The notes under the pieces: model-generated
What the model was told of the DNA's origin: nothing
Database searches by the model: none
The model's input: the letters and a program-made list of their open reading frames with translations, nothing else
Position numbers and translations under genes: made by a program
Part shown: positions 1 through 64,000 of the stretch, piece after piece
How positions within the stretch are numbered: the stretch's first letter is position 1
How the letters are laid out: each line of letters starts with the position of its first letter
NCBI RefSeq assembly: GCF_000143145.1
Contig: NC_014313.1
Location: 124,001-188,000, forward strand
Length of the DNA: 64,000 nucleotides
Source: Hyphomicrobium denitrificans ATCC 51888
Lineage (GTDB): Bacteria > Pseudomonadota > Alphaproteobacteria > Rhizobiales > Hyphomicrobiaceae
Direction: 5' to 3'

Positions 1-1396
1 CGCAGGCGATGTCGGCGGCGCGATAGATTTCGGTCGCGATCGTCTTCACCTTGTCGCGCAGCTTCATCTCGGCCGGGTACAGCGGCTTGAAGTTCGCCTT
101 GCCCTCGTCGATGACCTTGACGACGTGGTGCGCCAAGTCTTCCGTGCCCTTGCCGCCGTCCGACCAGTGCGTGCACAGGAACGCCTTCGTGCCCATGCTT
201 TCGGCGGCCTTCTGCACTTCCGCGATCTCGGCGTCGGTGTCGGTGACGAACTTGTTCACCGCCACGACGGCCGGAACGCCGAACTTGTTGACGTTCTCGA
301 TGTGGCGCTTGAGGTTTTCGCAGCCCTTGGCCACCGCCGCGGCGTTCTCGGCCTTGAGATCATCCTTAGCGACGCCGCCATGCATCTTGAGCGCACGCAC
401 CGTCGCGACGATGACGACGGCCGACGGCGCGATGCCCGCCTTGCGGCACTTGATGTCGAAGAACTTCTCGGCTCCGAGGTCGGCGCCGAAGCCGGCTTCG
501 GTCACGACGTAGTCGGCAAGCTTCAGAGCCGTCGTCGTCGCGAGCACCGAGTTGCAGCCGTGCGCGATGTTGGCGAACGGACCACCGTGGATGAAGACGG
601 GGTTGTTCTCGAGCGTCTGCACGAGGTTCGGCTGCAGCGCATCTTTCAAGAGCACCGTCATGGCGCCGTCGGCTTTCAGATCGCGGGCGCGGATCGGCTT
701 CTTGTCACGCGTGTAGGCGACGATGATGTTGCCGAGGCGGGTTTCGAGATCCTTCAGGTCCTTCGCCAGGCAGAGGATCGCCATGACCTCGGAGGCAACC
801 GTGATGTCGAAACCATCCTCGCGCGGGAAGCCGTTCGAGACGCCGCCCAGCGAGTTGACGATCGAGCGTAGCGCGCGGTCGTTCATATCGAGGACGCGCT
901 TCCAGCCGACGCGGCGCTGGTCGATGCCGAGGGCGTTGCCCCAATAGATGTGATTGTCGATCAGCGCGGAAAGCAGGTTGTGGGCGCTGGTGATGGCGTG
1001 GAAATCGCCGGTGAAATGCAGGTTGATGTCTTCCATCGGCACGACCTGGGCGTAACCGCCGCCGGCGGCGCCGCCCTTCATGCCGAAGCACGGCCCAAGC
1101 GACGGCTCGCGCAGCGCCATGATCGCCTTCTTGCCGATGCGGTTCAGGCCGTCGCCGAGGCCGACCGTCGTCGTCGTCTTGCCCTCGCCAGCCGGCGTCG
1201 GGCTGATCGCCGTGACGAGGATCAGGTGGCCGTTGCTGAAGGATTGGATGCTGTCGAGATACTGCGCGGAGACCTTTGCTTTGGTCCAGCCGTAGGGAAT
1301 GAGAGCGTCTGCCGGAATTCCAAATTTTGCGGCGACGTCGGTGATCGGCTTCAGTTTCGCACGACGCGCTATTTCGATGTCGGATCCTTGGGACAT
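1..1396 (-). CDS. fhs: Formate-tetrahydrofolate ligase (partial; 3' end lies outside the window)
   Basis: Joins formate to tetrahydrofolate using ATP, giving 10-formyl-tetrahydrofolate; in methylotrophs this feeds C1 units into assimilation. Reading leftward from the ATG at 1394-1396 gives an uninterrupted frame of 465 codons to the window edge, starting [17 protein letters not shown]. The family P-loop GEGKTTT is at residues 70-76 and the glycine-rich [12 protein letters not shown] stretch follows. The family is usually about 555 residues, so roughly the last 90 are missing. All plus-strand reading frames over this gene are shadows. Role and family are from established knowledge; identification from the sequence is strong. 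Confidence 0.95.
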
Positions 1397-2317
1397 GCAT
1401 CTGCTCCGCGGCTATCGCTCATTAATCGCGGTTTCGTATAGCGAATGTTTTATTCGAGTAAAGCAACATTGTTAGGCTGCGGAGATCTTTGTTATGCTGC
1501 ACTGCCGTTGTGACAACGAGATGCCGTTTCTACGCGCGAGTGTTTTCTGGGCTTGTCGCTTGTTTGATCACATCCTGCCGTTGCCGCCGCTTATATGGCT
1601 CGTGTGTTATAATGCAGGGCTTATGAAGTTTCCTTGGTGCTCTGCAGCAAACTCTCTCCGACTTTTTTTGATCGAACGGTGGTTGGAGAGTCCGCGTTGC
1701 GAGTGGCGTTGTCGGTTCCGAGCGGAACCGAGGCGAGAGGGCGTAGCCCTGAACTGACGAAAAATGCATCGTAATCCGATGCTATTTTGAGCGGGGTCCG
1801 AGAGGACATTTGTGCGAAATAGAACAAATGCTGAATTCGCTTCTAAGTGTGTTTGATGTGGCATTACGGCGAATGCCAAATTATTGGGCTAAGCAAATCC
1901 AGTTGAAATGCGGAGAAATATTCCCGCAATGTCTATGCATTTTCCGGCAGCATCATTGGATGCTGTTGCAATCTCCAATTCGAGTGGGCTGAAAAATCGA
2001 GGTGGTCCGTTCCGTTCGTGGTTTCGTTGTCGTATTCGATGAACATCGAAGCTGTAGAGGAATTTGATGCGTCGTCGCTTTGTGAAGCTACGCGTTTCAT
2101 GTGTCGCTACTTTAAACACAAGGAGCATTTGTCACCGTGAAGCATCTGCAATCAAACGTGATCGTTTCCGGGATTGCAGTGACGTTGATTTGAGGTGGTC
2201 TTGCTGTGTAATAAAACAGACATTGCGGCACGAATTATGGAGACAGGCCAACCACTAATGGCTTGCATTTCGATCAAAAGAAAATATTGCTAAGCGGTCT
2301 AGTTCTATCGGGGTGCC
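1397..2317. other. Long intergenic stretch between divergent fhs and pglF
   Basis: About 920 bases, more AT-rich than the flanking genes, with only short reading frames that lack family resemblance or convincing ribosome sites. It must contain the promoters of fhs (leftward) and pglF (rightward). Two adjacent hairpins are visible: TCGGTTCC-gagc-GGAACCGA at 1712-1731 and AGGGC-gta-GCCCT at 1738-1750. They could belong to a small RNA or leader, but no T-run follows them. I cannot assign a gene here. Confidence 0.5.
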
Positions 2318-4273
2318 ATGAGGAGCCGCATCTTTGAAATGCCGCGCTATCACAAGCGCGCGGTATTGATTGTCGTCGATGCAGTGCTGCTTATCATTGC
2401 GCTGCGGCTGCCGATGGCGATCCGCCTTGGGCACCTCGATGTTCCGGAAGGCGAAGGCACCTGGGCGTTGGTTCTAGCCGCGCCGCTCATAACCCTCGCG
2501 ATACTGTGGCGTTTCAACGTCTATCGGGTCGTTACACGCTTCGTCGGCTATCGCGGTGCGAGCCAGATTGGGCTTGCCGTCGGCCTTTCCACGTTGATCT
2601 GGGCGCTGCTGGTGTTCCTTTCGGGCCAGAATGGCATTCCGCGCTCGATCATCATTCCCTATGGGATACTCGGCACGCTGTTTCTCATTGCGGTGCGCTA
2701 TGCGATCAAGGCGATCCTCAATAGCGCCGATATCATGACCGCGCGTGAGTATACGCGAGTGCCACCTCGGCCAACGCTGATCTACGGCGCGGGCCGGCTG
2801 GGGATCGAGCTGCTTAACAACGTGCGGCGCGCGCGCGATCGCGACATCATCGCATTCATCGATTCTTCGCCTACGCTTTGGCGTCAGTATGCTGGTGGAG
2901 TCAAAGTTTATCCGCCGAGCCGTTTGGCTACGCTGATCGAATCCGAAGCACCGTGTGAAGTCTTGGTCGCTTTGCCCGGGTCGCAGAGGCAGGAGCGGCG
3001 CGAGGTTCTGAAAGAACTCGAGAAGCTTCCGGTGACGGTCAAGGTTTTGCCCGCGTACGAGGATTTCACGTCCGGGCATGTCGGTGTCAACAGCTTGCGC
3101 AACGTCGATGTCAACGATCTCTTGGGCCGCGATCCGGTGATGCCGCGTCCTGAGCTTCTGGCTCGGAATACGCGGGGCAAGTCGGTTCTGGTGACTGGTG
3201 CGGGCGGCTCTATCGGCAGCGAACTGGTGCATCAAGTCGTGTGGCAGCTGCCACGCCTGCTCGTGCTGCTCGAAATCTCGGAGCCGGCGCTCTACAAAAT
3301 CGATATGGAAATCCGAGACGCGTTGGCGAAGCTGCCTGAAGATGCTGCCAGACCTCGCGTCGTTCCGGTTCTCGGCTCGGTCAGCGATGAAAGGCTGGTC
3401 AACGCTCTCCTCAGTGAGCACCGCGTCGAGACGATCTACCACGCGGCAGCCTACAAGCATGTGCCGATGGTGGAGAGCAATCCGACCGCCGGAATCATCA
3501 ATAACGCGCTTGGCACGCTCGTCATCGCCAAGGCTGCCGTACGCAACCGGGTCGAGCGCTTTGTTCTGATCTCGACCGACAAGGCGGTGCGTCCGACGAA
3601 CGTGATGGGCGCGTCGAAGCGCTTATCGGAACTCGTGGTGCAGGCCGAAGCGGCAAGTCAAAGCGGAACGGTTTTCACGGCGGTACGCTTCGGTAACGTG
3701 CTCGACAGTTCCGGCTCCGTGGTGCCGCTTTTTCGCAAGCAAATCGCCGATGGCGGCCCGCTCACCGTCACGCATCCTGATGTCGTGCGCTATTTCATGT
3801 CGATCCATGAGGCGGCCGAGCTGGTGATACAGGCCGGTGCGATGGCGACCGGTGGTGAAGTTTTTGTGCTGCAAATGGGTGAGCCGGTCCGCATTCTCGA
3901 TCTCGCGCGTCTCATGGTGCGCCTCTCCAATCGCGAAATCCGCGACGATAAAAATCCAGACGGCGATATCGAAATTTCTTTTACCGGCTTACGGCCAGGC
4001 GAGAAGCTGTACGAAGAGCTACTCATCGGCGCCAGCACCAAGCCTACCGAGCATCAGCGCATCTACAAGTCCGACGAGCCGTTTCTGCCGTTGAAGGATC
4101 TTGAGCGAGAGTTCGATCTGTTGATGCTGGCGATCGAGGCCGAAGATATGATTGCGCTCAAGAGGGTTTTGACGCGCGTTGTCGAGGGTTATCAGCCGGA
4201 GTCTGGTGCGAAGCCTGGCAAAGGTGCGCATCAGAGCCCGGATCAAGAGCCGATCTCGCAAACGATCCACTGA
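2318..4273 (+). CDS. pglF: PglF/WbpM-type UDP-GlcNAc 4,6-dehydratase, membrane-anchored
   Basis: A 651-residue protein of the PglF/WbpM/CapD class, which converts UDP-GlcNAc to the 4-keto-6-deoxy sugar. Four membrane helices occupy residues ~15-130. A first Rossmann domain follows (YGAGRLG near 160), then the catalytic SDR domain with VTGAGGSIGSE near 291, ISTDKA near 417 and the MxxxK motif (MGASK) in place of YxxxK. The partner genes pglE, pglD and pglC lie 55 kb away at 58997-61459, separated mainly by the prophage. Together they form the bacillosamine route, so the likely product is the precursor of UDP-4-amino-4,6-dideoxy-GlcNAc. WbpM and PglF are hard to separate by sequence alone; the neighbours favour PglF. 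Confidence 0.9.
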   Translation: MRSRIFEMPRYHKRAVLIVVDAVLLIIALRLPMAIRLGHLDVPEGEGTWALVLAAPLITLAILWRFNVYRVVTRFVGYRGASQIGLAVGLSTLIWALLVFLSGQNGIPRSIIIPYGILGTLFLIAVRYAIKAILNSADIMTAREYTRVPPRPTLIYGAGRLGIELLNNVRRARDRDIIAFIDSSPTLWRQYAGGVKVYPPSRLATLIESEAPCEVLVALPGSQRQERREVLKELEKLPVTVKVLPAYEDFTSGHVGVNSLRNVDVNDLLGRDPVMPRPELLARNTRGKSVLVTGAGGSIGSELVHQVVWQLPRLLVLLEISEPALYKIDMEIRDALAKLPEDAARPRVVPVLGSVSDERLVNALLSEHRVETIYHAAAYKHVPMVESNPTAGIINNALGTLVIAKAAVRNRVERFVLISTDKAVRPTNVMGASKRLSELVVQAEAASQSGTVFTAVRFGNVLDSSGSVVPLFRKQIADGGPLTVTHPDVVRYFMSIHEAAELVIQAGAMATGGEVFVLQMGEPVRILDLARLMVRLSNREIRDDKNPDGDIEISFTGLRPGEKLYEELLIGASTKPTEHQRIYKSDEPFLPLKDLEREFDLLMLAIEAEDMIALKRVLTRVVEGYQPESGAKPGKGAHQSPDQEPISQTIH

Positions 4274-4325
4274 TCACATCGCCGAAGTTCCGCGATAAAT
4301 GTGCTTCGGGTTTGGCTGTCGCCAT

Positions 4326-5284
4326 TCACCCCGAGGATCGCTGTTCTTCCTCGATATGCGTTTCGTCTTGAGCAACGTGCGGCCGGATCATGGCTAGAAA
4401 AATCGGCGTCCATAAAAACAAATAGTGCGTGTTGAACGAACGCAGCGGCTCGCTCAGATCCGATGCCATGAAGCCATTGGCGAAAATGAGCATCGCTACG
4501 ACGAAAAACTTCTCATCCTTATTTTTTAGCTCGGATGCGCGAGAAAGCGCGACGGCCATCACGGCAATGAAAAAAATGGCGAGCGGAATCCCGAAGTGCA
4601 GAGCCATCCCAAGATAGGTATTGTGGGCGTGAGGAATTTCACCCGGGAAGCGAAAGGCGGATCCGACTCCCCAAAGTGGATGGCTCGCGATCGCATCGAG
4701 GCTTTGCATCCAGATGCCGTATCGCGACGGATCACGGCAAGCGAGCTCGATCTCGGGGCAGAGTACGTCGCGGATCGGGCCATAAAATAAGACGCCGGCG
4801 GCTACCAGTCCGTACGCGCCAAACGCGCTGACGAAGAGCAGCGTTCGAGATCCGTAACAAATGACCAAGGTCGTCAGGGCGAGCGCAAGTATCAGCGCAA
4901 GGAGCGGTCCGCGGCTGCCGGTAAGATAAATTGCGGTCAGCGTGATGCAGATCATCGTCGCCGCAAGCAACGCTTTCAGCGGCGTACGCCGAATGTCGAT
5001 GTGGTAGGCGAGCAAGGTGATAGCCGCGAACAGGCCTGCGGCCATCGCTCCAGCCGCGAGAATGGGATTATCGGTTCGACCGACGAGGAGCAATCTGCCG
5101 TCGATATGCGGGGCCGCTACCAAAGTGACGATCACGCATGCGCAGGCTGCACCCGCAGTTAGCCACAGGATTTCGCGAAAGCGCAGATGCAATTGTGCGT
5201 AAAGAATGAGACCGTATAAACCTGCAATGAAAAGCGCGTGAGATACGCCTGAACCGAACGTTGCGGTGGGACTCCCGTAGGGAG
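4326..5284 (-). pseudogene. O-antigen ligase/polymerase (Wzy_C family), C-terminal half cut off by the prophage
   Basis: This is the 3' part of the host gene: about 314 residues from PTATFGSGVSHALF to the stop, with multiple membrane helices. It carries TGSRGPLLAL and the HAHNTYLG motif, whose His is important in WaaL/Wzy enzymes. It has no start of its own and can be translated only as the tail of the integrase. The first half is at 48872-49279. It converges on pglF, 52 bases away; a weak CCGAAG/CTTCGG stem at 4282-4319 lies in that gap. Excision would restore the gene, so it is better called reversibly interrupted than decayed. Confidence 0.9.
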
Positions 5285-6476
5285 CGCCAGCGGCACCGGC
5301 CGCATCTGATTTCGCTGGCTTTTTCTTATTATTTGTCCCACTAGATTTTATATCTGGGATTGGTGGGACGCTTTCTCCTGCCTGGACACCCTTTTCCAAG
5401 AACGCCATGCCCAAGGCCGCCATTTTTTTCCGCTCGGCGGCGCGCGTATATATCTCGGCCTCCGCCAAGCTTCGCCAACCGAACATAGCCATCAACTGAT
5501 GTGCCGTGGCGCCGGCTTCCGCCGCGCGCGTTGATCCAGCTTTACGCAGCCCGTGTGCGGAGCATTGTGGCAGACCAGCCTCGATGCATCGGTCGTGAAA
5601 CCAGTTCCCGAAACCGGCGATCGTGAAGGGCTTACCGTACTCAGTCAAAAGGTAGACCATGTCACCGGTGGGCCCGGCCTGTATTGCGGCGGCAAGCGGC
5701 TGCAGCATGGGGATGTGAATGATGGTGGGATACCGGTTCCGGTTCTTGTGGGCCGTCCATCGGAGAGAATCACCTTGTTCGTGCTGCCGGCCAAGCTGCA
5801 CCGCATCCGATCTCCGGGCGCCGGTATACAGCATAATAGATAGGGCGAGGTGCGCCTTAGTTCCTAACGGATGGCGGCGCTGGAACGCTTCAATCTCATC
5901 CGGTAGCCAAGTGTGGTGACCGTTCGAGATCAAACGAGGTTTAGTTAGGCTGATCGCGGGATTCGCAACGCAATGCTTTTTGGATGTCGCCCATTTGAAC
6001 ATCGGCCGAAGTGCCTTGACCCGGTCTGTTGCGGCACCCGGCAGAGCCTTCTTGCGGTCGCGCAAAACTTCTAGGTCCGACAGTTTAATGCGGTCTAGAG
6101 GGAAGTTTCTGAATGTCTCAGCGGCCTCCTGAAAAATCGGCTCATTCAGCATCGATTCGAGTACGCGTGCTCTCGTGCGCTGTGTCGACGGATCGAGATT
6201 GGAGAAATCCTTCGATGCGCGGAAGGCCGTGACGAGCCACCCTAGGGTCCCTGGTACCGCGCTGACTGATGTCTTCTCGGCTTCTTTATAGCAACCCGTC
6301 GCAAACTGCTCGATGAGGGAGCTATAACGTTCTGCAAACTCGGGCGACGTCGGTCTCTCTCGGAGACGGATCTTCCGATATCCCGGATACCGAAAATAGA
6401 TGCGCACATTGCCGTGCCTGTCGGTATCCTCGACGAGATACCGGTATCCGATGCGCATGTCCGCCCCCACGGTCAT
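4326..6476 (-). CDS. int: Tyrosine integrase fused in frame to the C-terminal half of a host O-antigen ligase
   Basis: The 716-codon frame has two parts. Residues 1-402 are a phage tyrosine recombinase: N-terminal SAM-like region (~50-180), then the catalytic domain with Arg in TGARRSD (~222), HGLRKAG (His-x-x-Arg, ~310), a Trp in MFGWRS where many integrases have His, and the nucleophile Tyr in EIYTRAA. Residues 403-716 are host protein with about seven membrane helices and the Wzy_C signatures TGSRGP and HAHNTYLG. The join falls exactly at the attL core (Ser402). In the circular phage the protein would end seven residues after Ser402 (409 residues). Whether the lysogen really makes the membrane-tailed form, and whether it is active, is unknown. 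The start overlaps the excisionase stop by 4 bases. Confidence 0.93.
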   Translation of the reverse strand: MTVGADMRIGYRYLVEDTDRHGNVRIYFRYPGYRKIRLRERPTSPEFAERYSSLIEQFATGCYKEAEKTSVSAVPGTLGWLVTAFRASKDFSNLDPSTQRTRARVLESMLNEPIFQEAAETFRNFPLDRIKLSDLEVLRDRKKALPGAATDRVKALRPMFKWATSKKHCVANPAISLTKPRLISNGHHTWLPDEIEAFQRRHPLGTKAHLALSIMLYTGARRSDAVQLGRQHEQGDSLRWTAHKNRNRYPTIIHIPMLQPLAAAIQAGPTGDMVYLLTEYGKPFTIAGFGNWFHDRCIEAGLPQCSAHGLRKAGSTRAAEAGATAHQLMAMFGWRSLAEAEIYTRAAERKKMAALGMAFLEKGVQAGESVPPIPDIKSSGTNNKKKPAKSDAAGAAGAPYGSPTATFGSGVSHALFIAGLYGLILYAQLHLRFREILWLTAGAACACVIVTLVAAPHIDGRLLLVGRTDNPILAAGAMAAGLFAAITLLAYHIDIRRTPLKALLAATMICITLTAIYLTGSRGPLLALILALALTTLVICYGSRTLLFVSAFGAYGLVAAGVLFYGPIRDVLCPEIELACRDPSRYGIWMQSLDAIASHPLWGVGSAFRFPGEIPHAHNTYLGMALHFGIPLAIFFIAVMAVALSRASELKNKDEKFFVVAMLIFANGFMASDLSEPLRSFNTHYLFLWTPIFLAMIRPHVAQDETHIEEEQRSSG
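5271..5284. repeat. attL core: 14-bp direct repeat, left prophage end
   Basis: The 14 bases actcccgtagggag occur here and again at 48896-48909; the bases just outside differ (g/c on one side, c/g on the other). The core contains the dyad CTCCC-GTA-GGGAG, typical of a tyrosine-recombinase core with two inverted binding arms. It lies in coding sequence and reads Y-G-S in the frames of both the integrase fusion and the host gene, so strand exchange keeps both frames. Confidence 0.93.
5335..5369. promoter_or_regulatory. Candidate integrase arm-type sites next to attL
   Basis: The heptamer GTGGGAC occurs inverted at 5335-5341 (GTCCCAC) and direct at 5363-5369. The same heptamer occurs at 48804-48810 and inverted at 48854-48860 beside attR, and once on the host side overlapping the core (5266-5272). 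A pair within 100 bases of each prophage end suggests arm-type integrase or excisionase binding sites. This is inference from repetition only. Confidence 0.4.
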
Positions 6477-6742
6477 ACGGCGGCGCGGTCCCAGATGTCA
6501 CCAAGAGAATCACGATCGCCATCGGTATCGGGCAGAGCATCGAAGTAAGAGTCAAGCTTGCGGAGATCCCAGACGCGGCGGCCCCCTATAGGTTTGGGCT
6601 TAGGCATTAATCCGTCATCGACCATTTTGTCGAACTTACCGGGACTTATGCCGATGTAAGTCGCGGCTTCCTCGCGCGACAACCCGCGCGGCGCCAGATT
6701 GGCCGGCAATCTGCTCAGGCGATCAGCGCGAGATTTCGTCAT
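6473..6742 (-). CDS. Excisionase-like MerR/AlpA-type HTH protein
   Basis: 89 residues with a winged-helix motif near 20-60 (LSREEAATYIGISPGKFDKMVDDGLMP, broken here as LSREEAATYIG and SPGKFDKMVDDG), followed by the basic GGRRVWD wing usual in AlpA/Xis proteins. It lies directly before int with a 4-base ATGA overlap, so the two are translationally coupled. Likely role: directing the integrase toward excision. AlpA-type regulators have the same fold, so a transcriptional role is not excluded. Confidence 0.8.
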   Translation of the reverse strand: MTKSRADRLSRLPANLAPRGLSREEAATYIGISPGKFDKMVDDGLMPKPKPIGGRRVWDLRKLDSYFDALPDTDGDRDSLGDIWDRAAV

Positions 6743-6748
6743 CTCCCC

Positions 6749-6940
6749 TTACTCCTTCTCCCTCTCAAGCAACTGCATCGGTGACCTTGCCAATATCTGT
6801 TCCGCAAAGTTGCTGGTCCTCACCGTTATGGCCCCGTCATCGCCTTTGAAGCTGTTGGGATCAGCAAGAATAGAAAGTCCGTCTCGAAGGTGCTTTATCT
6901 CTGCCTCTAGAAGCGCTGTTTGGTTTTCGATTTCAGTCAT
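6749..6940 (-). CDS. Small coiled-coil protein, unknown function
   Basis: 63 residues, MTEIENQTALLEAEIKHLRDG at the start, rich in heptad-like Leu/Glu spacing for the first ~25 residues. It sits between the HNH gene and the excisionase in the leftward operon, 6 bases before xis. A purine-rich GAGAGGGAAG site precedes the start. No family recognised. Confidence 0.6.
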   Translation of the reverse strand: MTEIENQTALLEAEIKHLRDGLSILADPNSFKGDDGAITVRTSNFAEQILARSPMQLLEREKE

Positions 6941-6989
6941 TCTTCCCTCTCAAGTCCTGGATGTGAGTGGTGTAGTGAACGGATGGCTT

Positions 6990-7499
6990 TCACTCAGTCC
7001 TCGCGAACTCACCATGGTATTTTTGTGAACCTGCAATGTAGGCTGCGTGAGCTTGTTCCGGAGTGTCAAAGTAGCCAAGGCCGATTGATCTGCCGTGCAC
7101 CCGGATCTGAGCACGCCAGCAGCTTCGGCGCGCAAAGAAACTAACTCCCTTAAGTCCAGAGGTATTGTTGCGGCGTTTGCGGGAATTGCATTGATTTTGT
7201 GTTTGGGTCGCTTCGCGCAAATTCGCGAACCGATTATCATCTCGAATGCCATTGATGTGATCTAGCAGTGCATTCGGCCATTTCCCGGTCATATATAGCC
7301 ATGCAAGCCGGTGGGCGAGATACATGTGGCCGCCTACTTTTATGTTTCGATATCCGCAACTCTGTTGAGAGCCCGCTATCATGCCAATCCGGACAGGTCG
7401 AGCGACGCGGACCTTCCAAACGAACACACCACTATCAGGATTATAGTGGAGGACTTCTCGCAATTGTTCGGCGGTAACTGCGCAGAATTTCTCGCTCAC
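6990..7499 (-). CDS. HNH homing-type endonuclease with AP2 domain (copy 1 of 4)
   Basis: 169 residues from the GTG at 7497-7499, which has a GGGAG site at a suitable distance. N-terminal helix-rich segment, then HNH_3 core AHRLAWLY and LLDHINGIRDDNR (His/Asn/His cluster) at about 60-95, LREATQTQN, then an AP2 DNA-binding domain beginning NTSGLKGVSFF and ending KYHGEFA. Free-standing selfish endonucleases of this type occur in many phages. Three more copies with the same architecture lie at 23588, 39821 and 47132 in this prophage. Confidence 0.88.
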   Translation of the reverse strand: MSEKFCAVTAEQLREVLHYNPDSGVFVWKVRVARPVRIGMIAGSQQSCGYRNIKVGGHMYLAHRLAWLYMTGKWPNALLDHINGIRDDNRFANLREATQTQNQCNSRKRRNNTSGLKGVSFFARRSCWRAQIRVHGRSIGLGYFDTPEQAHAAYIAGSQKYHGEFARTE

Positions 7500-7503
7500 C
7501 AAA

Positions 7504-7851
7504 TTATTCTCCCAAAATCCTGAGAGCTTCTACCTTTGCTTCACGAGCACGACGGAGATCCTTGGCTGTAAGGTCGGAGCCAAGAAGAATGAGACGGATC
7601 TCTTCGTCGTCGACTTCCGCAGTATCAAAGCCGTCGATGCATTCTTTGAACGGCTCTACCGCTTTCATCAGTAGGTCTATGACTTGCTGCTGGCGCTCGA
7701 TGATCTGATCTCTCGTTGGCTCGAAGCCGTTTGCAAGCCGTGCTTCGTACGACAGGCAATCAGGCCAATAGAGGTGGTCACACGATCCGGATGGGTTGCG
7801 GACGGCTTTTGGTCCGCCGCAGTGAGCGCAAGTGTCTGTCGCTTCTTGCAT
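7504..7851 (-). CDS. Phage protein with N-terminal Cys cluster, unknown function
   Basis: 115 residues. CAHCGG near residue 8 and a later Cys pair (CDHLYWPDC) could bind zinc; the C-terminal half is acidic and helical (DEEIRLILLGSDLTAKDLRR). Member of the leftward early operon, 12 bases after the preceding gene. No family recognised. Confidence 0.65.
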   Translation of the reverse strand: MQEATDTCAHCGGPKAVRNPSGSCDHLYWPDCLSYEARLANGFEPTRDQIIERQQQVIDLLMKAVEPFKECIDGFDTAEVDDEEIRLILLGSDLTAKDLRRAREAKVEALRILGE

Positions 7852-7863
7852 TGGGCTTAGTCC

Positions 7864-8118
7864 TCAGAATGGAATCTTTGCGTCTTCGTCGAAGTCGCCT
7901 CTGTTCAGTTCTGTGGCAGGAGGCCCGTTGTGCCTGCGCATGGCGGCATCAGCGATCTGCTTCGCATTCTCAGGGTGTAAAAGGCCGCGTTCGCAAAGCA
8001 TGTTGATCACGTCCCATCCACTGAGCGGATAATCTTGCGCCGCCCAATCGGCCAGTTCTTCGGCCAGCGTCCAGATCGGGCTTGGAGGGAAGTCGGATTT
8101 TGTTTCGCTGTTTCCCAT
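7864..8118 (-). CDS. Small acidic phage protein, unknown function
   Basis: 84 residues, no membrane segment. Central helical segment with WTLAEELADWAAQDYP. Three bases separate it from the gene before, so it is part of the same leftward transcript. No recognisable domain. Confidence 0.6.
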   Translation of the reverse strand: MGNSETKSDFPPSPIWTLAEELADWAAQDYPLSGWDVINMLCERGLLHPENAKQIADAAMRRHNGPPATELNRGDFDEDAKIPF

Positions 8119-8121
8119 TCT

Positions 8122-8373
8122 CTACCCTTCCTTAGACTGGGTGATGTTAGGAACCGGGACCATTTTTCCGGCGTCGGGGTTTTCGTTTTCTAGTTCTGTG
8201 AGATGCTGTGCAAACCACTCGTCCTTGCAGATTGGGCAAAAGATCTTGAGCGTCGCACCGATCTTTGGAGCCGTCGTCTCAAGAACGTAATTATGCTTTT
8301 GGCACCTGTAGACGTACGGAGACCGCTTTGGCGCCGACTGTTCAGCTGGAAGAGTGTCGGAATTCTTTGTCAT
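8122..8373 (-). CDS. Zinc-ribbon-like small phage protein
   Basis: 83 residues. A CQKH...FCPICKDEW pattern resembles a two-knuckle zinc ribbon of the kind common in small phage DNA-metabolism proteins. Overlaps the preceding gene by 4 bases (ATGA). Function unknown. Confidence 0.62.
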   Translation of the reverse strand: MTKNSDTLPAEQSAPKRSPYVYRCQKHNYVLETTAPKIGATLKIFCPICKDEWFAQHLTELENENPDAGKMVPVPNITQSKEG

Positions 8374-8606
8374 CCCGCTTTCTCCGTATGCTTTGCTTCT
8401 TCCTCTCCGTCGCCCATAGCGTCGGCGGCATCGCTCGCCATATCCGAGAGATTTCTGAGTGCCACATGCAGCATTTCAGTTGCCACGTCGGCGTCTTTTC
8501 CGCTGCCCTCAACCGTCGCGTCAATTCGAACCGAATAGTCGCCCTGAGAAAGCCGCACCCGCACGAACGTATCGCCGTTCGGATATTTCCCGACTTCAGC
8601 TGGCAT
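8370..8606 (-). CDS. Small phage protein, unknown function
   Basis: 78 residues. The start at 8604-8606 is chosen because an AGGAG site lies 7 bases upstream; an earlier ATG at 8636 lies inside the preceding gene. The N-terminal half looks like a small beta domain (GDTFVRVRLSQGDYSVRID); the C-terminal part is helical and acidic. No family recognised. Confidence 0.6.
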   Translation of the reverse strand: MPAEVGKYPNGDTFVRVRLSQGDYSVRIDATVEGSGKDADVATEMLHVALRNLSDMASDAADAMGDGEEEAKHTEKAG

Positions 8607-9324
8607 CAGCTTTCTCCTTTGCTTCTTCCTGGGCAATGAGGGCGGAGACGGCGCTTTCTTGGATTCTCGCGGCCCAATCGAGTACTATGGCTTCGATTGC
8701 AGCATTTTCGAAATCTCGCTTGGCGCAATTCACGAAATAGCAAACGAAGCGAACGTTATCTTTCGTGTAACCTCTAGCAGGGTCGATCCGATCAATTGAG
8801 GGTGTAGTCGGGAATGGCTTCCCTCTGTTCTGTCCACGGCCTGGAGACATGACAACGCCAGTTGCGGGGCATCGTGGGTCCAACCGCAGACGCTCGACCT
8901 GTTCGAGCGTCCATGCATGATCTAAATCGAATTCCATGCCGAGTTTCCCGGCGCGACGGCGCGCAGAACTAACTTTGTGGACGATATCTTTTCGCCAGTC
9001 TGATCGCGTCAGCCGATAAGTTTCAATGTCCTTCTGGCGGCGCTCCTCTAGACGTTCCATGCGCACCCTGGCGCATGTCGCGCGGTGTTTATCCGTATTT
9101 TTGGCATAGTATCTCTTGTGTCTGGCTCGTTCTTTGTCGGGGTTGTTTTGTCGCCATTTTCGACGGCGCTCTGTGTCGTGTTGATAACGTTGCTCGACAG
9201 TAAATCCAGATAAATTGGTTCGTGTTCTTCGGGGTTTTGAGCGTGACGCATCCGTCTCAACGGCGCTTGCTGAGTCCTCACGTATGCGCTTCTGTAGGGA
9301 GCGGAGGGATTCTAGGTCGGTCAT
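8596..9324 (-). CDS. HNH-type nuclease of phage (endonuclease VII-like fold), basic N-terminus
   Basis: 242 residues. The start at 9322-9324 overlaps the upstream stop (ATGA). Residues ~35-120 are very basic and helical. The C-terminal domain has CPATGVVMSP, PSIDRIDP, GYTKDNVRFVC and FVNCAK, the usual arrangement of a phage HNH/recombination-endonuclease-like fold with His replaced around PSIDRID. Likely a DNA nuclease; whether homing or recombination-linked cannot be told. Confidence 0.68.
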   Translation of the reverse strand: MTDLESLRSLQKRIREDSASAVETDASRSKPRRTRTNLSGFTVEQRYQHDTERRRKWRQNNPDKERARHKRYYAKNTDKHRATCARVRMERLEERRQKDIETYRLTRSDWRKDIVHKVSSARRRAGKLGMEFDLDHAWTLEQVERLRLDPRCPATGVVMSPGRGQNRGKPFPTTPSIDRIDPARGYTKDNVRFVCYFVNCAKRDFENAAIEAIVLDWAARIQESAVSALIAQEEAKEKADAS

Positions 9325-9581
9325 TTCGACGCCCTCAAGCAATTGCGAACAGCATCCATTTTTAGTTTGTTCTCGATGGCCGCAATGATCTCGCGCCCGC
9401 GTTTTCCGGTTGGTGTGACCTCGCGCATGAACGCGTTGGTTATGTACCAACATTCTGCCGTCCGCTTGGCCGTCCACCATTCTACGCTCGATGCGCTCAC
9501 CTCGAAGTAGTCGGTTCCCAGAGTCCGCACTCGGAGAGCGGACTGCTTCTGCAAGGATTTGAGTGTGGGGAGGTCGGTCAT
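9321..9581 (-). CDS. Small phage protein, unknown function
   Basis: 86 residues, MTDLPTLKSLQKQ at the start, then FEVSASSVEWWTAKRTAECWY. The N-terminus resembles that of the next gene (MTDLESLRSLQKR), suggesting the two share a short duplicated leader segment. Overlaps both neighbours by 4 bases. Confidence 0.6.
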   Translation of the reverse strand: MTDLPTLKSLQKQSALRVRTLGTDYFEVSASSVEWWTAKRTAECWYITNAFMREVTPTGKRGREIIAAIENKLKMDAVRNCLRASK

Positions 9582-9724
9582 ATGTCGAACTCCCAGTCAC
9601 GCATCGGGTCGACGGTGCCAGGGACCATGAGGCACTGGAAATAACGAGCGCTCGGATCGACCGGTAGGCTGCTGCAATACGATACGCGCCTGATCTTGAA
9701 TTGCGCCGTATACAAAATGAACAT
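9578..9724 (-). CDS. 48-residue phage protein, unknown function
   Basis: Short frame starting at ATG 9722-9724. Its start overlaps the upstream stop (TGATG) and its stop overlaps the next start (ATGA), which is how genuine genes in this operon are joined. Begins MFILYTAQFKIRRVSYCSS and ends MRDWEFDI. No domain visible. Confidence 0.55.
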   Translation of the reverse strand: MFILYTAQFKIRRVSYCSSLPVDPSARYFQCLMVPGTVDPMRDWEFDI

Positions 9725-10074
9725 CACGAACCCCAACGTTCAGATGCCACCACGCGCAGTCCGTGTGGATTGTGCGACGCCGATTTCACTTTCTTGAGTT
9801 TGACAAAAAGCCATTCGTCATACGATTTTCCGTCGTCATCTTTGGCGTCTTCGAACTCAGCCGACCAACCCTGCGATACACATGCGCGCTCGATGACGAC
9901 ACGATTTGCGGAATGAAATGTGCCTTCGATCTCGGCTTCAGAGCCACTCGTCATGCGCTGCCAGAGCTGGCCGAATTCGCATCCGTGAACAAAAGCGTGT
10001 TCTTCAGGCATTGTCCCGTAGAGCCCGGAAAAGCTGACAACGAGATCGTATGCGGTGTTGTTAGCATTTTCCAT
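9724..10074 (-). CDS. Phage protein, unknown function
   Basis: 116 residues, soluble, with an acidic middle (EFEDAKDDDGKSYDEW) and a basic C-terminus. Immediately follows the 10075 gene with no gap. No recognised family. Confidence 0.6.
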   Translation of the reverse strand: MENANNTAYDLVVSFSGLYGTMPEEHAFVHGCEFGQLWQRMTSGSEAEIEGTFHSANRVVIERACVSQGWSAEFEDAKDDDGKSYDEWLFVKLKKVKSASHNPHGLRVVASERWGS

Positions 10075-10392
10075 CTATTCACCCCCTCGTTCAGATGCTT
10101 CAAGAGTGGTGCGGGCTTCGTCAATCGCGTGGTTTACTGATATTCCAAGATCGACGTGCGCGCGGCTTTGGAGCGCTGATGTCCTACGCGCTAAATCCCG
10201 CATCGAGATCAGCGCGTCTTTTGCCTGTTTCAGCGCCTTTTCAAGCTCTGCTATACGGGCGCTTTCGGAGGATGAGCATGATGTCCGCACACGTCGCTTG
10301 ATTTCATCGCGTTCAGCCGCGGTGAAGTATTTGGCGATTGCGGGGCCATCGATGAACACCTCGAAATAGTCCTCGTTGATCTCAATGCTCAT
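10075..10392 (-). CDS. Coiled-coil phage protein, unknown function
   Basis: 105 residues. N-terminal FEVFIDGPAIAKYF region, then a long helix with heptads (ARIAELEKALKQAKDAL). Overlaps the upstream gene by 4 bases. Function unknown. Confidence 0.6.
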   Translation of the reverse strand: MSIEINEDYFEVFIDGPAIAKYFTAAERDEIKRRVRTSCSSSESARIAELEKALKQAKDALISMRDLARRTSALQSRAHVDLGISVNHAIDEARTTLEASERGGE

Positions 10393-10634
10393 GACTTACC
10401 TCGCGTCATCAGAGGATCGATGAAGCACGCCGCATAAGAGTGCGCGCGCTTGTAGCAGTCCCATTGGACGGTAACAGTCCCCGCATAACCAGCGGGCGAT
10501 ACATTGCTGACGGAAACGACCGTGCCTCTGTTGACGCGTTTTTGCACGATGTGCTGCACGCGCCCGTACTCCGATGGCACGACGCGACTGCCGACTTTGA
10601 ATTGCTTCTTCATCAGGAGGATGTCGCTCAGCAT
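10389..10634 (-). CDS. Small beta-rich phage protein (SH3/KOW-like appearance)
   Basis: 81 residues. FKVGSRVVPSEYGRVQHIVQ and GTVVSVSN suggest a small SH3-like barrel, judged by eye only. The start at 10634 has GGAGAG upstream; a second ATG lies seven codons downstream. In the leftward operon. Confidence 0.55.
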   Translation of the reverse strand: MLSDILLMKKQFKVGSRVVPSEYGRVQHIVQKRVNRGTVVSVSNVSPAGYAGTVTVQWDCYKRAHSYAACFIDPLMTRGKS

Positions 10635-11179
10635 GACTTGCTCTCCGAAAGAAGGGTGCGGATGATCGTTGCAATGCTCATGCTGGCGTCCATGACTGCG
10701 CTCTCATAATGAGTGCGCGCTGTGTCGTTCGGGTATTCAAGCAGGCGCATGTCACACGCTTCAGCAATCGCCGCGCATTCCTCTATCGCAGCCGCGCGCA
10801 CGGCGTCGATTTGGTCGTCGAGCCCCTTACCGAGTTGTTCGAGCGCTCTTGCGGCATCGCGCTTGTAGGCGTCACGATCGGTTCTCGCCTCATCGAGTTT
10901 CGTTTTGAGGTCGGCGATCTCGAAACCCTGATTGACGCAAGTTTCATTCAGCGCAGCGACGGTTCCGTCACGCACTTCAGCAGCCCGTTTCACGCCATCG
11001 AGTTGAGCGCGAAGGGACGCGATCTCGGCGTCTTTGGCTTCGATCGCAGTCGGTTTGCGCATGCGGGACTTTGGCGATCCAGGCTCAAAGCGCCAGCCGC
11101 ATTCAGGGCACGATAGAACCCCGTCTGAGCCACGAACAAGCGTCCCGCGACATTCGTCTTGATTAGGTGTCCCGCTCAC
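10628..11179 (-). CDS. Coiled-coil protein with N-terminal zinc ribbon, unknown function
   Basis: 183 residues starting with GTG that overlaps the previous stop (GTGA). An N-terminal CRGTL...SCPECGWRF zinc-ribbon is followed by a long coiled coil (~45-130, EIASLRAQLDGVK and EIADLKTKLDEAR heptads). The C-terminus is a helix common to small phage proteins of unknown role (IEECAAIAEAC). Confidence 0.62.
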   Translation of the reverse strand: MSGTPNQDECRGTLVRGSDGVLSCPECGWRFEPGSPKSRMRKPTAIEAKDAEIASLRAQLDGVKRAAEVRDGTVAALNETCVNQGFEIADLKTKLDEARTDRDAYKRDAARALEQLGKGLDDQIDAVRAAAIEECAAIAEACDMRLLEYPNDTARTHYESAVMDASMSIATIIRTLLSESKSC

Positions 11180-11340
11180 TTCACCGCTCCATTAGTAGAG
11201 GGGGCTTCAACCGTGCCACTGCCTCCGCAATCGGGACACTCGGCTACGGCTTCATCACCTTTGTCGCCGGTCCGAGGGTTCAAATACCGATCCCAATCGG
11301 TGACAATCTCGCCGTTCCCTTGGCAGCGTTCGCACGTCAT
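11176..11340 (-). CDS. 54-residue DnaJ-type zinc-finger protein
   Basis: Begins MTCERCQGNGEIV and later has CPDCGGSGTVE, i.e. two CxxCxGxG-type knuckles as in the DnaJ cysteine-rich domain. Start and stop overlap neighbours (ATGA and GTGA). Such mini zinc-finger proteins are frequent in phage early regions; the role is unknown. Confidence 0.62.
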   Translation of the reverse strand: MTCERCQGNGEIVTDWDRYLNPRTGDKGDEAVAECPDCGGSGTVEAPSTNGAVK

Positions 11341-11459
11341 CCGCGCACCTTTTCATCTGTAGAGGGGGCGCTGAGAGCAGCGCGGTTTTTGTGCTTGCAA
11401 AGACAGCATCGACGCCCAGGCCGACACCAGCTTGTCCAGCATCTAAAGCGGCTCGACAT
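11337..11459 (-). CDS. 40-residue Cys-rich peptide
   Basis: Short basic frame with six cysteines (CWTSWC then CCLC). Start overlaps the upstream stop (TGATG) and stop overlaps the next start (ATGA). The overlaps are the main support; the composition is odd and it could be only a translational bridge. Confidence 0.4.
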   Translation of the reverse strand: MSSRFRCWTSWCRPGRRCCLCKHKNRAALSAPSTDEKVRG

Positions 11460-12214
11460 CACAGCACCTCATCAGTGCTGAGCTTCCCCGCTTCGCTTGA
11501 AGGCTGAGAGGAAGTATCGGATTTCAAGCTGACGCCATCGCGCTCGGCGTCGTTCGAGAAATTCAACTCGGCAGAACACATTCTGCGAAAATGTTCGATG
11601 CGATCCGCAGCTACCTTCAACGCCTCGAAGGCTCGTCGCGTCGCCTTCGTGCGTGAACCACACTCATCTGCAAGCAGATCGCAAATGCCCATTGCTGATG
11701 AAAGTCCCGCACGATAAGCGCCAACAAATTCGGTGCCGCGAGATCGGTAGCTCTCGAAATCGCGAAGCAGGAGTGCCTCTTGCTCTGATGGCAAGGTGAC
11801 TTTCTCGGACAGAGCAGGTGCACTGGCGTCAGCTTGATAGGAATCACTTCCTGAATGATGCCGATCGTTTACAGGGAGGGTGGAGAGAGCGGTGTCGATC
11901 TTCTGGATTATGGCGTGCTTGTCAGGATCAAATGCCGGGTCATCGATCCCTAGCCGAACAGCGGTCCAACACATTCGACGCGCTTGTTGTAGCGCCTCTC
12001 TCATTGGCTCATAGGCGTTGCAGGCGGTGACGATGAAGTGAGCGTTGGCCGCATTTTCCTCGGGCGGACGCAAATTCGAAACGACGGCTCCGATCGCCAG
12101 GCGATCCGCCGGATGATGAATGTTGTAATCGCCAAACTGATCAGGCCCCTCGATCGTCCAAGGTCCCGCAGTCCTATCTTCTGTCGGCATTTCTTCTTTA
12201 TCGGGTGTGGTCAT
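11459..12214 (-). CDS. Phage early protein, unknown function
   Basis: 251 residues; start at 12212-12214 chosen from the ATGA overlap with the upstream HNH gene. N-terminal TAGPWTIEGPDQFGDYNI and the NAANAHFIVTACNAYEPM segment match a common phage module (GPW ... NA..I..A.N) of unknown role. The C-terminal third is helical. No catalytic motif seen. Confidence 0.6.
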   Translation of the reverse strand: MTTPDKEEMPTEDRTAGPWTIEGPDQFGDYNIHHPADRLAIGAVVSNLRPPEENAANAHFIVTACNAYEPMREALQQARRMCWTAVRLGIDDPAFDPDKHAIIQKIDTALSTLPVNDRHHSGSDSYQADASAPALSEKVTLPSEQEALLLRDFESYRSRGTEFVGAYRAGLSSAMGICDLLADECGSRTKATRRAFEALKVAADRIEHFRRMCSAELNFSNDAERDGVSLKSDTSSQPSSEAGKLSTDEVL

Positions 12215-12585
12215 GACTCGTCCTCTTGGCGCTCGTATCGTCCAGCGGCCCAATTGAATTTCGTTCCCGGCTTCTTTGAGAGAGCCGACTTCTTACGCAT
12301 CGATTTCGAGATGATGTGCTTGGCGGCCATGCGTCGTCCGTGGCCAGCTGTAGCGTGATCGTGAGCGTCCTTCTTCGGCTTGCACCAGGCGCATGTGAGC
12401 GTCAGATTTGACCAGTCGTTCGTGCCGCCATTCTCAAGAGCAAGCGCGTGCTCCACGATCCAGTCATCAGCCGGCATGAGCTTGCGCCCACATTGACTGC
12501 ACACGCCGCCGCGTTCGAGAAACAGCTTCGCCGCCTGCTGCTCTGTCAGGAACTTGCGCGGCTCATGGTGCCAGGGTGATCTCAC
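12211..12585 (-). CDS. HNH endonuclease
   Basis: 124 residues from a GTG overlapping the previous stop. CSQCGRKL, then DWIVEHALALENGGTNDWSN and CAWCKPKKDAHDH: a zinc-stapled HNH core with the EH..AL..GG..N pattern at ~35-80. Likely a DNA nicking or cleaving enzyme. It differs from the four HNH-AP2 proteins because it has Cys pairs and no AP2 domain. Confidence 0.85.
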   Translation of the reverse strand: MRSPWHHEPRKFLTEQQAAKLFLERGGVCSQCGRKLMPADDWIVEHALALENGGTNDWSNLTLTCAWCKPKKDAHDHATAGHGRRMAAKHIISKSMRKKSALSKKPGTKFNWAAGRYERQEDES

Positions 12586-12740
12586 AGCCCTGCTTCCTCA
12601 TTCACATTGATAGCAATCGTCTTCACGATCCTTGGTCGGATTTCGGAATCGTTCTGAGGCGCAACAGCTTTTGAAATAAGAACCGCAGCCACAACGAAGA
12701 TGAGAATGAGCAGGCATACGCCCGTGGCATCGGAGGTCAT
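12582..12740 (-). CDS. 52-residue single-pass membrane protein
   Basis: One membrane helix at about residues 8-27 (VCLLILIFVVAAVLIS), then a polar tail. Start overlaps the exonuclease stop (ATGA) and stop overlaps the HNH start (GTGA). Unknown role. Confidence 0.55.
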   Translation of the reverse strand: MTSDATGVCLLILIFVVAAVLISKAVAPQNDSEIRPRIVKTIAINVNEEAGL

Positions 12741-13381
12741 TCGGCGGCCTCGCGACTTAGGTATTTGTCCGAAAGCGTCGCGATCGTTTTGTCGATCTCC
12801 GCAAGGAACAACCGGGCCTCGCGCTCCAACTCCGCGATAAAGTCGTCATCGCGGGGAACGCGCTGAACGAACATCTGCATTTCTGCCGGCAGGCGCGGGT
12901 CGAACGAAACGAAGTCGCACCAAGCCCGGCCGCAGCAAGCCATCTGCCACTGCATCTGCTTGATGTATTTGCCTTCCACATCCTCGCTCAGCAGCGTTTC
13001 AATGTGCGTCGCGGTGTTGGGGCATTTGATTTCGATGAGGCCGGCATCGCCAACAAGACCATCCGGAGAAGCGTGGCTCTTGTTGATGGACGGATGCAGG
13101 ACGAGGCCAACTTGCTGAACGGCAACGTCGCGCATGAATTCATACATTGCGCGCGCCTGCGGCTCGGTATCGTGTCCCCACTGCATCGCGGCGTTCGTGT
13201 AGGACTCTTGCGGGGTTCCGGTCAGGCGTTCGCAAACGATACGGGCAGCTAGGTTGAACCGCGATGCGCCCCAGCCTGTTCGCGTCTTGGCGACCATATC
13301 GGCAATGCTCGAGGCCCCAAGGTTTCCGCAGCGCGCCGCCAGCCACTCCGCGCTATTCTGCTCACAGTCGATGACGTTCAT
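12737..13381 (-). CDS. YqaJ/lambda-Exo-type 5'-3' exonuclease
   Basis: 214 residues of the YqaJ viral recombinase family. The PD-(D/E)xK catalytic set is visible: Asp107 in SPDGLVG, then Glu117 and Lys119 in IEIKCP; an N-terminal WLAARCGNLGASS motif is typical. It resects double-stranded ends for single-strand annealing. Paired with the ERF annealase just upstream (4-base overlap), giving a Red-like recombination module. Confidence 0.9.
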   Translation of the reverse strand: MNVIDCEQNSAEWLAARCGNLGASSIADMVAKTRTGWGASRFNLAARIVCERLTGTPQESYTNAAMQWGHDTEPQARAMYEFMRDVAVQQVGLVLHPSINKSHASPDGLVGDAGLIEIKCPNTATHIETLLSEDVEGKYIKQMQWQMACCGRAWCDFVSFDPRLPAEMQMFVQRVPRDDDFIAELEREARLFLAEIDKTIATLSDKYLSREAAE

Positions 13382-14094
13382 TTGGAAACGTCCTTCTTCT
13401 TTTTGGAGAGAAGAAGGGCTTTCGCCTTCCCGAAATCTGCGGTGGTTATATCGGATAGACTTTCGACCTTGCCGATCTCGAGGAATTTGGCGATGTCAGT
13501 CTTTGTCTCGGTGATCAGTGCGGTCAGTTCCTCGACCTGCTCATCACTGATAAATGAAACCACGCCAGAAGCGTTTCCGTCGTCATCGCGATTACCTTCC
13601 TTGGTGGCAATGCCGGTGACCGCCTCGAACGTCGCGAGCTTCAAATAGGTCAGCGTCGATTTGATTTGCTGCAGCGGGTTCTTCGCGCCCGATGTATCCG
13701 GAGTTCCGACAAGCGAGACGCTCTCCGAATGACCAGCGACATGCGTTAGGATGCAGGTGACGCGGATGCCGTTCGACTGATCAAACTGCCAGTCGGCGTC
13801 CAGACCATGTTTGCTCAGCGCCTCATTGACGGCGTTGACGACGCTCCCGATCGACGCGTATCGGGAATTATATTGATTGTTCGTTTTGTCCTTCGTGATC
13901 ACCGGAGCGGACGCTTTGAACGCGGCCTTGGCTTCGATGAATGCCTTCTTGGCTTGCGCTTTCTCCCACCGATCATTTAGATCCATGAGACGTTCGAGCT
14001 TGTCGAGGCTGTCACCGCGGGTAATGGCGGAGTTTAACATCTCCATTGGCGTGATAGCGACGGGCGTTTGAGTTATTGTTGCGAGAGCGCTCAT
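13378..14094 (-). CDS. erf: ERF-family single-strand annealing protein
   Basis: 238 residues. The ERF core is seen at ~55-160: KTNNQYNSRYASI, VVNAVNEALSKHGL, LTHVAGHSES, and STLTYLKLATFEAVTG. Binds and anneals single-stranded DNA in phage recombination, acting with the YqaJ exonuclease encoded directly downstream. The C-terminal tail is lysine-rich. Confidence 0.9.
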   Translation of the reverse strand: MSALATITQTPVAITPMEMLNSAITRGDSLDKLERLMDLNDRWEKAQAKKAFIEAKAAFKASAPVITKDKTNNQYNSRYASIGSVVNAVNEALSKHGLDADWQFDQSNGIRVTCILTHVAGHSESVSLVGTPDTSGAKNPLQQIKSTLTYLKLATFEAVTGIATKEGNRDDDGNASGVVSFISDEQVEELTALITETKTDIAKFLEIGKVESLSDITTADFGKAKALLLSKKKKDVSK

Positions 14095-14261
14095 CCGACA
14101 TTCCTCCCTGCCGATGTTTGACGATTGATGTTCGAGAGCCGCTGAACGACGACGGTGGCTTCAGCGGAGCTTCGACGTTTCAACTCAGTGAACATTCGCT
14201 CGATCTCGCGCCGGAGTTCGAAGTTGGATTGCATGTTCTTGGCGTAATCAGTCAGTGCCAT
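14091..14261 (-). CDS. 56-residue helical protein, unknown
   Basis: Begins MALTDYAKNMQSNFELRRE; helical and charged. Stop overlaps the erf start (ATGA), and its start overlaps the end of the upstream gene by 14 bases. A GGCCTC-rich region precedes the start, so the ribosome site is weak. Confidence 0.5.
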   Translation of the reverse strand: MALTDYAKNMQSNFELRREIERMFTELKRRSSAEATVVVQRLSNINRQTSAGRNVG

Positions 14262-14658
14262 TGGAGGCCTCTTTCAGGTCTTTGTTGCGCACGAGTTCGT
14301 CGAGGCTTCTCACGCCCTCGAACACGCCAAGATCAACTTGCTGGCGGAGCGCGCGATACTGAGCCCGCAGCCGATCATCCTTGGCCTGCGCCAGGGCAAC
14401 TTCAGCCTTGGTAATCTCTGCTTCGAACTCGGTTTTGAGAGTTTCGAGATAAGCTTCCGCTTCCGCCTTCGCATCTTCGTAAGCCTTCTTCAGGCGGTCA
14501 CACTGGCATTCGAGATCAACGACGGTTGGCGTTGAATCGAGTGCGGCGCGTGCAAGGCTGTCGAGTGAATGCAGCGGACGGATATTGCTTGTCGGCTGCG
14601 TCTTGGATGCGCGTTCGAGCAGTTCTCGAAACGATGACTTTGCGAACGACGGCAGCAT
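14248..14658 (-). CDS. Coiled-coil phage protein, unknown function
   Basis: 136 residues. From about residue 45 to 115 it is a long charged helix (DRLKKAYEDAKAEAEAYLETL ...) rich in Glu, Lys and Ala. Located just before the recombination genes, so an accessory role in recombination is possible but unproven. Confidence 0.6.
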   Translation of the reverse strand: MLPSFAKSSFRELLERASKTQPTSNIRPLHSLDSLARAALDSTPTVVDLECQCDRLKKAYEDAKAEAEAYLETLKTEFEAEITKAEVALAQAKDDRLRAQYRALRQQVDLGVFEGVRSLDELVRNKDLKEASNGTD

Positions 14659-14760
14659 CTAAAATCCCCCTGAAACGTACAACAAACCCAACGCAAACCA
14701 CCCGAATGCACTCGCTAGAATTGCGAGGCCCAAGGCCTCCCACAGTCGGCGGTCGATCAT
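14659..14760 (-). CDS. 33-residue single-pass membrane peptide
   Basis: MIDRRLWEALGLAILASAFG start, one membrane helix covering most of the peptide. AGGATAAA lies just upstream. One of four consecutive tiny genes, three of them membrane peptides (14659-14984). Confidence 0.42.
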   Translation of the reverse strand: MIDRRLWEALGLAILASAFGWFALGLLYVSGGF

Positions 14761-14761
14761 T

Positions 14762-14848
14762 TTATCCTGAGTAGTAGAGGGCCATTCCCATGACACCGAT
14801 GGCCCAGAGCACGAGCAGTGTTATTCCGAGATCGAACTTTGAAAGCAT
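14762..14848 (-). CDS. 28-residue single-pass membrane peptide
   Basis: MLSKFDLGITLLVLWAIGVM start, one hydrophobic helix. Sits one base from the next peptide gene. Support is position and hydrophobic pattern only. Confidence 0.38.
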   Translation of the reverse strand: MLSKFDLGITLLVLWAIGVMGMALYYSG

Positions 14849-14867
14849 GACGAACTCCACATTGAAC

Positions 14868-14984
14868 TCAGCGACGGTTGATGAAGATCGCGACAGCCCA
14901 ACAGAACGCCATGGTGTGAGCGACCGTAACGAAGATCGAGAAGCCAGGGTTCTGCCGGACGAATTCGAGGAAGTGTTCGAGCAT
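14868..14984 (-). CDS. 38-residue membrane peptide
   Basis: MLEHFLEFVRQNPGFSIFV start and a hydrophobic segment (TVAHTMAFCWAVAIFI). The start overlaps the upstream stop (TGATG), favouring a real coupled gene. Confidence 0.45.
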   Translation of the reverse strand: MLEHFLEFVRQNPGFSIFVTVAHTMAFCWAVAIFINRR

Positions 14985-15190
14985 CACGCGATGTCCTCAG
15001 CGATTGCCCGGACCTTGCTTTGAATTGCCTGCGTCTTGTCGAAGAAGAAGTCGTCGACGACCTGCTGCAACTCACCGGCAAGCGTGCGTTTGTCAGCAGT
15101 CGGAGCAAACGGAATGAAGTGCTCGGCAAGGTCGAAGCACTTGCTGTCGATTGCCGGACGGCGTTTGAAATCGAATTGAAGAGGGAGCAT
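14984..15190 (-). CDS. 68-residue soluble protein, unknown
   Basis: Start at 15188-15190 overlaps the previous stop (TGATG). MLPLQFDFKRRPAIDSKCFD start, C-terminal helix. Second gene of the leftward operon. No family recognised. Confidence 0.55.
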   Translation of the reverse strand: MLPLQFDFKRRPAIDSKCFDLAEHFIPFAPTADKRTLAGELQQVVDDFFFDKTQAIQSKVRAIAEDIA

Positions 15191-15558
15191 CAGGCGACCC
15201 TCCCGCGGAGAGTGCGATGGGTTCCCCACTCGGAACGGGGCGACCAGACCTGCTCAAGATTTGAAACCGCGTGATCCGTAACGGCGTCGGTGATCTCGTC
15301 TTTGCAATCGACTTCGAGAACCTTGGCCAGCGCCTTCACGGCGCGATCTGTCAGATTGTCGGTAACGGCGTGGGAGTTCGGAACGCGGTATGTAATGCGG
15401 TCATCGCCTTCGCCGAGCCATTCCCGCGATATGAAGATGATCGTTCCATCGGTCTCGATGTGAGCTTCACCGCCCCACATCATCTTGAGGCCATCGACCT
15501 CGAATTCCGTGTCGCAGAATGGAATGGCTCGGATGCCATAGCAGTCTCGGGTCTGCAT
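15190..15558 (-). CDS. First gene of the leftward early operon, unknown function
   Basis: 122 residues, soluble and acidic; no recognisable domain. It is the promoter-proximal leftward gene, 225 bases from operator A, the position held by early regulators in many phages, but no DNA-binding motif is visible. Confidence 0.6.
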   Translation of the reverse strand: MQTRDCYGIRAIPFCDTEFEVDGLKMMWGGEAHIETDGTIIFISREWLGEGDDRITYRVPNSHAVTDNLTDRAVKALAKVLEVDCKDEITDAVTDHAVSNLEQVWSPRSEWGTHRTLRGRVA

Positions 15559-15782
15559 TTTGTAATCCCCCCTAAGTGCCGGGCGAGACAGAGGACAGTG
15601 TCCCTCTCATCCACTGGCCCACCCGGCTTCGATGCTCATGCCGCCCCCGCTTGGATACGCACGGCACGAGATTGGAAATCTGCTGACCGCTGCCCCAGTG
15701 GCGGTTTGCTAAGACGGTGGGAACACCCCAGGGCAGCGGTATCGACGATGGAGACGGGATGGTCTGTCGCTCGTTGATGTGA

Positions 15783-15797
15783 GTAACTTAGACTTAC
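15783..15797. promoter_or_regulatory. Operator A (GTAA-N7-TTAC palindrome)
   Basis: gtaacttagacttac. Its reverse complement with flank reads AAAAGTAAGTCTAAGTTAC, matching operators B and C in outer half-sites and A-rich flank. Centre-to-centre distance to operator B is 40 bases, close to four helical turns. Confidence 0.65.
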
Positions 15798-15822
15798 TTT
15801 TCTCTGCGCGTCAACATAAAAA

Positions 15823-15837
15823 GTAAGATAGAATTAC
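15823..15837. promoter_or_regulatory. Operator B (GTAA-N7-TTAC palindrome)
   Basis: gtaagatagaattac, preceded by AAAA and followed by GCG. It ends five bases before the start of the membrane protein gene at 15842, so a bound protein would also block that gene if it starts there. Confidence 0.65.
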
Positions 15838-15841
15838 GCGC

Positions 15842-16546
15842 ATGGGCCGAAGTCTGTCACAATTCGAGCGATTGTTGTATGGTGCCAATTACTTGCGCTT
15901 ATCGATCGTAGTGGGGGATGGCATGGGAAACGATCGCGAGATCGACGACGAGACAGCAGCGTTGCTCACCTACTTGGCCACGCCAGATGGCATGGAGATT
16001 CTGAAAGGCGGGATGTCAGCCGTTGTTTCTGGGGTCCTGATTATCGGCGCATGCTTGCTGTGGTGGCCGGAAAGCGAAATCGCTCAGGGAGTAGTGCCGA
16101 TTGCTGGTGCGCTAACGGTTTTCGGTCTTCTTAGCGCGATGCGCGGCGCCTATTTTCTGTATCGAGACGGCCTCAGTGTTCCTCCGCCGGAACTCGCGTG
16201 GGTGACGCACGATCTAGCGCCAGAAGACCCGCGCGCGAGAATAATTGCGGAACGTATGGCGCGCGAAGCCGAAAAGTGTGCCGCTCGTCGGGCGCTTCCG
16301 TTCTGGCGACGAGCGATCGACGGCATTGTTTGGGTGTGGAAGTTGGCGGGCACCGCCCTGAGAGCGCTGATATCTCTAGCTCTGATGGGCCTTATCGCAA
16401 TCATAGCGATCTGGGTAAGCTATTGGATCTTTGACCGCGCCACCGGGGATTATGGGTTATTGGCCGGCATTCTCATCGCCTGCCCATTTTGGCTGGTGAC
16501 GTGGAGCGTTGCGTGTGTGCTCTGGAAAGCTATTCTTTCTGATTGA
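15842..16546 (+). CDS. Lysogen-expressed-type membrane protein, unknown function
   Basis: 234 residues, or 207 if the internal ATG at 15923 is used (GGGGGATGGC upstream of it). Two helix pairs: GGMSAVVSGVLIIGACLLWW and GVVPIAGALTVFGLLSAM, then LRALISLALMGLIAIIAIW and LLAGILIACPFWLVTW, with a ~65-residue charged cytoplasmic loop between. It lies between operators and the repressor gene, the place of superinfection-exclusion or lysogenic-conversion genes in many phages. That role is only inferred. Confidence 0.6.
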   Translation: MGRSLSQFERLLYGANYLRLSIVVGDGMGNDREIDDETAALLTYLATPDGMEILKGGMSAVVSGVLIIGACLLWWPESEIAQGVVPIAGALTVFGLLSAMRGAYFLYRDGLSVPPPELAWVTHDLAPEDPRARIIAERMAREAEKCAARRALPFWRRAIDGIVWVWKLAGTALRALISLALMGLIAIIAIWVSYWIFDRATGDYGLLAGILIACPFWLVTWSVACVLWKAILSD

Positions 16547-16626
16547 ATAGTTCGGATCGGTCTAGCGCGCTCGCTTCTTGAGCGGCATCAAGCACCCACC
16601 GGAACCAATCGGGGCCGTAGATGGTT

Positions 16627-16977
16627 TCACGCGGCCTTTGATTCCCCACCCGAACTCTCGCTGGATGATCTTTTTTTTATAGCCAAAGGAAGAAGGTCAT
16701 TTGGCTCAACATTCAGCAGCTTACAGATGCGTGTAAGCGTGTAGACGTCGGGCATATGCGTTCCTCGCTCCCATGAGCGATAGGTGTGCTCCTCGATATT
16801 GAGCACTCGCGAAAACTCGTTTGCAAAGCGGAAGCCAGCCTCCTTTCGGGCGAGCTTCAATCTCTTGGCCAACGCCTTCTTCACCTGATCTTCGAGCCTT
16901 TCCATAGCGGGTAATTCTGCCTTACCCGCGGACTTATGCACGTCAAGCAAACTGACGAGCGCAGAGGTCTTGACCAT
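16627..16977 (-). CDS. XRE-family HTH repressor (CI/Cro-like)
   Basis: 116 residues from the ATG at 16975-16977; an internal start (MERLEDQVKK, 16905) is possible. Helix-turn-helix at ~40-90: RLKLARKEAGFRFANEFSR, VLNIEEHTYRSWERG, TLTRICKLLNVEPNDLL. No peptidase-type C-terminal domain, so it would not be a RecA-cleaved CI; induction may work otherwise. Operator C lies 15-29 bases upstream of the start, suggesting autoregulation, with operators A and B controlling the divergent promoters. Confidence 0.8.
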   Translation of the reverse strand: MVKTSALVSLLDVHKSAGKAELPAMERLEDQVKKALAKRLKLARKEAGFRFANEFSRVLNIEEHTYRSWERGTHMPDVYTLTRICKLLNVEPNDLLPLAIKKRSSSESSGGESKAA

Positions 16978-16991
16978 AGCGAATGAAAAAA

Positions 16992-17006
16992 GTAAGGTCA
17001 AGTTAC
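16992..17006. promoter_or_regulatory. Operator C (GTAA-N7-TTAC palindrome) before the repressor gene
   Basis: gtaaggtcaagttac with flanks AAAA and GCG, closely matching operator B (AAAAGTAAG...TTACGCG). Lies in the repressor's 5' leader region. Confidence 0.65.
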
Positions 17007-17201
17007 GCGGACGCCTTTCATACCATGAGCGGGGGACAATGATTCCGCCATGCAACCGTCAGTGTGCATCGCAAAACGATAGGACGTGCACTGCATGATC
17101 ATCGAAGTCCCTAAGCGCAGAGCGGAGGCGAGAGTCGCATGAACAATGCTGCTGCATTACGAGCTCTTCAGGAGATGCCTCAGGTTTGCAACGTCGACGC
17201 A

Positions 17202-17480
17202 TCACGGATCGTCCGTCTTATGGACGATGGAGGCGATGATTTGTGTCGCAAATCCGCTGGCGGCTTCCTGCGCAAATTTATTCCATTCGTCGGGAACTTT
17301 TGGCCATGGCGGCCCTACGTTGATGTCGTTGACAACGGCGGTTTCAAACGAGGCGAGACGCCGTCGGAAGGTATCGCGATCCTCGCTCCAAAGAAATCTT
17401 GTAACCAAGATTTTGATCATTGAACCGAAAGCAACGTCGGCCGCGCGTTCTGTTAGTCGGCCTCTGATCTCATCGTCCAT
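17202..17480 (-). CDS. Small phage protein, unknown function
   Basis: 92 residues from ATG 17478-17480, which has a near-perfect AGGAGG site 7 bases upstream; this decided both strand and start. Begins MDDEIRGRLTERAADVAFGS. Helical, no membrane segment. Transcribed toward the repressor. Plus-strand frames over the same bases have weaker support. Confidence 0.55.
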   Translation of the reverse strand: MDDEIRGRLTERAADVAFGSMIKILVTRFLWSEDRDTFRRRLASFETAVVNDINVGPPWPKVPDEWNKFAQEAASGFATQIIASIVHKTDDP

Positions 17481-17771
17481 GTCGGTCCCTCCTGTTGAGG
17501 GCCTGACCCTACCACGAGTCCTAGTCTCAGTTGCGTAAGCGTACACCCGGCGCAAAGCCGCTGGGCGGTCGCGTATTGCCAAGGTGATCCGTTCCGAAAG
17601 GGCGGTAGGCGCTTATCTCCCGCCGAGACACCTAACGCACGCCCCACGCGACCGCCTTGCCGTTTTGCGTTTTCCGCTCGCACCGCTTTCCTGGGGGTGA
17701 TGCCGTGCATCCTACTAACTGAGAGAGATCTGATCGGAGGTGTGAGCGGCCCCAAAATTGGGGGGACACCT

Positions 17772-18182
17772 ATGTCCGCAAATCAGATCGTCACGGCACT
17801 TTTCTACGCAGAAGCAACAGAAGGACGAAACAGAATGCTGACAGTGAAATACATCGAACCGGATGGCCCGGAAAGAGTCTTCGCCATCAAGGAAATTGAG
17901 TTCCTCGAAAATCGCTTACTGTGCCAATCCTTAGTAACCGAGATCGGGCGTGTTCCCTCAAAGGGACGCCTACGTTTCATCTACGCGGACGGTTCCGACT
18001 ATTACGTTTACGGCGGCACCGTTTGCGCGATGAATGAGAACGGCAAGACGGTCGCGAAGTACGATCTCGGCGGCGAGAAGCACCATGCTGAATGCACGGT
18101 CACGTACAGCGATTTGAAAAGCGCGGGCGCAGCAATCTTGGGCAACGCCGATCCGCAGCTCCGAGGCGGCATTCCACTTTGA
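17772..18182 (+). CDS. First gene of the rightward early operon, unknown function
   Basis: 136 residues from ATG 17772, preceded by GGGGGGACACCT. Beta-rich, soluble (LTVKYIEPDGPERVFAIKEIE; RFIYADGSDYYVYGGTV). Position corresponds to cro/cII genes in lambdoid phages but no HTH is seen. A 12-bp hairpin follows directly. Confidence 0.6.
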   Translation: MSANQIVTALFYAEATEGRNRMLTVKYIEPDGPERVFAIKEIEFLENRLLCQSLVTEIGRVPSKGRLRFIYADGSDYYVYGGTVCAMNENGKTVAKYDLGGEKHHAECTVTYSDLKSAGAAILGNADPQLRGGIPL

Positions 18183-18189
18183 AAACAAA

Positions 18190-18221
18190 AGAGCTGGCTC
18201 CGGGGGATTGGAGCCAGCTCT
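18190..18221 (+). terminator. Perfect 12-bp hairpin between the first rightward gene and the initiator gene
   Basis: AGAGCTGGCTCC, loop gggggatt, GGAGCCAGCTCT. No T-run follows immediately (gacgctaaagtttt), so it may be an attenuator, RNA-processing site or mRNA stabiliser rather than a classic terminator. It ends 29 bases before the replication initiator start. Confidence 0.5.
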
Positions 18222-18250
18222 GACGCTAAAGTTTTGGGGGTACAAAACCG

Positions 18251-19213
18251 ATGACACCAACAGACGCAACACCGAACGCTGTCACCGAAGATAACGTCGG
18301 TGATTTGAATGGCGAAAACAAGACGCGGTGGTTCTCAACGTCCGTCGAAATCTTCGATCATCCGGTCTTGAATGTTGGCCCCTTCGACCGCCGCTCAGCT
18401 TGGCAATGGCTGATAGCCAATGCCGCTTGGAAGACAAAACGCGTCAATCACAAGGGCAAGATGATCGATCTCGATCGCGGGCAGGTTCTCATCGGCCGCG
18501 CATTCTTGGCCGAGACGTGGGGATGGTCGGAGCAAACCGTCAGAACCTTCGTCAAAATTCTCGTGGCCGAGAACATGCTGGAAATCAACCAGAGTGGCGG
18601 TCACTTCGCGAACATCGCAACGATATGTAATTACGACAAATATCAAGCGCGTCAACCAGAGCGCAACCAGTCAACCAACCAGAGCGCAACCAGTGTCCAA
18701 CCAGTGTCCAACCAGACTCTTACAAGGAATACAAATACTACAACTACCCAAGTAGCTTCTTCCCTACCAGAACCCGCGCGCGATGACGCCACGCCACGCT
18801 GCGAGGATTTGAAAGTTTTTTACGATCGGCTTTGCGACGCCGCCAGCGCCTGCCTCGACAACCCTGCAAACTGCCAAGGCCTGATCAACACAATGATCCC
18901 GCAAACGTGGATCAACTCGGGCTGCGATCTCGAACTCGACATCCTGCCGGCGTTGCGCGCCAAGGCCGCGACGCACAAGGGGCGGCGGGTGTGGAGCTGG
19001 GATTATTTCACCAACGCCGTTGCTGACGCGCGTGTGAAGCGCCTAGCGGCATCCAAGCGCATTGCGACGGCCACGGTTCCTTCCGGCGCCAAATCAGCCA
19101 CCGGGCGAGCGCCAACAGCATCGCCTCGCCTGCTGCATCTCAACGACGAAAGCTGGAAGGAGCAGATCGCCAACGAGATGGTTGAACAGGGGCTCGCCAA
19201 TGTCATCAACTAG
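18251..19213 (+). CDS. Lambda O-like replication initiator with winged-helix domain
   Basis: 320 residues. The N-terminal ~130 residues resemble phage replication-protein winged helix (GQVLIGRAFLAETWGWSEQT, VRTFVKILVAENMLE, ICNYDKYQ). Then a low-complexity Gln/Asn/Ser/Thr linker (~135-170), encoded by the iteron array at 18653-18715, and a C-terminal helical domain that probably recruits the helicase or its loader. Placing an origin inside the initiator gene copies the lambda O/ori arrangement. No helicase gene is present in the prophage, so it likely uses host DnaB. Confidence 0.78.
   Translation: MTPTDATPNAVTEDNVGDLNGENKTRWFSTSVEIFDHPVLNVGPFDRRSAWQWLIANAAWKTKRVNHKGKMIDLDRGQVLIGRAFLAETWGWSEQTVRTFVKILVAENMLEINQSGGHFANIATICNYDKYQARQPERNQSTNQSATSVQPVSNQTLTRNTNTTTTQVASSLPEPARDDATPRCEDLKVFYDRLCDAASACLDNPANCQGLINTMIPQTWINSGCDLELDILPALRAKAATHKGRRVWSWDYFTNAVADARVKRLAASKRIATATVPSGAKSATGRAPTASPRLLHLNDESWKEQIANEMVEQGLANVIN
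18653..18715 (+). repeat. Phased iteron array: candidate phage replication origin
   Basis: Six copies of CAACCAG start at 18653, 18664, 18676, 18687, 18698 and 18709, i.e. every 11-12 bases, about one helical turn. An A/T-rich stretch follows (18716-18755, ttacaaggaatacaaatact). This is the expected layout of initiator binding sites beside an unwinding element, inside the initiator gene itself. Confidence 0.65.
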
Positions 19214-19649
19214 ATCGATTTTCGATTGCCGCACAGCCGACGAAGCCCTTGAGTTCATGAACATTGCCGAGTACCGCGCGCGATGCTTCGTCAACGCCAT
19301 GCGAAGAAACGAGCGGACGGGAAAGCTAGAGCCGGTGGGTTGGGAATTCTCCGATCGCTTCCTGCCGCATCCATGGGTACGCGAAGCGATTTCAGAAGGA
19401 TGGGGCAAGGAACTTCGCAGCCATCTGATCCTGACAGTTAAGAACCGTATCTGCCACGGCAAGCCTTACGACAACATCGACGAACTGATGCCGCCCCGAG
19501 AATGGGTCGCGTACGCGAAGCAGCAGGCAGAGCGCTATCGGAAGGCTGCTGAGTGGCGGAATGCGAACGTCCGAACCGGCGATATGTCGGGATGGCTGGC
19601 GAAGCTCATGGAGAGCAACCGCCGTAGCAGCGAGGAGGAAGCAGCATGA
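19200..19649 (+). CDS. Phage replication-region protein, unknown (possible helicase-loader position)
   Basis: 149 residues starting at ATG 19200, overlapping the initiator by 14 bases. Helical, with WEFSDRFLPHPWVREAISEGWG and a basic C-terminal part. It occupies the place of lambda P, but no AAA+ or loader motif is visible, so the function is left open. Confidence 0.6.
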   Translation: MSSTRSIFDCRTADEALEFMNIAEYRARCFVNAMRRNERTGKLEPVGWEFSDRFLPHPWVREAISEGWGKELRSHLILTVKNRICHGKPYDNIDELMPPREWVAYAKQQAERYRKAAEWRNANVRTGDMSGWLAKLMESNRRSSEEEAA

Positions 19650-19873
19650 GAATTACGTTTTCAGAAGACAGTGCGTTAGCTGCGGCGTTCGGTATGGTCG
19701 CTCAAATAGTCAAGGAAACATCCGACGATAGTGAGAAAACGCGGCTCTTCAATATCCTCATTGGGTGCCACAATGACTTTGCTGAGACGCTGAAAGCTGC
19801 TGGCTTCGATCTAGGCGCTAGGGATCAGATCTTGGACTTTATCATTCGGGAGGCCCGCCGTGCCCAAAACTAG
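19646..19873 (+). CDS. Small helical protein, unknown
   Basis: 75 residues, overlapping the previous gene by 4 bases (ATGA) and the next by 14. All-helical and acidic. No family recognised. Confidence 0.55.
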   Translation: MRITFSEDSALAAAFGMVAQIVKETSDDSEKTRLFNILIGCHNDFAETLKAAGFDLGARDQILDFIIREARRAQN

Positions 19874-20210
19874 AGACATAAGCGATGTCCCAAACTGGGA
19901 TATGGAGAGATGCGACACGTGTCGGTTTTGGGATCGCGAGCACGCCCAAGAAGAGTTCGATAAAGGACAATGCAGACGCCACGCGCCGAGAGCGGTTTTT
20001 CGAGTTTTTGTTGAGCGCTCGCATGTGCCGATTGAGATGCCGGTGTCGCCTGAATCGCAGAAGAAGCGAGATATTTTAGGAGTATGGCCGCATTGGTGCG
20101 CGGGCCATGACATTGATATGAAGCCATCACATTCATTAGCTGAATGGCCGACAACTTTTATGGACGACGGGTGCGGAGAGCATGCCCCTAAGATTTTGGG
20201 GAAGAAATAA
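19860..20210 (+). CDS. Cys-rich small phage protein
   Basis: 116 residues from a GTG. CDTCRFWDRE...GQCRRHAP and a later WPHWCAGHD form a Cys/His set seen in small phage proteins of unknown role, possibly metal-binding. Stop overlaps the next start (TAATG). Confidence 0.6.
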   Translation: MPKTRDISDVPNWDMERCDTCRFWDREHAQEEFDKGQCRRHAPRAVFRVFVERSHVPIEMPVSPESQKKRDILGVWPHWCAGHDIDMKPSHSLAEWPTTFMDDGCGEHAPKILGKK

Positions 20211-20416
20211 TGCCCGGCTCCCTATGGAAATGGCTGCAAATATATCGCGATCACACCGCTAAGTTAGGCGGTGTGCGCTTGACCGACGGCGATCTTGAAT
20301 TTCTGGAAGAGCATGTCGATGAAGATCCGCCAGAGAAGCGGCTCGGCATCGGCTGTCCTATCAAAGCAGCGGAAAGAGACATCTTATATCAGTGGATAGA
20401 TGGACCGGCACAATAG
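20210..20416 (+). CDS. Small phage protein, unknown
   Basis: 68 residues, MPGSLWKWLQIYRDHTAKLGG start. Soluble, acidic. One-base overlap with the previous stop. Confidence 0.55.
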   Translation: MPGSLWKWLQIYRDHTAKLGGVRLTDGDLEFLEEHVDEDPPEKRLGIGCPIKAAERDILYQWIDGPAQ

Positions 20417-20428
20417 GAGCAAGGCGGC

Positions 20429-20512
20429 GTGACGATTGGAGATTTCATGGCAGCACATCCGCTTTGGACGACGCTGTGGATAGTCTGCATATGCGTAGCG
20501 GCAGGACGTTGA
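20429..20512 (+). CDS. 27-residue membrane peptide
   Basis: GTG start with AGGAGCAAGG upstream; a hydrophobic segment (LWTTLWIVCICVAAG) forms most of the peptide. Low support because of its size. Confidence 0.38.
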   Translation: MTIGDFMAAHPLWTTLWIVCICVAAGR

Positions 20513-20516
20513 AGAG

Positions 20517-20657
20517 ATGACCGGCAAAACCCTTCGCGGCTACCGCATCACGAAGTCCGGAAAGGTTGAGAAGATATCCGGATACGGGCTCAACACATCT
20601 GCGAAGATCAAGCAGAAGAAGTCGAAGAAAACGAAACCGATAAGGAGGGTGCCATGA
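20517..20657 (+). CDS. 46-residue Lys-rich protein
   Basis: MTGKTLRGYRITKSGKVEKI start, very basic C-terminus (KIKQKKSKKTK). Stop overlaps the next start (ATGA). May bind nucleic acid, by charge only. Confidence 0.5.
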   Translation: MTGKTLRGYRITKSGKVEKISGYGLNTSAKIKQKKSKKTKPIRRVP

Positions 20658-21004
20658 GCGTTTCGGAAGCCCTGAGAAACCAATTCACAGGTGTGCGTGA
20701 GATCGTCGATGCGAAGCCCATAAAGCCAAGATTTTGCATCGACTGCGGACGCCGCGTGCATTCGCTCAGGAGCATCCGATGTAACGCATGCGCTATTCAA
20801 ATCAAAGAAGAGCGGGACCGCGCATCAGCAGCAAAGTCAGCAGCGGCAAAGTCAGCGATACGCGCTGAAGCGAATGCAATGATTTTGGCGGAACTTATCG
20901 GAATTTCATTCGATGAGCACAGCGAAGGCCTGATCAAAGCCGGGTATTCCATAAAGTGTTTCTACCAATCGCCGGAAATGGCCGTGAAGAGGAACACGCC
21001 TTGA
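20654..21004 (+). CDS. Zinc-finger-like phage protein
   Basis: 116 residues. FCIDCGRRVHSLRSIRCNACA is a C-x2-C...C-x2-C finger at ~28-48, followed by an Ala/Ser-rich helix. Its stop overlaps the TTG start of the NusG-like gene (TTGA). Function unknown. Confidence 0.6.
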   Translation: MSVSEALRNQFTGVREIVDAKPIKPRFCIDCGRRVHSLRSIRCNACAIQIKEERDRASAAKSAAAKSAIRAEANAMILAELIGISFDEHSEGLIKAGYSIKCFYQSPEMAVKRNTP

Positions 21005-21555
21005 CCTGGTACGCCATACGCACCAATCCACAACGTGAATTCCTGCTCGCTGGCCGTTATGACGAGAACGGGGAATGGCGCCCCGGCGTGCTCGAGAAAA
21101 AGGGCTACGACCAAGTATTCTGCCCGACGGAAACGAAGTTCCGGAAGACGATCAAGAAGGGCCGCCGCGTCTCGATCCCCGTCCTCTATCCCATGTTTTG
21201 CGGCTACATTTTTGTCGGAGGGCGGTTCTCATGGCTCGAGCTGATGGCAGAGAACTACATCACCGCTGCTGTTGGTTTTCCAGATGAGTTCGGTAGGCGC
21301 CGGCCTGCACCGATCTCTGACTATGAAATGGCGAAGCTCAGAGAGATGTCAGGAGGGCTTATCCCGCACCGACGGTCGGTGAACACTCACCGCGCTTTCC
21401 GAGTTGGTGAGATGGCGGCAATCGCTGCGGGTCCGTTCGCGCATCAGGTTGCGCAGATTGCCGGCCTACACGGGACAAAGGCGCGGGTGTTTCTGAATCT
21501 TTTCAATGGAACGAGAGAGGTTGAAGTCGACCTTGATATGCTGGACGTGGCATGA
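21001..21555 (+). CDS. NusG/RfaH-like transcription elongation factor of the phage
   Basis: 184 residues if started at the TTG 21001, which overlaps the previous stop and places TWYAIRTNPQRE at the N-terminus exactly as in the NGN domain. Then YDQVFCPTETKFRK and PVLYPMFCGYIFV, the usual central NGN strands. A KOW-like C-terminal domain follows (FRVGEMAAIAAGPFAHQVAQI). NusG paralogues bind RNA polymerase. As the last regulatory gene of the rightward early operon it may act as an antiterminator for late genes, in place of lambda Q; this is inference. Confidence 0.8.
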   Translation: MTWYAIRTNPQREFLLAGRYDENGEWRPGVLEKKGYDQVFCPTETKFRKTIKKGRRVSIPVLYPMFCGYIFVGGRFSWLELMAENYITAAVGFPDEFGRRRPAPISDYEMAKLREMSGGLIPHRRSVNTHRAFRVGEMAAIAAGPFAHQVAQIAGLHGTKARVFLNLFNGTREVEVDLDMLDVA

Positions 21556-21704
21556 TCAAAATTGCCACCATAATCTATTGGTGCATCGATCACGGCATCG
21601 GTGACCTGATCTTTTGGCCTCTACTTCTGACGTTCTGCGGCTTCCTGATTTGGCTCGCGGAAGACAGCCCGCCTCAAAAGGTAAAACACGAGGATGAATC
21701 CTGA
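21552..21704 (+). CDS. 50-residue single-pass membrane protein
   Basis: ATG overlaps the previous stop (ATGA). MIKIATIIYWCIDHGIGDLI start; one helix around FWPLLLTFCGFLIWLA, charged tail. Unknown role. Confidence 0.5.
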   Translation: MIKIATIIYWCIDHGIGDLIFWPLLLTFCGFLIWLAEDSPPQKVKHEDES

Positions 21705-21999
21705 CAAGCCACCCGAGAAATACGCAGCACGTCTGGCAGCAGATCAGGAACGATTTCGAAAGCAGCAAAACGCCCGCACGCAGGCTCTTGGCGTCACGAT
21801 AGACTGGACGCTCCGCTGGGATAGAGCTTCGGGTTGCCGACAATGGCAGTGGGAAGATCGAACAAACACGAAAACTCCGGTCTATGCATCGTGGACGGCG
21901 GATGTCCAAGACAACGGCGATATCGTCGTGACGCGAACGGAATACGGGTATCTTCCGGCTGCAAATGAAAAGGGCGACCCCGAAGAGCCGCCCCTCTGA
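21694..21999 (+). CDS. Phage protein, unknown
   Basis: 101 residues. N-terminal charged helix (PPEKYAARLAADQERFRKQQ), then a beta-rich part with several Trp. Last gene of the rightward early operon; it converges with the leftward gene at 22027. Confidence 0.58.
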   Translation: MNPDKPPEKYAARLAADQERFRKQQNARTQALGVTIDWTLRWDRASGCRQWQWEDRTNTKTPVYASWTADVQDNGDIVVTRTEYGYLPAANEKGDPEEPPL

Positions 22000-22026
22000 A
22001 TTATATCAAGTAGAAGCTATAATTGC

Positions 22027-23064
22027 CTAAGCCCTGAGAGCGATCCTCAGTTGCTTCCCGTGACGCGTCACCTCCAGCAGGTCTTCGACCTCTTGCCGAC
22101 GCCGGGTTGCAGCCCCTTCATCGATGCCGAGCAACTCAGCCAGTTGCCTGTGACTTGTGACGGATCCTCCGTTGCCTCGCAGAGCTTTGACGACGGGATG
22201 GTTTCGAAAGTCGATGACCTCTTTCGGGAACGGCTTGCGACGCTTGCCTTTCGGAGGTTCGGGCGGTTCCGGCAACTCAACTGAACTGGGGAACGAGGTT
22301 TGAAGCGTGTCGGCAACTGAGGCAAACGACTTGATCTGACTCGGCAATTGATCGTTTGCGGCAACTAAAACCGGACGCTTGCTTTGCCGGAACGCGAATC
22401 CGAGCGAGACGATTGCTCCGACTTCGAAGAACAGGGTGGTCAAGAAGGGCACCAGCAACGTCAGGACGGCAACGATCTGGGGCTTTGAAGCGGGGACAGG
22501 GAACAGCCGCACGATGTCGGCCATCGCTTCCGCCTTGGCATTGACGGGCTTCTGTGGGCCCAGGGCGGCGATTTCCGCCTCGAGCTGTAGGATGACGACC
22601 GTGATGTCTTTCGAGTTCTGCTTCCAGTCCTTGCAGCGCTGGCCGCAACGCTGCCCGGTCATCTCCCGATCCGCAGCACGGTCGGCATAGTCGCGCCGGG
22701 CTCGAGCCGCTTTCAGGTCTTCGGTCTTGTCAGCAATCTTCGTGTTGTTGTCTTCGACCGAGAGTGTGGTGGTGCCAGCGGTTTCAACCTGACGGCCAAC
22801 GGAGGAATACACGACAAGACCGGTTCCCGACAGAAACAGCACGAGGAAGCCGAGAGTTGCGAACAGATGGCGGGCGCGCGCGGCGTCGACCATGAGATGC
22901 CCGGCCGCGATCGTACCGAAGACGGTCAGAATCGTGAGCCATTGCGACGAAGCCCATTCGAGCGGCCTCGTCAGGTCTTTGTCGAGCAGGATGGTCAACC
23001 CGCCAGCCGCAAAAGCGCAGCCGGCGATGATTGCGAGTGCCCGCCCCTTGAGAGAGGTGCTCAT
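22027..23064 (-). CDS. Membrane protein with extracytoplasmic coiled coil and C-terminal winged-helix domain
   Basis: 345 residues from ATG 23062-23064. Three N-terminal helices (~8-110), then a coiled-coil segment with a Cys pair (RCGQRCKDW), two more helices (QIVAVLTLLVPFLTTLFFEV and following). A cytoplasmic tail ends in a winged helix (VVKALRGNGGSVTSHRQLAE, LLGIDEGAATRRRQEVED). This is a membrane-tethered DNA-binding layout. A similar membrane/coiled-coil topology without the HTH occurs at 25453. No known family recognised. Confidence 0.65.
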   Translation of the reverse strand: MSTSLKGRALAIIAGCAFAAGGLTILLDKDLTRPLEWASSQWLTILTVFGTIAAGHLMVDAARARHLFATLGFLVLFLSGTGLVVYSSVGRQVETAGTTTLSVEDNNTKIADKTEDLKAARARRDYADRAADREMTGQRCGQRCKDWKQNSKDITVVILQLEAEIAALGPQKPVNAKAEAMADIVRLFPVPASKPQIVAVLTLLVPFLTTLFFEVGAIVSLGFAFRQSKRPVLVAANDQLPSQIKSFASVADTLQTSFPSSVELPEPPEPPKGKRRKPFPKEVIDFRNHPVVKALRGNGGSVTSHRQLAELLGIDEGAATRRRQEVEDLLEVTRHGKQLRIALRA

Positions 23065-23180
23065 TTGCCGATGCTCCCCTCGATCATCGTTTCGACGAAG
23101 AGGCTCAGAACAACGACCGCGCCTAAAATAAGAACCGGTGATGCCGTGACGAAGACTAATAGGAGTGATAGTCCAGACAT
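23061..23180 (-). CDS. 39-residue membrane peptide
   Basis: MSGLSLLLVFVTASPVLILG start, nearly all hydrophobic. Stop overlaps the start of the 345-residue membrane protein (ATGA), so the two are coupled and may interact. Confidence 0.5.
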   Translation of the reverse strand: MSGLSLLLVFVTASPVLILGAVVVLSLFVETMIEGSIGK

Positions 23181-23260
23181 TGGGTTTCAATCCTTCTTGC
23201 TAAGGTTGAGATCAAGAGCCCTGCCGCGGTGTCAGCCGTTGCGGGGCTCGATTGATAGAA

Positions 23261-23364
23261 TACGCAATGATTGCGCTTTTCGTCAATAGCGAATCAACAA
23301 AGATTGCGTATTTTTTGCTTGAAATAGCCGGGTTTGATGCTAAAGGTTGCGTATTGGCAACGCA
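23261..23364. promoter_or_regulatory. TGCGT-repeat region between divergent genes (second operator cluster)
   Basis: Related half-sites occur as ACGCAAT-g-ATTGCGC (23262-23276), ATTGCGTAT (23303-23311) and TTGCGTATT...AACGCA (23347-23364). They lie between the leftward membrane peptide and the rightward XRE protein at 23382, whose product may bind them. Confidence 0.45.
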
Positions 23365-23381
23365 GAGCGGATCGCCCCTCA

Positions 23382-23591
23382 ATGACCCCGGCCGAATACC
23401 GTGAAGCCGTGAAGGCGCTGAAATACACACAGACCGAATTTGCGGAACTGTTGGGGGCGAAACCCCGCACCGGCCAATATTGGGCAAGTGTCGCGGTACC
23501 GGGACCCGTTGCGCTGATTATCAAGTTAGTCCGGGTGCGGCCGGAGCTTCTTGGTGTGATAGAGGACCTAACGGGGAGAAAGCGCAAATGA
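23382..23591 (+). CDS. Small XRE-type HTH DNA-binding protein
   Basis: 69 residues from ATG 23382. MTPAEYREAVKALKYTQTEF and AELLGAKPRTGQYWA form a Cro-like helix-turn-helix, followed by PVALIIKLVRVRPELL. Probably autoregulates through the TGCGT repeats just upstream. Its stop overlaps the start of the HNH-AP2 gene (ATGA). Confidence 0.75.
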   Translation: MTPAEYREAVKALKYTQTEFAELLGAKPRTGQYWASVAVPGPVALIIKLVRVRPELLGVIEDLTGRKRK

Positions 23592-24199
23592 AATTGGTGG
23601 GTGAACTCACGCAGCAGCAACTCAAGAGCGTGATCAAATACATCCCGGTTTGCGGGCTTTTCCTGTGGACGGAGAACTACCCCGGAAAGAGGCGGGGGAC
23701 GGTGGTCTGTTCACCGACGACGGGCAAATATACGTACATTTCCATTTACGGAAAGAGATACCCAGCCCATCGCCTAGCGTGGCTCTACATCTATGGGGAA
23801 TGGCCACCAGATCAGATCGATCACATCGACGGCGAACCCTCCAACAACCGCCTGGATAACCTCCGGCTTGCTACAAACTCGGAGAACCAACAGAACAGAA
23901 AAATCGCGTCCAATAATACGTCTGGCGCGAAGGGCGTCTGTAAGATCGGAAACAGATTCAAAGCGCATATAGGCGTCCGGGGAAAGGTGAAGAACCTCGG
24001 GACCTATGGCACGTTCAATGAGGCAGCTGATGCCTATAAAACGGCGGCCGCGCAATATTTCGGCGAATTCGCCCGCCCGGAAGTTGGCGAATACAAGCCG
24101 CCTTCGATTAAGAGGAAAGTGATATCGGCTGAGCTACCAAAGCGAACTGTGGATGCCATGTCACGCATGTGCGGCGTGCGCCGCGGTCCTCTGGGATAG
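23588..24199 (+). CDS. HNH homing-type endonuclease with AP2 domain (copy 2 of 4)
   Basis: 203 residues. AHRLAWLYIYGEWP, QIDHIDGEPSNNR and LRLATNSENQQN form the HNH core; NTSGAKGVCK begins the AP2 domain, ending QYFGEFARPE. It has a C-terminal extension of ~35 residues ending in a basic segment not present in the other copies. Coupled to the HTH gene by a 4-base overlap. Confidence 0.88.
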   Translation: MKLVGELTQQQLKSVIKYIPVCGLFLWTENYPGKRRGTVVCSPTTGKYTYISIYGKRYPAHRLAWLYIYGEWPPDQIDHIDGEPSNNRLDNLRLATNSENQQNRKIASNNTSGAKGVCKIGNRFKAHIGVRGKVKNLGTYGTFNEAADAYKTAAAQYFGEFARPEVGEYKPPSIKRKVISAELPKRTVDAMSRMCGVRRGPLG

Positions 24200-24555
24200 G
24201 CCTTGACGCACAAGGCAAATCACTCCACCGCTCTTGCTAGATTCTAGCGTGGCGTATCGGCTTTTTCTGTTTCTTGTCGGCCGACCGCGAGCTTAACAAA
24301 GCCCAGTATCGCAAGGCCAGGCTCGCATTTCCAACGGTGGTACCCGCAATCCGGGCCGCCGAATCCGGAAATGCGAGCAAAACGACCCCCAAACAATCCT
24401 GAAATCCCCGTCGCCGTGACTGTCTCCTGACCCGGGATTGTCACGACACATGCTCTGGCACCCGATCCAATGCCATGGATGCGCGGCGGCGGGGCTTGCT
24501 GTTGAAATTGACTCGCTGCCCATTGGCTGAGCCCTCCATCTTGTAGTACGGAAAC

Positions 24556-24586
24556 GGGACGGGCGGCGATTTGCGCCCGTCCCTTT
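24556..24586 (+). terminator. Hairpin, terminator-like
   Basis: GGGACGGGCG, loop gcgatttg, CGCCCGTCCC, then TTT: a perfect 10-bp GC-rich stem with a short T-run. Probably ends the 23382-24199 transcript. Confidence 0.6.
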
Positions 24587-24700
24587 GCCCTATTGGGTGC
24601 CCGCGAGGGCGGGTTTATGGTTTGGCCGTCATTCTCACCTCCGCTTGAAGCTGCTGGGATGGGATGGTGCGCTAGTTGGGCCCGTAACAGGGCTCACCAG

Positions 24701-24737
24701 AGGCGACTTGGGAATCCAACCTCCCTTGTCGCCTTTT
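24701..24737 (+). terminator. Rho-independent terminator before the late genes
   Basis: AGGCGAC-tt-GGGA, loop atccaacc, TCCC-tt-GTCGCCT, followed by TTT: an 11-bp interrupted stem with a T tail. Together with the hairpin 145 bases upstream it could be the site where a phage antiterminator acts. Confidence 0.6.
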
Positions 24738-24808
24738 GCTTATGGCCAAGCACAGATCAGACGGCAATCGACGCCTTAGACTATCTCTGGGGGGTGGGAT
24801 CAATAATT

Positions 24809-25417
24809 ATGCGCGATAGCGATGTGCGCGAGGCGCTTCGTGCGCGATTGGGGGCCGAGCACGCTGGTGCTTCGGATACGCGTCTCGTTGAAGAGATGGG
24901 CATTTGGTCTGGCACCGTACGCATTGATGTTGCCGTTATAAACGGTGAGCTAAGCGGCTACGAACTGAAGAGCGACAGCGATACCTTAGAGCGACTTCCC
25001 GCTCAGGCCGACATTTACGGCAAGGTTTTCGACCGCATGACCCTCGTTGTCGGTAGTAAGCACGCAAAGAAAGCGCTCAAGATTATTCCCAAGTGGTGGG
25101 GATGTTTGGAAGCGCGGGTATCCGACAACCGTCTTGTGTTGAAGCACAAACGAAAAGCTCGGATTAATCCAGGCCGGGACGCTAAGATCATCGCGCAGCT
25201 TCTTTGGAAAGAAGAAGCATTAGCGATTCTTGACTTTCACGGGCTCGCAGGCGGGTGGCGCTCCCGCCGCTCTGCCGAGATTTTGGAGCGTCTTGTGGAG
25301 CGGATACCATTTGCTTCACTCACGGCGCATGTTCGCGCCGCGCTCAAGGCAAGGCCGTCGTTAGGGCAACGTGTGGCGTGTGATCTCAATATGCCGATTG
25401 AGGCGTCAGAAACCTAA
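24809..25417 (+). CDS. sce7726-family protein (PD-(D/E)xK nuclease-like)
   Basis: 202 residues from ATG 24809 (GGGGTGGGAT upstream). MRDSDVREALRARLGAEH and TRLVEEMGIWSGTVRIDVAVIN, then GYELKSDSDTLERLPAQ and YGKVFDRMTLVVG match sce7726 proteins. Asp in RIDVAV with Glu-x-Lys in ELKSD fits a PD-(D/E)xK nuclease core. Cellular role unknown in the family; genes of this kind often sit in phages and mobile elements. Possible defence, nuclease or moron gene. Confidence 0.7.
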   Translation: MRDSDVREALRARLGAEHAGASDTRLVEEMGIWSGTVRIDVAVINGELSGYELKSDSDTLERLPAQADIYGKVFDRMTLVVGSKHAKKALKIIPKWWGCLEARVSDNRLVLKHKRKARINPGRDAKIIAQLLWKEEALAILDFHGLAGGWRSRRSAEILERLVERIPFASLTAHVRAALKARPSLGQRVACDLNMPIEASET

Positions 25418-25452
25418 ATCGTAAATTCACCTCCTACCCGCAGGAGATTCCC

Positions 25453-26613
25453 ATGAGCACCATTCCCGCGCCCGCCCGCCGGGGCCTGATCCCGGCTGTC
25501 TCGGGTCTGTTTTCAGCAGTCTCGCGCCCTGCTTCCCGGATCAACCTCGATCGCATCGCCATTGGCCTCGTCTTCTTCGCTGGCGTCGTCACGATCCTGA
25601 AGAAGAACGGCGTCGACGTTCCGAGCTTCATGGTGCTGTTCGGCTGCTCGCTCGGCATCGCCGGCCTGCTCTACGAGATGAGCGCCTCCCGATCGATGAT
25701 GCGGGCCTTTTGGGAAGCCAAGCCGTTCTCGATGTTCTGCAACCTCACCATCTGGGTTGCGGCGTTCTCGTTCTCGATCTTCAACTGGATCGGCGCCGCG
25801 GCGGAAGGGCAGGCTGAGAAGACGAACATTCAGAAGGCGGCCTTCGTGCACTCGGCGGATGCGCGCACGCGTCTCGACATGGCTCAGGACGCCTTGAAGA
25901 AGGCCCGCAACGCCGCCCAGGAAAAGCACAATGCCGCCTGGGAGACGATCCCTGTCGTCGATGGGCAGAAGATCACCGACCGGGGGCAGGCCGAAGCGGC
26001 AATCGCCAAGGTCAAGTCGAACACCCGCTACTGGAACCTGACGAACGAGTGCCAGACGACTAAAGGCCCTCAGACGCGGAAGTTCTGCGCCGACTACAAC
26101 GATGCGAAGGCCGCTCTTTCGTGGGCTGATACCCACCCGGCTCTGATCGAGGCGGCTAACGCAGCAGACCAGGACGTGAAGCGTCTCGAGCAGGAAGTCG
26201 TCATCGCCCGCAGCGAAGCGTCGAGCACGAAGGTCGTGACCTCTGAGGATCGCGCCGACCTGTTCATGCTGACGGACTGGGGCGGCATGAGCGAGTCCCG
26301 CGCGCAGCAGTTGACGGGCCTGATCTCGGTTCTCGTCATCTCGGTGTTCATCTCGTTCGGATCGATGCGCGATGAAGCGGCACGCCTGACGGCGGAAGGA
26401 CCGCGCCGGAAATGGTCTTTCCTGTCGCGCACCTATCGTTGGGCTTATCGCAAGGTCTGGGGCCAGGAGCCCGATAACACGACCTACGTGACGAACTACC
26501 TTGATCCGCGTGGGGCGGAAGCGCTAGCGGCAGTAGAACGAGATCGGGAGCGCATTGTCCATGCCGCGCGCGCGGCTCAAGCCCGTCTCAATCCGCAGGG
26601 AGCGTTCGCATGA
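25453..26613 (+). CDS. Membrane protein with extracytoplasmic coiled coil, unknown function
   Basis: 386 residues with a strong GCAGGAGAT site. Helices at ~33-52, ~57-75 and ~93-115, then a ~180-residue coiled-coil/charged region with two Cys (TNECQ, RKFCADYN), a last helix (LTGLISVLVISVFISFG) and a cytoplasmic tail. The order (three helices, coiled coil with Cys pair, helix, tail) matches the protein at 22027-23064. No known family recognised. Confidence 0.62.
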   Translation: MSTIPAPARRGLIPAVSGLFSAVSRPASRINLDRIAIGLVFFAGVVTILKKNGVDVPSFMVLFGCSLGIAGLLYEMSASRSMMRAFWEAKPFSMFCNLTIWVAAFSFSIFNWIGAAAEGQAEKTNIQKAAFVHSADARTRLDMAQDALKKARNAAQEKHNAAWETIPVVDGQKITDRGQAEAAIAKVKSNTRYWNLTNECQTTKGPQTRKFCADYNDAKAALSWADTHPALIEAANAADQDVKRLEQEVVIARSEASSTKVVTSEDRADLFMLTDWGGMSESRAQQLTGLISVLVISVFISFGSMRDEAARLTAEGPRRKWSFLSRTYRWAYRKVWGQEPDNTTYVTNYLDPRGAEALAAVERDRERIVHAARAAQARLNPQGAFA

Positions 26614-26777
26614 ACATTCAGAACATGGACTTCATGCAGATCGTTCACTTGGCCGGGCGCGTCGTGTGCGCGCTCGGCTTGGCGATGTTCTTTTTCAACA
26701 TCAATCTCGGCATTCAGGCGTTCGCGCATCCCGGGATTGAGGTTGCGGCTGCCGGCTGGATTATGAAAAGCCTCTGA
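26610..26777 (+). CDS. 55-residue membrane protein
   Basis: Coupled to both neighbours (ATGA at its start, TGATG at its end). One hydrophobic segment around VVCALGLAMFFFNI. Unknown role, perhaps a partner of the preceding membrane protein. Confidence 0.5.
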   Translation: MNIQNMDFMQIVHLAGRVVCALGLAMFFFNINLGIQAFAHPGIEVAAAGWIMKSL

Positions 26778-28507
26778 TGGTGATCTCGCTCAAGCATAAG
26801 TTCGAGAGCACAGTCCCTGACCAGCCAAAACCGGGACTTGTTCGTCCTTCCAATTGGAATGACGAGCATGACCTCAAGATGTCAGGATCGCGCATTCTCG
26901 GTCGCAAGGATGGGGACGTTGGAACTGCGCAAGAGCTGACGGGCGCCGACGTAGCGGAGATGCTTGACGGTCAATTCGCGACGACTGCCCAGGGTGAGAA
27001 GGCTGATACCGCCGTCCAGCCCGAAGACACAATCGCGCCCGGGAAGGTCTCTCCTTCAAGCCTCGATTCCAGCAAAGCTGCCGAATTTCGCTCCGTCATC
27101 AAGGTCAGTGATACCTACGTCAACGTAAAGGACCATTTCGGCGTTAAGGGCGGTAACGATGCCGGGGACTGGGCGAAAATCCAGGCGGCACTTGATGCTG
27201 AGCCGAAAGGCGACATTCTCTATTTTCCGGCCGACAGCTATGTCGGCACGGTGCCGCTCGTCATGTCGAAGCACAAATCGCTGAAGCTCGACCCGAACGC
27301 CGTATTGACGTTGAGCAGCGCCGTTTCCTCCGATGATCTCTTGCGCATCGCGGTAACAAATCCCGCGTCCAGCGACGTGCGCAACATGATCATCGAGGGC
27401 GGCACTTGGATTGCGGACGCCCGCGCCAACTGCGCGATCAACGTCAACCCGGCCAACTCCACGCCGGGCCAGAACCCGCATTTCGAAACGCATATTCGCA
27501 ATGGGATGATCACTGGCGGCCTCTGTGGCATTCGCATCGGCGGCGCAACACCGGCAGGCGACACCAATTTCAACACGATCGAAGGCTGCAATATCTCCAT
27601 TCAAAGTTCGGGCGGCCTTGCCATCAACCTAGACGGCTGCGCCGACGGGCACCGCATTCTGAACAACCTGATGTTCGGACCCGGGACTGGCGTTCGCCTC
27701 AACCTCGTGCTCGGGGCGTATAAGACGCTGATCTCCGGCAACTGCATCGTGACGCGCGACGGTGCGCTGCTGGTCACGAACGGGTCGAACTGGAGCTTCG
27801 AGAACAACCAGGTCGAGCAGCACGGCGGCACGAATTTGCTAGGTCAGCACATTCAGGTCCAGGGTCTCGCTTACCCGGCGAAGCATTGGCGGATCGTCGC
27901 CAACAATTTCGGCGGCGGCAGTGACGTAAACTATTCAATTTGGCTGATGAATTCTATCGCAGGTTTGATCGATGAAAATCAAATGCAGCTCTGCGCTATC
28001 GCGGACGTTGGTCTGGTCGATGGCGGTGACGGGTATGCACCAAGATACAACACGATTGGAGCGCGTAACACGTTCCGCGGCGCGCGCTCGATCCGGAGCG
28101 ATCAGACTGACGCCAGCCGCCGCATGATCCTTGACGTAAGCCCAGGTATCAACAAAGACAAAGGCATTTGGCGCAGCGCTTCCGGACTGACGTACTCGAA
28201 CAGTTGGGCGCAGAGCAATCTGCGACGCATGGTCGACGAGCACGGCATCCTTCATTGGGAAGGCGCGCTGAGCGGCGGAACGACATCGGCAGATACCGTC
28301 ATTCTTGCAGCTGGCCAGTTGCCGGCCTGTGAACGCCCCATCGATACGACCGTGCGCGCACCGGTCGGAACTGCCAGCGGTGTTGGCCAGATTGAGTTCG
28401 GGACCGATGGCGGGCTGATCGTCAGATCGTTGCCCGCGGCAAGTCCTGTGCTGAGCGGAGTCAGCTACCCAGTCAAATGGTGGGATACGTACGAGGCGAC
28501 GCCGTAA
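26777..28507 (+). CDS. Tailspike-like protein with right-handed beta-helix
   Basis: 576 residues. A head-binding-like N-terminal part (~1-115, NWNDEHDLK and SRILGRKDGDVG) is followed by the pectate-lyase-superfamily entry VKDHFGVKGGNDAGDWAKIQ and repeated beta-helix turns (NTIEGCNIS, NNLMFGPGTG, SGNCIV, ENNQVEQ) to ~450, then a C-terminal beta domain. Such spikes bind and often cleave surface polysaccharide. Unusually it lies before the terminase genes. Confidence 0.8.
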   Translation: MVISLKHKFESTVPDQPKPGLVRPSNWNDEHDLKMSGSRILGRKDGDVGTAQELTGADVAEMLDGQFATTAQGEKADTAVQPEDTIAPGKVSPSSLDSSKAAEFRSVIKVSDTYVNVKDHFGVKGGNDAGDWAKIQAALDAEPKGDILYFPADSYVGTVPLVMSKHKSLKLDPNAVLTLSSAVSSDDLLRIAVTNPASSDVRNMIIEGGTWIADARANCAINVNPANSTPGQNPHFETHIRNGMITGGLCGIRIGGATPAGDTNFNTIEGCNISIQSSGGLAINLDGCADGHRILNNLMFGPGTGVRLNLVLGAYKTLISGNCIVTRDGALLVTNGSNWSFENNQVEQHGGTNLLGQHIQVQGLAYPAKHWRIVANNFGGGSDVNYSIWLMNSIAGLIDENQMQLCAIADVGLVDGGDGYAPRYNTIGARNTFRGARSIRSDQTDASRRMILDVSPGINKDKGIWRSASGLTYSNSWAQSNLRRMVDEHGILHWEGALSGGTTSADTVILAAGQLPACERPIDTTVRAPVGTASGVGQIEFGTDGGLIVRSLPAASPVLSGVSYPVKWWDTYEATP

Positions 28508-28510
28508 CAA

Positions 28511-28702
28511 ATGGCAGACAACACGGCCTTTCAGCCAGACGCCTTCCAGTTCGACGCCTTCCAGATCTTCGATGAAGATTTTGCTGATCTTCCTGCAAAG
28601 GTCACTGCGTCAGGCGCCGCAGTCGGGAAAGCAAAGATGAATGCGAGCCCGGTTCTGGATATCCAAGCTAGCGGCGCTCCTGGTCTCTGGAAGGTGAGAT
28701 AG
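28511..28702 (+). CDS. Small virion-region protein with FQxDAFQ repeats
   Basis: 63 residues. The N-terminus has FQPDAFQFDAFQIFD, a short repeat typical of small phage structural-region proteins. Three bases after the spike gene. Function unknown. Confidence 0.55.
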   Translation: MADNTAFQPDAFQFDAFQIFDEDFADLPAKVTASGAAVGKAKMNASPVLDIQASGAPGLWKVR

Positions 28703-29041
28703 ATGCTCGCGCCATCGAAATACTTCGTAGGGGCCGCAGTGAGGCTATCGGCTTCGTTCACCGATTCCGATGTCACGCCGTCTGATCCGGATACTGTCAC
28801 CCTCAAGCTCCGGTCTCCGAGCTGCCAGTCATTCACCTACGTCTACGGCACTGATGCCAACGTCACGAGGCAATCGGCCGGCAACTATGCGGCAATCGTT
28901 ACGCCCAATTGTGCCGGGCGCTGGTTCACACGCTGGGAGGGCACCGATCCTGACGGCAACGTGATTGCAATAGAGGGCAACTTCAACGTCCAGGCCTCAC
29001 GCTTTGCGGGCCATGACTGTTGCTGCAGGGATTACAGATGA
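28703..29041 (+). CDS. Ig-like small phage protein
   Basis: 112 residues. Beta-rich (GAAVRLSASFTDSD, DTVTLKLRSP, GRWFTRWEGTDPDGN), resembling a small Ig-like or decoration domain; a Cys cluster ends it (HDCCCRDYR). Directly precedes terminase. Confidence 0.55.
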   Translation: MLAPSKYFVGAAVRLSASFTDSDVTPSDPDTVTLKLRSPSCQSFTYVYGTDANVTRQSAGNYAAIVTPNCAGRWFTRWEGTDPDGNVIAIEGNFNVQASRFAGHDCCCRDYR

Positions 29042-29445
29042 TGCTCGACCCCGCCAGAGAGCGGTTTGTCCAAGAATATCACGCTACCGGTAATGCGTCG
29101 GAAGCCTTTCGCAGGGCAAAGCCGGCAGCGGTGAATTGGAAGGATACGACCGTTCATCCGAGGGCATCAAAGATGCTGGCTGAAGACAAGGTTCAGACAA
29201 GGCTTCATGAACTTCAGGCAGAAGCCCGCGAAAAGCACAACGTGACGATTGAAAGTCTCACGATAGAGCTCGAAGAGGCCCGCAACTTGGCAAAGCAGGA
29301 AGGCCAAGCCAGCGCCGCCGTGTCGGCAACTATGGGCAAAGCCAAGCTTCATGGGTTGGTCGTCGACAAGAACGAACTGACTGGCAAAGACGGCGCCCCG
29401 CTAGTCCCCGTGTTGAATGTCAGTCTCTCCCGAAATCAACCTTGA
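29038..29445 (+). CDS. terS: Terminase small subunit
   Basis: 135 residues from ATG 29038 (overlaps the previous stop). MMLDPARERFVQEYHATGNA and SEAFRRAKP form the HTH of terminase_2-type small subunits; a coiled-coil follows (RLHELQAEAREKHNVTIESL). Binds the packaging site and recruits the large subunit, whose gene overlaps by 29 bases. Confidence 0.85.
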   Translation: MMLDPARERFVQEYHATGNASEAFRRAKPAAVNWKDTTVHPRASKMLAEDKVQTRLHELQAEAREKHNVTIESLTIELEEARNLAKQEGQASAAVSATMGKAKLHGLVVDKNELTGKDGAPLVPVLNVSLSRNQP

Positions 29446-30919
29446 ACTCCATCCGAAGCAAGCCTTAGCGCTTGAAACGGATGCGACAGAGGTTCTGTAC
29501 GGGGGTGCTGCAGGCGGGGGAAAATCGCACCTTATGCGTGTCGCGGCAACGCTCTGGTGCTCTGCGATACCAGGATTGCAGGTCTATCTGTTCCGCCGCG
29601 TTCGCGAAGATCTGATCAAGAACCACATGGAGGGCCCGAAAGGCTTTCGCGCTATGCTGGCGCCGTGGGTTCTGTGCGGGTTCGTCCGCATTGTTGATGA
29701 TGAGATTAGATTTTGGAACGGATCGAAGATCTATCTCTGCCACTGCAAGGATGAGAAGGACATCTACAAATATCAGGGCGCCGAAATACACGTCCTGCTG
29801 ATCGACGAACTCACGCACTTCACCGAAAGCATGTATCGCTTTCTCCGCTCCCGCGTTCGCATGGTGGGCCTGAAGCTCCAAGAGGCTTGGAAGCGCCGCT
29901 TTCCCCGTATTCTCGCGGGCGCCAACCCTGGGAACGTCGGTCATCTCTGGGTTAAGTCGACCTTCGTTGATGGTGCCGAAAGCTATGCCGTAAGGGACAT
30001 GGAGCCCGAAGACGGCGGCATGAAGCGCCAGTTCATACGCGCCGTTCTCGAAGACAACCCGTCAATGACGACGGACGACCCTGGCTACGAGCAGAAGCTG
30101 TCGGGGCTGGGGTCAAAATCACTCGTCCAGGCGATGCGATTTGGCGACTGGGATGTCATTGAAGGCGCGTTCTTCGATTGCTGGGCAACTGAACGGCACG
30201 TGATCCGGCCGTTTGCCGTGCCGGAGCTTTGGACGAAGCTGATGTCTGGCGACTGGGGATCAGCAAAGCCGTTCAGCTTCGGATGGTGGACCGTCGTAAG
30301 CGACGACTTCGAGGCCGAGACAGCATTGGGGCGCAAGATCGTTCTGCCGCGCGGATGCCTTGTGCGTTACCGCGAATGGTACGGGATGCAGACAGGGAAG
30401 CCGAACACAGGCTTAAAGCTTACGGCGGAGCAGGTCGCTCTTGGCTTGGTCGACCGCGAGCCGACAACGGAGAAGATCGATTACCGCGTCCTTGATCCGG
30501 CAGCGTTCACAGCTGATGGCGGACCGTCGATAGCAGATCGTATGCGTGATGCAGCGAGAACGAAGACCAGGTCGTTGGTCTTCCGGCGCGCTGACAATGC
30601 GCGAGTTCCGGCTCGCGGAGCAATGGGCGGTTGGGATCAGGTTCGACAACGGATGATCGGCGACGAGGAGGGACGGCCAATGATGGCGGTCTTCTCGAAC
30701 TGTCTGGACTTCATACGGACGGTGCCCGCCCTGCAACACGACCAAACAAGGCCGGAAGACATCGATACGGACGGCGAAGACCACGCGGGCGACGAGGGGC
30801 GGTACGCCTGCATGTCACGTCCGTGGTCTCGGAAGGCGCCAGCACCCACGACGGCCCAAGCCAGCGGCTACAAGCGATTGAACGAGGATAGGAATAGCGA
30901 CGGATGGAAGTCTCGATGA
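29417..30919 (+). CDS. terL: Terminase large subunit
   Basis: 500 residues. Walker A GGAAGGGKS at ~30-38, Walker B VLLIDE at ~130-135, coupling motif AGANPGN. The C-terminal nuclease domain has SGDWGSAKP and YRVLDPAAFTADGG acidic positions. Powers DNA packaging through the portal. Confidence 0.95.
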   Translation: MSVSPEINLELHPKQALALETDATEVLYGGAAGGGKSHLMRVAATLWCSAIPGLQVYLFRRVREDLIKNHMEGPKGFRAMLAPWVLCGFVRIVDDEIRFWNGSKIYLCHCKDEKDIYKYQGAEIHVLLIDELTHFTESMYRFLRSRVRMVGLKLQEAWKRRFPRILAGANPGNVGHLWVKSTFVDGAESYAVRDMEPEDGGMKRQFIRAVLEDNPSMTTDDPGYEQKLSGLGSKSLVQAMRFGDWDVIEGAFFDCWATERHVIRPFAVPELWTKLMSGDWGSAKPFSFGWWTVVSDDFEAETALGRKIVLPRGCLVRYREWYGMQTGKPNTGLKLTAEQVALGLVDREPTTEKIDYRVLDPAAFTADGGPSIADRMRDAARTKTRSLVFRRADNARVPARGAMGGWDQVRQRMIGDEEGRPMMAVFSNCLDFIRTVPALQHDQTRPEDIDTDGEDHAGDEGRYACMSRPWSRKAPAPTTAQASGYKRLNEDRNSDGWKSR

Positions 30920-32955
30920 CTCCAAGCACCGCCCTCGTTCCGGCAGAGGCGCAAGCGTTTACGCCCGACCTTGGCCGCTACCGCAAATGGTTCACGGCCT
31001 ACGAGACGAACAAGTCGGACGAAATCCAAGAGCAGCTTGTCCATGAGGCCTACTACAACAGCACGGGGCACTGGACAGAGGAAGAAGCCCGAAAGCTCAG
31101 GATACGCGGTCAGGCGCCGATCTTCGACAACCGCATCGCGCGCAAGATCGATTTCCTCGTCGGCGTTGAGCAGCGCATGCGCCGTGACCCCAAAGGCTAT
31201 CCGCGCACGCCGAATGACGAGCAGTCTGCCGACGTTGCCACGGCTGGCATGCGCTATGCCTGCGACATCAACCGATGGGACTTCGTAGGCTCGGGCGGCA
31301 CGCATGATGGCCTCGTGCGGGGGATTGGTGTCTGCTTCGTCGGCATCAAGCAGGGCATGACCGGACCTGATCCCGAGATCAAATCCGTCCAGAGTGATCG
31401 CTTCTTCTACGACCCTCGCTCAAAGCGCCCAGACTTCGAAGATGCTCGCTACATGGGCCTGCATCTTTGGATGGACATTGACGACGCCAAGGAGAAATGG
31501 CCGGACAAGGCGCAACAGCTTCAGCAGGTCATCGACAGTGTGGCGGCCGGCGGCATCCTCTCCCGTGTCGATCAGAACCAAGAGACTGCTTGGGCTGAGT
31601 TCGAAAGCCGCCGCGTTCGCGTCGTCGAGTTCTGGGAGAAGACACCGCGGGGGTGGACGTACTGCTACTTCGTCGGCGAAGTGATGCTCGACGGCGGAGT
31701 TTCGCCGTATCTCGATGACGAAGGAAAGCCGGATTGCCCGTACGCGGCATGGTCGCCGTATGTTGACGAGAGAGGCAACCGTTACGGCCCGATCCGCAGC
31801 ATGAAGCCGATGCAGGACGAGGCGAACCATCGCCGGTCCAAGGCTCTGCACCTGTTCACGACCAAGCAGCTGCATTTCCGCAGAGGAACGCTCGAAGACG
31901 TCGATAAGACGCGATCGGAACTCGCGAAGCCCGACGGCATGATCGAGCACGACGGAGATTGGGGCAATGAGGTCGGCATTGTCGACCACTCGATGGACGT
32001 TGCTGGGCAGATGCAATTGCTCGAGCAGGCGCAGGCCTCGCTTGAAAACCTCGGGCCCAACCCTGGCCTGATCGGCAAGGGTGGCGGCGTCGCCGATCAG
32101 TCCGGCCGGGCGATCCTTGCTCAACGTGACTCGGGCATGACGGAACTGTCTCCCGTGTTCGAGCGCAACAGGGACTGGAAGCTCCGCGTCTATCGCAAGC
32201 TCTGGTCGCGCATCAAGCAGTCCTGGACCGCAGAGAAGTGGATCAGGATCACGGACGAGAACGACGCGCCGCAGTTCATCGGGCTCAACCAGTACAACAT
32301 CGACCCTCAGACCGGGCAGGCGGTGAGCCAGAACGTCGTCGCCATGATCGATGTCGACATCATCATGGAAGAAGGCCCGGACGTTATCACGATGAACGAG
32401 GAATTGCTGCAGACGCTATCGCAGCTTGGTCCGAACGCGGTCCCGCCGAAGGTGCTGATCGAACTTTCTAACGCTCCGAATAAGGAACGTCTGTTCAAGA
32501 TGATCGACGAAGCGACACAGCCGGACCCGGTTGTGCAGCAGATGCAGCAGCGTATGGCGCGGCTTGAACAGCTGGTACAGGCATCGACGGTCGACAAGAA
32601 CGTGGCGCAGAGCGAACTCTACCGGGCGCAAGCGGCGGCGGCCTTGCTGACGGCATCGACGCCACAGCAGCAGAAACCGATGATTGACAAGATGGGCAAC
32701 GCAATCCCGCAAGCACCGGCACCTATGCCGAATCTCGGTATCGCTCAGCAAGCGTTGCAGATGTTCCCATTCCACTACGCTCAGCCGACAATCGAGCAAT
32801 ACGCGGAGAACGCGTCACCGCCGCAGCCGCCGGCTGATCCAGACGATCAGCAGCAACCCGGGGAACCGTTGCCGCAACAGAACGCAGCCTTACCGCCTCC
32901 GTCAGGAATGCCGGGCGGACTACCCGTCAACCCACAAATCGCAGGGATGCAATGA
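30916..32955 (+). CDS. P22-type portal protein
   Basis: 679 residues from ATG 30916 (ATGA overlap with terL); an ATG 12 bases earlier is possible. LVGVEQRMRRDPKGYPRTP near the N-terminus, DEANHRRSKALHLFTTKQ mid-protein and a C-terminal Gln/Pro-rich tail match P22-like portals. Forms the dodecameric portal vertex. Confidence 0.9.
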   Translation: MTPSTALVPAEAQAFTPDLGRYRKWFTAYETNKSDEIQEQLVHEAYYNSTGHWTEEEARKLRIRGQAPIFDNRIARKIDFLVGVEQRMRRDPKGYPRTPNDEQSADVATAGMRYACDINRWDFVGSGGTHDGLVRGIGVCFVGIKQGMTGPDPEIKSVQSDRFFYDPRSKRPDFEDARYMGLHLWMDIDDAKEKWPDKAQQLQQVIDSVAAGGILSRVDQNQETAWAEFESRRVRVVEFWEKTPRGWTYCYFVGEVMLDGGVSPYLDDEGKPDCPYAAWSPYVDERGNRYGPIRSMKPMQDEANHRRSKALHLFTTKQLHFRRGTLEDVDKTRSELAKPDGMIEHDGDWGNEVGIVDHSMDVAGQMQLLEQAQASLENLGPNPGLIGKGGGVADQSGRAILAQRDSGMTELSPVFERNRDWKLRVYRKLWSRIKQSWTAEKWIRITDENDAPQFIGLNQYNIDPQTGQAVSQNVVAMIDVDIIMEEGPDVITMNEELLQTLSQLGPNAVPPKVLIELSNAPNKERLFKMIDEATQPDPVVQQMQQRMARLEQLVQASTVDKNVAQSELYRAQAAAALLTASTPQQQKPMIDKMGNAIPQAPAPMPNLGIAQQALQMFPFHYAQPTIEQYAENASPPQPPADPDDQQQPGEPLPQQNAALPPPSGMPGGLPVNPQIAGMQ

Positions 32956-33212
32956 GCCTCGACGCCGAAATGAAACGACTGAGCGCGATTGCTCGGGCGC
33001 ACGAAGTTTACGATTGCCTCGACCGCATTGGCTCCCTCCGTCGGCATCTCACGGCGCTGCTTAGTAATCATGATGCGGCGCTCGCCGGTAACGCCAAGCG
33101 CGACTGCAACGCGTTCTGGCATCGTCTCGATGAACTCGCGCTCAGGGCGGATGCGACGAGAGAAGTCGCCGCGGGCCACGAGCGTCCCTTCAAGGATTAC
33201 AAGCCGGAATGA
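32952..33212 (+). CDS. Small helical protein, unknown
   Basis: 86 residues, overlapping the portal gene by 4 bases (ATGA). Helical with several Arg/His; no family recognised. Confidence 0.55.
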   Translation: MSLDAEMKRLSAIARAHEVYDCLDRIGSLRRHLTALLSNHDAALAGNAKRDCNAFWHRLDELALRADATREVAAGHERPFKDYKPE

Positions 33213-33379
33213 ATGAATCCATCGACCTGTTCTCGCCCCTGTTTAAGGGCAGCGAAGCGGCATGGAAGTGGATTTGTGACGTTTCAAACGGGCGATGGAG
33301 CGAGCCGCCCGAACTGACACCAGAGCAGAAAGCCTATGCCGAGCGCGTCGGCTATTTGCCACTACGTAGACGTGCGTAA
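33209..33379 (+). CDS. 56-residue protein, unknown
   Basis: Starts at ATG 33209 with a 4-base overlap. MNESIDLFSPLFKGSEAAWK start, Arg-rich end. A CGCCGC-ctcaa-GCGGCG-TTT hairpin follows at 33384-33403, a weak terminator or processing site before the scaffold gene. Confidence 0.52.
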   Translation: MNESIDLFSPLFKGSEAAWKWICDVSNGRWSEPPELTPEQKAYAERVGYLPLRRRA

Positions 33380-33495
33380 GACTCGCCGCCTCAAGCGGCG
33401 TTTCGCGACCATCCGCGCGTAATCGGATGAACCTCGCACCAGCCGGGCGACATCGGCTGCTTTCGTGACCAGCAACGATACTGCGGAGAGAGACA

Positions 33496-34368
33496 ATGAC
33501 GACTGAACAGTCGGCAGACGATACCCTTTTGAATGACGTGTTTTCGAGTGGCCGCGAGAGGGGGGCAGATACCGCCGCTCCCGCCGAGCCGGAAGCCAAG
33601 GCAGAAGAACCGACAGCCGAACCGCAATCGAAAGAAGCGGCAGAGCCAGAGGTAAAGCCTGAAGCAACCGACGCGGAGCCCAAAGGATACCGCGATCCAT
33701 CAACAGGGAGATTTGTCCCTCTCAAAGAGCTGACCTCAGAACGTGAAAAACGCCAGTCGGCGGAAAAAGCACGGGATGAAGAAGCTCGTCTGCGCAAGGA
33801 TGCCGAAGACAACTGGCGCCGCACTCAGGCCCAGGTCGAAGAAATCCAGCGCAGAATTCAGGCGCAAGCCCAACCGCATCAACCGCCGCCCGATCCGAAC
33901 CTCGATCCGGCCGGCGCCATGGCGTTCCAGCAGGAACAATTCCAACAGGCTCTCCTCAACCAGCGTTTGAACACCTCCGAGATGTTTGCCCGGAACAAGC
34001 ACGGCGATCAGATCGTCGATGCCGCGTTTCAGGCAGCGCAGCAGGCCGGTGTTCTCAAATCCTTCGTCGGCAGCAGAGATTGCTACGGCGAGCTGGTGAA
34101 ATGGCACCGTCATCAGCAGGTCTTGGCCCGAGTGGGTGAAGATCCTGACGCCTACGAGAAGACGCTTGAGGACAAGATCCGCGCCAAGGTGCTGGAAGAA
34201 TTGAAGACCGGAAACCGGGCAGTGATGCCGGGACAGACGCCGCCCCCAGTACAGCAGTTCCCAGGCTCCCTCGCAGACGCGACCGGAACGGGATCGAACG
34301 CTGCTGTGCCCGTTAGCGACGAAGCCATCATGGGCAACGTTTTCGGTTCAAACCGAAAACGAAAGTAA
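33496..34368 (+). CDS. Capsid scaffolding-type protein
   Basis: 290 residues with GGAGAGAGACA upstream. Highly charged, Ala/Glu/Pro-rich N-terminus (~25-65), RDPSTGRFVPLKEL motif, coiled coil (~75-120), C-terminal basic end (GSNRKRK) that could contact capsid protein. Position between portal and major capsid gene is standard for scaffolds. Confidence 0.8.
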   Translation: MTTEQSADDTLLNDVFSSGRERGADTAAPAEPEAKAEEPTAEPQSKEAAEPEVKPEATDAEPKGYRDPSTGRFVPLKELTSEREKRQSAEKARDEEARLRKDAEDNWRRTQAQVEEIQRRIQAQAQPHQPPPDPNLDPAGAMAFQQEQFQQALLNQRLNTSEMFARNKHGDQIVDAAFQAAQQAGVLKSFVGSRDCYGELVKWHRHQQVLARVGEDPDAYEKTLEDKIRAKVLEELKTGNRAVMPGQTPPPVQQFPGSLADATGTGSNAAVPVSDEAIMGNVFGSNRKRK

Positions 34369-34386
34369 GCCGCATCAGATGCGCTT

Positions 34387-34410
34387 CGTGATCCCCAACC
34401 CCTGATCACG
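34387..34410 (+). promoter_or_regulatory. Hairpin in the leader of the major capsid gene
   Basis: CGTGATC, loop cccaacccct, GATCACG, ending 14 bases before the capsid ATG. Only a weak purine ribosome site (gaaag) is present, so the hairpin may tune translation or stabilise the message. By eye only. Confidence 0.35.
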
Positions 34411-34424
34411 AAAGATCATCCAAC

Positions 34425-35537
34425 ATGGCAACCACTCCGACCCTTTCCGGGCTCGAGCTTACCAAATGGCGCTCGAAGTTCATCACGGAGTACATCCGTG
34501 ACACCGGCTTTGACACCTACATGGGCGATGCCGAAACCGACATCATCCACGTCGTGAACGATCTGAAGACGGACGGATACACGATCCGTATTCCTCTGAT
34601 TGGCAAGCTTGGCGGCTCCGGCGTCACCGGCAATACCTCGTTGACCGGTAGCGAACAACCGCTTGATCAGTATTACCAGGACATCACCTGGGATTTCCGG
34701 CGACAGGCCGTGCTCACGACGAAGAAGGAGCGGGAAAAATCTGCCGTCGATTTCATGGCCCAGGCCCGTCCTTCGCTGAAGACTTGGTCAACCGAGAACG
34801 TCAAATACCGGCTGATCGAGTGCTTCCATAAAATGTCGGACGGTACGCCGTTCTCGGCAGCCGATGCGACCACCCGAAACGCTTTCTCTGCCAAGAACAA
34901 GGATCGCATCCTCTATGGCAGCACGCAGGCGAACTATTCGCCGACGCATGCGACCGGCCTGACCGCAATCGACAACACGGACGACAAGCTGTCGACCAAG
35001 GTCGGATCGCTGGCGCGCTTCATGGCCCGCCAGGCGCGTCCAATGATCCGGCCCTACAAGACCGGAACGCAGGGCCGGGAGTTCTACGTGATGTTCTGCC
35101 ATCCGCTGGGCTTCCGCGATCTCAAAGCGGACCCGGTCATGCAGCAGGCCAATCGTGACGCGCGTCCTCGTGATGTGGACTCGAACCCGCTCTTCCAGGA
35201 CGGCGACCTGATCTACGACGGCGTCATCTATCGTGAAATCCCTGAGTTCTATCAGGGCAAGGACACGGCGGACGCTCCGAACCCTGAGACGACGTTCTCG
35301 AACGGCACCATTCAGTGTGGTGTTTCGTTCCTGTGCGGCTCCCAGGCCATCGGCTTCGTCAACAAGCAGGCCGCGATCCCGACGACCCGTGCAGACGATG
35401 ACTACGGCTTCCTGAAAGGCGTCGGCATCGAGTTTGCGGACGGCATCGACAAGCTGCGCTGGAACAACAACCCGCAGGGCATCAACAACGGCAAGGACGT
35501 TGGCATCGTCACCGTCTACCACGCGGCCGTGGCCTAA
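34425..35537 (+). CDS. Major capsid protein (N4 gp56/DUF4043-like)
   Basis: 370 residues. N-terminal ELTKWRSKFITEYIRDTGF, DGYTIRIPLIGKLGG, TWDFRRQAVLTTKKERE, and FYVMFCHPLGFRDLKADP are typical of the N4 gp56-like/DUF4043 capsid family. Forms the head shell. Located after the scaffold and before a small head protein. Confidence 0.88.
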   Translation: MATTPTLSGLELTKWRSKFITEYIRDTGFDTYMGDAETDIIHVVNDLKTDGYTIRIPLIGKLGGSGVTGNTSLTGSEQPLDQYYQDITWDFRRQAVLTTKKEREKSAVDFMAQARPSLKTWSTENVKYRLIECFHKMSDGTPFSAADATTRNAFSAKNKDRILYGSTQANYSPTHATGLTAIDNTDDKLSTKVGSLARFMARQARPMIRPYKTGTQGREFYVMFCHPLGFRDLKADPVMQQANRDARPRDVDSNPLFQDGDLIYDGVIYREIPEFYQGKDTADAPNPETTFSNGTIQCGVSFLCGSQAIGFVNKQAAIPTTRADDDYGFLKGVGIEFADGIDKLRWNNNPQGINNGKDVGIVTVYHAAVA

Positions 35538-35551
35538 GGAGAACCCGAACA

Positions 35552-36007
35552 ATGGCTATTTACGCAACCTCTCAGTCTCTTCCTGGCGGCAAGACCAAAG
35601 GTCCCGGCGCTTCTACGCAGGAAGTCGTCATCCCGTTTATCGTGGCTGTTTCGACGGCCATGATCGACAACGCCAACGATGAAGTTGGATTGGCTTGGGT
35701 GCCGAAAGGCTTCATGCCGACCGGCATCGTCTTCAACACGACCGATATGGACTCATCCACGGGCCTGTTGTGGGACGTTGGCGATGATGGTGACGAAGAC
35801 CGTCTCATCGCGGCGTTTTCCGGGCAGGCCGCAGGCACGTCTCAGACGCTTAGAGATGTCGGGCTCCTCTACAAGTATACGGCCCGCACGCTGATCAAAG
35901 CCTACGTCAACACTGCTGCGACCACCGGTGTCGCGGGGACGCTGAAAGGCGTGCTCAAGGGCATCGTCGACGAAGACTACGACACGACCCCGCTGGTTGC
36001 GGCCTGA
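35552..36007 (+). CDS. Capsid decoration or head-stabilising protein candidate
   Basis: 151 residues, 14 bases after the capsid gene with a GGAGAACC site. Beta-rich, begins MAIYATSQSLPGGKTKGPGA. Proteins in this position are often head decoration proteins; no firm family match. Confidence 0.6.
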   Translation: MAIYATSQSLPGGKTKGPGASTQEVVIPFIVAVSTAMIDNANDEVGLAWVPKGFMPTGIVFNTTDMDSSTGLLWDVGDDGDEDRLIAAFSGQAAGTSQTLRDVGLLYKYTARTLIKAYVNTAATTGVAGTLKGVLKGIVDEDYDTTPLVAA

Positions 36008-36057
36008 TGAAACGAGAGCGGCGGGCAACTGCCGCTCTTTCTCTTTGAGGAGATCAG

Positions 36058-36273
36058 ATGAAATTCAAATTTATCGGTAGCGAGCCGTCCGAGTTCATGG
36101 GGTTCCAGTGGTATCCCGGAACCGAGCATGACGTGACGGACGATCACGCAGTCCGGAAGCTTTCCAACAGCGTCCTGTTTGAGAAAGACGGAACGGAAGC
36201 GAATAAAGAGCCGAAGAAGCGCGGCGCCAAGCCCGCTCAACCCGTGAGCGACAATGGCGACGACGCGAACTGA
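36058..36273 (+). CDS. Small head-region protein, unknown
   Basis: 71 residues with GAGGAG upstream. MKFKFIGSEPSEFMGFQWYP start, basic Lys/Pro tail. Overlaps the gp4-like gene by 20 bases. Confidence 0.58.
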   Translation: MKFKFIGSEPSEFMGFQWYPGTEHDVTDDHAVRKLSNSVLFEKDGTEANKEPKKRGAKPAQPVSDNGDDAN

Positions 36274-36625
36274 GCTTGAGCTGGCGACGAATGTCCTGCT
36301 GCATTTCAACATCATCGCAGCGGAGGAGTCGCCGTCGGCCAGCGACAGCATGTACGTCATCGGCCGCTATCGCGACCTTTTCAACGAGATGACGTTGAAC
36401 GACGAGACGTACTGGAACATCGGGCAGGTGCCGGCCGAAATCTTCGAGCCGCTCACCCAGATGGTCGCCCTGACGGTCGAGAAGGCGTTCGGGAAAGCTG
36501 CCGCCATGCCGCCTGCTGACTATGCCCGCAGCCTGGATGAAGGGATGCGCATCTTGCGGCGGAGGCTTCGCCGAACGGTCAATGTGCGCTCGGCCGAGAT
36601 GCCAACCTATGCGGATGATTTCTGA
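36254..36625 (+). CDS. P22 gp4-like tail accessory / head-closure protein
   Basis: 123 residues. The LELATNVLLHFNIIAAEESPS start and the helical middle (MVALTVEKAFGKAAAMP) resemble gp4-like adaptors that bind below the portal. Followed at once by the gp10-like gene (TGATG), as expected in P22-like modules. Confidence 0.72.
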   Translation: MATTRTELELATNVLLHFNIIAAEESPSASDSMYVIGRYRDLFNEMTLNDETYWNIGQVPAEIFEPLTQMVALTVEKAFGKAAAMPPADYARSLDEGMRILRRRLRRTVNVRSAEMPTYADDF

Positions 36626-38046
36626 TGGGTATCGTTCCTCTCGCGCTTCCGTCCGGATCAAGCCAGGCCCGGTTCAATCAGGGTGGCGCGGCGCAGCTCA
36701 TCAACTGCTATCTCTCTCCCATTGGCGAGGAGGGGAAGGTCAAGAACGCAATCTATTCCTCGGATGGGTTGCAAGGTTTCGCGCTTCTGCAAGGCGTGGC
36801 GGCAGGGCAGGGGTGCCGGGCCGGAATCGTTGTGGATGGCGTCCTGTACGTCGTCGCGGGCGTGTCGCTCTATAAGGTGACAACGACCGGCGTTCAGACC
36901 CTCATAGGGTCGATGAACATTTCCAAGACCGCTCCGGTATTCATGGAACGAAACCGCAGAGCAGTGCCCGACATCGCGATCGTGTGCGATGGCCTAATGT
37001 TCTACTGCCGGGGCGATGTGCTGGCGCAGGTAACGGACCCCGATCTGTTCGCGCCGATCACGCTCGCATTCTCGGACGGGTATTTCGGGATCACAACGGC
37101 ACAGAACAAATGGCAGATCGGCGCCATTGACGACGCCAGCGCATGGGATGGACTGGACTTTGCCACGGCCGATGGCGACCCCGATGCTCTGATCCGCATC
37201 GCGGCGCTGCAGGCGCAGTTCTATCTCTTTGGCGAGAAGACAATCGAGGTTTGGCAGGACAGCGGTGGCGCGGACTTCCCATACGCCCGGTCATTCGTCA
37301 TGCCGATTGGATTGCTCGCGTCGAATTCAGTTGCCACGGTTGCCGAAACGTTTGCCTGGGTTGCCCATGATCGCACGGTCCGATTGCTCGGATCAGGCGA
37401 CAGCGCGCAGGTAATCTCCACACCGAAGGTCGAAAGCGACATTCATGAAGTCGAAGACCCGTCAACGATCCGGGCCGCGTCCTGGTCGTCGCGAGGTCAT
37501 ACGTTCTATGCTCTGACCTGCCCGCAGTGGACTCACGTCTACGACACGAGAATGCAGCGGTGGCATGAGCGTCAGACCTACGGTCGGGAGAATTGGCGGA
37601 TTGCCTTCGTCGTTCCGTTCGGCACGAAACTCATCGCAGGAGATGCCGACACCGGCGCGCTCTTTGAGATGGGACCGCAGTTCAAGGACGATGCAGGCGA
37701 TCCGCTGGTATCGTCCGTCATTCCACCGACAGTTCATGCCTTCCCTCAGAGAGTGACGCATAACGCGCTCTATCTCGATGTGCAGAGGGGCGTTGGAACG
37801 GGCCAAGGCGACCCGCAGGACGTTGATCCTGAGATCATGCTGGAATGGTCGCATGACGGCGGGCAGACGTTCAGCACGCAACGGATGATCAAGCTCGGGC
37901 AGCAGGGGAGGAACCTGACACGCATCCGTACGCATCGGCTGGGGCAGGCCCCTGAAAATGGCCGGGTGTACCGGTTCTCGTGGTCGGCAAAGGTCGACCG
38001 GGCGCTCTATGCGGCCTCTGCTGATCTTGAAATGGATGCGGCATGA
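36625..38046 (+). CDS. P22 gp10-like packaged-DNA stabilisation protein
   Basis: 473 residues. ALPSGSSQARFNQGGAAQLI, NCYLSPIGEEGKVKNAIY, a beta-propeller-like body (TFAWVAHDRTVRLLG; MQRWHERQTYGRENW) and the C-terminal FSWSAKVDRALYAA match the P22 gp10 family. It closes the head channel after packaging. Confidence 0.85.
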   Translation: MGIVPLALPSGSSQARFNQGGAAQLINCYLSPIGEEGKVKNAIYSSDGLQGFALLQGVAAGQGCRAGIVVDGVLYVVAGVSLYKVTTTGVQTLIGSMNISKTAPVFMERNRRAVPDIAIVCDGLMFYCRGDVLAQVTDPDLFAPITLAFSDGYFGITTAQNKWQIGAIDDASAWDGLDFATADGDPDALIRIAALQAQFYLFGEKTIEVWQDSGGADFPYARSFVMPIGLLASNSVATVAETFAWVAHDRTVRLLGSGDSAQVISTPKVESDIHEVEDPSTIRAASWSSRGHTFYALTCPQWTHVYDTRMQRWHERQTYGRENWRIAFVVPFGTKLIAGDADTGALFEMGPQFKDDAGDPLVSSVIPPTVHAFPQRVTHNALYLDVQRGVGTGQGDPQDVDPEIMLEWSHDGGQTFSTQRMIKLGQQGRNLTRIRTHRLGQAPENGRVYRFSWSAKVDRALYAASADLEMDAA

Positions 38047-38495
38047 CGAATACGCCGCTCGCGCCACCGCCACCGAGAGCCTTGCTCGATCCGAACGGAA
38101 ACATCTCGGATCGGTTCTATCAGTGGCTCGGTAGTGTGCAGAAAGGGATTTCTGGGGCGTTCTCGGGTATTGGTGAAATCAATGCCAAACAGGAAGCCAT
38201 CGACTTCACCATCGAGAGCCCGGACAACCAGGACTATCTGTTCGAGATCGATTGCCCGTTCGGATACAAGATCACTCAGGTTGGCAGCAAATGTCGGTCG
38301 GGAACCTGCATTGCGACGACGAAGATCGGCACCACGCCTTTGGGGGGCGGAGCAAATTCAGTCTCCTCGACGCTGCAAACGAAGACGCATACCTCTGACA
38401 ACGTCATCGCAGCCAATGGAACGTCCGTTGTTACGATATCATCCAATAGCAGTTGTGCCGGGCTTCGCTTGACGTTCTGGATTACCCGCACGTGA
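38043..38495 (+). CDS. Virion protein, unknown
   Basis: 150 residues. N-terminal MTNTPLAPPPPRALLDPNGN, helix NISDRFYQWLGSVQKG, then a beta-rich C-terminal half. Overlaps gp10-like by 4 bases; position suggests a tail or neck component. Confidence 0.6.
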   Translation: MTNTPLAPPPPRALLDPNGNISDRFYQWLGSVQKGISGAFSGIGEINAKQEAIDFTIESPDNQDYLFEIDCPFGYKITQVGSKCRSGTCIATTKIGTTPLGGGANSVSSTLQTKTHTSDNVIAANGTSVVTISSNSSCAGLRLTFWITRT

Positions 38496-39184
38496 GTGTC
38501 AGACGGCGCTCGATCAGTTACGGGGGGGCGCTACCCGCTAGCCTGACGTTTCTAACATCGAGTCGAAAACCAACTACGTCAGGAACTCACACCTATACCG
38601 GCGTGTCGTTCGGAACGGCTAGCAGTGACCGTTGCATCATCGTTTCACTAACGTCGAGCCTCACGACAGCAACTCCGGTTACGTCGGTGACCATCGGCGG
38701 CGTCAGCGCGACGCGATGCGCCATCAGTTGGTATTTTAATAACACCCTGCCGGTCGAGATATGGATCGCGCAAGTTCCGACCGGCACCTCTGGAAACATC
38801 GCAATCACGACTTCGGCGGGGGGCGGATGGACATCGGTTATCGGGGTCTATGCCGCGACGCGGCTCAAGAGCATCGTCCCAGTCGCCACAAGTATCGATC
38901 AGGACTTCAACGGATCGACCTGGAATAAAGTCGTCAATACCTCGGTTTTCGTTCCTGCCGGTGGCTTTGCTGTGTCAGCCGCGCGACTTGGTAGCGGGAC
39001 ATATTCTTCTGTTGCATGGACCGGGGCAACGCAGGACTTTGCTCTAGCGCAAGTAACGGCCAGCGAAGGGGCGCTCTCCGGAGCCAGCCTCCTGGCCATA
39101 GCGAACACGACCGCAAACATTTCGACGACGTTCAACGCTGGCACCGCAATCGGGCTTATCGGCGCCACTGTGTCCTTCCGCTAG
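38492..39184 (+). CDS. Ser/Thr-rich beta virion protein
   Basis: 230 residues from GTG 38492 overlapping the prior stop. Repeated beta strands, very rich in Ser, Thr, Gly and Ala (TSVTIGGVSATRC, TSASIDQDF-like turns). Probably a virion surface protein; no family recognised. Confidence 0.58.
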   Translation: MSVRRRSISYGGALPASLTFLTSSRKPTTSGTHTYTGVSFGTASSDRCIIVSLTSSLTTATPVTSVTIGGVSATRCAISWYFNNTLPVEIWIAQVPTGTSGNIAITTSAGGGWTSVIGVYAATRLKSIVPVATSIDQDFNGSTWNKVVNTSVFVPAGGFAVSAARLGSGTYSSVAWTGATQDFALAQVTASEGALSGASLLAIANTTANISTTFNAGTAIGLIGATVSFR

Positions 39185-39215
39185 CCGTCTCCCTCTGACT
39201 GAATAAGGAAATCCC

Positions 39216-39821
39216 ATGGGGTTCTTTTCGGACTTCACGGGCGCCTCCGCGCGCTCTGATATCAACAAGGCCAATAAGAACGCCAACGCGGCTCTCGATC
39301 AGGGCTACAACACCTCGCAGGGGTACTACGATCAGGCGGCAGGTTCGTTCGATCCGTACGTGTCGTCAGGAACCGCCGGTCAGAAGATGTACGGCGATCT
39401 TCTCGGGCTCAATGGCACCGACGCGAGGTCATCGGCTCAGGACATCATCACGTCCGATCCGCTCTGGTCCGGAAAGCTTGGTGAAGACACCAACGCGGTC
39501 CTGAAAAACCTCAATGCTCGGGGCATGGGCGCTTCCGGAACGGCGGCGCTCGCCGGTCAACGTGTTCTGCTTCAAAACTACAACGACGTGCTCGACCGAT
39601 ATCAGGGCATGGGCCAGACGGGCCTCTCGGCCACGGGACAGCAGGCCGGTGTTCGAACGGCACAAGGCCAAAACGCGTTTGATTACGGCGCGACCAAAGC
39701 GGGCAATGCGATAAATTTCGGAAACGCGATGGCCGGCACGCGTAACGCTGGTCTGAACAACGTGCTCGCTGTGCTCGGGACAGGCGCCAAGGCTTACGGC
39801 GCCTACAACGGAGTAAAGTGA
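39216..39821 (+). CDS. DNA-ejection protein candidate (P22 gp7-like position)
   Basis: 201 residues with AAGGAAATCCC upstream. MGFFSDFTGASARSDINKAN start and Gly/Ala/Asn-rich helical body (ALDQGYNTSQGYYDQAAGSF), similar to small injected proteins of P22-like phages. The HNH-AP2 gene follows with a one-base overlap. Confidence 0.7.
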   Translation: MGFFSDFTGASARSDINKANKNANAALDQGYNTSQGYYDQAAGSFDPYVSSGTAGQKMYGDLLGLNGTDARSSAQDIITSDPLWSGKLGEDTNAVLKNLNARGMGASGTAALAGQRVLLQNYNDVLDRYQGMGQTGLSATGQQAGVRTAQGQNAFDYGATKAGNAINFGNAMAGTRNAGLNNVLAVLGTGAKAYGAYNGVK

Positions 39822-40309
39822 TGCTGGATCAAGAACGTCTCAAGCAACTTCTCTCATATGATCCAGAGATCGGGGAGTTTCGTTGGATTGCTCCGACTGA
39901 CAGAATGAGAAAGAAAGGAGCCGTTGCCGGTTTTCTCGACGCCAAACGCTATCGCAAGATTAAGATAGATGGCGTCTGCCATTATGCGCATCGGTTGGCG
40001 TGGCTGTATGTTCATGGCGAATTTCCAAAACTTCTGATCGACCACTGCAATCGCGATCCATCTGACAATCGGATGGAGAATTTACGAGAGGCGACCTACG
40101 GAGAAAATGTCGCCAACAGTGTAATTCGCAAGTCGAAGACAGGGTATCGCGGCGTGAAGAAAAACAGCCGTGGTGCTATGTTTTCCGCATCCATTATGAA
40201 GAATGGACGTCATCACTTTCTCGGAAACTATAAGACTAAGGAAGACGCTGCAGCAGCATATAACCGTGCCGCTCGCAGCCTTTTCGGTGCGTTTGCGAGG
40301 GCTGATTAA
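39821..40309 (+). CDS. HNH homing-type endonuclease with AP2 domain (copy 3 of 4)
   Basis: 162 residues. AHRLAWLYVHGEFP, LIDHCNRDPSDNR, LREATYGEN and then an AP2 domain (KTGYRGVKKNSRG ... LFGAFA). It interrupts the run of ejection-protein genes exactly at gene borders, with one-base overlaps on both sides. An insertion into a late operon without breaking any gene fits a homing element. Confidence 0.88.
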   Translation: MLDQERLKQLLSYDPEIGEFRWIAPTDRMRKKGAVAGFLDAKRYRKIKIDGVCHYAHRLAWLYVHGEFPKLLIDHCNRDPSDNRMENLREATYGENVANSVIRKSKTGYRGVKKNSRGAMFSASIMKNGRHHFLGNYKTKEDAAAAYNRAARSLFGAFARAD

Positions 40310-41490
40310 TGGCTTACATTCCGCTCCCAGCTTATCGTACCGGCCAAGGGATCAACCTGGAGCCGGTCAACGCTGCACTCGACAGCATCATGCAGCAGAA
40401 CAACCAGAACCGGCAGTTCGGCCTTCAACAACGGGCTTCTGACAGAGCCGATCAGCAATTTGCATTTGAACAAGGCCAAGCCAAACAGGCGGCGGACCGT
40501 CAGAATGTCGAATTGTTCGGGAAACGAGCCACGGCGATCGATCAGGCGTTCCCAGTAGGCGATCCCCGCCGGGCGCAAGCCTATCAGAACTTGATTTCAA
40601 CTCATCAAAAGATGTTTCCGGGTCAGGCATTGACCGGGGAAGAACTGGACCCCGCCAATGGTCCAAAGCTCATGGCAGCACAAGCGGGAATGTACCTCGA
40701 CCCGCGAGACAGCCAAGCGAAGGATCTGGCCCTTCAAGAAACGCGAGCCAAGATCAACAAGCTGAACACGGAAGCGGCGAACGGCGGGGAAGCCTACGGC
40801 AAAACCGGTGCGATCTTCCTGAACCCTGATACCGGCCGATATGAAGCGGTTCAGTTTGGTGGACGAGGGCAGGTCAAGCGCACGGAGCTTGGAGGTTTGA
40901 CGCCATCACGCGGGACGGGCGAAATCGATACCGGAACCGGAACGCAAATCATCGACAAGGCGACGGGCCAGCCCATCAGGACGGTGAATAAGGACGTGGC
41001 CGGTGCCGCGAGCCTCCGAGAACAAGGCGAAGCCGAAGGTAAGGCCGTAGCCGATCTTCCGCGCCAAATCGATAACGCACAGTTGGCGCTCGACACTATC
41101 GATGCGATCCGCAAGCATCCGGGAAAGCAATACGGTGTCGGCGTTTATGGCGTCCTGCCCGGCATCCCGGGAACTCAACAGCGTGGTTTCGTCAATCTGG
41201 TCGATCAGGCAAAGGGGCAAGTCTTCTTGCAAGCCTTCAATTCGCTTCGCGGTGGCGGCCAGATCACCGAAGCGGAGGGATCGAAGGCAACGCAAGCGCT
41301 CGCTCGGATGGACAGAGCACAGAGCCAGGAAGACTTCGACCGCGCGCTCGATGATTATTCCGCAATCGTGCAGAGGGGGATGGATCGGGCGAGGACGCAA
41401 GCAACGCGAACGCCGACGACTCCCGGAACCGTTCCCGCGGCCCCCCAAGCGCCCGCGAATAACGGCTGGACCATCAAGAGGGTGAACTGA
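40309..41490 (+). CDS. DNA-ejection / internal virion protein candidate (P22 gp20-like position)
   Basis: 393 residues. Gln-rich N-terminal helix (MQQNNQNRQFGLQQRASDRAD), long central region, a globular part (LPRQIDNAQLALDTIDAIRK, GVYGVLPGIPGTQQ), Pro/Ala-rich end. Gln-rich helices are common in injected proteins. Confidence 0.65.
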   Translation: MAYIPLPAYRTGQGINLEPVNAALDSIMQQNNQNRQFGLQQRASDRADQQFAFEQGQAKQAADRQNVELFGKRATAIDQAFPVGDPRRAQAYQNLISTHQKMFPGQALTGEELDPANGPKLMAAQAGMYLDPRDSQAKDLALQETRAKINKLNTEAANGGEAYGKTGAIFLNPDTGRYEAVQFGGRGQVKRTELGGLTPSRGTGEIDTGTGTQIIDKATGQPIRTVNKDVAGAASLREQGEAEGKAVADLPRQIDNAQLALDTIDAIRKHPGKQYGVGVYGVLPGIPGTQQRGFVNLVDQAKGQVFLQAFNSLRGGGQITEAEGSKATQALARMDRAQSQEDFDRALDDYSAIVQRGMDRARTQATRTPTTPGTVPAAPQAPANNGWTIKRVN

Positions 41491-43589
41491 TGGCCACATT
41501 CCATGTGAGTGGCCCAGACGGCGCGCAGTATGAAGTCAATGCGCCGGACAATGCATCGGATGCCGACATCATGGCGTACGTGCAGAAATCGGCAGTTCCG
41601 GACCCAAAAACACCAGCGGCGCAGCCCGAACAACCGCAACGATCCGATCTCGACAAGAGAATGGACGAACGCGTCGCGAAGGAAGCGGCCGGTGGCTTTG
41701 CACCTCATGCGAGCCCGGCGCAATATCTGCCGTTCGGATCCTGGCTCGATGAAGCGTCGGCAGGGATCGATGCAGGACTGAACAAGGTCAGCGGCGGCCG
41801 CATCGGTGCGCCTTATGATGAGGCAAAGGCTTATCAGGACGCTCGTCAACGCTACATCGACAACAATGCGAGTGGCCTCGAGAAGGGCGCCGCGATGGTC
41901 GGGGGCGTCGTCGCCAGTGCTCCATTTGGCGCTGCTCGCGTCTTTCGCGGTACGACCTTGCTGCCGGAAATAGGCAATGCCGCGCTCACGGGAGCCGGGT
42001 ATGGCGCGCTGTACGGCGGCGGCGAAGGGGAGGGTGAAAACCGCGTACTGAATGCGGTGAAGGGCGCAGCCATCGGCGGAACTGTGGGTGGCGTCGCTCC
42101 AGTTGTCGCCCGAGGGATCGGCAACGCCGTCAGCTACGCTACGAACCGAGGCGCGACGTTGCCGCCCGCTCTCCAACCGTTTGAAAGAGGCGCAGTCAAT
42201 CGCGTTGCCGACGACATTGCATCGTCAGGTCTAACGCCACAGCGCTATGCGCAAGAGGCCCAGGAACTCGGCCCGCAAGGCATGCTGCTCGATATGGGTG
42301 AGGATCTTCGCGGATCGGCTGAGACGCTCGCCAACACGCACGGTCCCCAGCTTCCGATCGTCCGTGGTGAACTCAATGCACGTCGTGCCGATGCTCCCGA
42401 CCGTATCCGCGCCGGGGTCGACCGAGCACTCGGCCCAGAGCGAAACCTCGGCCAATTCGTTGAGGCGGTGAACACTGGCGCACGTCAAGCCGCACAACCG
42501 CATTACGAGCAGTTTCACAACACCTCGATTCCGATCACGCCCGAAATCCAGAATGTGCTCGACAGCATCCCAGCGTCAGCGTTCAACCGGGCTCAGACGC
42601 TCGCGCGCGCCGATGGCTATCGTCAGCAATTCCGTTTGCGGCCCGTCAATGATCCGATGCAGGCCATGACGGGGGTACAGAGAACAGCACCCGAAGCTGT
42701 CCCGACAGGTCTGGAATACGATTATCTCAAACGCGCCGTGGATGATTTGGCGCGCAGCGCGGAGCGGGGGAGCAACGAAGCCCGCATTTACGGCAATCTT
42801 GCCCGCCAGCTGCGCACCACCGTCGACACGCACTTGAACGCGGCAGATCCCACGCAAAGCTCATGGGCCCGAGGCCGAGCCATTGCCGGAGATGGCTTGG
42901 AAGGCCGGGAAGCGGCGGAACTGGGTTCGACCGTGTTTACGTCAAAGCGCGACCCAAACATTGTTGCTGACGAACTTTCGAACCTCTCACAGGCCGGTCA
43001 GACCATGTACCGCCACGGCGCGCGCAATAACCTGCGCCAGATCATGGGCCGCGCGGCAACGAACTTCGGAACCAACGGGGATGCCACCGCGAGGCGTGCG
43101 CTTAACAGCGAGTTTGCCAGGCAGAACGTTGCGCAAATTGCAGGTGGACGAAACGCCAATCACTTGGCCCGTATGGTCGATGCGGAAAACCGCATGGCCG
43201 AAAGCTTCAATGAGATCATGCGGAATTCAGCGACCGCGCGGCGTCAGGCGGGGCAAAGCCGATTGCCGGTCGGCGCCGGAGCGCCCGTGAATACCGAGGC
43301 TCCGAGGTCGACCGGGGAACTCGTGTTCGCGATCGCGCGGCGCGGCGTAAACGCTCTGATGAATAATGCCCTGGGGGAACGTGCCGGGCGCATCATGGCG
43401 GACCAAGCGCGTATCCTGACGGCCCGGGGGATTGATCGTGACACCTACGTCAATGCCTTGATACAGCTTGCCAACCATCGGCAAACGACGGCCGCTCAGC
43501 GCGATACGATCATCCGTATCCTGAATGCGGTTGGACAGAACACGCGGCAGCCTCTCATCGAGAGCCAAACTTCCGCGCAAGCCAATTGA
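41490..43589 (+). CDS. Large internal virion / ejection protein
   Basis: 699 residues. An N-terminal short domain (HVSGPDGAQYEVNAPDNASD), a Gly/Ala-rich hydrophobic segment at ~125-205 that might insert in membranes (GAAMVGGVVASAPFGA; GAAIGGTVGGVAPVVARGIG), then a helical body. Fits the largest of the three ejected proteins of P22-like phages (gp16 position). Confidence 0.68.
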   Translation: MATFHVSGPDGAQYEVNAPDNASDADIMAYVQKSAVPDPKTPAAQPEQPQRSDLDKRMDERVAKEAAGGFAPHASPAQYLPFGSWLDEASAGIDAGLNKVSGGRIGAPYDEAKAYQDARQRYIDNNASGLEKGAAMVGGVVASAPFGAARVFRGTTLLPEIGNAALTGAGYGALYGGGEGEGENRVLNAVKGAAIGGTVGGVAPVVARGIGNAVSYATNRGATLPPALQPFERGAVNRVADDIASSGLTPQRYAQEAQELGPQGMLLDMGEDLRGSAETLANTHGPQLPIVRGELNARRADAPDRIRAGVDRALGPERNLGQFVEAVNTGARQAAQPHYEQFHNTSIPITPEIQNVLDSIPASAFNRAQTLARADGYRQQFRLRPVNDPMQAMTGVQRTAPEAVPTGLEYDYLKRAVDDLARSAERGSNEARIYGNLARQLRTTVDTHLNAADPTQSSWARGRAIAGDGLEGREAAELGSTVFTSKRDPNIVADELSNLSQAGQTMYRHGARNNLRQIMGRAATNFGTNGDATARRALNSEFARQNVAQIAGGRNANHLARMVDAENRMAESFNEIMRNSATARRQAGQSRLPVGAGAPVNTEAPRSTGELVFAIARRGVNALMNNALGERAGRIMADQARILTARGIDRDTYVNALIQLANHRQTTAAQRDTIIRILNAVGQNTRQPLIESQTSAQAN

Positions 43590-43797
43590 AAATACGGTGA
43601 TAGTCTTCCCGGTCGCGCGCATCACCGACGAAATAGCCGAGAACGAAGGGCGCGACACCAGCGAGCGCCAGTAGCCACCACGATCCGGAATCAATCCAGG
43701 ATCGAACGTAAGATCCGTACCAGAAGCAAAACGCAAGCGTACCGATGATGACAACCAGAGCGGCAATCCCGCCCGGGTTGAATACCGGTTCTCTCAT
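43555..43797 (-). CDS. Small membrane protein on the opposite strand within the late operon
   Basis: 80 residues with two to three hydrophobic helices (GGIAALVVIIGTLAFCFW; WWLLALAGVAPFVLGYFVGD) and a basic tail. Starts at 43797 with a G-rich site upstream; overlaps the ejection gene by 35 bases tail to tail. Its orientation against the late genes suggests a separately expressed lysogeny or moron gene, by inference. Confidence 0.5.
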   Translation of the reverse strand: MREPVFNPGGIAALVVIIGTLAFCFWYGSYVRSWIDSGSWWLLALAGVAPFVLGYFVGDARDREDYHRIFNWLARKFGSR

Positions 43798-43811
43798 CTA
43801 GGACCCCCCGC

Positions 43812-45161
43812 ATGACTGACTCAACCTATGTGTTCCCCCCTGGGGAACGCATCACAGATGATTCAACCGGTGCTCCGATCTCTGGAGCGACGATCTATTT
43901 CTATGACGCTCAGACCACTAATGCCAAAACGGTCTATGCCGATGCCGATCTGACCGCAAGTCTCGGAACCTCGGTTGTCACGGATTCCCAAGGCTATCCG
44001 ACAACCAACGGCATCACCCGGACCCTGATCTATGTCGGGACAGCACCGTATAAGATCGTCATCAAGGACAGCAGCTCCAACACCATTGCGACGCACGATA
44101 ATATCCCCGGCGCCGTCGTTTCTGCATCGTCCAGCGATGTTGCCGTCACCGCATCGTTTCCCGTCGTCACGAAATCCCTGAACTACACGGTCGTCAAAGA
44201 CGATCAGAACAGCCTGTTCAAAATCAATTGCTCATCAGGCGACGTGACGCTCACCCTGCCGTCTGCGGTCGCAATGGGGAACGGCTGGTGCATTCGGGTC
44301 CAGCACGCCGGATCGGCAAATCAGGCGATCCTGGCAACTGTATCCTCGCAGCTCATTTCCGAAGGCTCGAAATCGTTTTCGACCGGATATGCGCTGGCGC
44401 TCAACGGCGAAGACATCGAACTCAGGTCGGATGGTGGAAACTGGAGCGTCGTTTCCCACACCTCGCCTTTCATCAAAGTCGCTCAGGGCATCATTCCGAT
44501 CACGGATAGGCTTTCGGCCCCGCCGGTCTCTCCGCAGCATGGGGCGTTCTATCTCCTCACGTCATCTCCATCCGGCGCATGGTCGACCTTCTCCCAGCAC
44601 GACATCGTGCAGTATCACGGTGGATCTGCAGCCTGGGTGAACTTCACCCCGTACACGGATTGCGGATGGTTCGCGTACGTCGCGGATGAAAATCTGAACT
44701 ATCAGTTCCGAGACTCGGCTTGGGTGCCAGAGAGCGCAACCAATTCAGTTGCCGGAACGGTCAAGACGGCAAGTCAGGCGGTGCAGGAAACCTCAACGGC
44801 AACCGATACCGCAGTCACGCCCGCAACTCAGCAGTTCCATCCGAGTTCTCCGAAATGGTGGCTGGAAGCCACAGTATCGGGCGGCACCCCGACCGTCGTG
44901 GCCTCATACAACAACACGTCAATAACCGATGCGAACGTGGGCGTTTTGACAGCAACGATCGCGACGGATTTTTCCAGTGCGAACTGGGCATGTCACGTTA
45001 CCTGCCGGGGGCCGGACACCACGCAAGGGCGTGCTGGATGGGTGTACGACTCGTCGCAGTCCGCAGGAGCAATTACCGGTCTCTGCTACACCCTCGGTAG
45101 TTCATCGCCCTCGAATACAGACCCAACGGCTTGGTATCTCTCGGGGCTCGGCGATCAATGA
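43812..45161 (+). CDS. Tail fibre / appendage protein with DUF2793-like segment
   Basis: 449 residues. N-terminal SGATIYFYDAQTTNAKTVYA is typical of fibre head-binding domains. A central segment (~225-305: GAFYLLTSSPSGAWS, HDIVQYHGG, GWFAYVADENLNYQF) matches DUF2793-like fibre modules, and a C-terminal beta domain follows. May be a second receptor-binding protein besides the tailspike. Confidence 0.72.
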   Translation: MTDSTYVFPPGERITDDSTGAPISGATIYFYDAQTTNAKTVYADADLTASLGTSVVTDSQGYPTTNGITRTLIYVGTAPYKIVIKDSSSNTIATHDNIPGAVVSASSSDVAVTASFPVVTKSLNYTVVKDDQNSLFKINCSSGDVTLTLPSAVAMGNGWCIRVQHAGSANQAILATVSSQLISEGSKSFSTGYALALNGEDIELRSDGGNWSVVSHTSPFIKVAQGIIPITDRLSAPPVSPQHGAFYLLTSSPSGAWSTFSQHDIVQYHGGSAAWVNFTPYTDCGWFAYVADENLNYQFRDSAWVPESATNSVAGTVKTASQAVQETSTATDTAVTPATQQFHPSSPKWWLEATVSGGTPTVVASYNNTSITDANVGVLTATIATDFSSANWACHVTCRGPDTTQGRAGWVYDSSQSAGAITGLCYTLGSSSPSNTDPTAWYLSGLGDQ

Positions 45162-45601
45162 CGCGGGAGAGGATCCTCGACACCAGAACGGGTGGAACGG
45201 TCGCCGTCACCTGCCCGGCGGAGAGCGGCATCAGCTATTTGATGCGCGGGGCCGCCGATCCGTTTCATCCCTGGCACGGACGGGCGTGGTGGTTCTGGAT
45301 CGTCCAGTTCAACCGGATGCTTGCCCGCGGCGTGAAGCCCGGAGCCGCTTATCGATACGCCCGGATGATGATGACCGGCGGATGCAGCCGGCGGCAGGCG
45401 ATCGAGATCATCGCGGAACGGGACTGCGGACATTTGGGAACGGCGATCGAGATTGTCGACATCGACGACCTTCCGAAAGACCGGACCTACCGCGCCGCCT
45501 GGCGAAGAAGCCGAAACGGCGGGCCTGTCTGGGTTGACGAGGACCGCGCCCAGCAAATCGATGAAGAGCGCATGTGGAGAGACTTCGATGCGAGAGCCTG
45601 A
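45158..45601 (+). CDS. Phage protein, unknown
   Basis: 147 residues from ATG 45158 (ATGA overlap). Contains Trp-rich WHGRAWWFWIVQFNRML and a helical basic part. No family recognised. Lies between the fibre and lysis genes. Confidence 0.58.
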   Translation: MTRERILDTRTGGTVAVTCPAESGISYLMRGAADPFHPWHGRAWWFWIVQFNRMLARGVKPGAAYRYARMMMTGGCSRRQAIEIIAERDCGHLGTAIEIVDIDDLPKDRTYRAAWRRSRNGGPVWVDEDRAQQIDEERMWRDFDARA

Positions 45602-45935
45602 AGAGATGGGCTGGTACGCCGTCACGATAGAGGATGGATCGGAACGGGTGATGCACGCGGCTGTTGCTCGCGCTCCGGAACACGCACGGCGGATCAGTGA
45701 GCAGGAAGCGCGGGCGATATCGGAGGCGCTCCGGCTCGAGCGCGGGGACGATCCGGCGCCGACCGCTCCGGCGGCCGAAGTCGACCTCTCCGGAATTAAC
45801 GCGCGCCTCGACGCTCTCAGCGAAGAGTCAATCGCTCACACGGAAAAGCTCGAAGCCATCACCAGTCAGGTTGAACGCGTTGAAGGCGCTGTCAACGACA
45901 TGACGGCGGGCCTCACGGGGGAGAAGATGGAATGA
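45588..45935 (+). CDS. Coiled-coil protein, unknown
   Basis: 115 residues from ATG 45588, overlapping the previous gene. The second half is an acidic coiled coil (INARLDALSEESIAHTEKLE). Overlaps the endolysin start by 4 bases. Confidence 0.58.
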   Translation: MREPEEMGWYAVTIEDGSERVMHAAVARAPEHARRISEQEARAISEALRLERGDDPAPTAPAAEVDLSGINARLDALSEESIAHTEKLEAITSQVERVEGAVNDMTAGLTGEKME

Positions 45936-46729
45936 CTAAATGGCTCGATATCGCATGGGAACAAGAGCAGTCGGACGTCGAAGAGATCGCTGGGCCGGCC
46001 GCAAATGCGACGATCATCAACTACTTCGCGGGCGTGGATCGGCCCGACGTTAAATCCGATGAGATCGCCTGGTGCGCAGCCTTTTATTTCTGGTGTCTGA
46101 AACGCGCGGGCGCCGATCTGACGCCTATCCCGAAGGCGGAACGATTGCTCGCGTACTCGGCGACAAGGTTCGGCACACGGATACCAGAACCTCGCGTCGG
46201 CTGCGGTTGCATTATGAAGCGGACCGGAGGCCATCACGTTACGTTCGTCACCAAGTGGACGAAGACGACGATAACCGGTGTCGGCGGGAACCAGTCGAAC
46301 AAGGTTTGCGAGGCGACGTTCAAGCGAACCGCTGACATGGTGTTTATCTGGCCTGAGATCGTGACGCAGAAGCAAGTCGATCAGGTGTCGGATATCGCGG
46401 CGACGGCCAAGACAATTCAAGCCGACATAGCCAAGACGGGGATTTCGAATACAACCAATCAACTCTTGCCGTCTCTGCCAGATGCTTTGCCACCGCATGA
46501 GCAGTTAGCGCATTCGGCAAGCGCATTGAAATCGTCCCTTCAGACAGGGTTCGATTTCGCGACTTTCTCATATTCAAAAATCTGGTTCGTCGTTGCGGCG
46601 CTCAGCGCCTACTGGGTGCTGCGCATCGCCTGGAATTCGAATTGGATCAGGAAGTGGCGGCACGAAGACGCTGCGACTGGCGTGCAGCCGCTGCCGGTTC
46701 CCGTCACTGAGATGGAGGGAGCGGTCTGA
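45932..46729 (+). CDS. Endolysin, TIGR02594/CHAP-like cysteine peptidase with C-terminal membrane helix
   Basis: 265 residues. Catalytic Cys48 in EIAWCAAF and His101/102 in GGHHVTFV, plus GVGGNQSN, match the TIGR02594 NlpC/P60-like group that cuts peptidoglycan peptides. Residues ~212-235 are a membrane helix (SYSKIWFVVAALSAYWVL) near the C-terminus. The helix could tether or help export the enzyme and is unusual for an endolysin. Rz and Rz1 follow. Confidence 0.8.
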   Translation: MTKWLDIAWEQEQSDVEEIAGPAANATIINYFAGVDRPDVKSDEIAWCAAFYFWCLKRAGADLTPIPKAERLLAYSATRFGTRIPEPRVGCGCIMKRTGGHHVTFVTKWTKTTITGVGGNQSNKVCEATFKRTADMVFIWPEIVTQKQVDQVSDIAATAKTIQADIAKTGISNTTNQLLPSLPDALPPHEQLAHSASALKSSLQTGFDFATFSYSKIWFVVAALSAYWVLRIAWNSNWIRKWRHEDAATGVQPLPVPVTEMEGAV

Positions 46730-46977
46730 TGGTCGTGATCGAAAACATTCTCGAATTCTTCTTCGACAAGGTTGGCGGCAAACTCATTCTTGGTGGAGCT
46801 CTGATCGCCAGTCTCATCACATGGTTTGCGTACGAACAAAGAAGCATCGGAGCGGCAAAGACAGTCGCGAAGATAGAACAACGGACACAAGCCAATGTCG
46901 AAAAAGCTCAAGCCGCTCGCCGCTCGGTCGAAACCCTTCCTGCTGACAGGCTTACTGATCGCTACCGTAGGGATTAG
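46729..46977 (+). CDS. Rz: Inner-membrane spanin (Rz-like)
   Basis: 82 residues: N-terminal membrane helix (GGKLILGGALIASLITWF) and periplasmic coiled coil (VAKIEQRTQANVEKAQAARR). Overlaps the endolysin by one base and contains the start of Rz1 in another frame, the classic spanin layout. Confidence 0.78.
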   Translation: MVVIENILEFFFDKVGGKLILGGALIASLITWFAYEQRSIGAAKTVAKIEQRTQANVEKAQAARRSVETLPADRLTDRYRRD

Positions 46978-47116
46978 CGGCTGCTCGAGCGTGCCCGTCG
47001 ATTCCGGCTGCCGTTCCTTTAAGCCCATAGGCTGGAGCAAGGCCGACACCGAGCCGACGAAGCGCGCGGTCGTCGCTCACAACAAAGTCTTCGACGCCAT
47101 TTGCCCGAACTCGTGA
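46895..47116 (+). CDS. Rz1: Outer-membrane lipoprotein spanin (Rz1-like)
   Basis: 73 residues in the +1 frame relative to Rz, starting inside it. Signal peptide with lipobox VGISGC; Cys30 would be acylated, leaving a 44-residue mature lipoprotein. Joins with Rz to fuse inner and outer membranes at lysis. Confidence 0.78.
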   Translation: MSKKLKPLAARSKPFLLTGLLIATVGISGCSSVPVDSGCRSFKPIGWSKADTEPTKRAVVAHNKVFDAICPNS

Positions 47117-47131
47117 GGCTCTCGCCAAGAA

Positions 47132-47617
47132 CTAAAAGTTTGCGAACTCGCGATGGTATTGGTTGGCGACTGTCAAATAAGCCGAATACGCCTCTTCTCT
47201 CGTGTCATAGCAACCGATGTTGATCTGATTACCGTTGACTCGTAGCTGCGCAAACCACTTCTTTCTATCGGCGCGCCAACAAACGCCTTTGAGTCCAGAT
47301 GTATTTCTCGGGGGCTTTTTACGGTTATATAGGTTTTCGGATCGTGTGGCCTCGCGAAGATTGGCAAGCCGATTGTCGCCTTTCTGGCCATTGATATGGT
47401 CGATCTCAGCAACGGGCCACGCTCCAGTCTCGTAAAGCCAAGCAAGCCGATGTTGGAGATAGCGTCTGCTATCAATACTTATGTCTTTGTAGCCGGTATT
47501 GTTTGTTCTTCCGGCGACATCTCCGACCTTGACTCTATTGCTTCTCGAAATCTTCCACAAGAACACGCCGGTGTTCGGATCGTAGTCGAGAAGTTCTCTC
47601 AGTGTTTTCTGATCCAT
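47132..47617 (-). CDS. HNH homing-type endonuclease with AP2 domain (copy 4 of 4)
   Basis: 161 residues from ATG 47615-47617 (MDQKTLRELLDYDPNTG). QHRLAWLYETGAWP, EIDHINGQKGDNR, LREATRSEN, then NTSGLKGVCWRADRKKW and QYHREFANF. Inserted between the spanins and the accessory genes, on the strand opposite to late transcription. The divergent copies suggest separate arrivals or old duplications. Confidence 0.88.
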   Translation of the reverse strand: MDQKTLRELLDYDPNTGVFLWKISRSNRVKVGDVAGRTNNTGYKDISIDSRRYLQHRLAWLYETGAWPVAEIDHINGQKGDNRLANLREATRSENLYNRKKPPRNTSGLKGVCWRADRKKWFAQLRVNGNQINIGCYDTREEAYSAYLTVANQYHREFANF

Positions 47618-47652
47618 ATCGGAAGAGTATCTAATTCGAGGAATCGCGAGAA

Positions 47653-48429
47653 ATGCCCGATTACGTTCCTCCACAGAATAAGAAGGACTCCGAATTAACA
47701 TATCGGATGTCGTTTTTGCCGTTCGGGACCTACGCAAACCCGGACGGAACGGAATCTCTCGGGCTTGCAATTCCTGGAATGATCCAAGAGCCGATCAACG
47801 CACTTTCTCGTCTCTTCGGCACGCCTTCCAATCCAGGAACCTTCGGACAAGGCCCAGATGCACCGGGCAATGCCGACGATATGCGCACCCTCCTGATGTC
47901 GATGTACGGCGGGAATGCGATGAACCCGGCAGCGGCTATACCAAAAGGAGCGCTTTCATCTGGCGCCCTTCGCGAGGCGCCGCAGCGCATGTATCACGGG
48001 ACCGCGGCGGCAGAGGACTTCCGGAATTTTAAGCCGAGCTCCGAAGGCTCATTCGGCCCCGGTGTCTATCTCTCTGAAAGCCCCGCCGTCGCCTCAGAGC
48101 GGGCTCTTACAGATACCGGATCACGCGTGTTCCCGGTCGATGCGCAAGGTCCGTTTGCATCCGTGGATGATTACCTGACTGCGCTCCATGGCAATGGGAG
48201 AGATCCAGTCGCAGCACAGCAGTCGCTTGGACAACAGGGCTACACGGGCGTTTCTGGCGACCTTGGGAGCTATGGCCATCCGGCGCCTGTCACGAACGTT
48301 TTTCAACCTGGGAGCATCCGCAGCGCCACGACGGGCGAAACCCTCTACTCAGACGGCCTTCCGTCGATCTGGGGCAACGCTCTTGCACCCTCTCAAGACG
48401 AACCCCGTAACGCTCTCCTGAACTACTAG
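47653..48429 (+). CDS. ADP-ribosyltransferase-like phage protein
   Basis: 258 residues. The segment RMYHGTAAAEDFRNFKPSSE ... GPGVYLSESPAVASERAL (His115, Tyr139) resembles the H-Y part of ADP-ribosyltransferase-like folds found in phage PolyVal and ejected proteins. A third catalytic acid cannot be placed with confidence. The N-terminal ~100 residues look unstructured and Gly/Pro/Asn-rich, as in virion-associated proteins. Either an ejected effector or a moron; activity unproven. Confidence 0.55.
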   Translation: MPDYVPPQNKKDSELTYRMSFLPFGTYANPDGTESLGLAIPGMIQEPINALSRLFGTPSNPGTFGQGPDAPGNADDMRTLLMSMYGGNAMNPAAAIPKGALSSGALREAPQRMYHGTAAAEDFRNFKPSSEGSFGPGVYLSESPAVASERALTDTGSRVFPVDAQGPFASVDDYLTALHGNGRDPVAAQQSLGQQGYTGVSGDLGSYGHPAPVTNVFQPGSIRSATTGETLYSDGLPSIWGNALAPSQDEPRNALLNY

Positions 48430-48468
48430 TGCCCGCGTTCCAACAACCGGAACGAAAGAACATGTCAA

Positions 48469-48729
48469 ATGCAGGACTCTCCCGGGTCGCTTCCGCCCTG
48501 GCTTATGAACTGGATGCTGGGCGTGGAAAGCCGCTTAGGGAACATCCAGGGTCAACTTCGGCACCTTGGAGCCAAGACTACGGAGAGGGCCGAAGGACGC
48601 CCAACCTGGCAGCCTCGCGATTACATGGCGGCGGGAGCTGGTATAGCGATGGTTCTGGCAGCGATCGCGGACAAGATCGGGTGGACAACCCTCGCAGCTT
48701 CCCTGGTCAAGCTCTATGGCGGACGATGA
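48469..48729 (+). CDS. Holin-like small membrane protein candidate
   Basis: 86 residues. A charged N-terminal half (ESRLGNIQGQLRHLGAKTTE) precedes a membrane helix (YMAAGAGIAMVLAAIADKIG) and a short amphipathic end. Could be a holin displaced from the endolysin/spanin genes, or a virion-lysis accessory. A competing frame over the same bases has worse composition. Confidence 0.48.
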   Translation: MQDSPGSLPPWLMNWMLGVESRLGNIQGQLRHLGAKTTERAEGRPTWQPRDYMAAGAGIAMVLAAIADKIGWTTLAASLVKLYGGR

Positions 48730-48803
48730 AGGCTGCCCTCTGCCCCGGGACGTGGGTGTTTTGTGTCTGCCTCGCCATAGCGACGTTCATAGTGGTGGTT
48801 TAG
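48726..48803 (+). CDS. 25-residue membrane peptide, last prophage gene
   Basis: ATG overlaps the previous stop (ATGA). MKAALCPGTWVFCVCLAIAT start, almost wholly hydrophobic. Could be a holin partner; support is limited to overlap and pattern. Confidence 0.38.
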   Translation: MKAALCPGTWVFCVCLAIATFIVVV

Positions 48804-48860
48804 GTGGGACACTACGGCTTGCGACGCAAAGAAACACCGATGGCACATTTTGCGTCCCAC
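48804..48860. promoter_or_regulatory. Candidate integrase arm-type sites next to attR
   Basis: GTGGGAC at 48804-48810 and its inverse GTCCCAC at 48854-48860, 36-92 bases inside attR. Matches the pair beside attL. As RNA these would also form a stem of eight pairs (GGTGGGAC/GTCCCACC), so a terminator-like role for the late operon end is an alternative. Confidence 0.4.
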
Positions 48861-48871
48861 CATCAATTAAG

Positions 48872-49279
48872 TCATTGATCTTTGGCGTTTTTGACACTCC
48901 CGTAGGGAGGCAATAGCAGGCGCATCTCGCTCGCGATGAGAAACGCAACGACGATGGGCGCCATCAGCGGCGTCGGCAATTCGGAGCTGCGCGGTTTGCG
49001 AAAGATCAAAATCCAACTGACGGCGAAACACGCGACGGCAACGACTTGGGATACGCCTCCTTTGAGAAAAAAGATCGAGACTAGAAACGCAATGAAGAGT
49101 GCGCGTGCTGGATTGTCACGGATTTTTTGGCTAAGCTTTTCCGCGATGGAGTAGACGGATGCTGCTGAAAGCATATGAGCCACGTTGTCGTTTGCCGTCT
49201 CGTCCGACTTTGACGGCGAATCGCGACGCATTGCACTGGGATGGTTCAACTGGATAATTCCTGTCCCGCGCGCATGCAA
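48872..49279 (-). pseudogene. O-antigen ligase/polymerase, N-terminal half cut off by the prophage
   Basis: Residues from the start to PPYGS are host; the last seven codons before the stop (48872) come from phage DNA. Membrane helices visible: ALFIAFLVSIFFLKG, VVAVACFAVSWILIF and LMAPIVVAFLIASEM. The start is uncertain: ATG 49279, ATG 49228 (425-residue restored protein) or ATG 49174. It is divergent to the glycosyltransferase at 49274. Joined to 4326-5273 it makes a protein of about 425-442 residues, normal for this family. Confidence 0.88.
48896..48909. repeat. attR core: 14-bp direct repeat, right prophage end
   Basis: Second copy of actcccgtagggag. To its right the minus strand encodes the N-terminal half of the host O-antigen ligase (reading ...LLLPPYGS). 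To its left it reads into phage DNA as V-K-N-A-K-D-Q-stop, which is the native C-terminus of the phage integrase. Recombination with attL would rejoin PPYGS to PTATFGSGVS and restore the host gene in frame. Confidence 0.93.
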
Positions 49280-50008
49280 GTCTTCGTCATCAACCTCGCA
49301 TCAGCTACAGATCGCCTCGCCTATATCAGCGGTCAGATTGGTGGTCCGTTCGAACGCATCGAAGCGGTTCGTGGCGAAGCGGTGCCGGAGCGACTGAAGG
49401 CAAATTTCAGCGGAACAGTATCGCTGCTGCCGGGTGAGATCGGCTGTTACGCCAGTCATCTCATCGCCGCTGAAAACATTGTCGCGCGCGGATTGCCTTA
49501 CGCCGTTGTGCTCGAGGACGATGCTATCCTGGCGAGCGACTTTCATGAGGTCGTGGAGACTTGCGTCAAGCATTTGCCAGCAGGGTGGGACATCGTCGCC
49601 TTGTCTGACGTCAAGAGCCTTCCGCACTGCCGCCTTTCGCAATTGAGCGGCGAGCGCTGGCTGGTACGGTACGCGCATTTTCCGAAGACAACGACCGCCT
49701 ACGTTCTCAGTCAGTCGGGTTGTCGGAAGTTGCTGGCGTCGCGTCCAAGGACGCGTCCGGTGGACGTCGATATTCGGTACGGTTGGGAAATGGGACTCAA
49801 CGGTTATGGCATTCTGCCTCCGCCTGCCGGGCCGAGCGAGAAATTCGAGTCGTCGATCCCGAAGAGTGTGCGGCGGAGATTCTATTGGCGGTCGCATCCG
49901 TTGCGTTATCTCAAGGGGCGCATTAACGGCGTGCGAAATCTTGGGCTGGCGAATTCGGTTCGGGCGTATCTGGGACGTTCATCCAAATCTGCAGTTACCC
50001 GCCAATAG
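49274..50008 (+). CDS. Family 25 glycosyltransferase (LPS-type)
   Basis: 244 residues starting MQVFVINLASATDRLAYISG. GEIGCYASHLIAAENIV and VVLEDDAIL (metal-binding acidic motif) near ~60-85, TTTAYVLSQSG and RPVDVDIRYGWEMGL later: the GT25 pattern of LPS/galactosyltransferases. Acts in the cytoplasm on a lipid-linked glycan. First gene of the polysaccharide cluster right of the prophage. Confidence 0.85.
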   Translation: MQVFVINLASATDRLAYISGQIGGPFERIEAVRGEAVPERLKANFSGTVSLLPGEIGCYASHLIAAENIVARGLPYAVVLEDDAILASDFHEVVETCVKHLPAGWDIVALSDVKSLPHCRLSQLSGERWLVRYAHFPKTTTAYVLSQSGCRKLLASRPRTRPVDVDIRYGWEMGLNGYGILPPPAGPSEKFESSIPKSVRRRFYWRSHPLRYLKGRINGVRNLGLANSVRAYLGRSSKSAVTRQ

Positions 50009-50226
50009 CGGATAGAAATGTTCGCGCTAAACTCAAGCTCGTGCGGCGTTTGACCCAGCAGTCAAGTGTTGTCATCGAAGATTGATTGCCGTTATCTCAG
50101 GCCGTCTCTGGTCGAGACTTTGCGCGGTAAAAGAGAGCCTCGAATTTGTCACGTCTACTCGTTTCTTGAGACGAAACGTCCTCTTAAGAATCGGCCTGTT
50201 TTTCGTAGTGGGGCAGTTGCAGGTTG

Positions 50227-51534
50227 ATGACATTTCTCGTGAAGCGTTGGGCGGCGGTTTTACGGTTTCTGCCGATATCGACGGCAGGCTTTGCTGCGGT
50301 CACCGTGGTGAAGGCTGGTGCAGGCCTACTTATCGTCAAGGTCATATCTGCTGGATTTGGCCCCGAGGCATTCGGGCAATTGGCGCAGCTGATGACGGTT
50401 GTCGCCATCGTCAGCATGTTGGCTGGTGGAGGAACTACCAACGCACTCATCCAGAGCCTTGTCAGCGCGGTCTCGGAGCAAGACCGCCAACGGCGTCTGA
50501 CTGCTGCATTCAAAATTTATCTCGCGCAATCGATCATCGTATCGGTTGCGCTCATTGCGGGGAACGCTCTGTTCGCCCGATTTTTGCTTCAGGATAACAC
50601 TCTATCATGGCTGTTTCTGCTGCTTGCCGCTACGCAATGGGTCGTCGGCGCTAATAATCTCTCGCAAGCCATGCTGACAGCCATGCAGCGCAGCCGTGTC
50701 ATCATATTATCAAATATGATCGGGACATGTGTTGGAGCATTTGTATTCATCGCTTGTGTCTGGCCGGGGAATTATGCAGGGGCCGCGCTTGGTATTGTTC
50801 TCTATCCGGTGGTCGGTGCGGTCATAGGGCTGTGGTTTGCAGCTAAGACCATCCCGCTCAGCTGGCGTCGTCCCGTATGGGCCACGACGCGCGACGACAT
50901 CACGAACCTATTGTCCTATTCGGGCGTGGTCGTCATTTCGCTCGCGGCAGTTCCGCTCGCTCAGATTTACGTGCGCGATATTGTCGGCGGCCGATTTGGC
51001 TGGGAGGTCGTCGGCTATTGGCAAACCGTATTGAAAATATCCGATGTCTACATGCAGTTCTTCGGCATGCTTATGATATACCAGGCGCTTCCTTATTATT
51101 CGGCAGCGACTTCGCTGGCGGACTTAGACAAACGCTGGCGCCATGTCATGTATCCGATTCTTGGACTCATGGTTGGGGGGCTTTGCCTGTTTTACCTCCT
51201 GCGCGAATTCGTATTGCGCGTTCTTTTCTCAGAAGCATTCTTGCCCGCTCAGCAGTTTGTCCTGCCTTGCATTGTTGGCGATTTTTTTCGTATTGCGGGA
51301 GTGTTTTTTGTTTTTTACGGCATATCCCAAGGGGCGCGTCTGATGCCAATTCTATTCGATCTCACTCAGGCTATTCTTTTAGTCGCCGTCGCTATTCTGC
51401 TTTTGCCTGTCTATGAAGGAATGGCGCCCGCCTATGCCACTCTTTTTGCGGGTTTCGGGGGCTTTATTGTGATGGTTGCCGTGCGCGCCGTGCGCCGATC
51501 GCATTGGAAAGCTAAATTAGAAAGCGTCGCATGA
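50227..51534 (+). CDS. wzx: Wzx-type polysaccharide flippase
   Basis: 435 residues with about twelve membrane helices (TVVKAGAGLLIVKVISAGFG; LMTVVAIVSMLAGGGTTNAL at the N-terminus), as in O-antigen translocases of the MATE/MOP superfamily. Flips the undecaprenyl-linked repeat unit to the periplasm. More AT-rich than the phage and the nucleotide-sugar genes. Followed by a glycosyltransferase (4-base overlap). Confidence 0.88.
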   Translation: MTFLVKRWAAVLRFLPISTAGFAAVTVVKAGAGLLIVKVISAGFGPEAFGQLAQLMTVVAIVSMLAGGGTTNALIQSLVSAVSEQDRQRRLTAAFKIYLAQSIIVSVALIAGNALFARFLLQDNTLSWLFLLLAATQWVVGANNLSQAMLTAMQRSRVIILSNMIGTCVGAFVFIACVWPGNYAGAALGIVLYPVVGAVIGLWFAAKTIPLSWRRPVWATTRDDITNLLSYSGVVVISLAAVPLAQIYVRDIVGGRFGWEVVGYWQTVLKISDVYMQFFGMLMIYQALPYYSAATSLADLDKRWRHVMYPILGLMVGGLCLFYLLREFVLRVLFSEAFLPAQQFVLPCIVGDFFRIAGVFFVFYGISQGARLMPILFDLTQAILLVAVAILLLPVYEGMAPAYATLFAGFGGFIVMVAVRAVRRSHWKAKLESVA

Positions 51535-52742
51535 GTCGAATTCTGCTGGTGTGCGTGAAGTTCTCTACCGACGCGGCAAACGGGTGGCTGACGAATGATC
51601 TCGTCGACGCATTCGTGCGAGCGGGCCACTCTGTCGATGTTATTCATCTGGAGTGGCAGGAGGAGCACTCGGTCGAGTTTGTTACGATGGCAAATGGTGC
51701 TCGGTTGCTGCGATTGTCTGCCTTGTCGTTCTTTCCGAGTTGGCTTCCAAATATTGTTCGAAAGGGCGCAAAATGGCTAATAGCTTCTTATCTTGCCGCT
51801 CGCGCAGCGCAGAAATTTATTCCACCTCAGGCTTATGACCTAGTCGTCGGATTTTCTCCGGCTGTCGTGACTGATGGACTGGTGAAGTGCTATCAGCAGC
51901 AGGCGAAAAAGACGTTACTTTTGTATTGGGATTTTTTCCCTCTTGCTCAGTATCAGCTCGGGTTACTGCCAGGGGGAAAAATCGCAGCAGTGGTGGCTCA
52001 TAGTTTTGAGTCGAAGGCAGTAGGACGATACTCGCAAGTGGGCTGTATGACACCGGCTAACATCCGGTTATTTAGGTCATATTTTCCGAAATATTCTGGT
52101 CGCATGATGCAGGTACTTCCATGGGGGCCTGCCGGTCTTATTGACCTGTCCCATCGTGATGAAATCCGAAACCGGTTTGCTTTTAGCGCGGGTGATGTGG
52201 TTTGCGTATTTGGTGGACAGCTGATCCCGGGAAGAGAAATTGAGCGTATTGGTGAACTCGCGCAGCGTGTTTCGGAAACATTGCCGACTGTGCGTTTTGC
52301 CATAGCGGGAAGCGGTCCTCTTGCTGGCTTGATCGAGCAACAGGCTGCAAATTTGCCAAATCTAACATTTCTGGGAAAACTTAGTCGAAGTCGATATTGC
52401 GAGTTATTGGCGGCTGCCGATATAGGTATTGTTCTTACTTCGGCCGATTTCAAAGTTCCGAACTTTCCCTCAAAAACGGTTGATTACTTCCGCGCTCAAC
52501 TTCCTATTCTGGGCGCTGTGGAGACGTTCGGAGATTACACGTCGATCATCAATGAGGAAATCAAGGCTGGACTTTCCTGTTCGGTTGAAGATGCCGCGCA
52601 ATTGGAAAAAAACTTACGCGTCCTTGTGTCTGATGCAGCGTATAGGACTGAATGCGGCCGACGTGGCGCCGACTATTATTTGAATCATATGAGTGCTTCG
52701 AATGTGGTTCTGCGTGTCGCGGGGGACGAGACATGCTATTGA
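51531..52742 (+). CDS. Family 4 glycosyltransferase
   Basis: 403 residues with GT-B fold. N-terminal MSRILLVCVKFSTDAANGWL and DAFVRAGHSVDVI; C-terminal domain with FGGQLIPGREIERIGELAQR, IAGSGPL, TFLGKLSRSRYCELLAAADI and FPSKTVDYFRAQLPIL. Adds a sugar to the repeat unit; donor unknown. AT-rich like its neighbours. Confidence 0.85.
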   Translation: MSRILLVCVKFSTDAANGWLTNDLVDAFVRAGHSVDVIHLEWQEEHSVEFVTMANGARLLRLSALSFFPSWLPNIVRKGAKWLIASYLAARAAQKFIPPQAYDLVVGFSPAVVTDGLVKCYQQQAKKTLLLYWDFFPLAQYQLGLLPGGKIAAVVAHSFESKAVGRYSQVGCMTPANIRLFRSYFPKYSGRMMQVLPWGPAGLIDLSHRDEIRNRFAFSAGDVVCVFGGQLIPGREIERIGELAQRVSETLPTVRFAIAGSGPLAGLIEQQAANLPNLTFLGKLSRSRYCELLAAADIGIVLTSADFKVPNFPSKTVDYFRAQLPILGAVETFGDYTSIINEEIKAGLSCSVEDAAQLEKNLRVLVSDAAYRTECGRRGADYYLNHMSASNVVLRVAGDETCY

Positions 52743-54253
52743 GGCTACTAAATCAGCTTGCCCGCTTTGCGCCTCTGCTATTGGTGGTCAGCTATATCTC
52801 ACTGAGCTATGGCCTGTTTCTTTTTGGCCCTATTAGGTGGGATGCTCCCAACATATCCTATGTTACTATTTTTATGAGCATCTGCCTAATTATGCTTGTT
52901 TTGGGCTATTCTGTAGGCATGCGGTCCATATCCATTTCGACGCGCCAAATACCCTGGCGACCGTTCTTTTGGGTGGGAGCAATCGCTAGTGGTGTTTTGC
53001 TCTTTCCTTCAGCGTGGATTTATATGAATAAAAATCCGTGGGACGCGCTTCATCTCGCGCAATGTCAGAACGTTGCGTATATGGATATGATCAATGGAAT
53101 TCGTGATGACTCCACTGGGAATCGCTATATCTATGTTTTGGCGCGGGCGTTTCTCGCTCCGTTCACTTTTTCTGTGCTGCCTTTATGCATTTTGCACTGG
53201 GACGAGATGCGATGGAAGGAATATGCGCTATTAGCAGTTTACTTGCTGTCAGCGCTATGTATGTCGCTTCTGCGGGGTACGGATAAGGAAATTGCCGATA
53301 TTGTTATTATGCTCTTGGCGACTTTGCCGATTGTAACTTTCCGGGCGCTTATTTCGCGTGATCTTCCGTTCTCTCGTTTGCTCGGTTTGCTTTCGACTAT
53401 AGCAGTTGTTATTTTCGCAGGCGCTTATATGTTTATGGAACGTAAGGACGCTCGGCTTTTCCGCTCAATTCCTGCTGTTGCTGAATTTAATAAAGGGCAT
53501 ATTTGTTCCGCTGGCGACTGGCGCTGCGCATGTGATGCGGAGAGTAGTTTAAAGGACGCATCTTCATTAGCAGCTAAACTGCAGCAAGAGACTTGCACCA
53601 CAGATTGTGTTGGAAGTGCAGGTCAGCCCGTGCCGAACTCCGCACCGCCGGACGTGGGGGCGGCGGATAAGGCTGACAAGGCGACCTCTGACGTTGCGGT
53701 GTCAAATCAAACTGTTGCAGATCAGGTGCTGCGAACCGAAGCGAAGCACGGAAATTTTCTTGCCGTCATGGCGACGGGCTATCTCAGCCAGGGATATCTC
53801 GGTATGTCCATAGCTATGACCGAGGATTTTTCGAGCACATTCGGTATTGGTCATTCTCCGCTACTGCTGCATTTCAGTAAGCGCGTTCTCGGAGATGATT
53901 TCGAAAAGCGAGCTTATACAAATAAAATATCAGATAGATGGGATGCCAAGGCTAAATGGTCTACGGCCATGACATGGTGGGCAAACGATGTCAGCTTTTA
54001 TGGCGTTCCTTTTATCTTTGCGGCGTTGGGCTTGCTAACAGCATTTTGCTGGCGAGAAGCGACAGAGCAGCATCGGGATGCATCTGCCATTGTGTTGGTG
54101 CTTTGCATGTTCTTGTTTTTCTATCTGCCGGCGAATAATCAACTCTTTATGACAGCTGATTCAGGAGTGACTGTTTTGTTTTGGATAGTTCTGTTGGGCT
54201 GGACTGTGATATCTCATCGGACAAATGATAGCGCGCGCCATGTTCAACAATAA
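52733..54253 (+). CDS. wzy: Wzy-like polysaccharide polymerase (multi-pass)
   Basis: 506 residues from ATG 52733, overlapping the GT by 10 bases. About ten helices with a large extracytoplasmic loop (~265-365) holding six Cys (ICSAGDWRCACDAE, TCTTDCVG) and a Lys/Asp/Ala-rich stretch. Polymerases are poorly conserved; topology, position beside wzx and lack of any other intact candidate support the call. Confidence 0.65.
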   Translation: MLLRLLNQLARFAPLLLVVSYISLSYGLFLFGPIRWDAPNISYVTIFMSICLIMLVLGYSVGMRSISISTRQIPWRPFFWVGAIASGVLLFPSAWIYMNKNPWDALHLAQCQNVAYMDMINGIRDDSTGNRYIYVLARAFLAPFTFSVLPLCILHWDEMRWKEYALLAVYLLSALCMSLLRGTDKEIADIVIMLLATLPIVTFRALISRDLPFSRLLGLLSTIAVVIFAGAYMFMERKDARLFRSIPAVAEFNKGHICSAGDWRCACDAESSLKDASSLAAKLQQETCTTDCVGSAGQPVPNSAPPDVGAADKADKATSDVAVSNQTVADQVLRTEAKHGNFLAVMATGYLSQGYLGMSIAMTEDFSSTFGIGHSPLLLHFSKRVLGDDFEKRAYTNKISDRWDAKAKWSTAMTWWANDVSFYGVPFIFAALGLLTAFCWREATEQHRDASAIVLVLCMFLFFYLPANNQLFMTADSGVTVLFWIVLLGWTVISHRTNDSARHVQQ

Positions 54254-55274
54254 AACGCTCCTTATCACGGGTGGCACGGGCTCGTTTGGAAATGCCGTTC
54301 TTCGACGATTTCTCGATAGTTCGATCCGGGAAATCCGCATTCTCTCGCGTGACGAGAAGAAGCAAGATGATATGCGCAAGCGTCTCCAGAGCGAGAAGCT
54401 GAAATTCTATATCGGAGATGTCCGGGACTACCGGAGCGTGCTCGGCGCCATGCGTGGAGTCGATTTCGTGTTCCACGCGGCCGCGCTCAAGCAAGTCCCG
54501 AGCTGCGAATTCCATCCGATGGAAGCGGTGAAGACCAATGTCGGCGGAACCGACAACGTCATAGAGGCCGCCATCCAGTGCGGGGTGTCGCGCGTCATCT
54601 GCCTCTCCACCGACAAAGCCGTTTATCCCATCAACGCCATGGGTATCTCCAAGGCGATGATGGAAAAAGTGATGGTCGCAAAATCGCGCACATGCGAGGG
54701 GACGAACACCATCGTTTGCGGTACGCGCTATGGCAACGTCATGGGCTCGCGTGGATCGGTCATACCGCTGTTTTTGGAGCAGATGTTCACGGGGCGCCCG
54801 ATCACCATCACCGACCCGAACATGACGCGCTTCATGATGACTCTCGAAGATGCCGTCGATCTTGTGCTTTACGCGTTCGAGCATGGAAAGAACGGTGAGA
54901 TCTTCGTTCAGAAGGCGCCGGCGGCGACGATCGATGTGCTTGCCGAGGCATTGCTCGGGCTGTTCGATAAGCAATCCCATCCGGTGCAGGAAATCGGCAC
55001 ACGTCACGGCGAGAAGGCTTATGAGGCGCTGCTGTCACGCGAGGAAGTGGCCGTCGCTCATGATCTCGGCGACTATTATCGTGTGCCGCCGGATTCACGT
55101 GATCTCAATTATGAGAAGTTCGTAGAGCACGGCGAACGCCGCATTACGGAAGCGCAAGACTACAACTCACACAATACGCAGCGGCTGGACGTCGCCGGCA
55201 TGAAAGCCCTGCTGAAGAAAGTCGGGTTCGTTCAGGAATTGCTCGCTGGAAAACCCTGGTATCCGGGTGTCTGA
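54240..55274 (+). CDS. capE: CapE/FnlA: UDP-GlcNAc 4,6-dehydratase / 5-epimerase
   Basis: 344 residues from ATG 54240. LLITGGTGSFGNAVLRRFL, ILSRDEKKQDDMRK, HAAALKQVPSCEFHPMEAVK, CLSTDKAVYPINAMGISKAM and GTRYGNVMGSRGSVIP are all present: the CapE/WbjB/FnlA signature. First step from UDP-GlcNAc toward UDP-N-acetyl-L-fucosamine. Cytoplasmic. CapF and CapG follow directly. It lacks the membrane part found in PglF at 2318. Confidence 0.93.
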   Translation: MFNNKTLLITGGTGSFGNAVLRRFLDSSIREIRILSRDEKKQDDMRKRLQSEKLKFYIGDVRDYRSVLGAMRGVDFVFHAAALKQVPSCEFHPMEAVKTNVGGTDNVIEAAIQCGVSRVICLSTDKAVYPINAMGISKAMMEKVMVAKSRTCEGTNTIVCGTRYGNVMGSRGSVIPLFLEQMFTGRPITITDPNMTRFMMTLEDAVDLVLYAFEHGKNGEIFVQKAPAATIDVLAEALLGLFDKQSHPVQEIGTRHGEKAYEALLSREEVAVAHDLGDYYRVPPDSRDLNYEKFVEHGERRITEAQDYNSHNTQRLDVAGMKALLKKVGFVQELLAGKPWYPGV

Positions 55275-55275
55275 G

Positions 55276-56361
55276 ATGAAACTTGTCGTGACGGGTGCAG
55301 ACGGCTTCATCGGAAAAAACCTTCTTCTTGCATTGAAGCCGCGGACCGACGTCACCTGCCTGCCGATAACGCGCAGTTCTTCGGATGCAGATATCTCAAA
55401 TGCCTTGGCCGAGGCGGATGCTGTCGTGCATCTCGCGGGGATCAACCGCCCGAAGGAAGGCGAAAGCTATAGCGACAACACTACGATCACCCAGAAGCTG
55501 GCGAGGTTGCTGAGCGGGCGTTCAGTTCCGGTTATTTATACCTCGAGCACCCAAGTGACGCGGGGTAACGAGTACGGCAACAGCAAGCTCGGAGCGGAAG
55601 ATGCGCTGAGAGCGACGGGTTGTCCGCTGTATCTTTATCGTCTGCCCAATGTGTTCGGCAAGTTTGCGCGCCCCAACTACAATTCTGCGGTTGCAACGTT
55701 CTGTCATAACATCGCGCGCGACCTTCCCATTACGATTCATGATCCAAGTGCTGCGCTCACGCTGGTGTACATCGATGATGTGGTCAGTTCGTTTTTGGCG
55801 GCGCTCGATGGCAAGCTTTCTCCGGGACTGGTTGAAATCGATCCGATCTACGCCACAACGGTCGGCGAAGTCGCAGAGCAGATAAAGGCATTTCGTAACT
55901 GCCGTGGCGGCAGTCTGCTGATCGAGCGCGTCGGCACGGGGCTGACACGAGCGCTTTATGCGACGTATGTGAGTGCATTGCCTCCGGATGCGTTCCGCTA
56001 TGGTGTCACCGAACATTGCGATCCGCGTGGCAAGTTCGTGGAGATGTTGAGAACACCAGACTGCGGGCAGTTCTCATTCTTTACTGCGCATCCGGGCATT
56101 ACGCGCGGCAGCCATTACCATCATACCAAAACTGAAAAGTTTCTCGTTATTTCGGGACGCGCGCGCTTCGGTTTTCGTCATATGGTGACCGGCGAGCGTT
56201 ACGAAATTGAAACCTCGGGTGAACGCGCCGAAATCGTTGAAACGGTTCCGGGATGGACACACGATATTACCAATATCGGGACGACCGAAATGGTCGTGAT
56301 GCTTTGGGCAAATGAAATCTTTGATCGCGACAAGCCGGATACCTATGCAGAACCCGTCTAA
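55276..56361 (+). CDS. capF: CapF/FnlB: 4-keto reductase with C-terminal cupin
   Basis: 361 residues, one base after capE. N-terminal SDR (MKLVVTGADGFIGKNLLLAL, IYTSSTQVTRGNEYGNSKLG, with YGNSK active motif) and a C-terminal cupin domain (RGSHYHHTKTEKFLVISG, His ligands) as in CapF. Epimerises and reduces the CapE product on the way to UDP-L-FucNAc. Confidence 0.93.
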   Translation: MKLVVTGADGFIGKNLLLALKPRTDVTCLPITRSSSDADISNALAEADAVVHLAGINRPKEGESYSDNTTITQKLARLLSGRSVPVIYTSSTQVTRGNEYGNSKLGAEDALRATGCPLYLYRLPNVFGKFARPNYNSAVATFCHNIARDLPITIHDPSAALTLVYIDDVVSSFLAALDGKLSPGLVEIDPIYATTVGEVAEQIKAFRNCRGGSLLIERVGTGLTRALYATYVSALPPDAFRYGVTEHCDPRGKFVEMLRTPDCGQFSFFTAHPGITRGSHYHHTKTEKFLVISGRARFGFRHMVTGERYEIETSGERAEIVETVPGWTHDITNIGTTEMVVMLWANEIFDRDKPDTYAEPV

Positions 56362-57484
56362 ACTCAGCGTTATGACCATTGTAGGTACGCGGCCGGAAAT
56401 CATCCGCTTGTCTCGGGTGATGGCGGCGCTCGATCGCGACTGTGCACATACCATCGTTCATACGGGTCAGAATTACGATTACGAGCTCAATGAAGTTTTC
56501 TTTGCAGATCTTGGCATCCGCAAGCCGGATCATTTTCTGAATGCAGCGGGAACTAACGCGGCGGAGACGATCGGCAAGGTTATCATCGAGACCGACCGTG
56601 TGCTGGAGCTGGTCAAGCCCGAAGCAATCCTGATTTTAGGCGATACCAATTCTGGATTCTCGATGCTGCCGGCGAAACGGCGCAAAATTCCTGTATTCCA
56701 TATGGAAGCTGGGAATCGTTGCTTCGATCAGCGCGTTCCCGAAGAGATCAATCGCCGTATCTTCGACCATACGGCGGATATCAATCTGACCTACAGCGAC
56801 ATTGCGCGCGAATATCTGATCAGCGAAGGCCTTCCGGCCGATCGCATTATCAAGACCGGCAGCCCAATGTGCGAGGTGCTTGCGTATTACCGATCTCAGA
56901 TTGCGGCTTCCGACGTCCTCCATCGGTTGAAGCTTACTCCGCAAGCTTATTTCGCCGTCAGCGCGCACCGAGAAGAAAACATCGAGTCGGAGCAAAGCTT
57001 CACGCGCCTCGTCGCAACGCTCAATGCGATCAGCGAGCATTATGAAAAGCCGGTGATCGTCAGTACTCATCCGCGTACGCAAAAGCGAATTACAGCAAGT
57101 GGTGCGTATTTTCACACAAACGTTCGACTGTTAAAGCCGCTCGGATTTCATGATTATGTGAAGCTTCAGCAATCGGCGTCTGCCGTGCTTTCGGACTCCG
57201 GCACAATTTCGGAAGAGTCTTCGATCCTGAATTTTCCAGCGTTGAATATCCGCGAAGCGCATGAGCGCCCGGAAGCGATGGAGGAAGGCACGGTCATGAT
57301 GGTCGGGCTCGAGCGCGAGAATGTGCTGCGCGCTTTGGAGATTGTACTTCGGCAACCGCGCGGCGAGGAGCGCTTGCTCAGGCACGTCGCAGATTACGCG
57401 ATGCCGAACGTCTCAGATAAGGTTGTCCGTATTCTGCACAGCTATAGCGGATATGTGCGGCGCGTCGTTTGGAAACAATATTGA
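56345..57484 (+). CDS. capG: CapG/FnlC: UDP-GlcNAc 2-epimerase-family enzyme of UDP-L-FucNAc synthesis
   Basis: 379 residues from ATG 56345, overlapping capF by 17 bases. TIVGTRPEIIRLSRVMAAL, HTGQNYDYELNEVFF, GDTNSGFSMLPAKRR, HMEAGNRCFDQRVPEEINRR and SDSGTISEESSIL are those of WecB-like 2-epimerases. In this context the last step giving UDP-N-acetyl-L-fucosamine. Confidence 0.92.
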   Translation: MQNPSKLSVMTIVGTRPEIIRLSRVMAALDRDCAHTIVHTGQNYDYELNEVFFADLGIRKPDHFLNAAGTNAAETIGKVIIETDRVLELVKPEAILILGDTNSGFSMLPAKRRKIPVFHMEAGNRCFDQRVPEEINRRIFDHTADINLTYSDIAREYLISEGLPADRIIKTGSPMCEVLAYYRSQIAASDVLHRLKLTPQAYFAVSAHREENIESEQSFTRLVATLNAISEHYEKPVIVSTHPRTQKRITASGAYFHTNVRLLKPLGFHDYVKLQQSASAVLSDSGTISEESSILNFPALNIREAHERPEAMEEGTVMMVGLERENVLRALEIVLRQPRGEERLLRHVADYAMPNVSDKVVRILHSYSGYVRRVVWKQY

Positions 57485-57501
57485 TCTGACGCGGTCTGCG
57501 C

Positions 57502-58731
57502 ATGCGCATCCTGATCCTATCGCAGTTCTTCACGCCTGAACCGACGATCAAGAACATTGATTTTGCCAAGGCGATGGCAGATGCCGGGCATGACGTTCGC
57601 GTGCTCACGGGATTTCCGAATTATCCGGGTGGCAAGGTCTACGACGGATACCGTGTTCGTTTCGTGCAGCGCGAGGTCGTCGACGGAATACACGTCACCC
57701 GGGTTCCACTCTACTGCAGCCATGACAGATCGCGCATCGGGCGGAGTGCGAATTACATCAGCTTTGCGGCATCGGCATCCATTGCGGGAGTATTCAGTCG
57801 ATGGCGACCTGATGTCATGTACGTCTATCATCCGCCTTTGACCGTGGGTGTCGCCGCTGCCCTCATCGGGTTTTTGCGGCGGATTCCGTTCGTCTATGAC
57901 ATCCAGGATCTGTGGCCCGATACGCTGAAAGCAACGGGGATGATCGGCAACGATCGCGTACTATCGGTCATTGGGCGCTTTGCTCGTTTCGTTTATCGCC
58001 GAGCGAGTCTGCTTCTACCGCAATCACCTGGATTTGCGGAGCGGCTGAAGGCTGTCGGGGTCTCGCCGGAGAAGATCCGCGTGGTGTACAACTGGGCCGA
58101 TGAAACGTCGATGAAAGAGGGCGCGGTCGCCACGTGGGCGCGGCCCGCCGATCTCGCTGGCAAGTTCCTTCTGGTCTTCGCAGGGACGATGGGCATGGCC
58201 CAGAAGATTGAGAATGTCCTCGATGCGATGGTATTGCTTAAGGAGCGGGCACCGCAGGTAAGTTTGCTTTGCATCGGTGGCGGGATCGACGTTCCGCAAT
58301 TGAAAGCCCGTGCGCAGGCGCTTGGGCTGACAAACGTGGTTTTCCATCCACCGGTGCCGATGTCGGAGATCGGAGGCGTTCTGCAGTCCGCCGATGCGCT
58401 ACTCGTGCATCTTCGCCGTGATCCGTTGTTTAATATCACCATCCCGTCGAAGACACAGGCCTATTTGCTGGCGGGTAAGCCCGTTATCATGGCCGTGCAG
58501 GGTGATGCAGCGGCTTTGATCGAAGAGGCCGACGCCGGTTTCGTTGTTGAGCAGGAAGATCCGCCGTCGTTGGCTGAAGCTGTGACGCGGCTCGCATCTA
58601 TGAGTCCGGAGTCGCGCGACGCGATGGGACGGCGCGGGAAGGCGTTTTATGACATGCGTTTGAGCGCGAAGGTTGGCGTCGACTCGATAGTCTCGGCGAT
58701 GGAACTGGCAGTTGAGCGTTTTCGCGCGTAG
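57502..58731 (+). CDS. wbuB: WbuB-like family 4 glycosyltransferase (likely L-FucNAc transferase)
   Basis: 409 residues. ILILSQFFTPEPTIKNIDFA, LTGFPNYPGGKVYDGY, YDIQDLWPDTLKATGM, and C-terminal FAGTMGMAQKIENVLDAM, PSKTQAYLLAGKPVIM match WbuB/WcaI-type transferases. WbuB genes commonly follow the capEFG/fnlABC genes and transfer N-acetyl-L-fucosamine; that context is seen here. Substrate is inferred. Confidence 0.83.
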   Translation: MRILILSQFFTPEPTIKNIDFAKAMADAGHDVRVLTGFPNYPGGKVYDGYRVRFVQREVVDGIHVTRVPLYCSHDRSRIGRSANYISFAASASIAGVFSRWRPDVMYVYHPPLTVGVAAALIGFLRRIPFVYDIQDLWPDTLKATGMIGNDRVLSVIGRFARFVYRRASLLLPQSPGFAERLKAVGVSPEKIRVVYNWADETSMKEGAVATWARPADLAGKFLLVFAGTMGMAQKIENVLDAMVLLKERAPQVSLLCIGGGIDVPQLKARAQALGLTNVVFHPPVPMSEIGGVLQSADALLVHLRRDPLFNITIPSKTQAYLLAGKPVIMAVQGDAAALIEEADAGFVVEQEDPPSLAEAVTRLASMSPESRDAMGRRGKAFYDMRLSAKVGVDSIVSAMELAVERFRA

Positions 58732-58996
58732 GGAGGACGGACAGATTGCGCGTGAGCGCGAGATAGGAAGCGAAGCGGATTATCCGGCGCCTCCATTTCA
58801 CAAGCTCAATGCTCGTCGTCAGAATTTAGCGTGTTGAGCGGCGATCGTGCGGATGTCATTTGGTATTGTGATATGCGTTGGATGTGTCAGACGCTGAAGC
58901 TCAATTCGCGCGCTTGATGCCGTATGGTTGACCCAATATAGGTTCGACTGATGTGTCGGATATTTCCAGAGATCCTATCGTGAGGCCCGTGGCGAT

Positions 58997-59656
58997 ATGA
59001 CGGTCAAGCGTGCGTTCGATATCGCCGCCGTCCTCTTAGGGGCAATTGTCGCGGTCCCCATCGCGGTGCTTATCGCGCTATTGGTGCGCGTAAATATAGG
59101 TACTCCGGTATTTTTTATCCAACGGCGTCCCGGCCTGCTCGGCAAGCCATTTCACCTGGTGAAATTTCGCACCATGACGAACCGTGTCGACAAGGACGGC
59201 GCGCTTCTTCCGGATGCCGAGCGCCTCACGCGGTTTGGCCGTTTTTTGCGCTCGACCAGTCTCGATGAATTGCCGGAACTTTGGAACGTTCTGAAAGGCG
59301 AGATGAGCCTGGTTGGTCCGCGGCCATTGCTGATGGAATATTTGCCGCTCTATTCATCCGAGCAAGCGCGGCGCCACGACGTTCAGCCCGGCGTCACGGG
59401 TTGGGCCCAGGTCAACGGTCGCAATGCCATAAGCTGGGAGCAAAAATTCGAACTCGATGCTTGGTATGTCGACAACCATAGTTTGCGGTTGGACCTCAGA
59501 ATTCTGGCTTTGACGTTTCTGAAAATCATCAGACGTGACGGAATTTCTGCAGAGGGGTCAGCGACGATGGAACGGTTTACCGGGGGTGGGGGCGACAGGT
59601 TTCTCGATCAGAAACGCCATATTGAGCGTGCTTCTCGACAAATGGACATCAGATGA
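58997..59656 (+). CDS. pglC: PglC-like polyprenyl phosphosugar transferase
   Basis: 219 residues. [20 protein letters not shown] re-entrant helix, FHLVKFRTM, then [22 protein letters not shown] with the catalytic Asp-Glu pair, and [20 protein letters not shown]. It starts the glycan by moving a phosphosugar (probably phospho-diNAcBac) to undecaprenyl phosphate. A Gly-rich tail (GGGGDRF) extends beyond the usual end. The 265 bases before it hold no gene. Confidence 0.9.
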
Positions 59657-60276
59657 GCGGTGGACTGGCGATTCTTGGCGCGGGCGGACATGGACGCGTC
59701 GTTGCTGACTGTGCCGACGCGCTGGGATGGCAGCGGATTGTCTTCTTTGATGATAGACACGACGTAGCTTTGGAGACGCCGTGGAGTGTAGCGGGCTCAG
59801 GGGAGGACTTGATGGCTCAGGCGAGCGCATTCGACGCGGTAGTTGTTGCCGTCGGTAACAATAGAATGCGGCTTGAATTGTTGCTGGCCCTTAGGAGTGT
59901 AGGCGCGCGGCTCGCGACTCTCATTCACCCGCGTGCAACCGTCAGCGGTAGATCCGTTATCGGTCCTGGTTCGGTAGTCATTGCGGGTGCTGTCGTCAAT
60001 ATTGGTGCCCGCGTCGGGCAGGGAGTTATTGTCAACACGGGTGCGACGGTTGATCATGATTGCGTGTTGGAGGATGGTGTTCATGTTGCACCCGGTGCTC
60101 ATTTAGCTGGCGGCGTTAGGGTTGGAAAGGAAAGCTGGATTGGGGTAGGAGCGGTGGTGCGCGAATATACATTCGTCGGCGAGGGTGCGTTTGTCGGAGC
60201 TGGTGCTGTCGTCGTTGCTTCGATCGACGCTGGACTCAAAGTCGTCGGTAATCCTGCCCGCCAGATACGCCGCTGA
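59653..60276 (+). CDS. pglD: PglD-like N-acetyltransferase (left-handed beta-helix)
   Basis: 207 residues, overlapping pglC by 4 bases. N-terminal LAILGAGGHGRVVADCADAL nucleotide-sugar domain, then hexapeptide repeats (TLIHPRATVSGRSVIGPGS; GATVDHDCVLEDGVHVAPGA with the likely catalytic His; GNPARQIRR at the end). Acetylates the 4-amino sugar made by PglE to UDP-N,N'-diacetylbacillosamine. Confidence 0.92.
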   Translation: MSGGLAILGAGGHGRVVADCADALGWQRIVFFDDRHDVALETPWSVAGSGEDLMAQASAFDAVVVAVGNNRMRLELLLALRSVGARLATLIHPRATVSGRSVIGPGSVVIAGAVVNIGARVGQGVIVNTGATVDHDCVLEDGVHVAPGAHLAGGVRVGKESWIGVGAVVREYTFVGEGAFVGAGAVVVASIDAGLKVVGNPARQIRR

Positions 60277-60283
60277 TCATCCA

Positions 60284-61459
60284 ATGCCGAAAACTCCCTT
60301 CTCCCCCTGGCCGAGCTTCTCGCCTGAAGAGGTTGAGGCTGTTGCCGCAGTGCTGAGCTCGAACAAGGTCAACTACTGGACCGGTAGTGAGGGGCGTGCA
60401 TTCGAGCAGGAATTTGCTGCATGGACAGGCGCCCGTCACGCGATTGCGCTCGCTAACGGTACGGTTGCGCTGGAGATTGCTCTAAAGGGGCTTGGAATCG
60501 GCGCCGGTGACGAGGTGATCGTCACGCCACGCTCGTTTATCGCATCGGTTTCCTGCGTTGCAATGGCTGGCGCGACTCCCGTGTTTGCCGACGTCGACCG
60601 CAATACGCAGGCACTGTCGGCTGAAACGATCGCGCCTCTGATCTCAGCTCGTACGAAGGCGGTCATCGTAGTCCACCTGGGCGGAATGCCGGCTGACATG
60701 GATCCGATCATGGCCCTGGCGCGCGCACACGGGTTCACGGTCATCGAGGATTGTGCGCAGGCGCACGGCGCACGTTACAAAGGAAGATCTGTCGGCACCA
60801 TCGGTCATCTTGGAGCCTGGTCGTTCTGCCAGGACAAGATCATGACGACCGGCGGTGAAGGTGGCATGATCACGACGGACGATGCCGAGCTGTGGAGCCG
60901 CATGTGGTCGCTCAAGGACCACGGCAAGGGCTACGCAACGATGCAAGCGTCCGAACCGCAGGCGACGTTTCGCTGGGTGCATGAGGCTTTCGGCGGTAAT
61001 GGGCGAATGCTCGAGATGCAGGCCGTAATTGGGCGTTTGCAGCTCAAGAAGATGGACGAATGGACTAAGATCCGCGGGCGCTATGCGGAGCAAATTCGTC
61101 AAACGGCGCGGGGCCTTAAAGGGCTGCGAGTTTGCGATATTCCGAACTGGGCCGAGCCTGCTGCATACCGATGTTATGCATTCGTAGATGCCGAGGCGCT
61201 GGCTGGTGGCTGGACTCGCGATCGGATCATTCACGAAATTCGTGCTGAGGACGTGCCCTGCTTCGTCGGTTCCTGCAGCGAAATTTATCTTGAGAAGGCT
61301 TTTGACGGAACGCCGTGGCGTCCAAAGGAGCGTTTGCCGATTGCTCGGGAATTGGGCGAGACAAGCCTCGCGTTTCTAGTCCACCCAACGCTCGCGCCAG
61401 AACACATCGATCGAACGTGCGATGTGCTGAGCGACGTCATGCAGCGTGCCGCAGCCTAG
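60284..61459 (+). CDS. pglE: PglE-like PLP aminotransferase (DegT/DnrJ/EryC1)
   Basis: 391 residues from ATG 60284. VNYWTGSEGRAFEQEFA, ANGTVALEIALKGLGIG, GDEVIVTPRSFIAS, IEDCAQAHGARYKG (Asp156) and the PLP Lys185 in SFCQDKIMTTGGEGG. Transfers an amino group to the 4-keto product of PglF. Last gene of the plus-strand cluster; a terminator-like hairpin follows at 61496. Confidence 0.92.
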   Translation: MPKTPFSPWPSFSPEEVEAVAAVLSSNKVNYWTGSEGRAFEQEFAAWTGARHAIALANGTVALEIALKGLGIGAGDEVIVTPRSFIASVSCVAMAGATPVFADVDRNTQALSAETIAPLISARTKAVIVVHLGGMPADMDPIMALARAHGFTVIEDCAQAHGARYKGRSVGTIGHLGAWSFCQDKIMTTGGEGGMITTDDAELWSRMWSLKDHGKGYATMQASEPQATFRWVHEAFGGNGRMLEMQAVIGRLQLKKMDEWTKIRGRYAEQIRQTARGLKGLRVCDIPNWAEPAAYRCYAFVDAEALAGGWTRDRIIHEIRAEDVPCFVGSCSEIYLEKAFDGTPWRPKERLPIARELGETSLAFLVHPTLAPEHIDRTCDVLSDVMQRAAA

Positions 61460-61495
61460 AGCTTTTCTGTTTCGGCGTGTGCCCTGATCGGGCTC

Positions 61496-61534
61496 GCGGC
61501 GAAGGCCTGTCGCTCGCTGACGGGCGCCGCTTTT
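61496..61534 (+). terminator. Terminator after pglE
   Basis: GCGGC, bulge gaag, GCCTGTC, loop gctcgct, GACGGGC, GCCGC and then TTTT. A 12-pair interrupted stem (one G-U pair) with a T-run, 37 bases past the pglE stop. The rest of 61460-61797 shows no supported gene. Confidence 0.62.
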
Positions 61535-61797
61535 GCATTCTTGTGATTGTCGAGTACTTCACACGCGAGTGCTTGGCTCTCGCGGCGGACACCTCGTTGC
61601 CGGGCCATCACGTCGCTCGTGAGCTGACAATGCGCTCACGCCGAACGAGTTTGTAAGTAGGTCCTTCACGGGCGATAACCAGAACGGACTCCAGTTATGA
61701 GTGAGCACCTTGGGGACAAGGTCACGAGCAGAACCGTCCTGACGTCAAGCGTGGGCGCTTTAGGTAGTCGGATTGAGATCCAACGCGTCGGTGAGTA

Positions 61798-62643
61798 CTA
61801 TTTTGCTTGGTCTTTTCCGTCTCGCTGTGAGACTAAGCTCGAGGCCATAGCGTGTTCATTTACGGGTGCGTCGTTTAGTATGGACAATCGTTGACGGCGC
61901 CAGAGACGATAGACTTTCGCTGCTCTGAAGCGGGCTTGCAGCGCCGCGTAGCGCAAGCCCATGAAGCCGCCGGTGATGTGTCGCCTGACGATGTAGTACT
62001 TATAAAAGTTCAGCGGGAATTCGATCGTCAGGCGCGCCAATGTGAGTGCCGGACTGGTGATTGAGGCGTGTTCGGCCGCAAGCGACATGCGCCTGTCCAG
62101 TTTGGCCCTCATGTGCTCGAACGAGCGGATCGAAAAATGGTGGATGGGCGCATTGAGGCGTCCTACGGCATGGCCGTCTGTCACGACGGTGTCATGAACG
62201 TGCGAGTCCCGGAAACGCACGATCCGGCGGTCGTAGAGCCTGACGCACCAATGGTCCCGAGCCCAGATGCGGGGCTTGATCCGCTGCGGGTAGATGACGT
62301 GGATCGGCATGCCGTATGCCGCATGCTTTGGCGCGCCCGAACGGAATAGTTCCGTAATTTTCGTCCGAAGTTCTGGCGAGACGACTTCGTCGGCGTCCAG
62401 GTTCAAGACCCAGTCGCGGTGGCACTGCTCTTCGGCAAATCTTTTTTGCCTGCCAAAGCCAAGCCACGTCTGTGAAATTACGCGTGCGTGGGCTCCTTGG
62501 GCAACGGACACTGTATCGTCGGTGCTGCCGCTGTCGACGACCACGACTTCATCAACCCACGGTTCAACCGACCGAATTGTTCTGGCAATGCGATCGGCCT
62601 CGTTTTGAGCAATGATGAAGCACGATATAGGCAGTCTGGACAT
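61798..62643 (-). CDS. WaaE/KdtX-like family 2 glycosyltransferase
   Basis: 281 residues from ATG 62641-62643. MSRLPISCFIIAQNEADRIA, VVVVDSGSTDDTV, WLGFGRQKRFAEEQC, WVLNLDADEVVSPEL and the C-terminal ITSPALTLARLTIEFPLNFY membrane-proximal part match WaaE-type LPS core glucosyltransferases. Convergent with the polysaccharide cluster and possibly serving the LPS core that accepts the glycan. Confidence 0.85.
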   Translation of the reverse strand: MSRLPISCFIIAQNEADRIARTIRSVEPWVDEVVVVDSGSTDDTVSVAQGAHARVISQTWLGFGRQKRFAEEQCHRDWVLNLDADEVVSPELRTKITELFRSGAPKHAAYGMPIHVIYPQRIKPRIWARDHWCVRLYDRRIVRFRDSHVHDTVVTDGHAVGRLNAPIHHFSIRSFEHMRAKLDRRMSLAAEHASITSPALTLARLTIEFPLNFYKYYIVRRHITGGFMGLRYAALQARFRAAKVYRLWRRQRLSILNDAPVNEHAMASSLVSQRDGKDQAK

Positions 62644-62984
62644 ATCAGGCGAAATCTCCCCTCCCCCCGGGTGGTTGAACGCCATCCGTCTCGGCTCGAT
62701 GTGCATTTCATCGCGTCGCCAGTCAAGATGTCTGGAAAGAGTAGGGCGCTTGGCCAGCTTTATTATCTCTCGATTTTCTGCTGGTCGCGGCTAGCGGCCT
62801 TTATCTCAGAACGCTCAAATGGGCGCTTTCAGAAACTTCCAGCTAAATCCTGGCGCATTGTATATCAAATTGCTTTTGCTATCGAGGTTTTTAGGTCAAA
62901 CGCACGGGAGCTCATAAAAGGTCCCGTTTTATATGGCATATTCATGCAATTCATTATGCGGAATATCCGTATTGTACTAATAAT

Positions 62985-63001
62985 ATATCGCAATGCGATA
63001 T
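62985..63001. promoter_or_regulatory. 17-bp perfect palindrome upstream of dmd
   Basis: ATATCGCA-A-TGCGATAT, 8-bp arms around a central A, 267 bases before the dehydrogenase start. A likely regulator binding site in an AT-rich promoter region; regulator unknown. Confidence 0.5.
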
Positions 63002-63232
63002 GTTGTGCGGCGAGCGCGCTCATGACCTGCCTGTGACCGCAGCGTACACACGTCATGACGAACCGTTTCATCGGGCTGCTTGACGCACTGCTCGAGAGCT
63101 TGTTTAGGCCCAGAGCAACGGTTATCCTTTGAGTTGACCGAAACTGCCGCACTTTGCATGTGCAGCAGGAATCTACCTCCTAAGGAGTAATCGGTCGTGA
63201 CAATAGACGCGAGGCATCGCGCCATAGCCAAT

Positions 63233-63256
63233 CCTTGGTTCTCGGGAGAACCAAGG
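63233..63256 (+). promoter_or_regulatory. Hairpin overlapping the ribosome-binding site of dmd
   Basis: CCTTGGTTCTC-gg-GAGAACCAAGG (about ten real pairs, four-base loop). The 3' arm covers AAGG of the AAGGAG ribosome site at 63253-63258, nine bases before the ATG. Folding would hide the site, so it may regulate translation. Confidence 0.6.
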
Positions 63257-63264
63257 AGTCCTAA

Positions 63265-64000
<736 letters not shown>

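What the first reader, a model, noticed from the sequence alone, without database searches (positions are those of the whole stretch)
5271..48909. Prophage integration swaps C-termini between the phage integrase and a host O-antigen ligase, reversibly and in frame
The 14-bp core lies inside both coding sequences in the same frame (Y-G-S). In the lysogen the integrase gains 314 residues of host membrane protein, including the Wzy_C motifs, and the host N-terminal half gains VKNAKDQ-stop from the phage. Recombination of the cores on paper restores a 409-residue integrase and a ~425-442-residue host protein with no base changes. Lysogeny therefore knocks out a surface-glycan gene and puts a membrane tail on the integrase. 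A P22-like phage with a polysaccharide-type tailspike would benefit by removing its own receptor from lysogens (superinfection exclusion by integration). The tail could also hold the integrase at the membrane or keep it inactive until needed.
Basis: partly seen in the sequence, partly recalled or inferred. Interest (0 to 1): 0.9.

Follow-up and report, generated by a model that had tools for sequence, protein, structure and literature searches.

The report
tRNA-targeting prophage integrated at secondary site
A virus that normally inserts into a tRNA gene has also inserted, through a short sequence match, into a sugar-coat gene of the same bacterium, fusing its integrase to part of that gene's membrane protein; the fusion is real in the sequence but looks like a side effect rather than a strategy.

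Summary
The sequence observation is correct. The 14-bp core (5271-5284, 48896-48909) lies in frame in both genes: the integrase ORF runs 716 aa into the last 314 aa of a Wzy_C/WaaL-like protein, and the host N-part gains VKNAKDQ-stop. Natural unrecombined forms exist: a 98%-identical 409-aa integrase ending PYGSVKNAKDQ, and 93%-identical 425- and 432-aa host proteins. The targeting interpretation is not supported. The same genome holds a second, nearly identical prophage (1,579,216-1,622,625) at the 3' end of tRNA-Glu(UUC), with a 19-bp core that leaves the tRNA intact; its integrase ends PYGSRTRLFRLKI (411 aa). Eleven other genomes of the genus have the core once each, in tRNA-Glu in 10; 28 of 39 related integrase loci abut a tRNA. 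So tRNA-Glu is most likely the primary attB, and the host gene a secondary site, whose conserved LPPYG codons resemble the tRNA-Glu end. A changed integrase end on integration is known from phage Mx8. Loss of this host gene's function is likely. Receptor removal as a strategy, or a working membrane anchor, has no support here: no polysaccharide-degrading tailspike domain was found in the proteins tested, the junction lies in a predicted periplasmic loop, and integrase tails are hypervariable.

The parts
5271..5284 (.). att core, int side (junction phage / host 3' part), 14 bp
   Evidence: exact repeat of 48896-48909
48896..48909 (.). att core, right side (junction phage / host 5' part), 14 bp
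   Evidence: exact repeat of 5271-5284
5271..6476 (-). phage tyrosine integrase, residues 1-402 of the 716-aa ORF
   Evidence: Phage_integrase 198-348; P0001 98% identical; identical copy at C1:1579226-1580422
4326..5270 (-). 3' part of the interrupted host O-antigen-ligase-type gene, fused in frame to int (314 aa)
   Evidence: Wzy_C at ORF residues 510-637; homologues P0121/P0122
48896..49279 (-). 5' part of the interrupted host gene (128 aa as called from a TTG)
   Evidence: matches the N-terminus of P0121/P0122 and of the G017 gene
48872..48895 (-). phage-encoded VKNAKDQ-stop appended to the host 5' part
   Evidence: same residues end natural integrase P0001
5271..48909 (.). prophage (43.6 kb), near-identical to a second copy at G000:C1:1579216-1622625
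6473..6742 (-). small HTH_17 protein upstream of int, candidate excisionase/RDF (role inferred)
   Evidence: HTH_17, 22.6 bits, below the curated 27
5335..5341 (-). GTGGGAC, candidate Int arm site (inferred)
5363..5369 (+). GTGGGAC, candidate Int arm site (inferred)
48804..48810 (+). GTGGGAC, candidate Int arm site (inferred)
48854..48860 (-). GTGGGAC, candidate Int arm site (inferred)
16627..17055 (-). C1/Cro-type HTH protein, candidate repressor, identical in both prophage copies
2318..4273 (+). host polysaccharide biosynthesis gene beside the interrupted gene
   Evidence: Polysacc_synt_2
49241..50008 (+). host glycosyltransferase family 25 gene on the other side
   Evidence: Glyco_transf_25; same order in G017
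50224..51534 (+). host flippase-type gene of the same glycan locus
   Evidence: Polysacc_synt

Best explanation
A temperate, probably P22-like phage whose attP overlaps the 3' end of its own integrase gene normally integrates at the 3' end of host tRNA-Glu(UUC). There a 19-bp shared core keeps the tRNA whole and the integrase gets a 9-residue tail read from the tRNA's antisense strand. In this genome that site is filled by one copy. A second, near-identical phage sits at the only other place with an exact 14-bp match, inside an O-antigen-ligase-type gene of a glycan locus. Because attP lies inside int, integration swaps the integrase's last residues for whatever the target encodes; here the target frame happens to be open for 314 codons, giving a 716-aa ORF, and the host gene is truncated. 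Shown by sequence: both insertions, both att pairs, three int ends (attP form in P0001, tRNA form, host-gene form) and an intact host gene in relatives. Inferred: that tRNA-Glu is the preferred site and was filled first, that Int made the second insertion, that the host gene is functionally lost, and that the membrane tail does nothing useful.
For: Second copy with exact core boundaries in tRNA-Glu(ttc). Exact core four times in the genome, all prophage ends; next best site has one mismatch. In 22 genomes of the genus, own included, 12 have the exact core; the other 11 have it once each, in tRNA-Glu(ttc) in 10. In 39 related integrase loci an antiparallel tRNA lies at the int 3' end in 28 by my distance rule, overlapping the int ORF in 11. 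Natural attP-form Int P0001. Intact host gene in P0121, P0122 and G017, whose junction DNA matches 11 of 14 core bases. Int tails of 21-131 residues after a Tyr present in 120 of 120 listed homologues.
Against: An exact 14-bp second match is lucky (about 0.03-0.05 expected per genome, own arithmetic). GTGGGAC, the candidate arm motif, also touches the core in the host flank (5266-5272), so the site may be better than chance. The host-gene copy has whole terminase and portal frames while the tRNA copy has both interrupted, so the secondary-site copy may be the productive one. Both copies share the same repressor candidate, so how a second, presumably homoimmune, phage settled is unexplained. 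No recombination was measured.
Confidence: 0.88

Rival explanations
1. Integration into the ligase-type gene is an evolved strategy: it removes the surface glycan that the phage uses as receptor, excluding superinfection, and excision restores it.
For: The gene lies in a glycan locus and is interrupted; fold like WaaL; in-frame junctions would restore it without base change; the copy at this site has whole packaging genes.
Against: Primary site is most likely tRNA-Glu. The exact core is absent from G017's intact gene (11 of 14), and the gene itself was found in only 3 of 80 related genomes, own included. No polysaccharide-degrading domain in the tail candidates tested. Other Wzy_C genes exist in the genome.
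Confidence: 0.06
2. The 716-residue fusion is a functional regulator: the membrane tail holds Int at the membrane or keeps it inactive in the lysogen (an extreme form of the Mx8 switch).
For: The tail has many hydrophobic segments and the frame is open; Mx8 shows that a swapped Int end can change specificity (PMC6070905, passages).
Against: Junction maps to a predicted periplasmic loop between helices 3 and 4, so the remaining helices would be out of register behind a cytoplasmic Int (inference). Residues after the core are not conserved between P0001 and P0002. The second copy supplies the same Int with a short tail in trans.
Confidence: 0.05
3. The duplication is an assembly artefact: one prophage, placed twice.
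For: The copies are nearly identical outside one block: 6 substitutions and 11 single-base indels.
Against: Each copy has its own unique flanks and exact att boundaries and a block at 32610-34020 differs strongly. The genome is a single contig.
Confidence: 0.04

Closest known systems
Myxococcus xanthus phage Mx8
   Same: attP lies in the int coding sequence and integration gives int a new 3' end (PMC6070905, passages)
   Different: Mx8's altered Int was tested and changes specificity; here nothing is tested, the primary site is a tRNA, and the new end at the second site is 314 host residues of a membrane protein
tRNA-site phages using secondary attachment sites, e.g. mycobacteriophage Fionnbharth
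   Same: a tRNA-site tyrosine integrase that can use other chromosomal sites (PMC10865867, passages)
   Different: Fionnbharth does not rebuild the tRNA and its secondary sites were seen with a tRNA-defective mutant; here the tRNA is kept whole and the secondary site is used beside a filled primary site
Archaeal suicidal (SSV1-type) integrases
   Same: recombination site inside the integrase gene (PMC8371274, passages)
   Different: there the gene is split and the enzyme lost; here the catalytic domain stays whole and only residues after the core change
Integration-dependent immunity (mycobacteriophage BPs)
   Same: integration changes the end of a phage gene that contains attP (PMC4557955, search listing only; detail recalled)
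   Different: there the gene is the repressor; here it is the integrase, and the repressor candidate lies 11 kb away

Membership tests
tRNA-targeting tyrosine-integrase prophage | regular attB at the 3' end of a tRNA gene, tRNA kept whole | tested here: met
   second copy in tRNA-Glu(ttc), 19-bp core; met by that copy, not by the window copy
tRNA-targeting tyrosine-integrase prophage | tyrosine recombinase with catalytic Tyr | tested here: met
   Pfam PF00589; Tyr column 120 of 120
Mx8-type int with attP inside | att core inside the int coding sequence | tested here: met
   core encodes the codons up to residue 402; attP-form P0001 continues seven residues
Mx8-type int with attP inside | lysogen form of Int differs at its C-terminus | tested here: met
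   409 (P0001), 411 (tRNA copy) and 716 (window) residue forms
Mx8-type int with attP inside | lysogen form has altered activity or specificity | not testable with these tools
   needs a recombination assay
Mx8-type int with attP inside | sequence relationship to Mx8 Int | not tested
   Mx8 Int was not compared
SSV1-type suicidal integrase | integration separates the catalytic domain from the rest | tested here: not met
   catalytic Tyr 343 lies upstream of the core at residue 402
integration-dependent immunity | attP inside the repressor gene | tested here: not met
   core in int; HTH repressor candidate at 16627-17055
superinfection exclusion by integration into a receptor gene | receptor gene is the phage's regular attB | tested here: not met
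   tRNA-Glu copy and genus survey
superinfection exclusion by integration into a receptor gene | phage adsorbs to the glycan made by the gene | not testable with these tools
   no depolymerase-type domain found in the proteins tested, which is weak evidence

The most novel reading that the evidence does not exclude
The integrase's C-terminus is a read-out of integration state and site: the attP tail when free, a tRNA-antisense tail at the primary site, a long target-encoded tail at secondary sites. In the ligase-type gene the long membrane tail cripples Int and so stabilises the copy with whole packaging genes, while loss of the glycan shields the double lysogen from further phage.
Probability: 0.07. 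Interest if true: 0.75.

Novelty: new member of a known kind. Interest (0 to 1): 0.4.

Why it matters
One genome holds two near-identical prophages, one at a tRNA site and one inside a protein gene, with the same 402-residue integrase carrying two different target-encoded ends; a third end is seen in a natural attP-form relative. That is a ready natural experiment on whether integrase tails matter and on how a filled tRNA site pushes a phage into coding genes. It also probably explains a mis-named protein: the intact host-gene homologue P0127 is listed as 'integrase family protein' of Hyphomicrobium denitrificans 1NES1, a name that may have spread from this chimera (inference).

Tried and rejected
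Rejected: receptor-gene targeting, once the tRNA-Glu copy was found. Considered: integrase-host fusions as a habit of the family. Long frames in L019, L020, L062 and L063 extend upstream of the integrase, not downstream. L066 has about 117 residues beyond the match, and 5 of the 120 listed homologues have tails of 100-131 residues (P0024, P0052, P0054, P0067, P0086); I did not work out what these encode. None of the 120 listed homologues has a second precomputed Pfam domain (that search admitted about 394-1253 residues, scored only the 7997 candidates sharing most words, and listed 120 of 244). So this is not fully settled.

Led nowhere: viral-contig scan for the core plus right-arm sequence (0 hits); PDB sequence search with the ligase profile (one hit at E 0.8); two original Mx8 papers (not held), so Mx8 rests on a review's passages. 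A search for 'Hyphomicrobium denitrificans' with 'prophage' listed two papers, judged from the listing alone not to be about this prophage; that is my only basis for having seen it nowhere in print. A search for prophage, integrated, O-antigen, wzy, disrupt and attB listed one paper, not read. Passages of PMC11476347 (tRNA hot spots in Sinorhizobium) were seen and not needed.
Full report
OBSERVATION. The 14-bp repeat ACTCCCGTAGGGAG is at 5271-5284 and 48896-48909 and nowhere else in the window. On the minus strand it is read as P-Y-G-S in both genes. The integrase frame continues through it for 314 residues to 4326, giving 716 aa, with Phage_integrase at residues 198-348 and Wzy_C at 510-637. 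The host N-terminal part (128 residues as called from a TTG) ends with phage-encoded VKNAKDQ. ARAGORN finds no tRNA in the window.

NATURAL UNRECOMBINED FORMS. A search with residues 1-400 gave 244 proteins, 120 listed. The best, P0001, is 98% identical, 409 aa, longest contig 41,471 bp, and ends GAPYGSVKNAKDQ, the form predicted for the unintegrated phage. P0002 (87%, 409 aa) ends GAPYGSDVDDNNQ. The joined host protein found 23 homologues; the best two are 93% identical, 432 and 425 aa. Among 80 related genomes 3 matched, the own genome included. G017 has an intact gene (68%) between the same two neighbours, a Polysacc_synt_2-type gene and a GT25-type gene. Its contig length, 3,808,687, equals that listed for P0127, labelled Hyphomicrobium denitrificans 1NES1, so the genus is Hyphomicrobium.

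THE SECOND COPY. Searching the integrase in 397 genomes of the order gave matches in 75 at E <= 1e-40, and a second 100%-identical copy in the window's own genome; the best match elsewhere is 54%. Around it lies a nearly complete second prophage, C1:1,579,216-1,622,625: 27,692 bp at 99.7% and 15,540 bp at 99.9% identity to the window, with boundaries exactly at the cores. A quick pairwise alignment gives 185 differences. Nearly all lie in a block at window 32610-34020 and a cluster of three at 36289-36337; elsewhere there are 6 substitutions and 11 single-base indels (recounted). The left end of this copy lies in tRNA-Glu(ttc) (L047:9161-9235). The shared core there is 19 bp, ACTCCCGTAGGGAGCGCCA, so the tRNA stays whole, and the integrase ends GAPYGSRTRLFRLKI at 411 aa.

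PRIMARY VERSUS SECONDARY SITE. The exact core occurs four times in the genome, all at these prophage ends; one further site has one mismatch and seven have two, and the control pattern read backwards gave 15 matches at up to two mismatches against 12 for the core. In 22 genomes of the genus, own included, 12 have the exact core. The other 11 have it once each, in tRNA-Glu(ttc) in 10; the eleventh (L074) lies 24 bp from a contig end with a left flank that is not tRNA. Ten genomes lack the exact core. I examined 39 related integrase loci: four, and six fetched, mostly because of long frames, so not a random set; the own locus L015 was left out. An antiparallel tRNA starts between 120 bp before and 300 bp after the int stop in 28, inside the int ORF in 11. 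Three more (L024, L027, L038) have a tRNA 94-97 bp past the int stop, but my stop calculation ran past an internal stop. Three (L008, L009, L019) end at or within 20 bp of a contig end; the tail of L008 is the same tRNA-derived peptide as in L006 and L007. Five (L023, L025, L042, L044, L066) have no tRNA there. The 28 are Phe 14, Glu 9, Met 2, Lys, Arg and Leu one each.

WHY THIS HOST GENE. In G017's intact gene the corresponding DNA matches 11 of 14 core bases. Codons for a conserved LPPYG motif (P114 and P115 invariant, G117 nearly so in 22 homologues) resemble the tRNA-Glu 3' end, which explains how this gene could serve as a secondary site. A full 14-bp match is still lucky, about 0.03-0.05 expected per genome (own arithmetic). 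The shared strand and frame is a 1-in-6 event.

ARM SITES. GTGGGAC occurs twice in each phage end, as inverted pairs (5335 minus, 5363 plus; 48804 plus, 48854 minus), all within about 100 bp of the core. The whole window has 8 copies against about 12 expected from base composition, so the clustering at attP stands out. A fifth copy (5266) is in the host flank and touches the core. That these are Int arm sites is inferred.

WHAT THE TAIL DOES. The catalytic-Tyr column (residue 343 of P0001) is Tyr in 120 of 120 listed homologues; tails from it range from 21 to 131 residues, median 52.5, and vary widely in sequence. The seven residues after the core differ between P0001 and P0002. The tail therefore looks permissive. 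In the AlphaFold model of intact P0121 (mean pLDDT 76) the junction (residues 115-118) falls in the loop between helices 98-112 and 125-146, much of it low confidence. With the N-terminus inside, that loop is periplasmic and carries no charged residue. The remaining helices behind a cytoplasmic integrase would be out of register, so a working anchor is unlikely (inference). The one fold match at E <= 0.001 is WaaL O-antigen ligase (7tpg, E 7.6e-4, TM-score 0.53), in keeping with Wzy_C; ligase versus polymerase remains open. Four other Wzy_C matches exist in the genome, three over the curated cut-off, so the loss may be partly covered.

PHAGE TYPE AND RECEPTOR. Terminase, portal, major head and head-closure proteins match PHROGs, and two proteins match 'DNA ejection' and 'released from the phage upon host infection' families, in keeping with a P22-like phage. 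In 50,697 phage records the nearest portals are about 36% identical (Pseudanabaena phages) and the nearest integrase 43% (Sinorhizobium phage phi2LM21). The tail-fibre candidate 43812-45161 has weak tail-fibre PHROG matches and only DUF2793 in Pfam; 26777-28507 matched nothing. No polysaccharide-degrading domain was found in the proteins tested; not every ORF of the prophage was scanned, and absence from these libraries is weak evidence.

RESULTS AGAINST MY READING. In the tRNA copy the terminase and portal frames are interrupted, while the window copy has them whole; in the other direction some frames are longer in the tRNA copy (for example the ORF at window 25453, 386 against 441 aa). If the sequence is right, the secondary-site copy may be the more competent one. 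Single-base indels in long near-identical repeats may also be sequencing errors. Both copies carry an identical C1-like candidate (no difference between 15818 and 17663), so how the second copy settled, by co-infection or past immunity, is unexplained. The GTGGGAC beside the host site and the luck of a full 14-bp match leave room for a site better than random.

KNOWN OR NEW. A review states that Mx8's attP lies within int, that integration creates a new 3' end of int, and that this does not inactivate the integrase but modifies its specificity (PMC6070905, passages). Use of secondary sites by a tRNA-site phage is described for Fionnbharth (PMC10865867, passages). SSV1-type integrases are split on integration and so differ (PMC8371274, passages). 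The case is a new member of known kinds: striking as a chimera, ordinary in its likely mechanism.

Noticed in passing
G000:C1:1579216-1622625 (L047-L049): Second near-identical prophage in tRNA-Glu; terminase and portal frames interrupted there, whole in the window copy.
   Followed up: partly
window 32610-34020: Mosaic block in which the two prophage copies differ strongly (portal 3' end to the following ORFs), while the rest is nearly identical: suggests two separately circulating sibling phages.
   Followed up: partly
window 5266-5272: A fifth GTGGGAC, the candidate arm motif, sits in the host flank touching the core; it may have helped capture this site or be chance.
   Followed up: no
P0127 (intact host-gene homologue, H. 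denitrificans 1NES1): An intact Wzy_C protein carries the source name 'integrase family protein', perhaps a label spread from this chimera.
   Followed up: no
window 47653-48429: Weak ART-PolyVal (ADP-ribosyltransferase) match, 28.1 bits against a cut-off of 31.2, beside the right att end.
   Followed up: no
window 6990-7502, 39818-40309, 47132-47770: Three ORFs that look alike to the eye (HNH/AP2-endonuclease-like, recalled motif); no family search was made on them.
   Followed up: no
L074 (G011), position 24: Core at a contig end with a non-tRNA left flank and a tRNA-Glu-type right flank: probably another element integrated at tRNA-Glu.
   Followed up: no
L012 (G028) 1402-3435: A distant homologue (40%) of the host protein sits in a 677-aa ORF whose C-terminal part resembles the neighbouring GT25 protein by eye; possible natural ligase-GT25 fusion.
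   Followed up: no
window 22027-23190: Weak PADLOC match to JetA (DUF2397), 20.4 bits.
   Followed up: no
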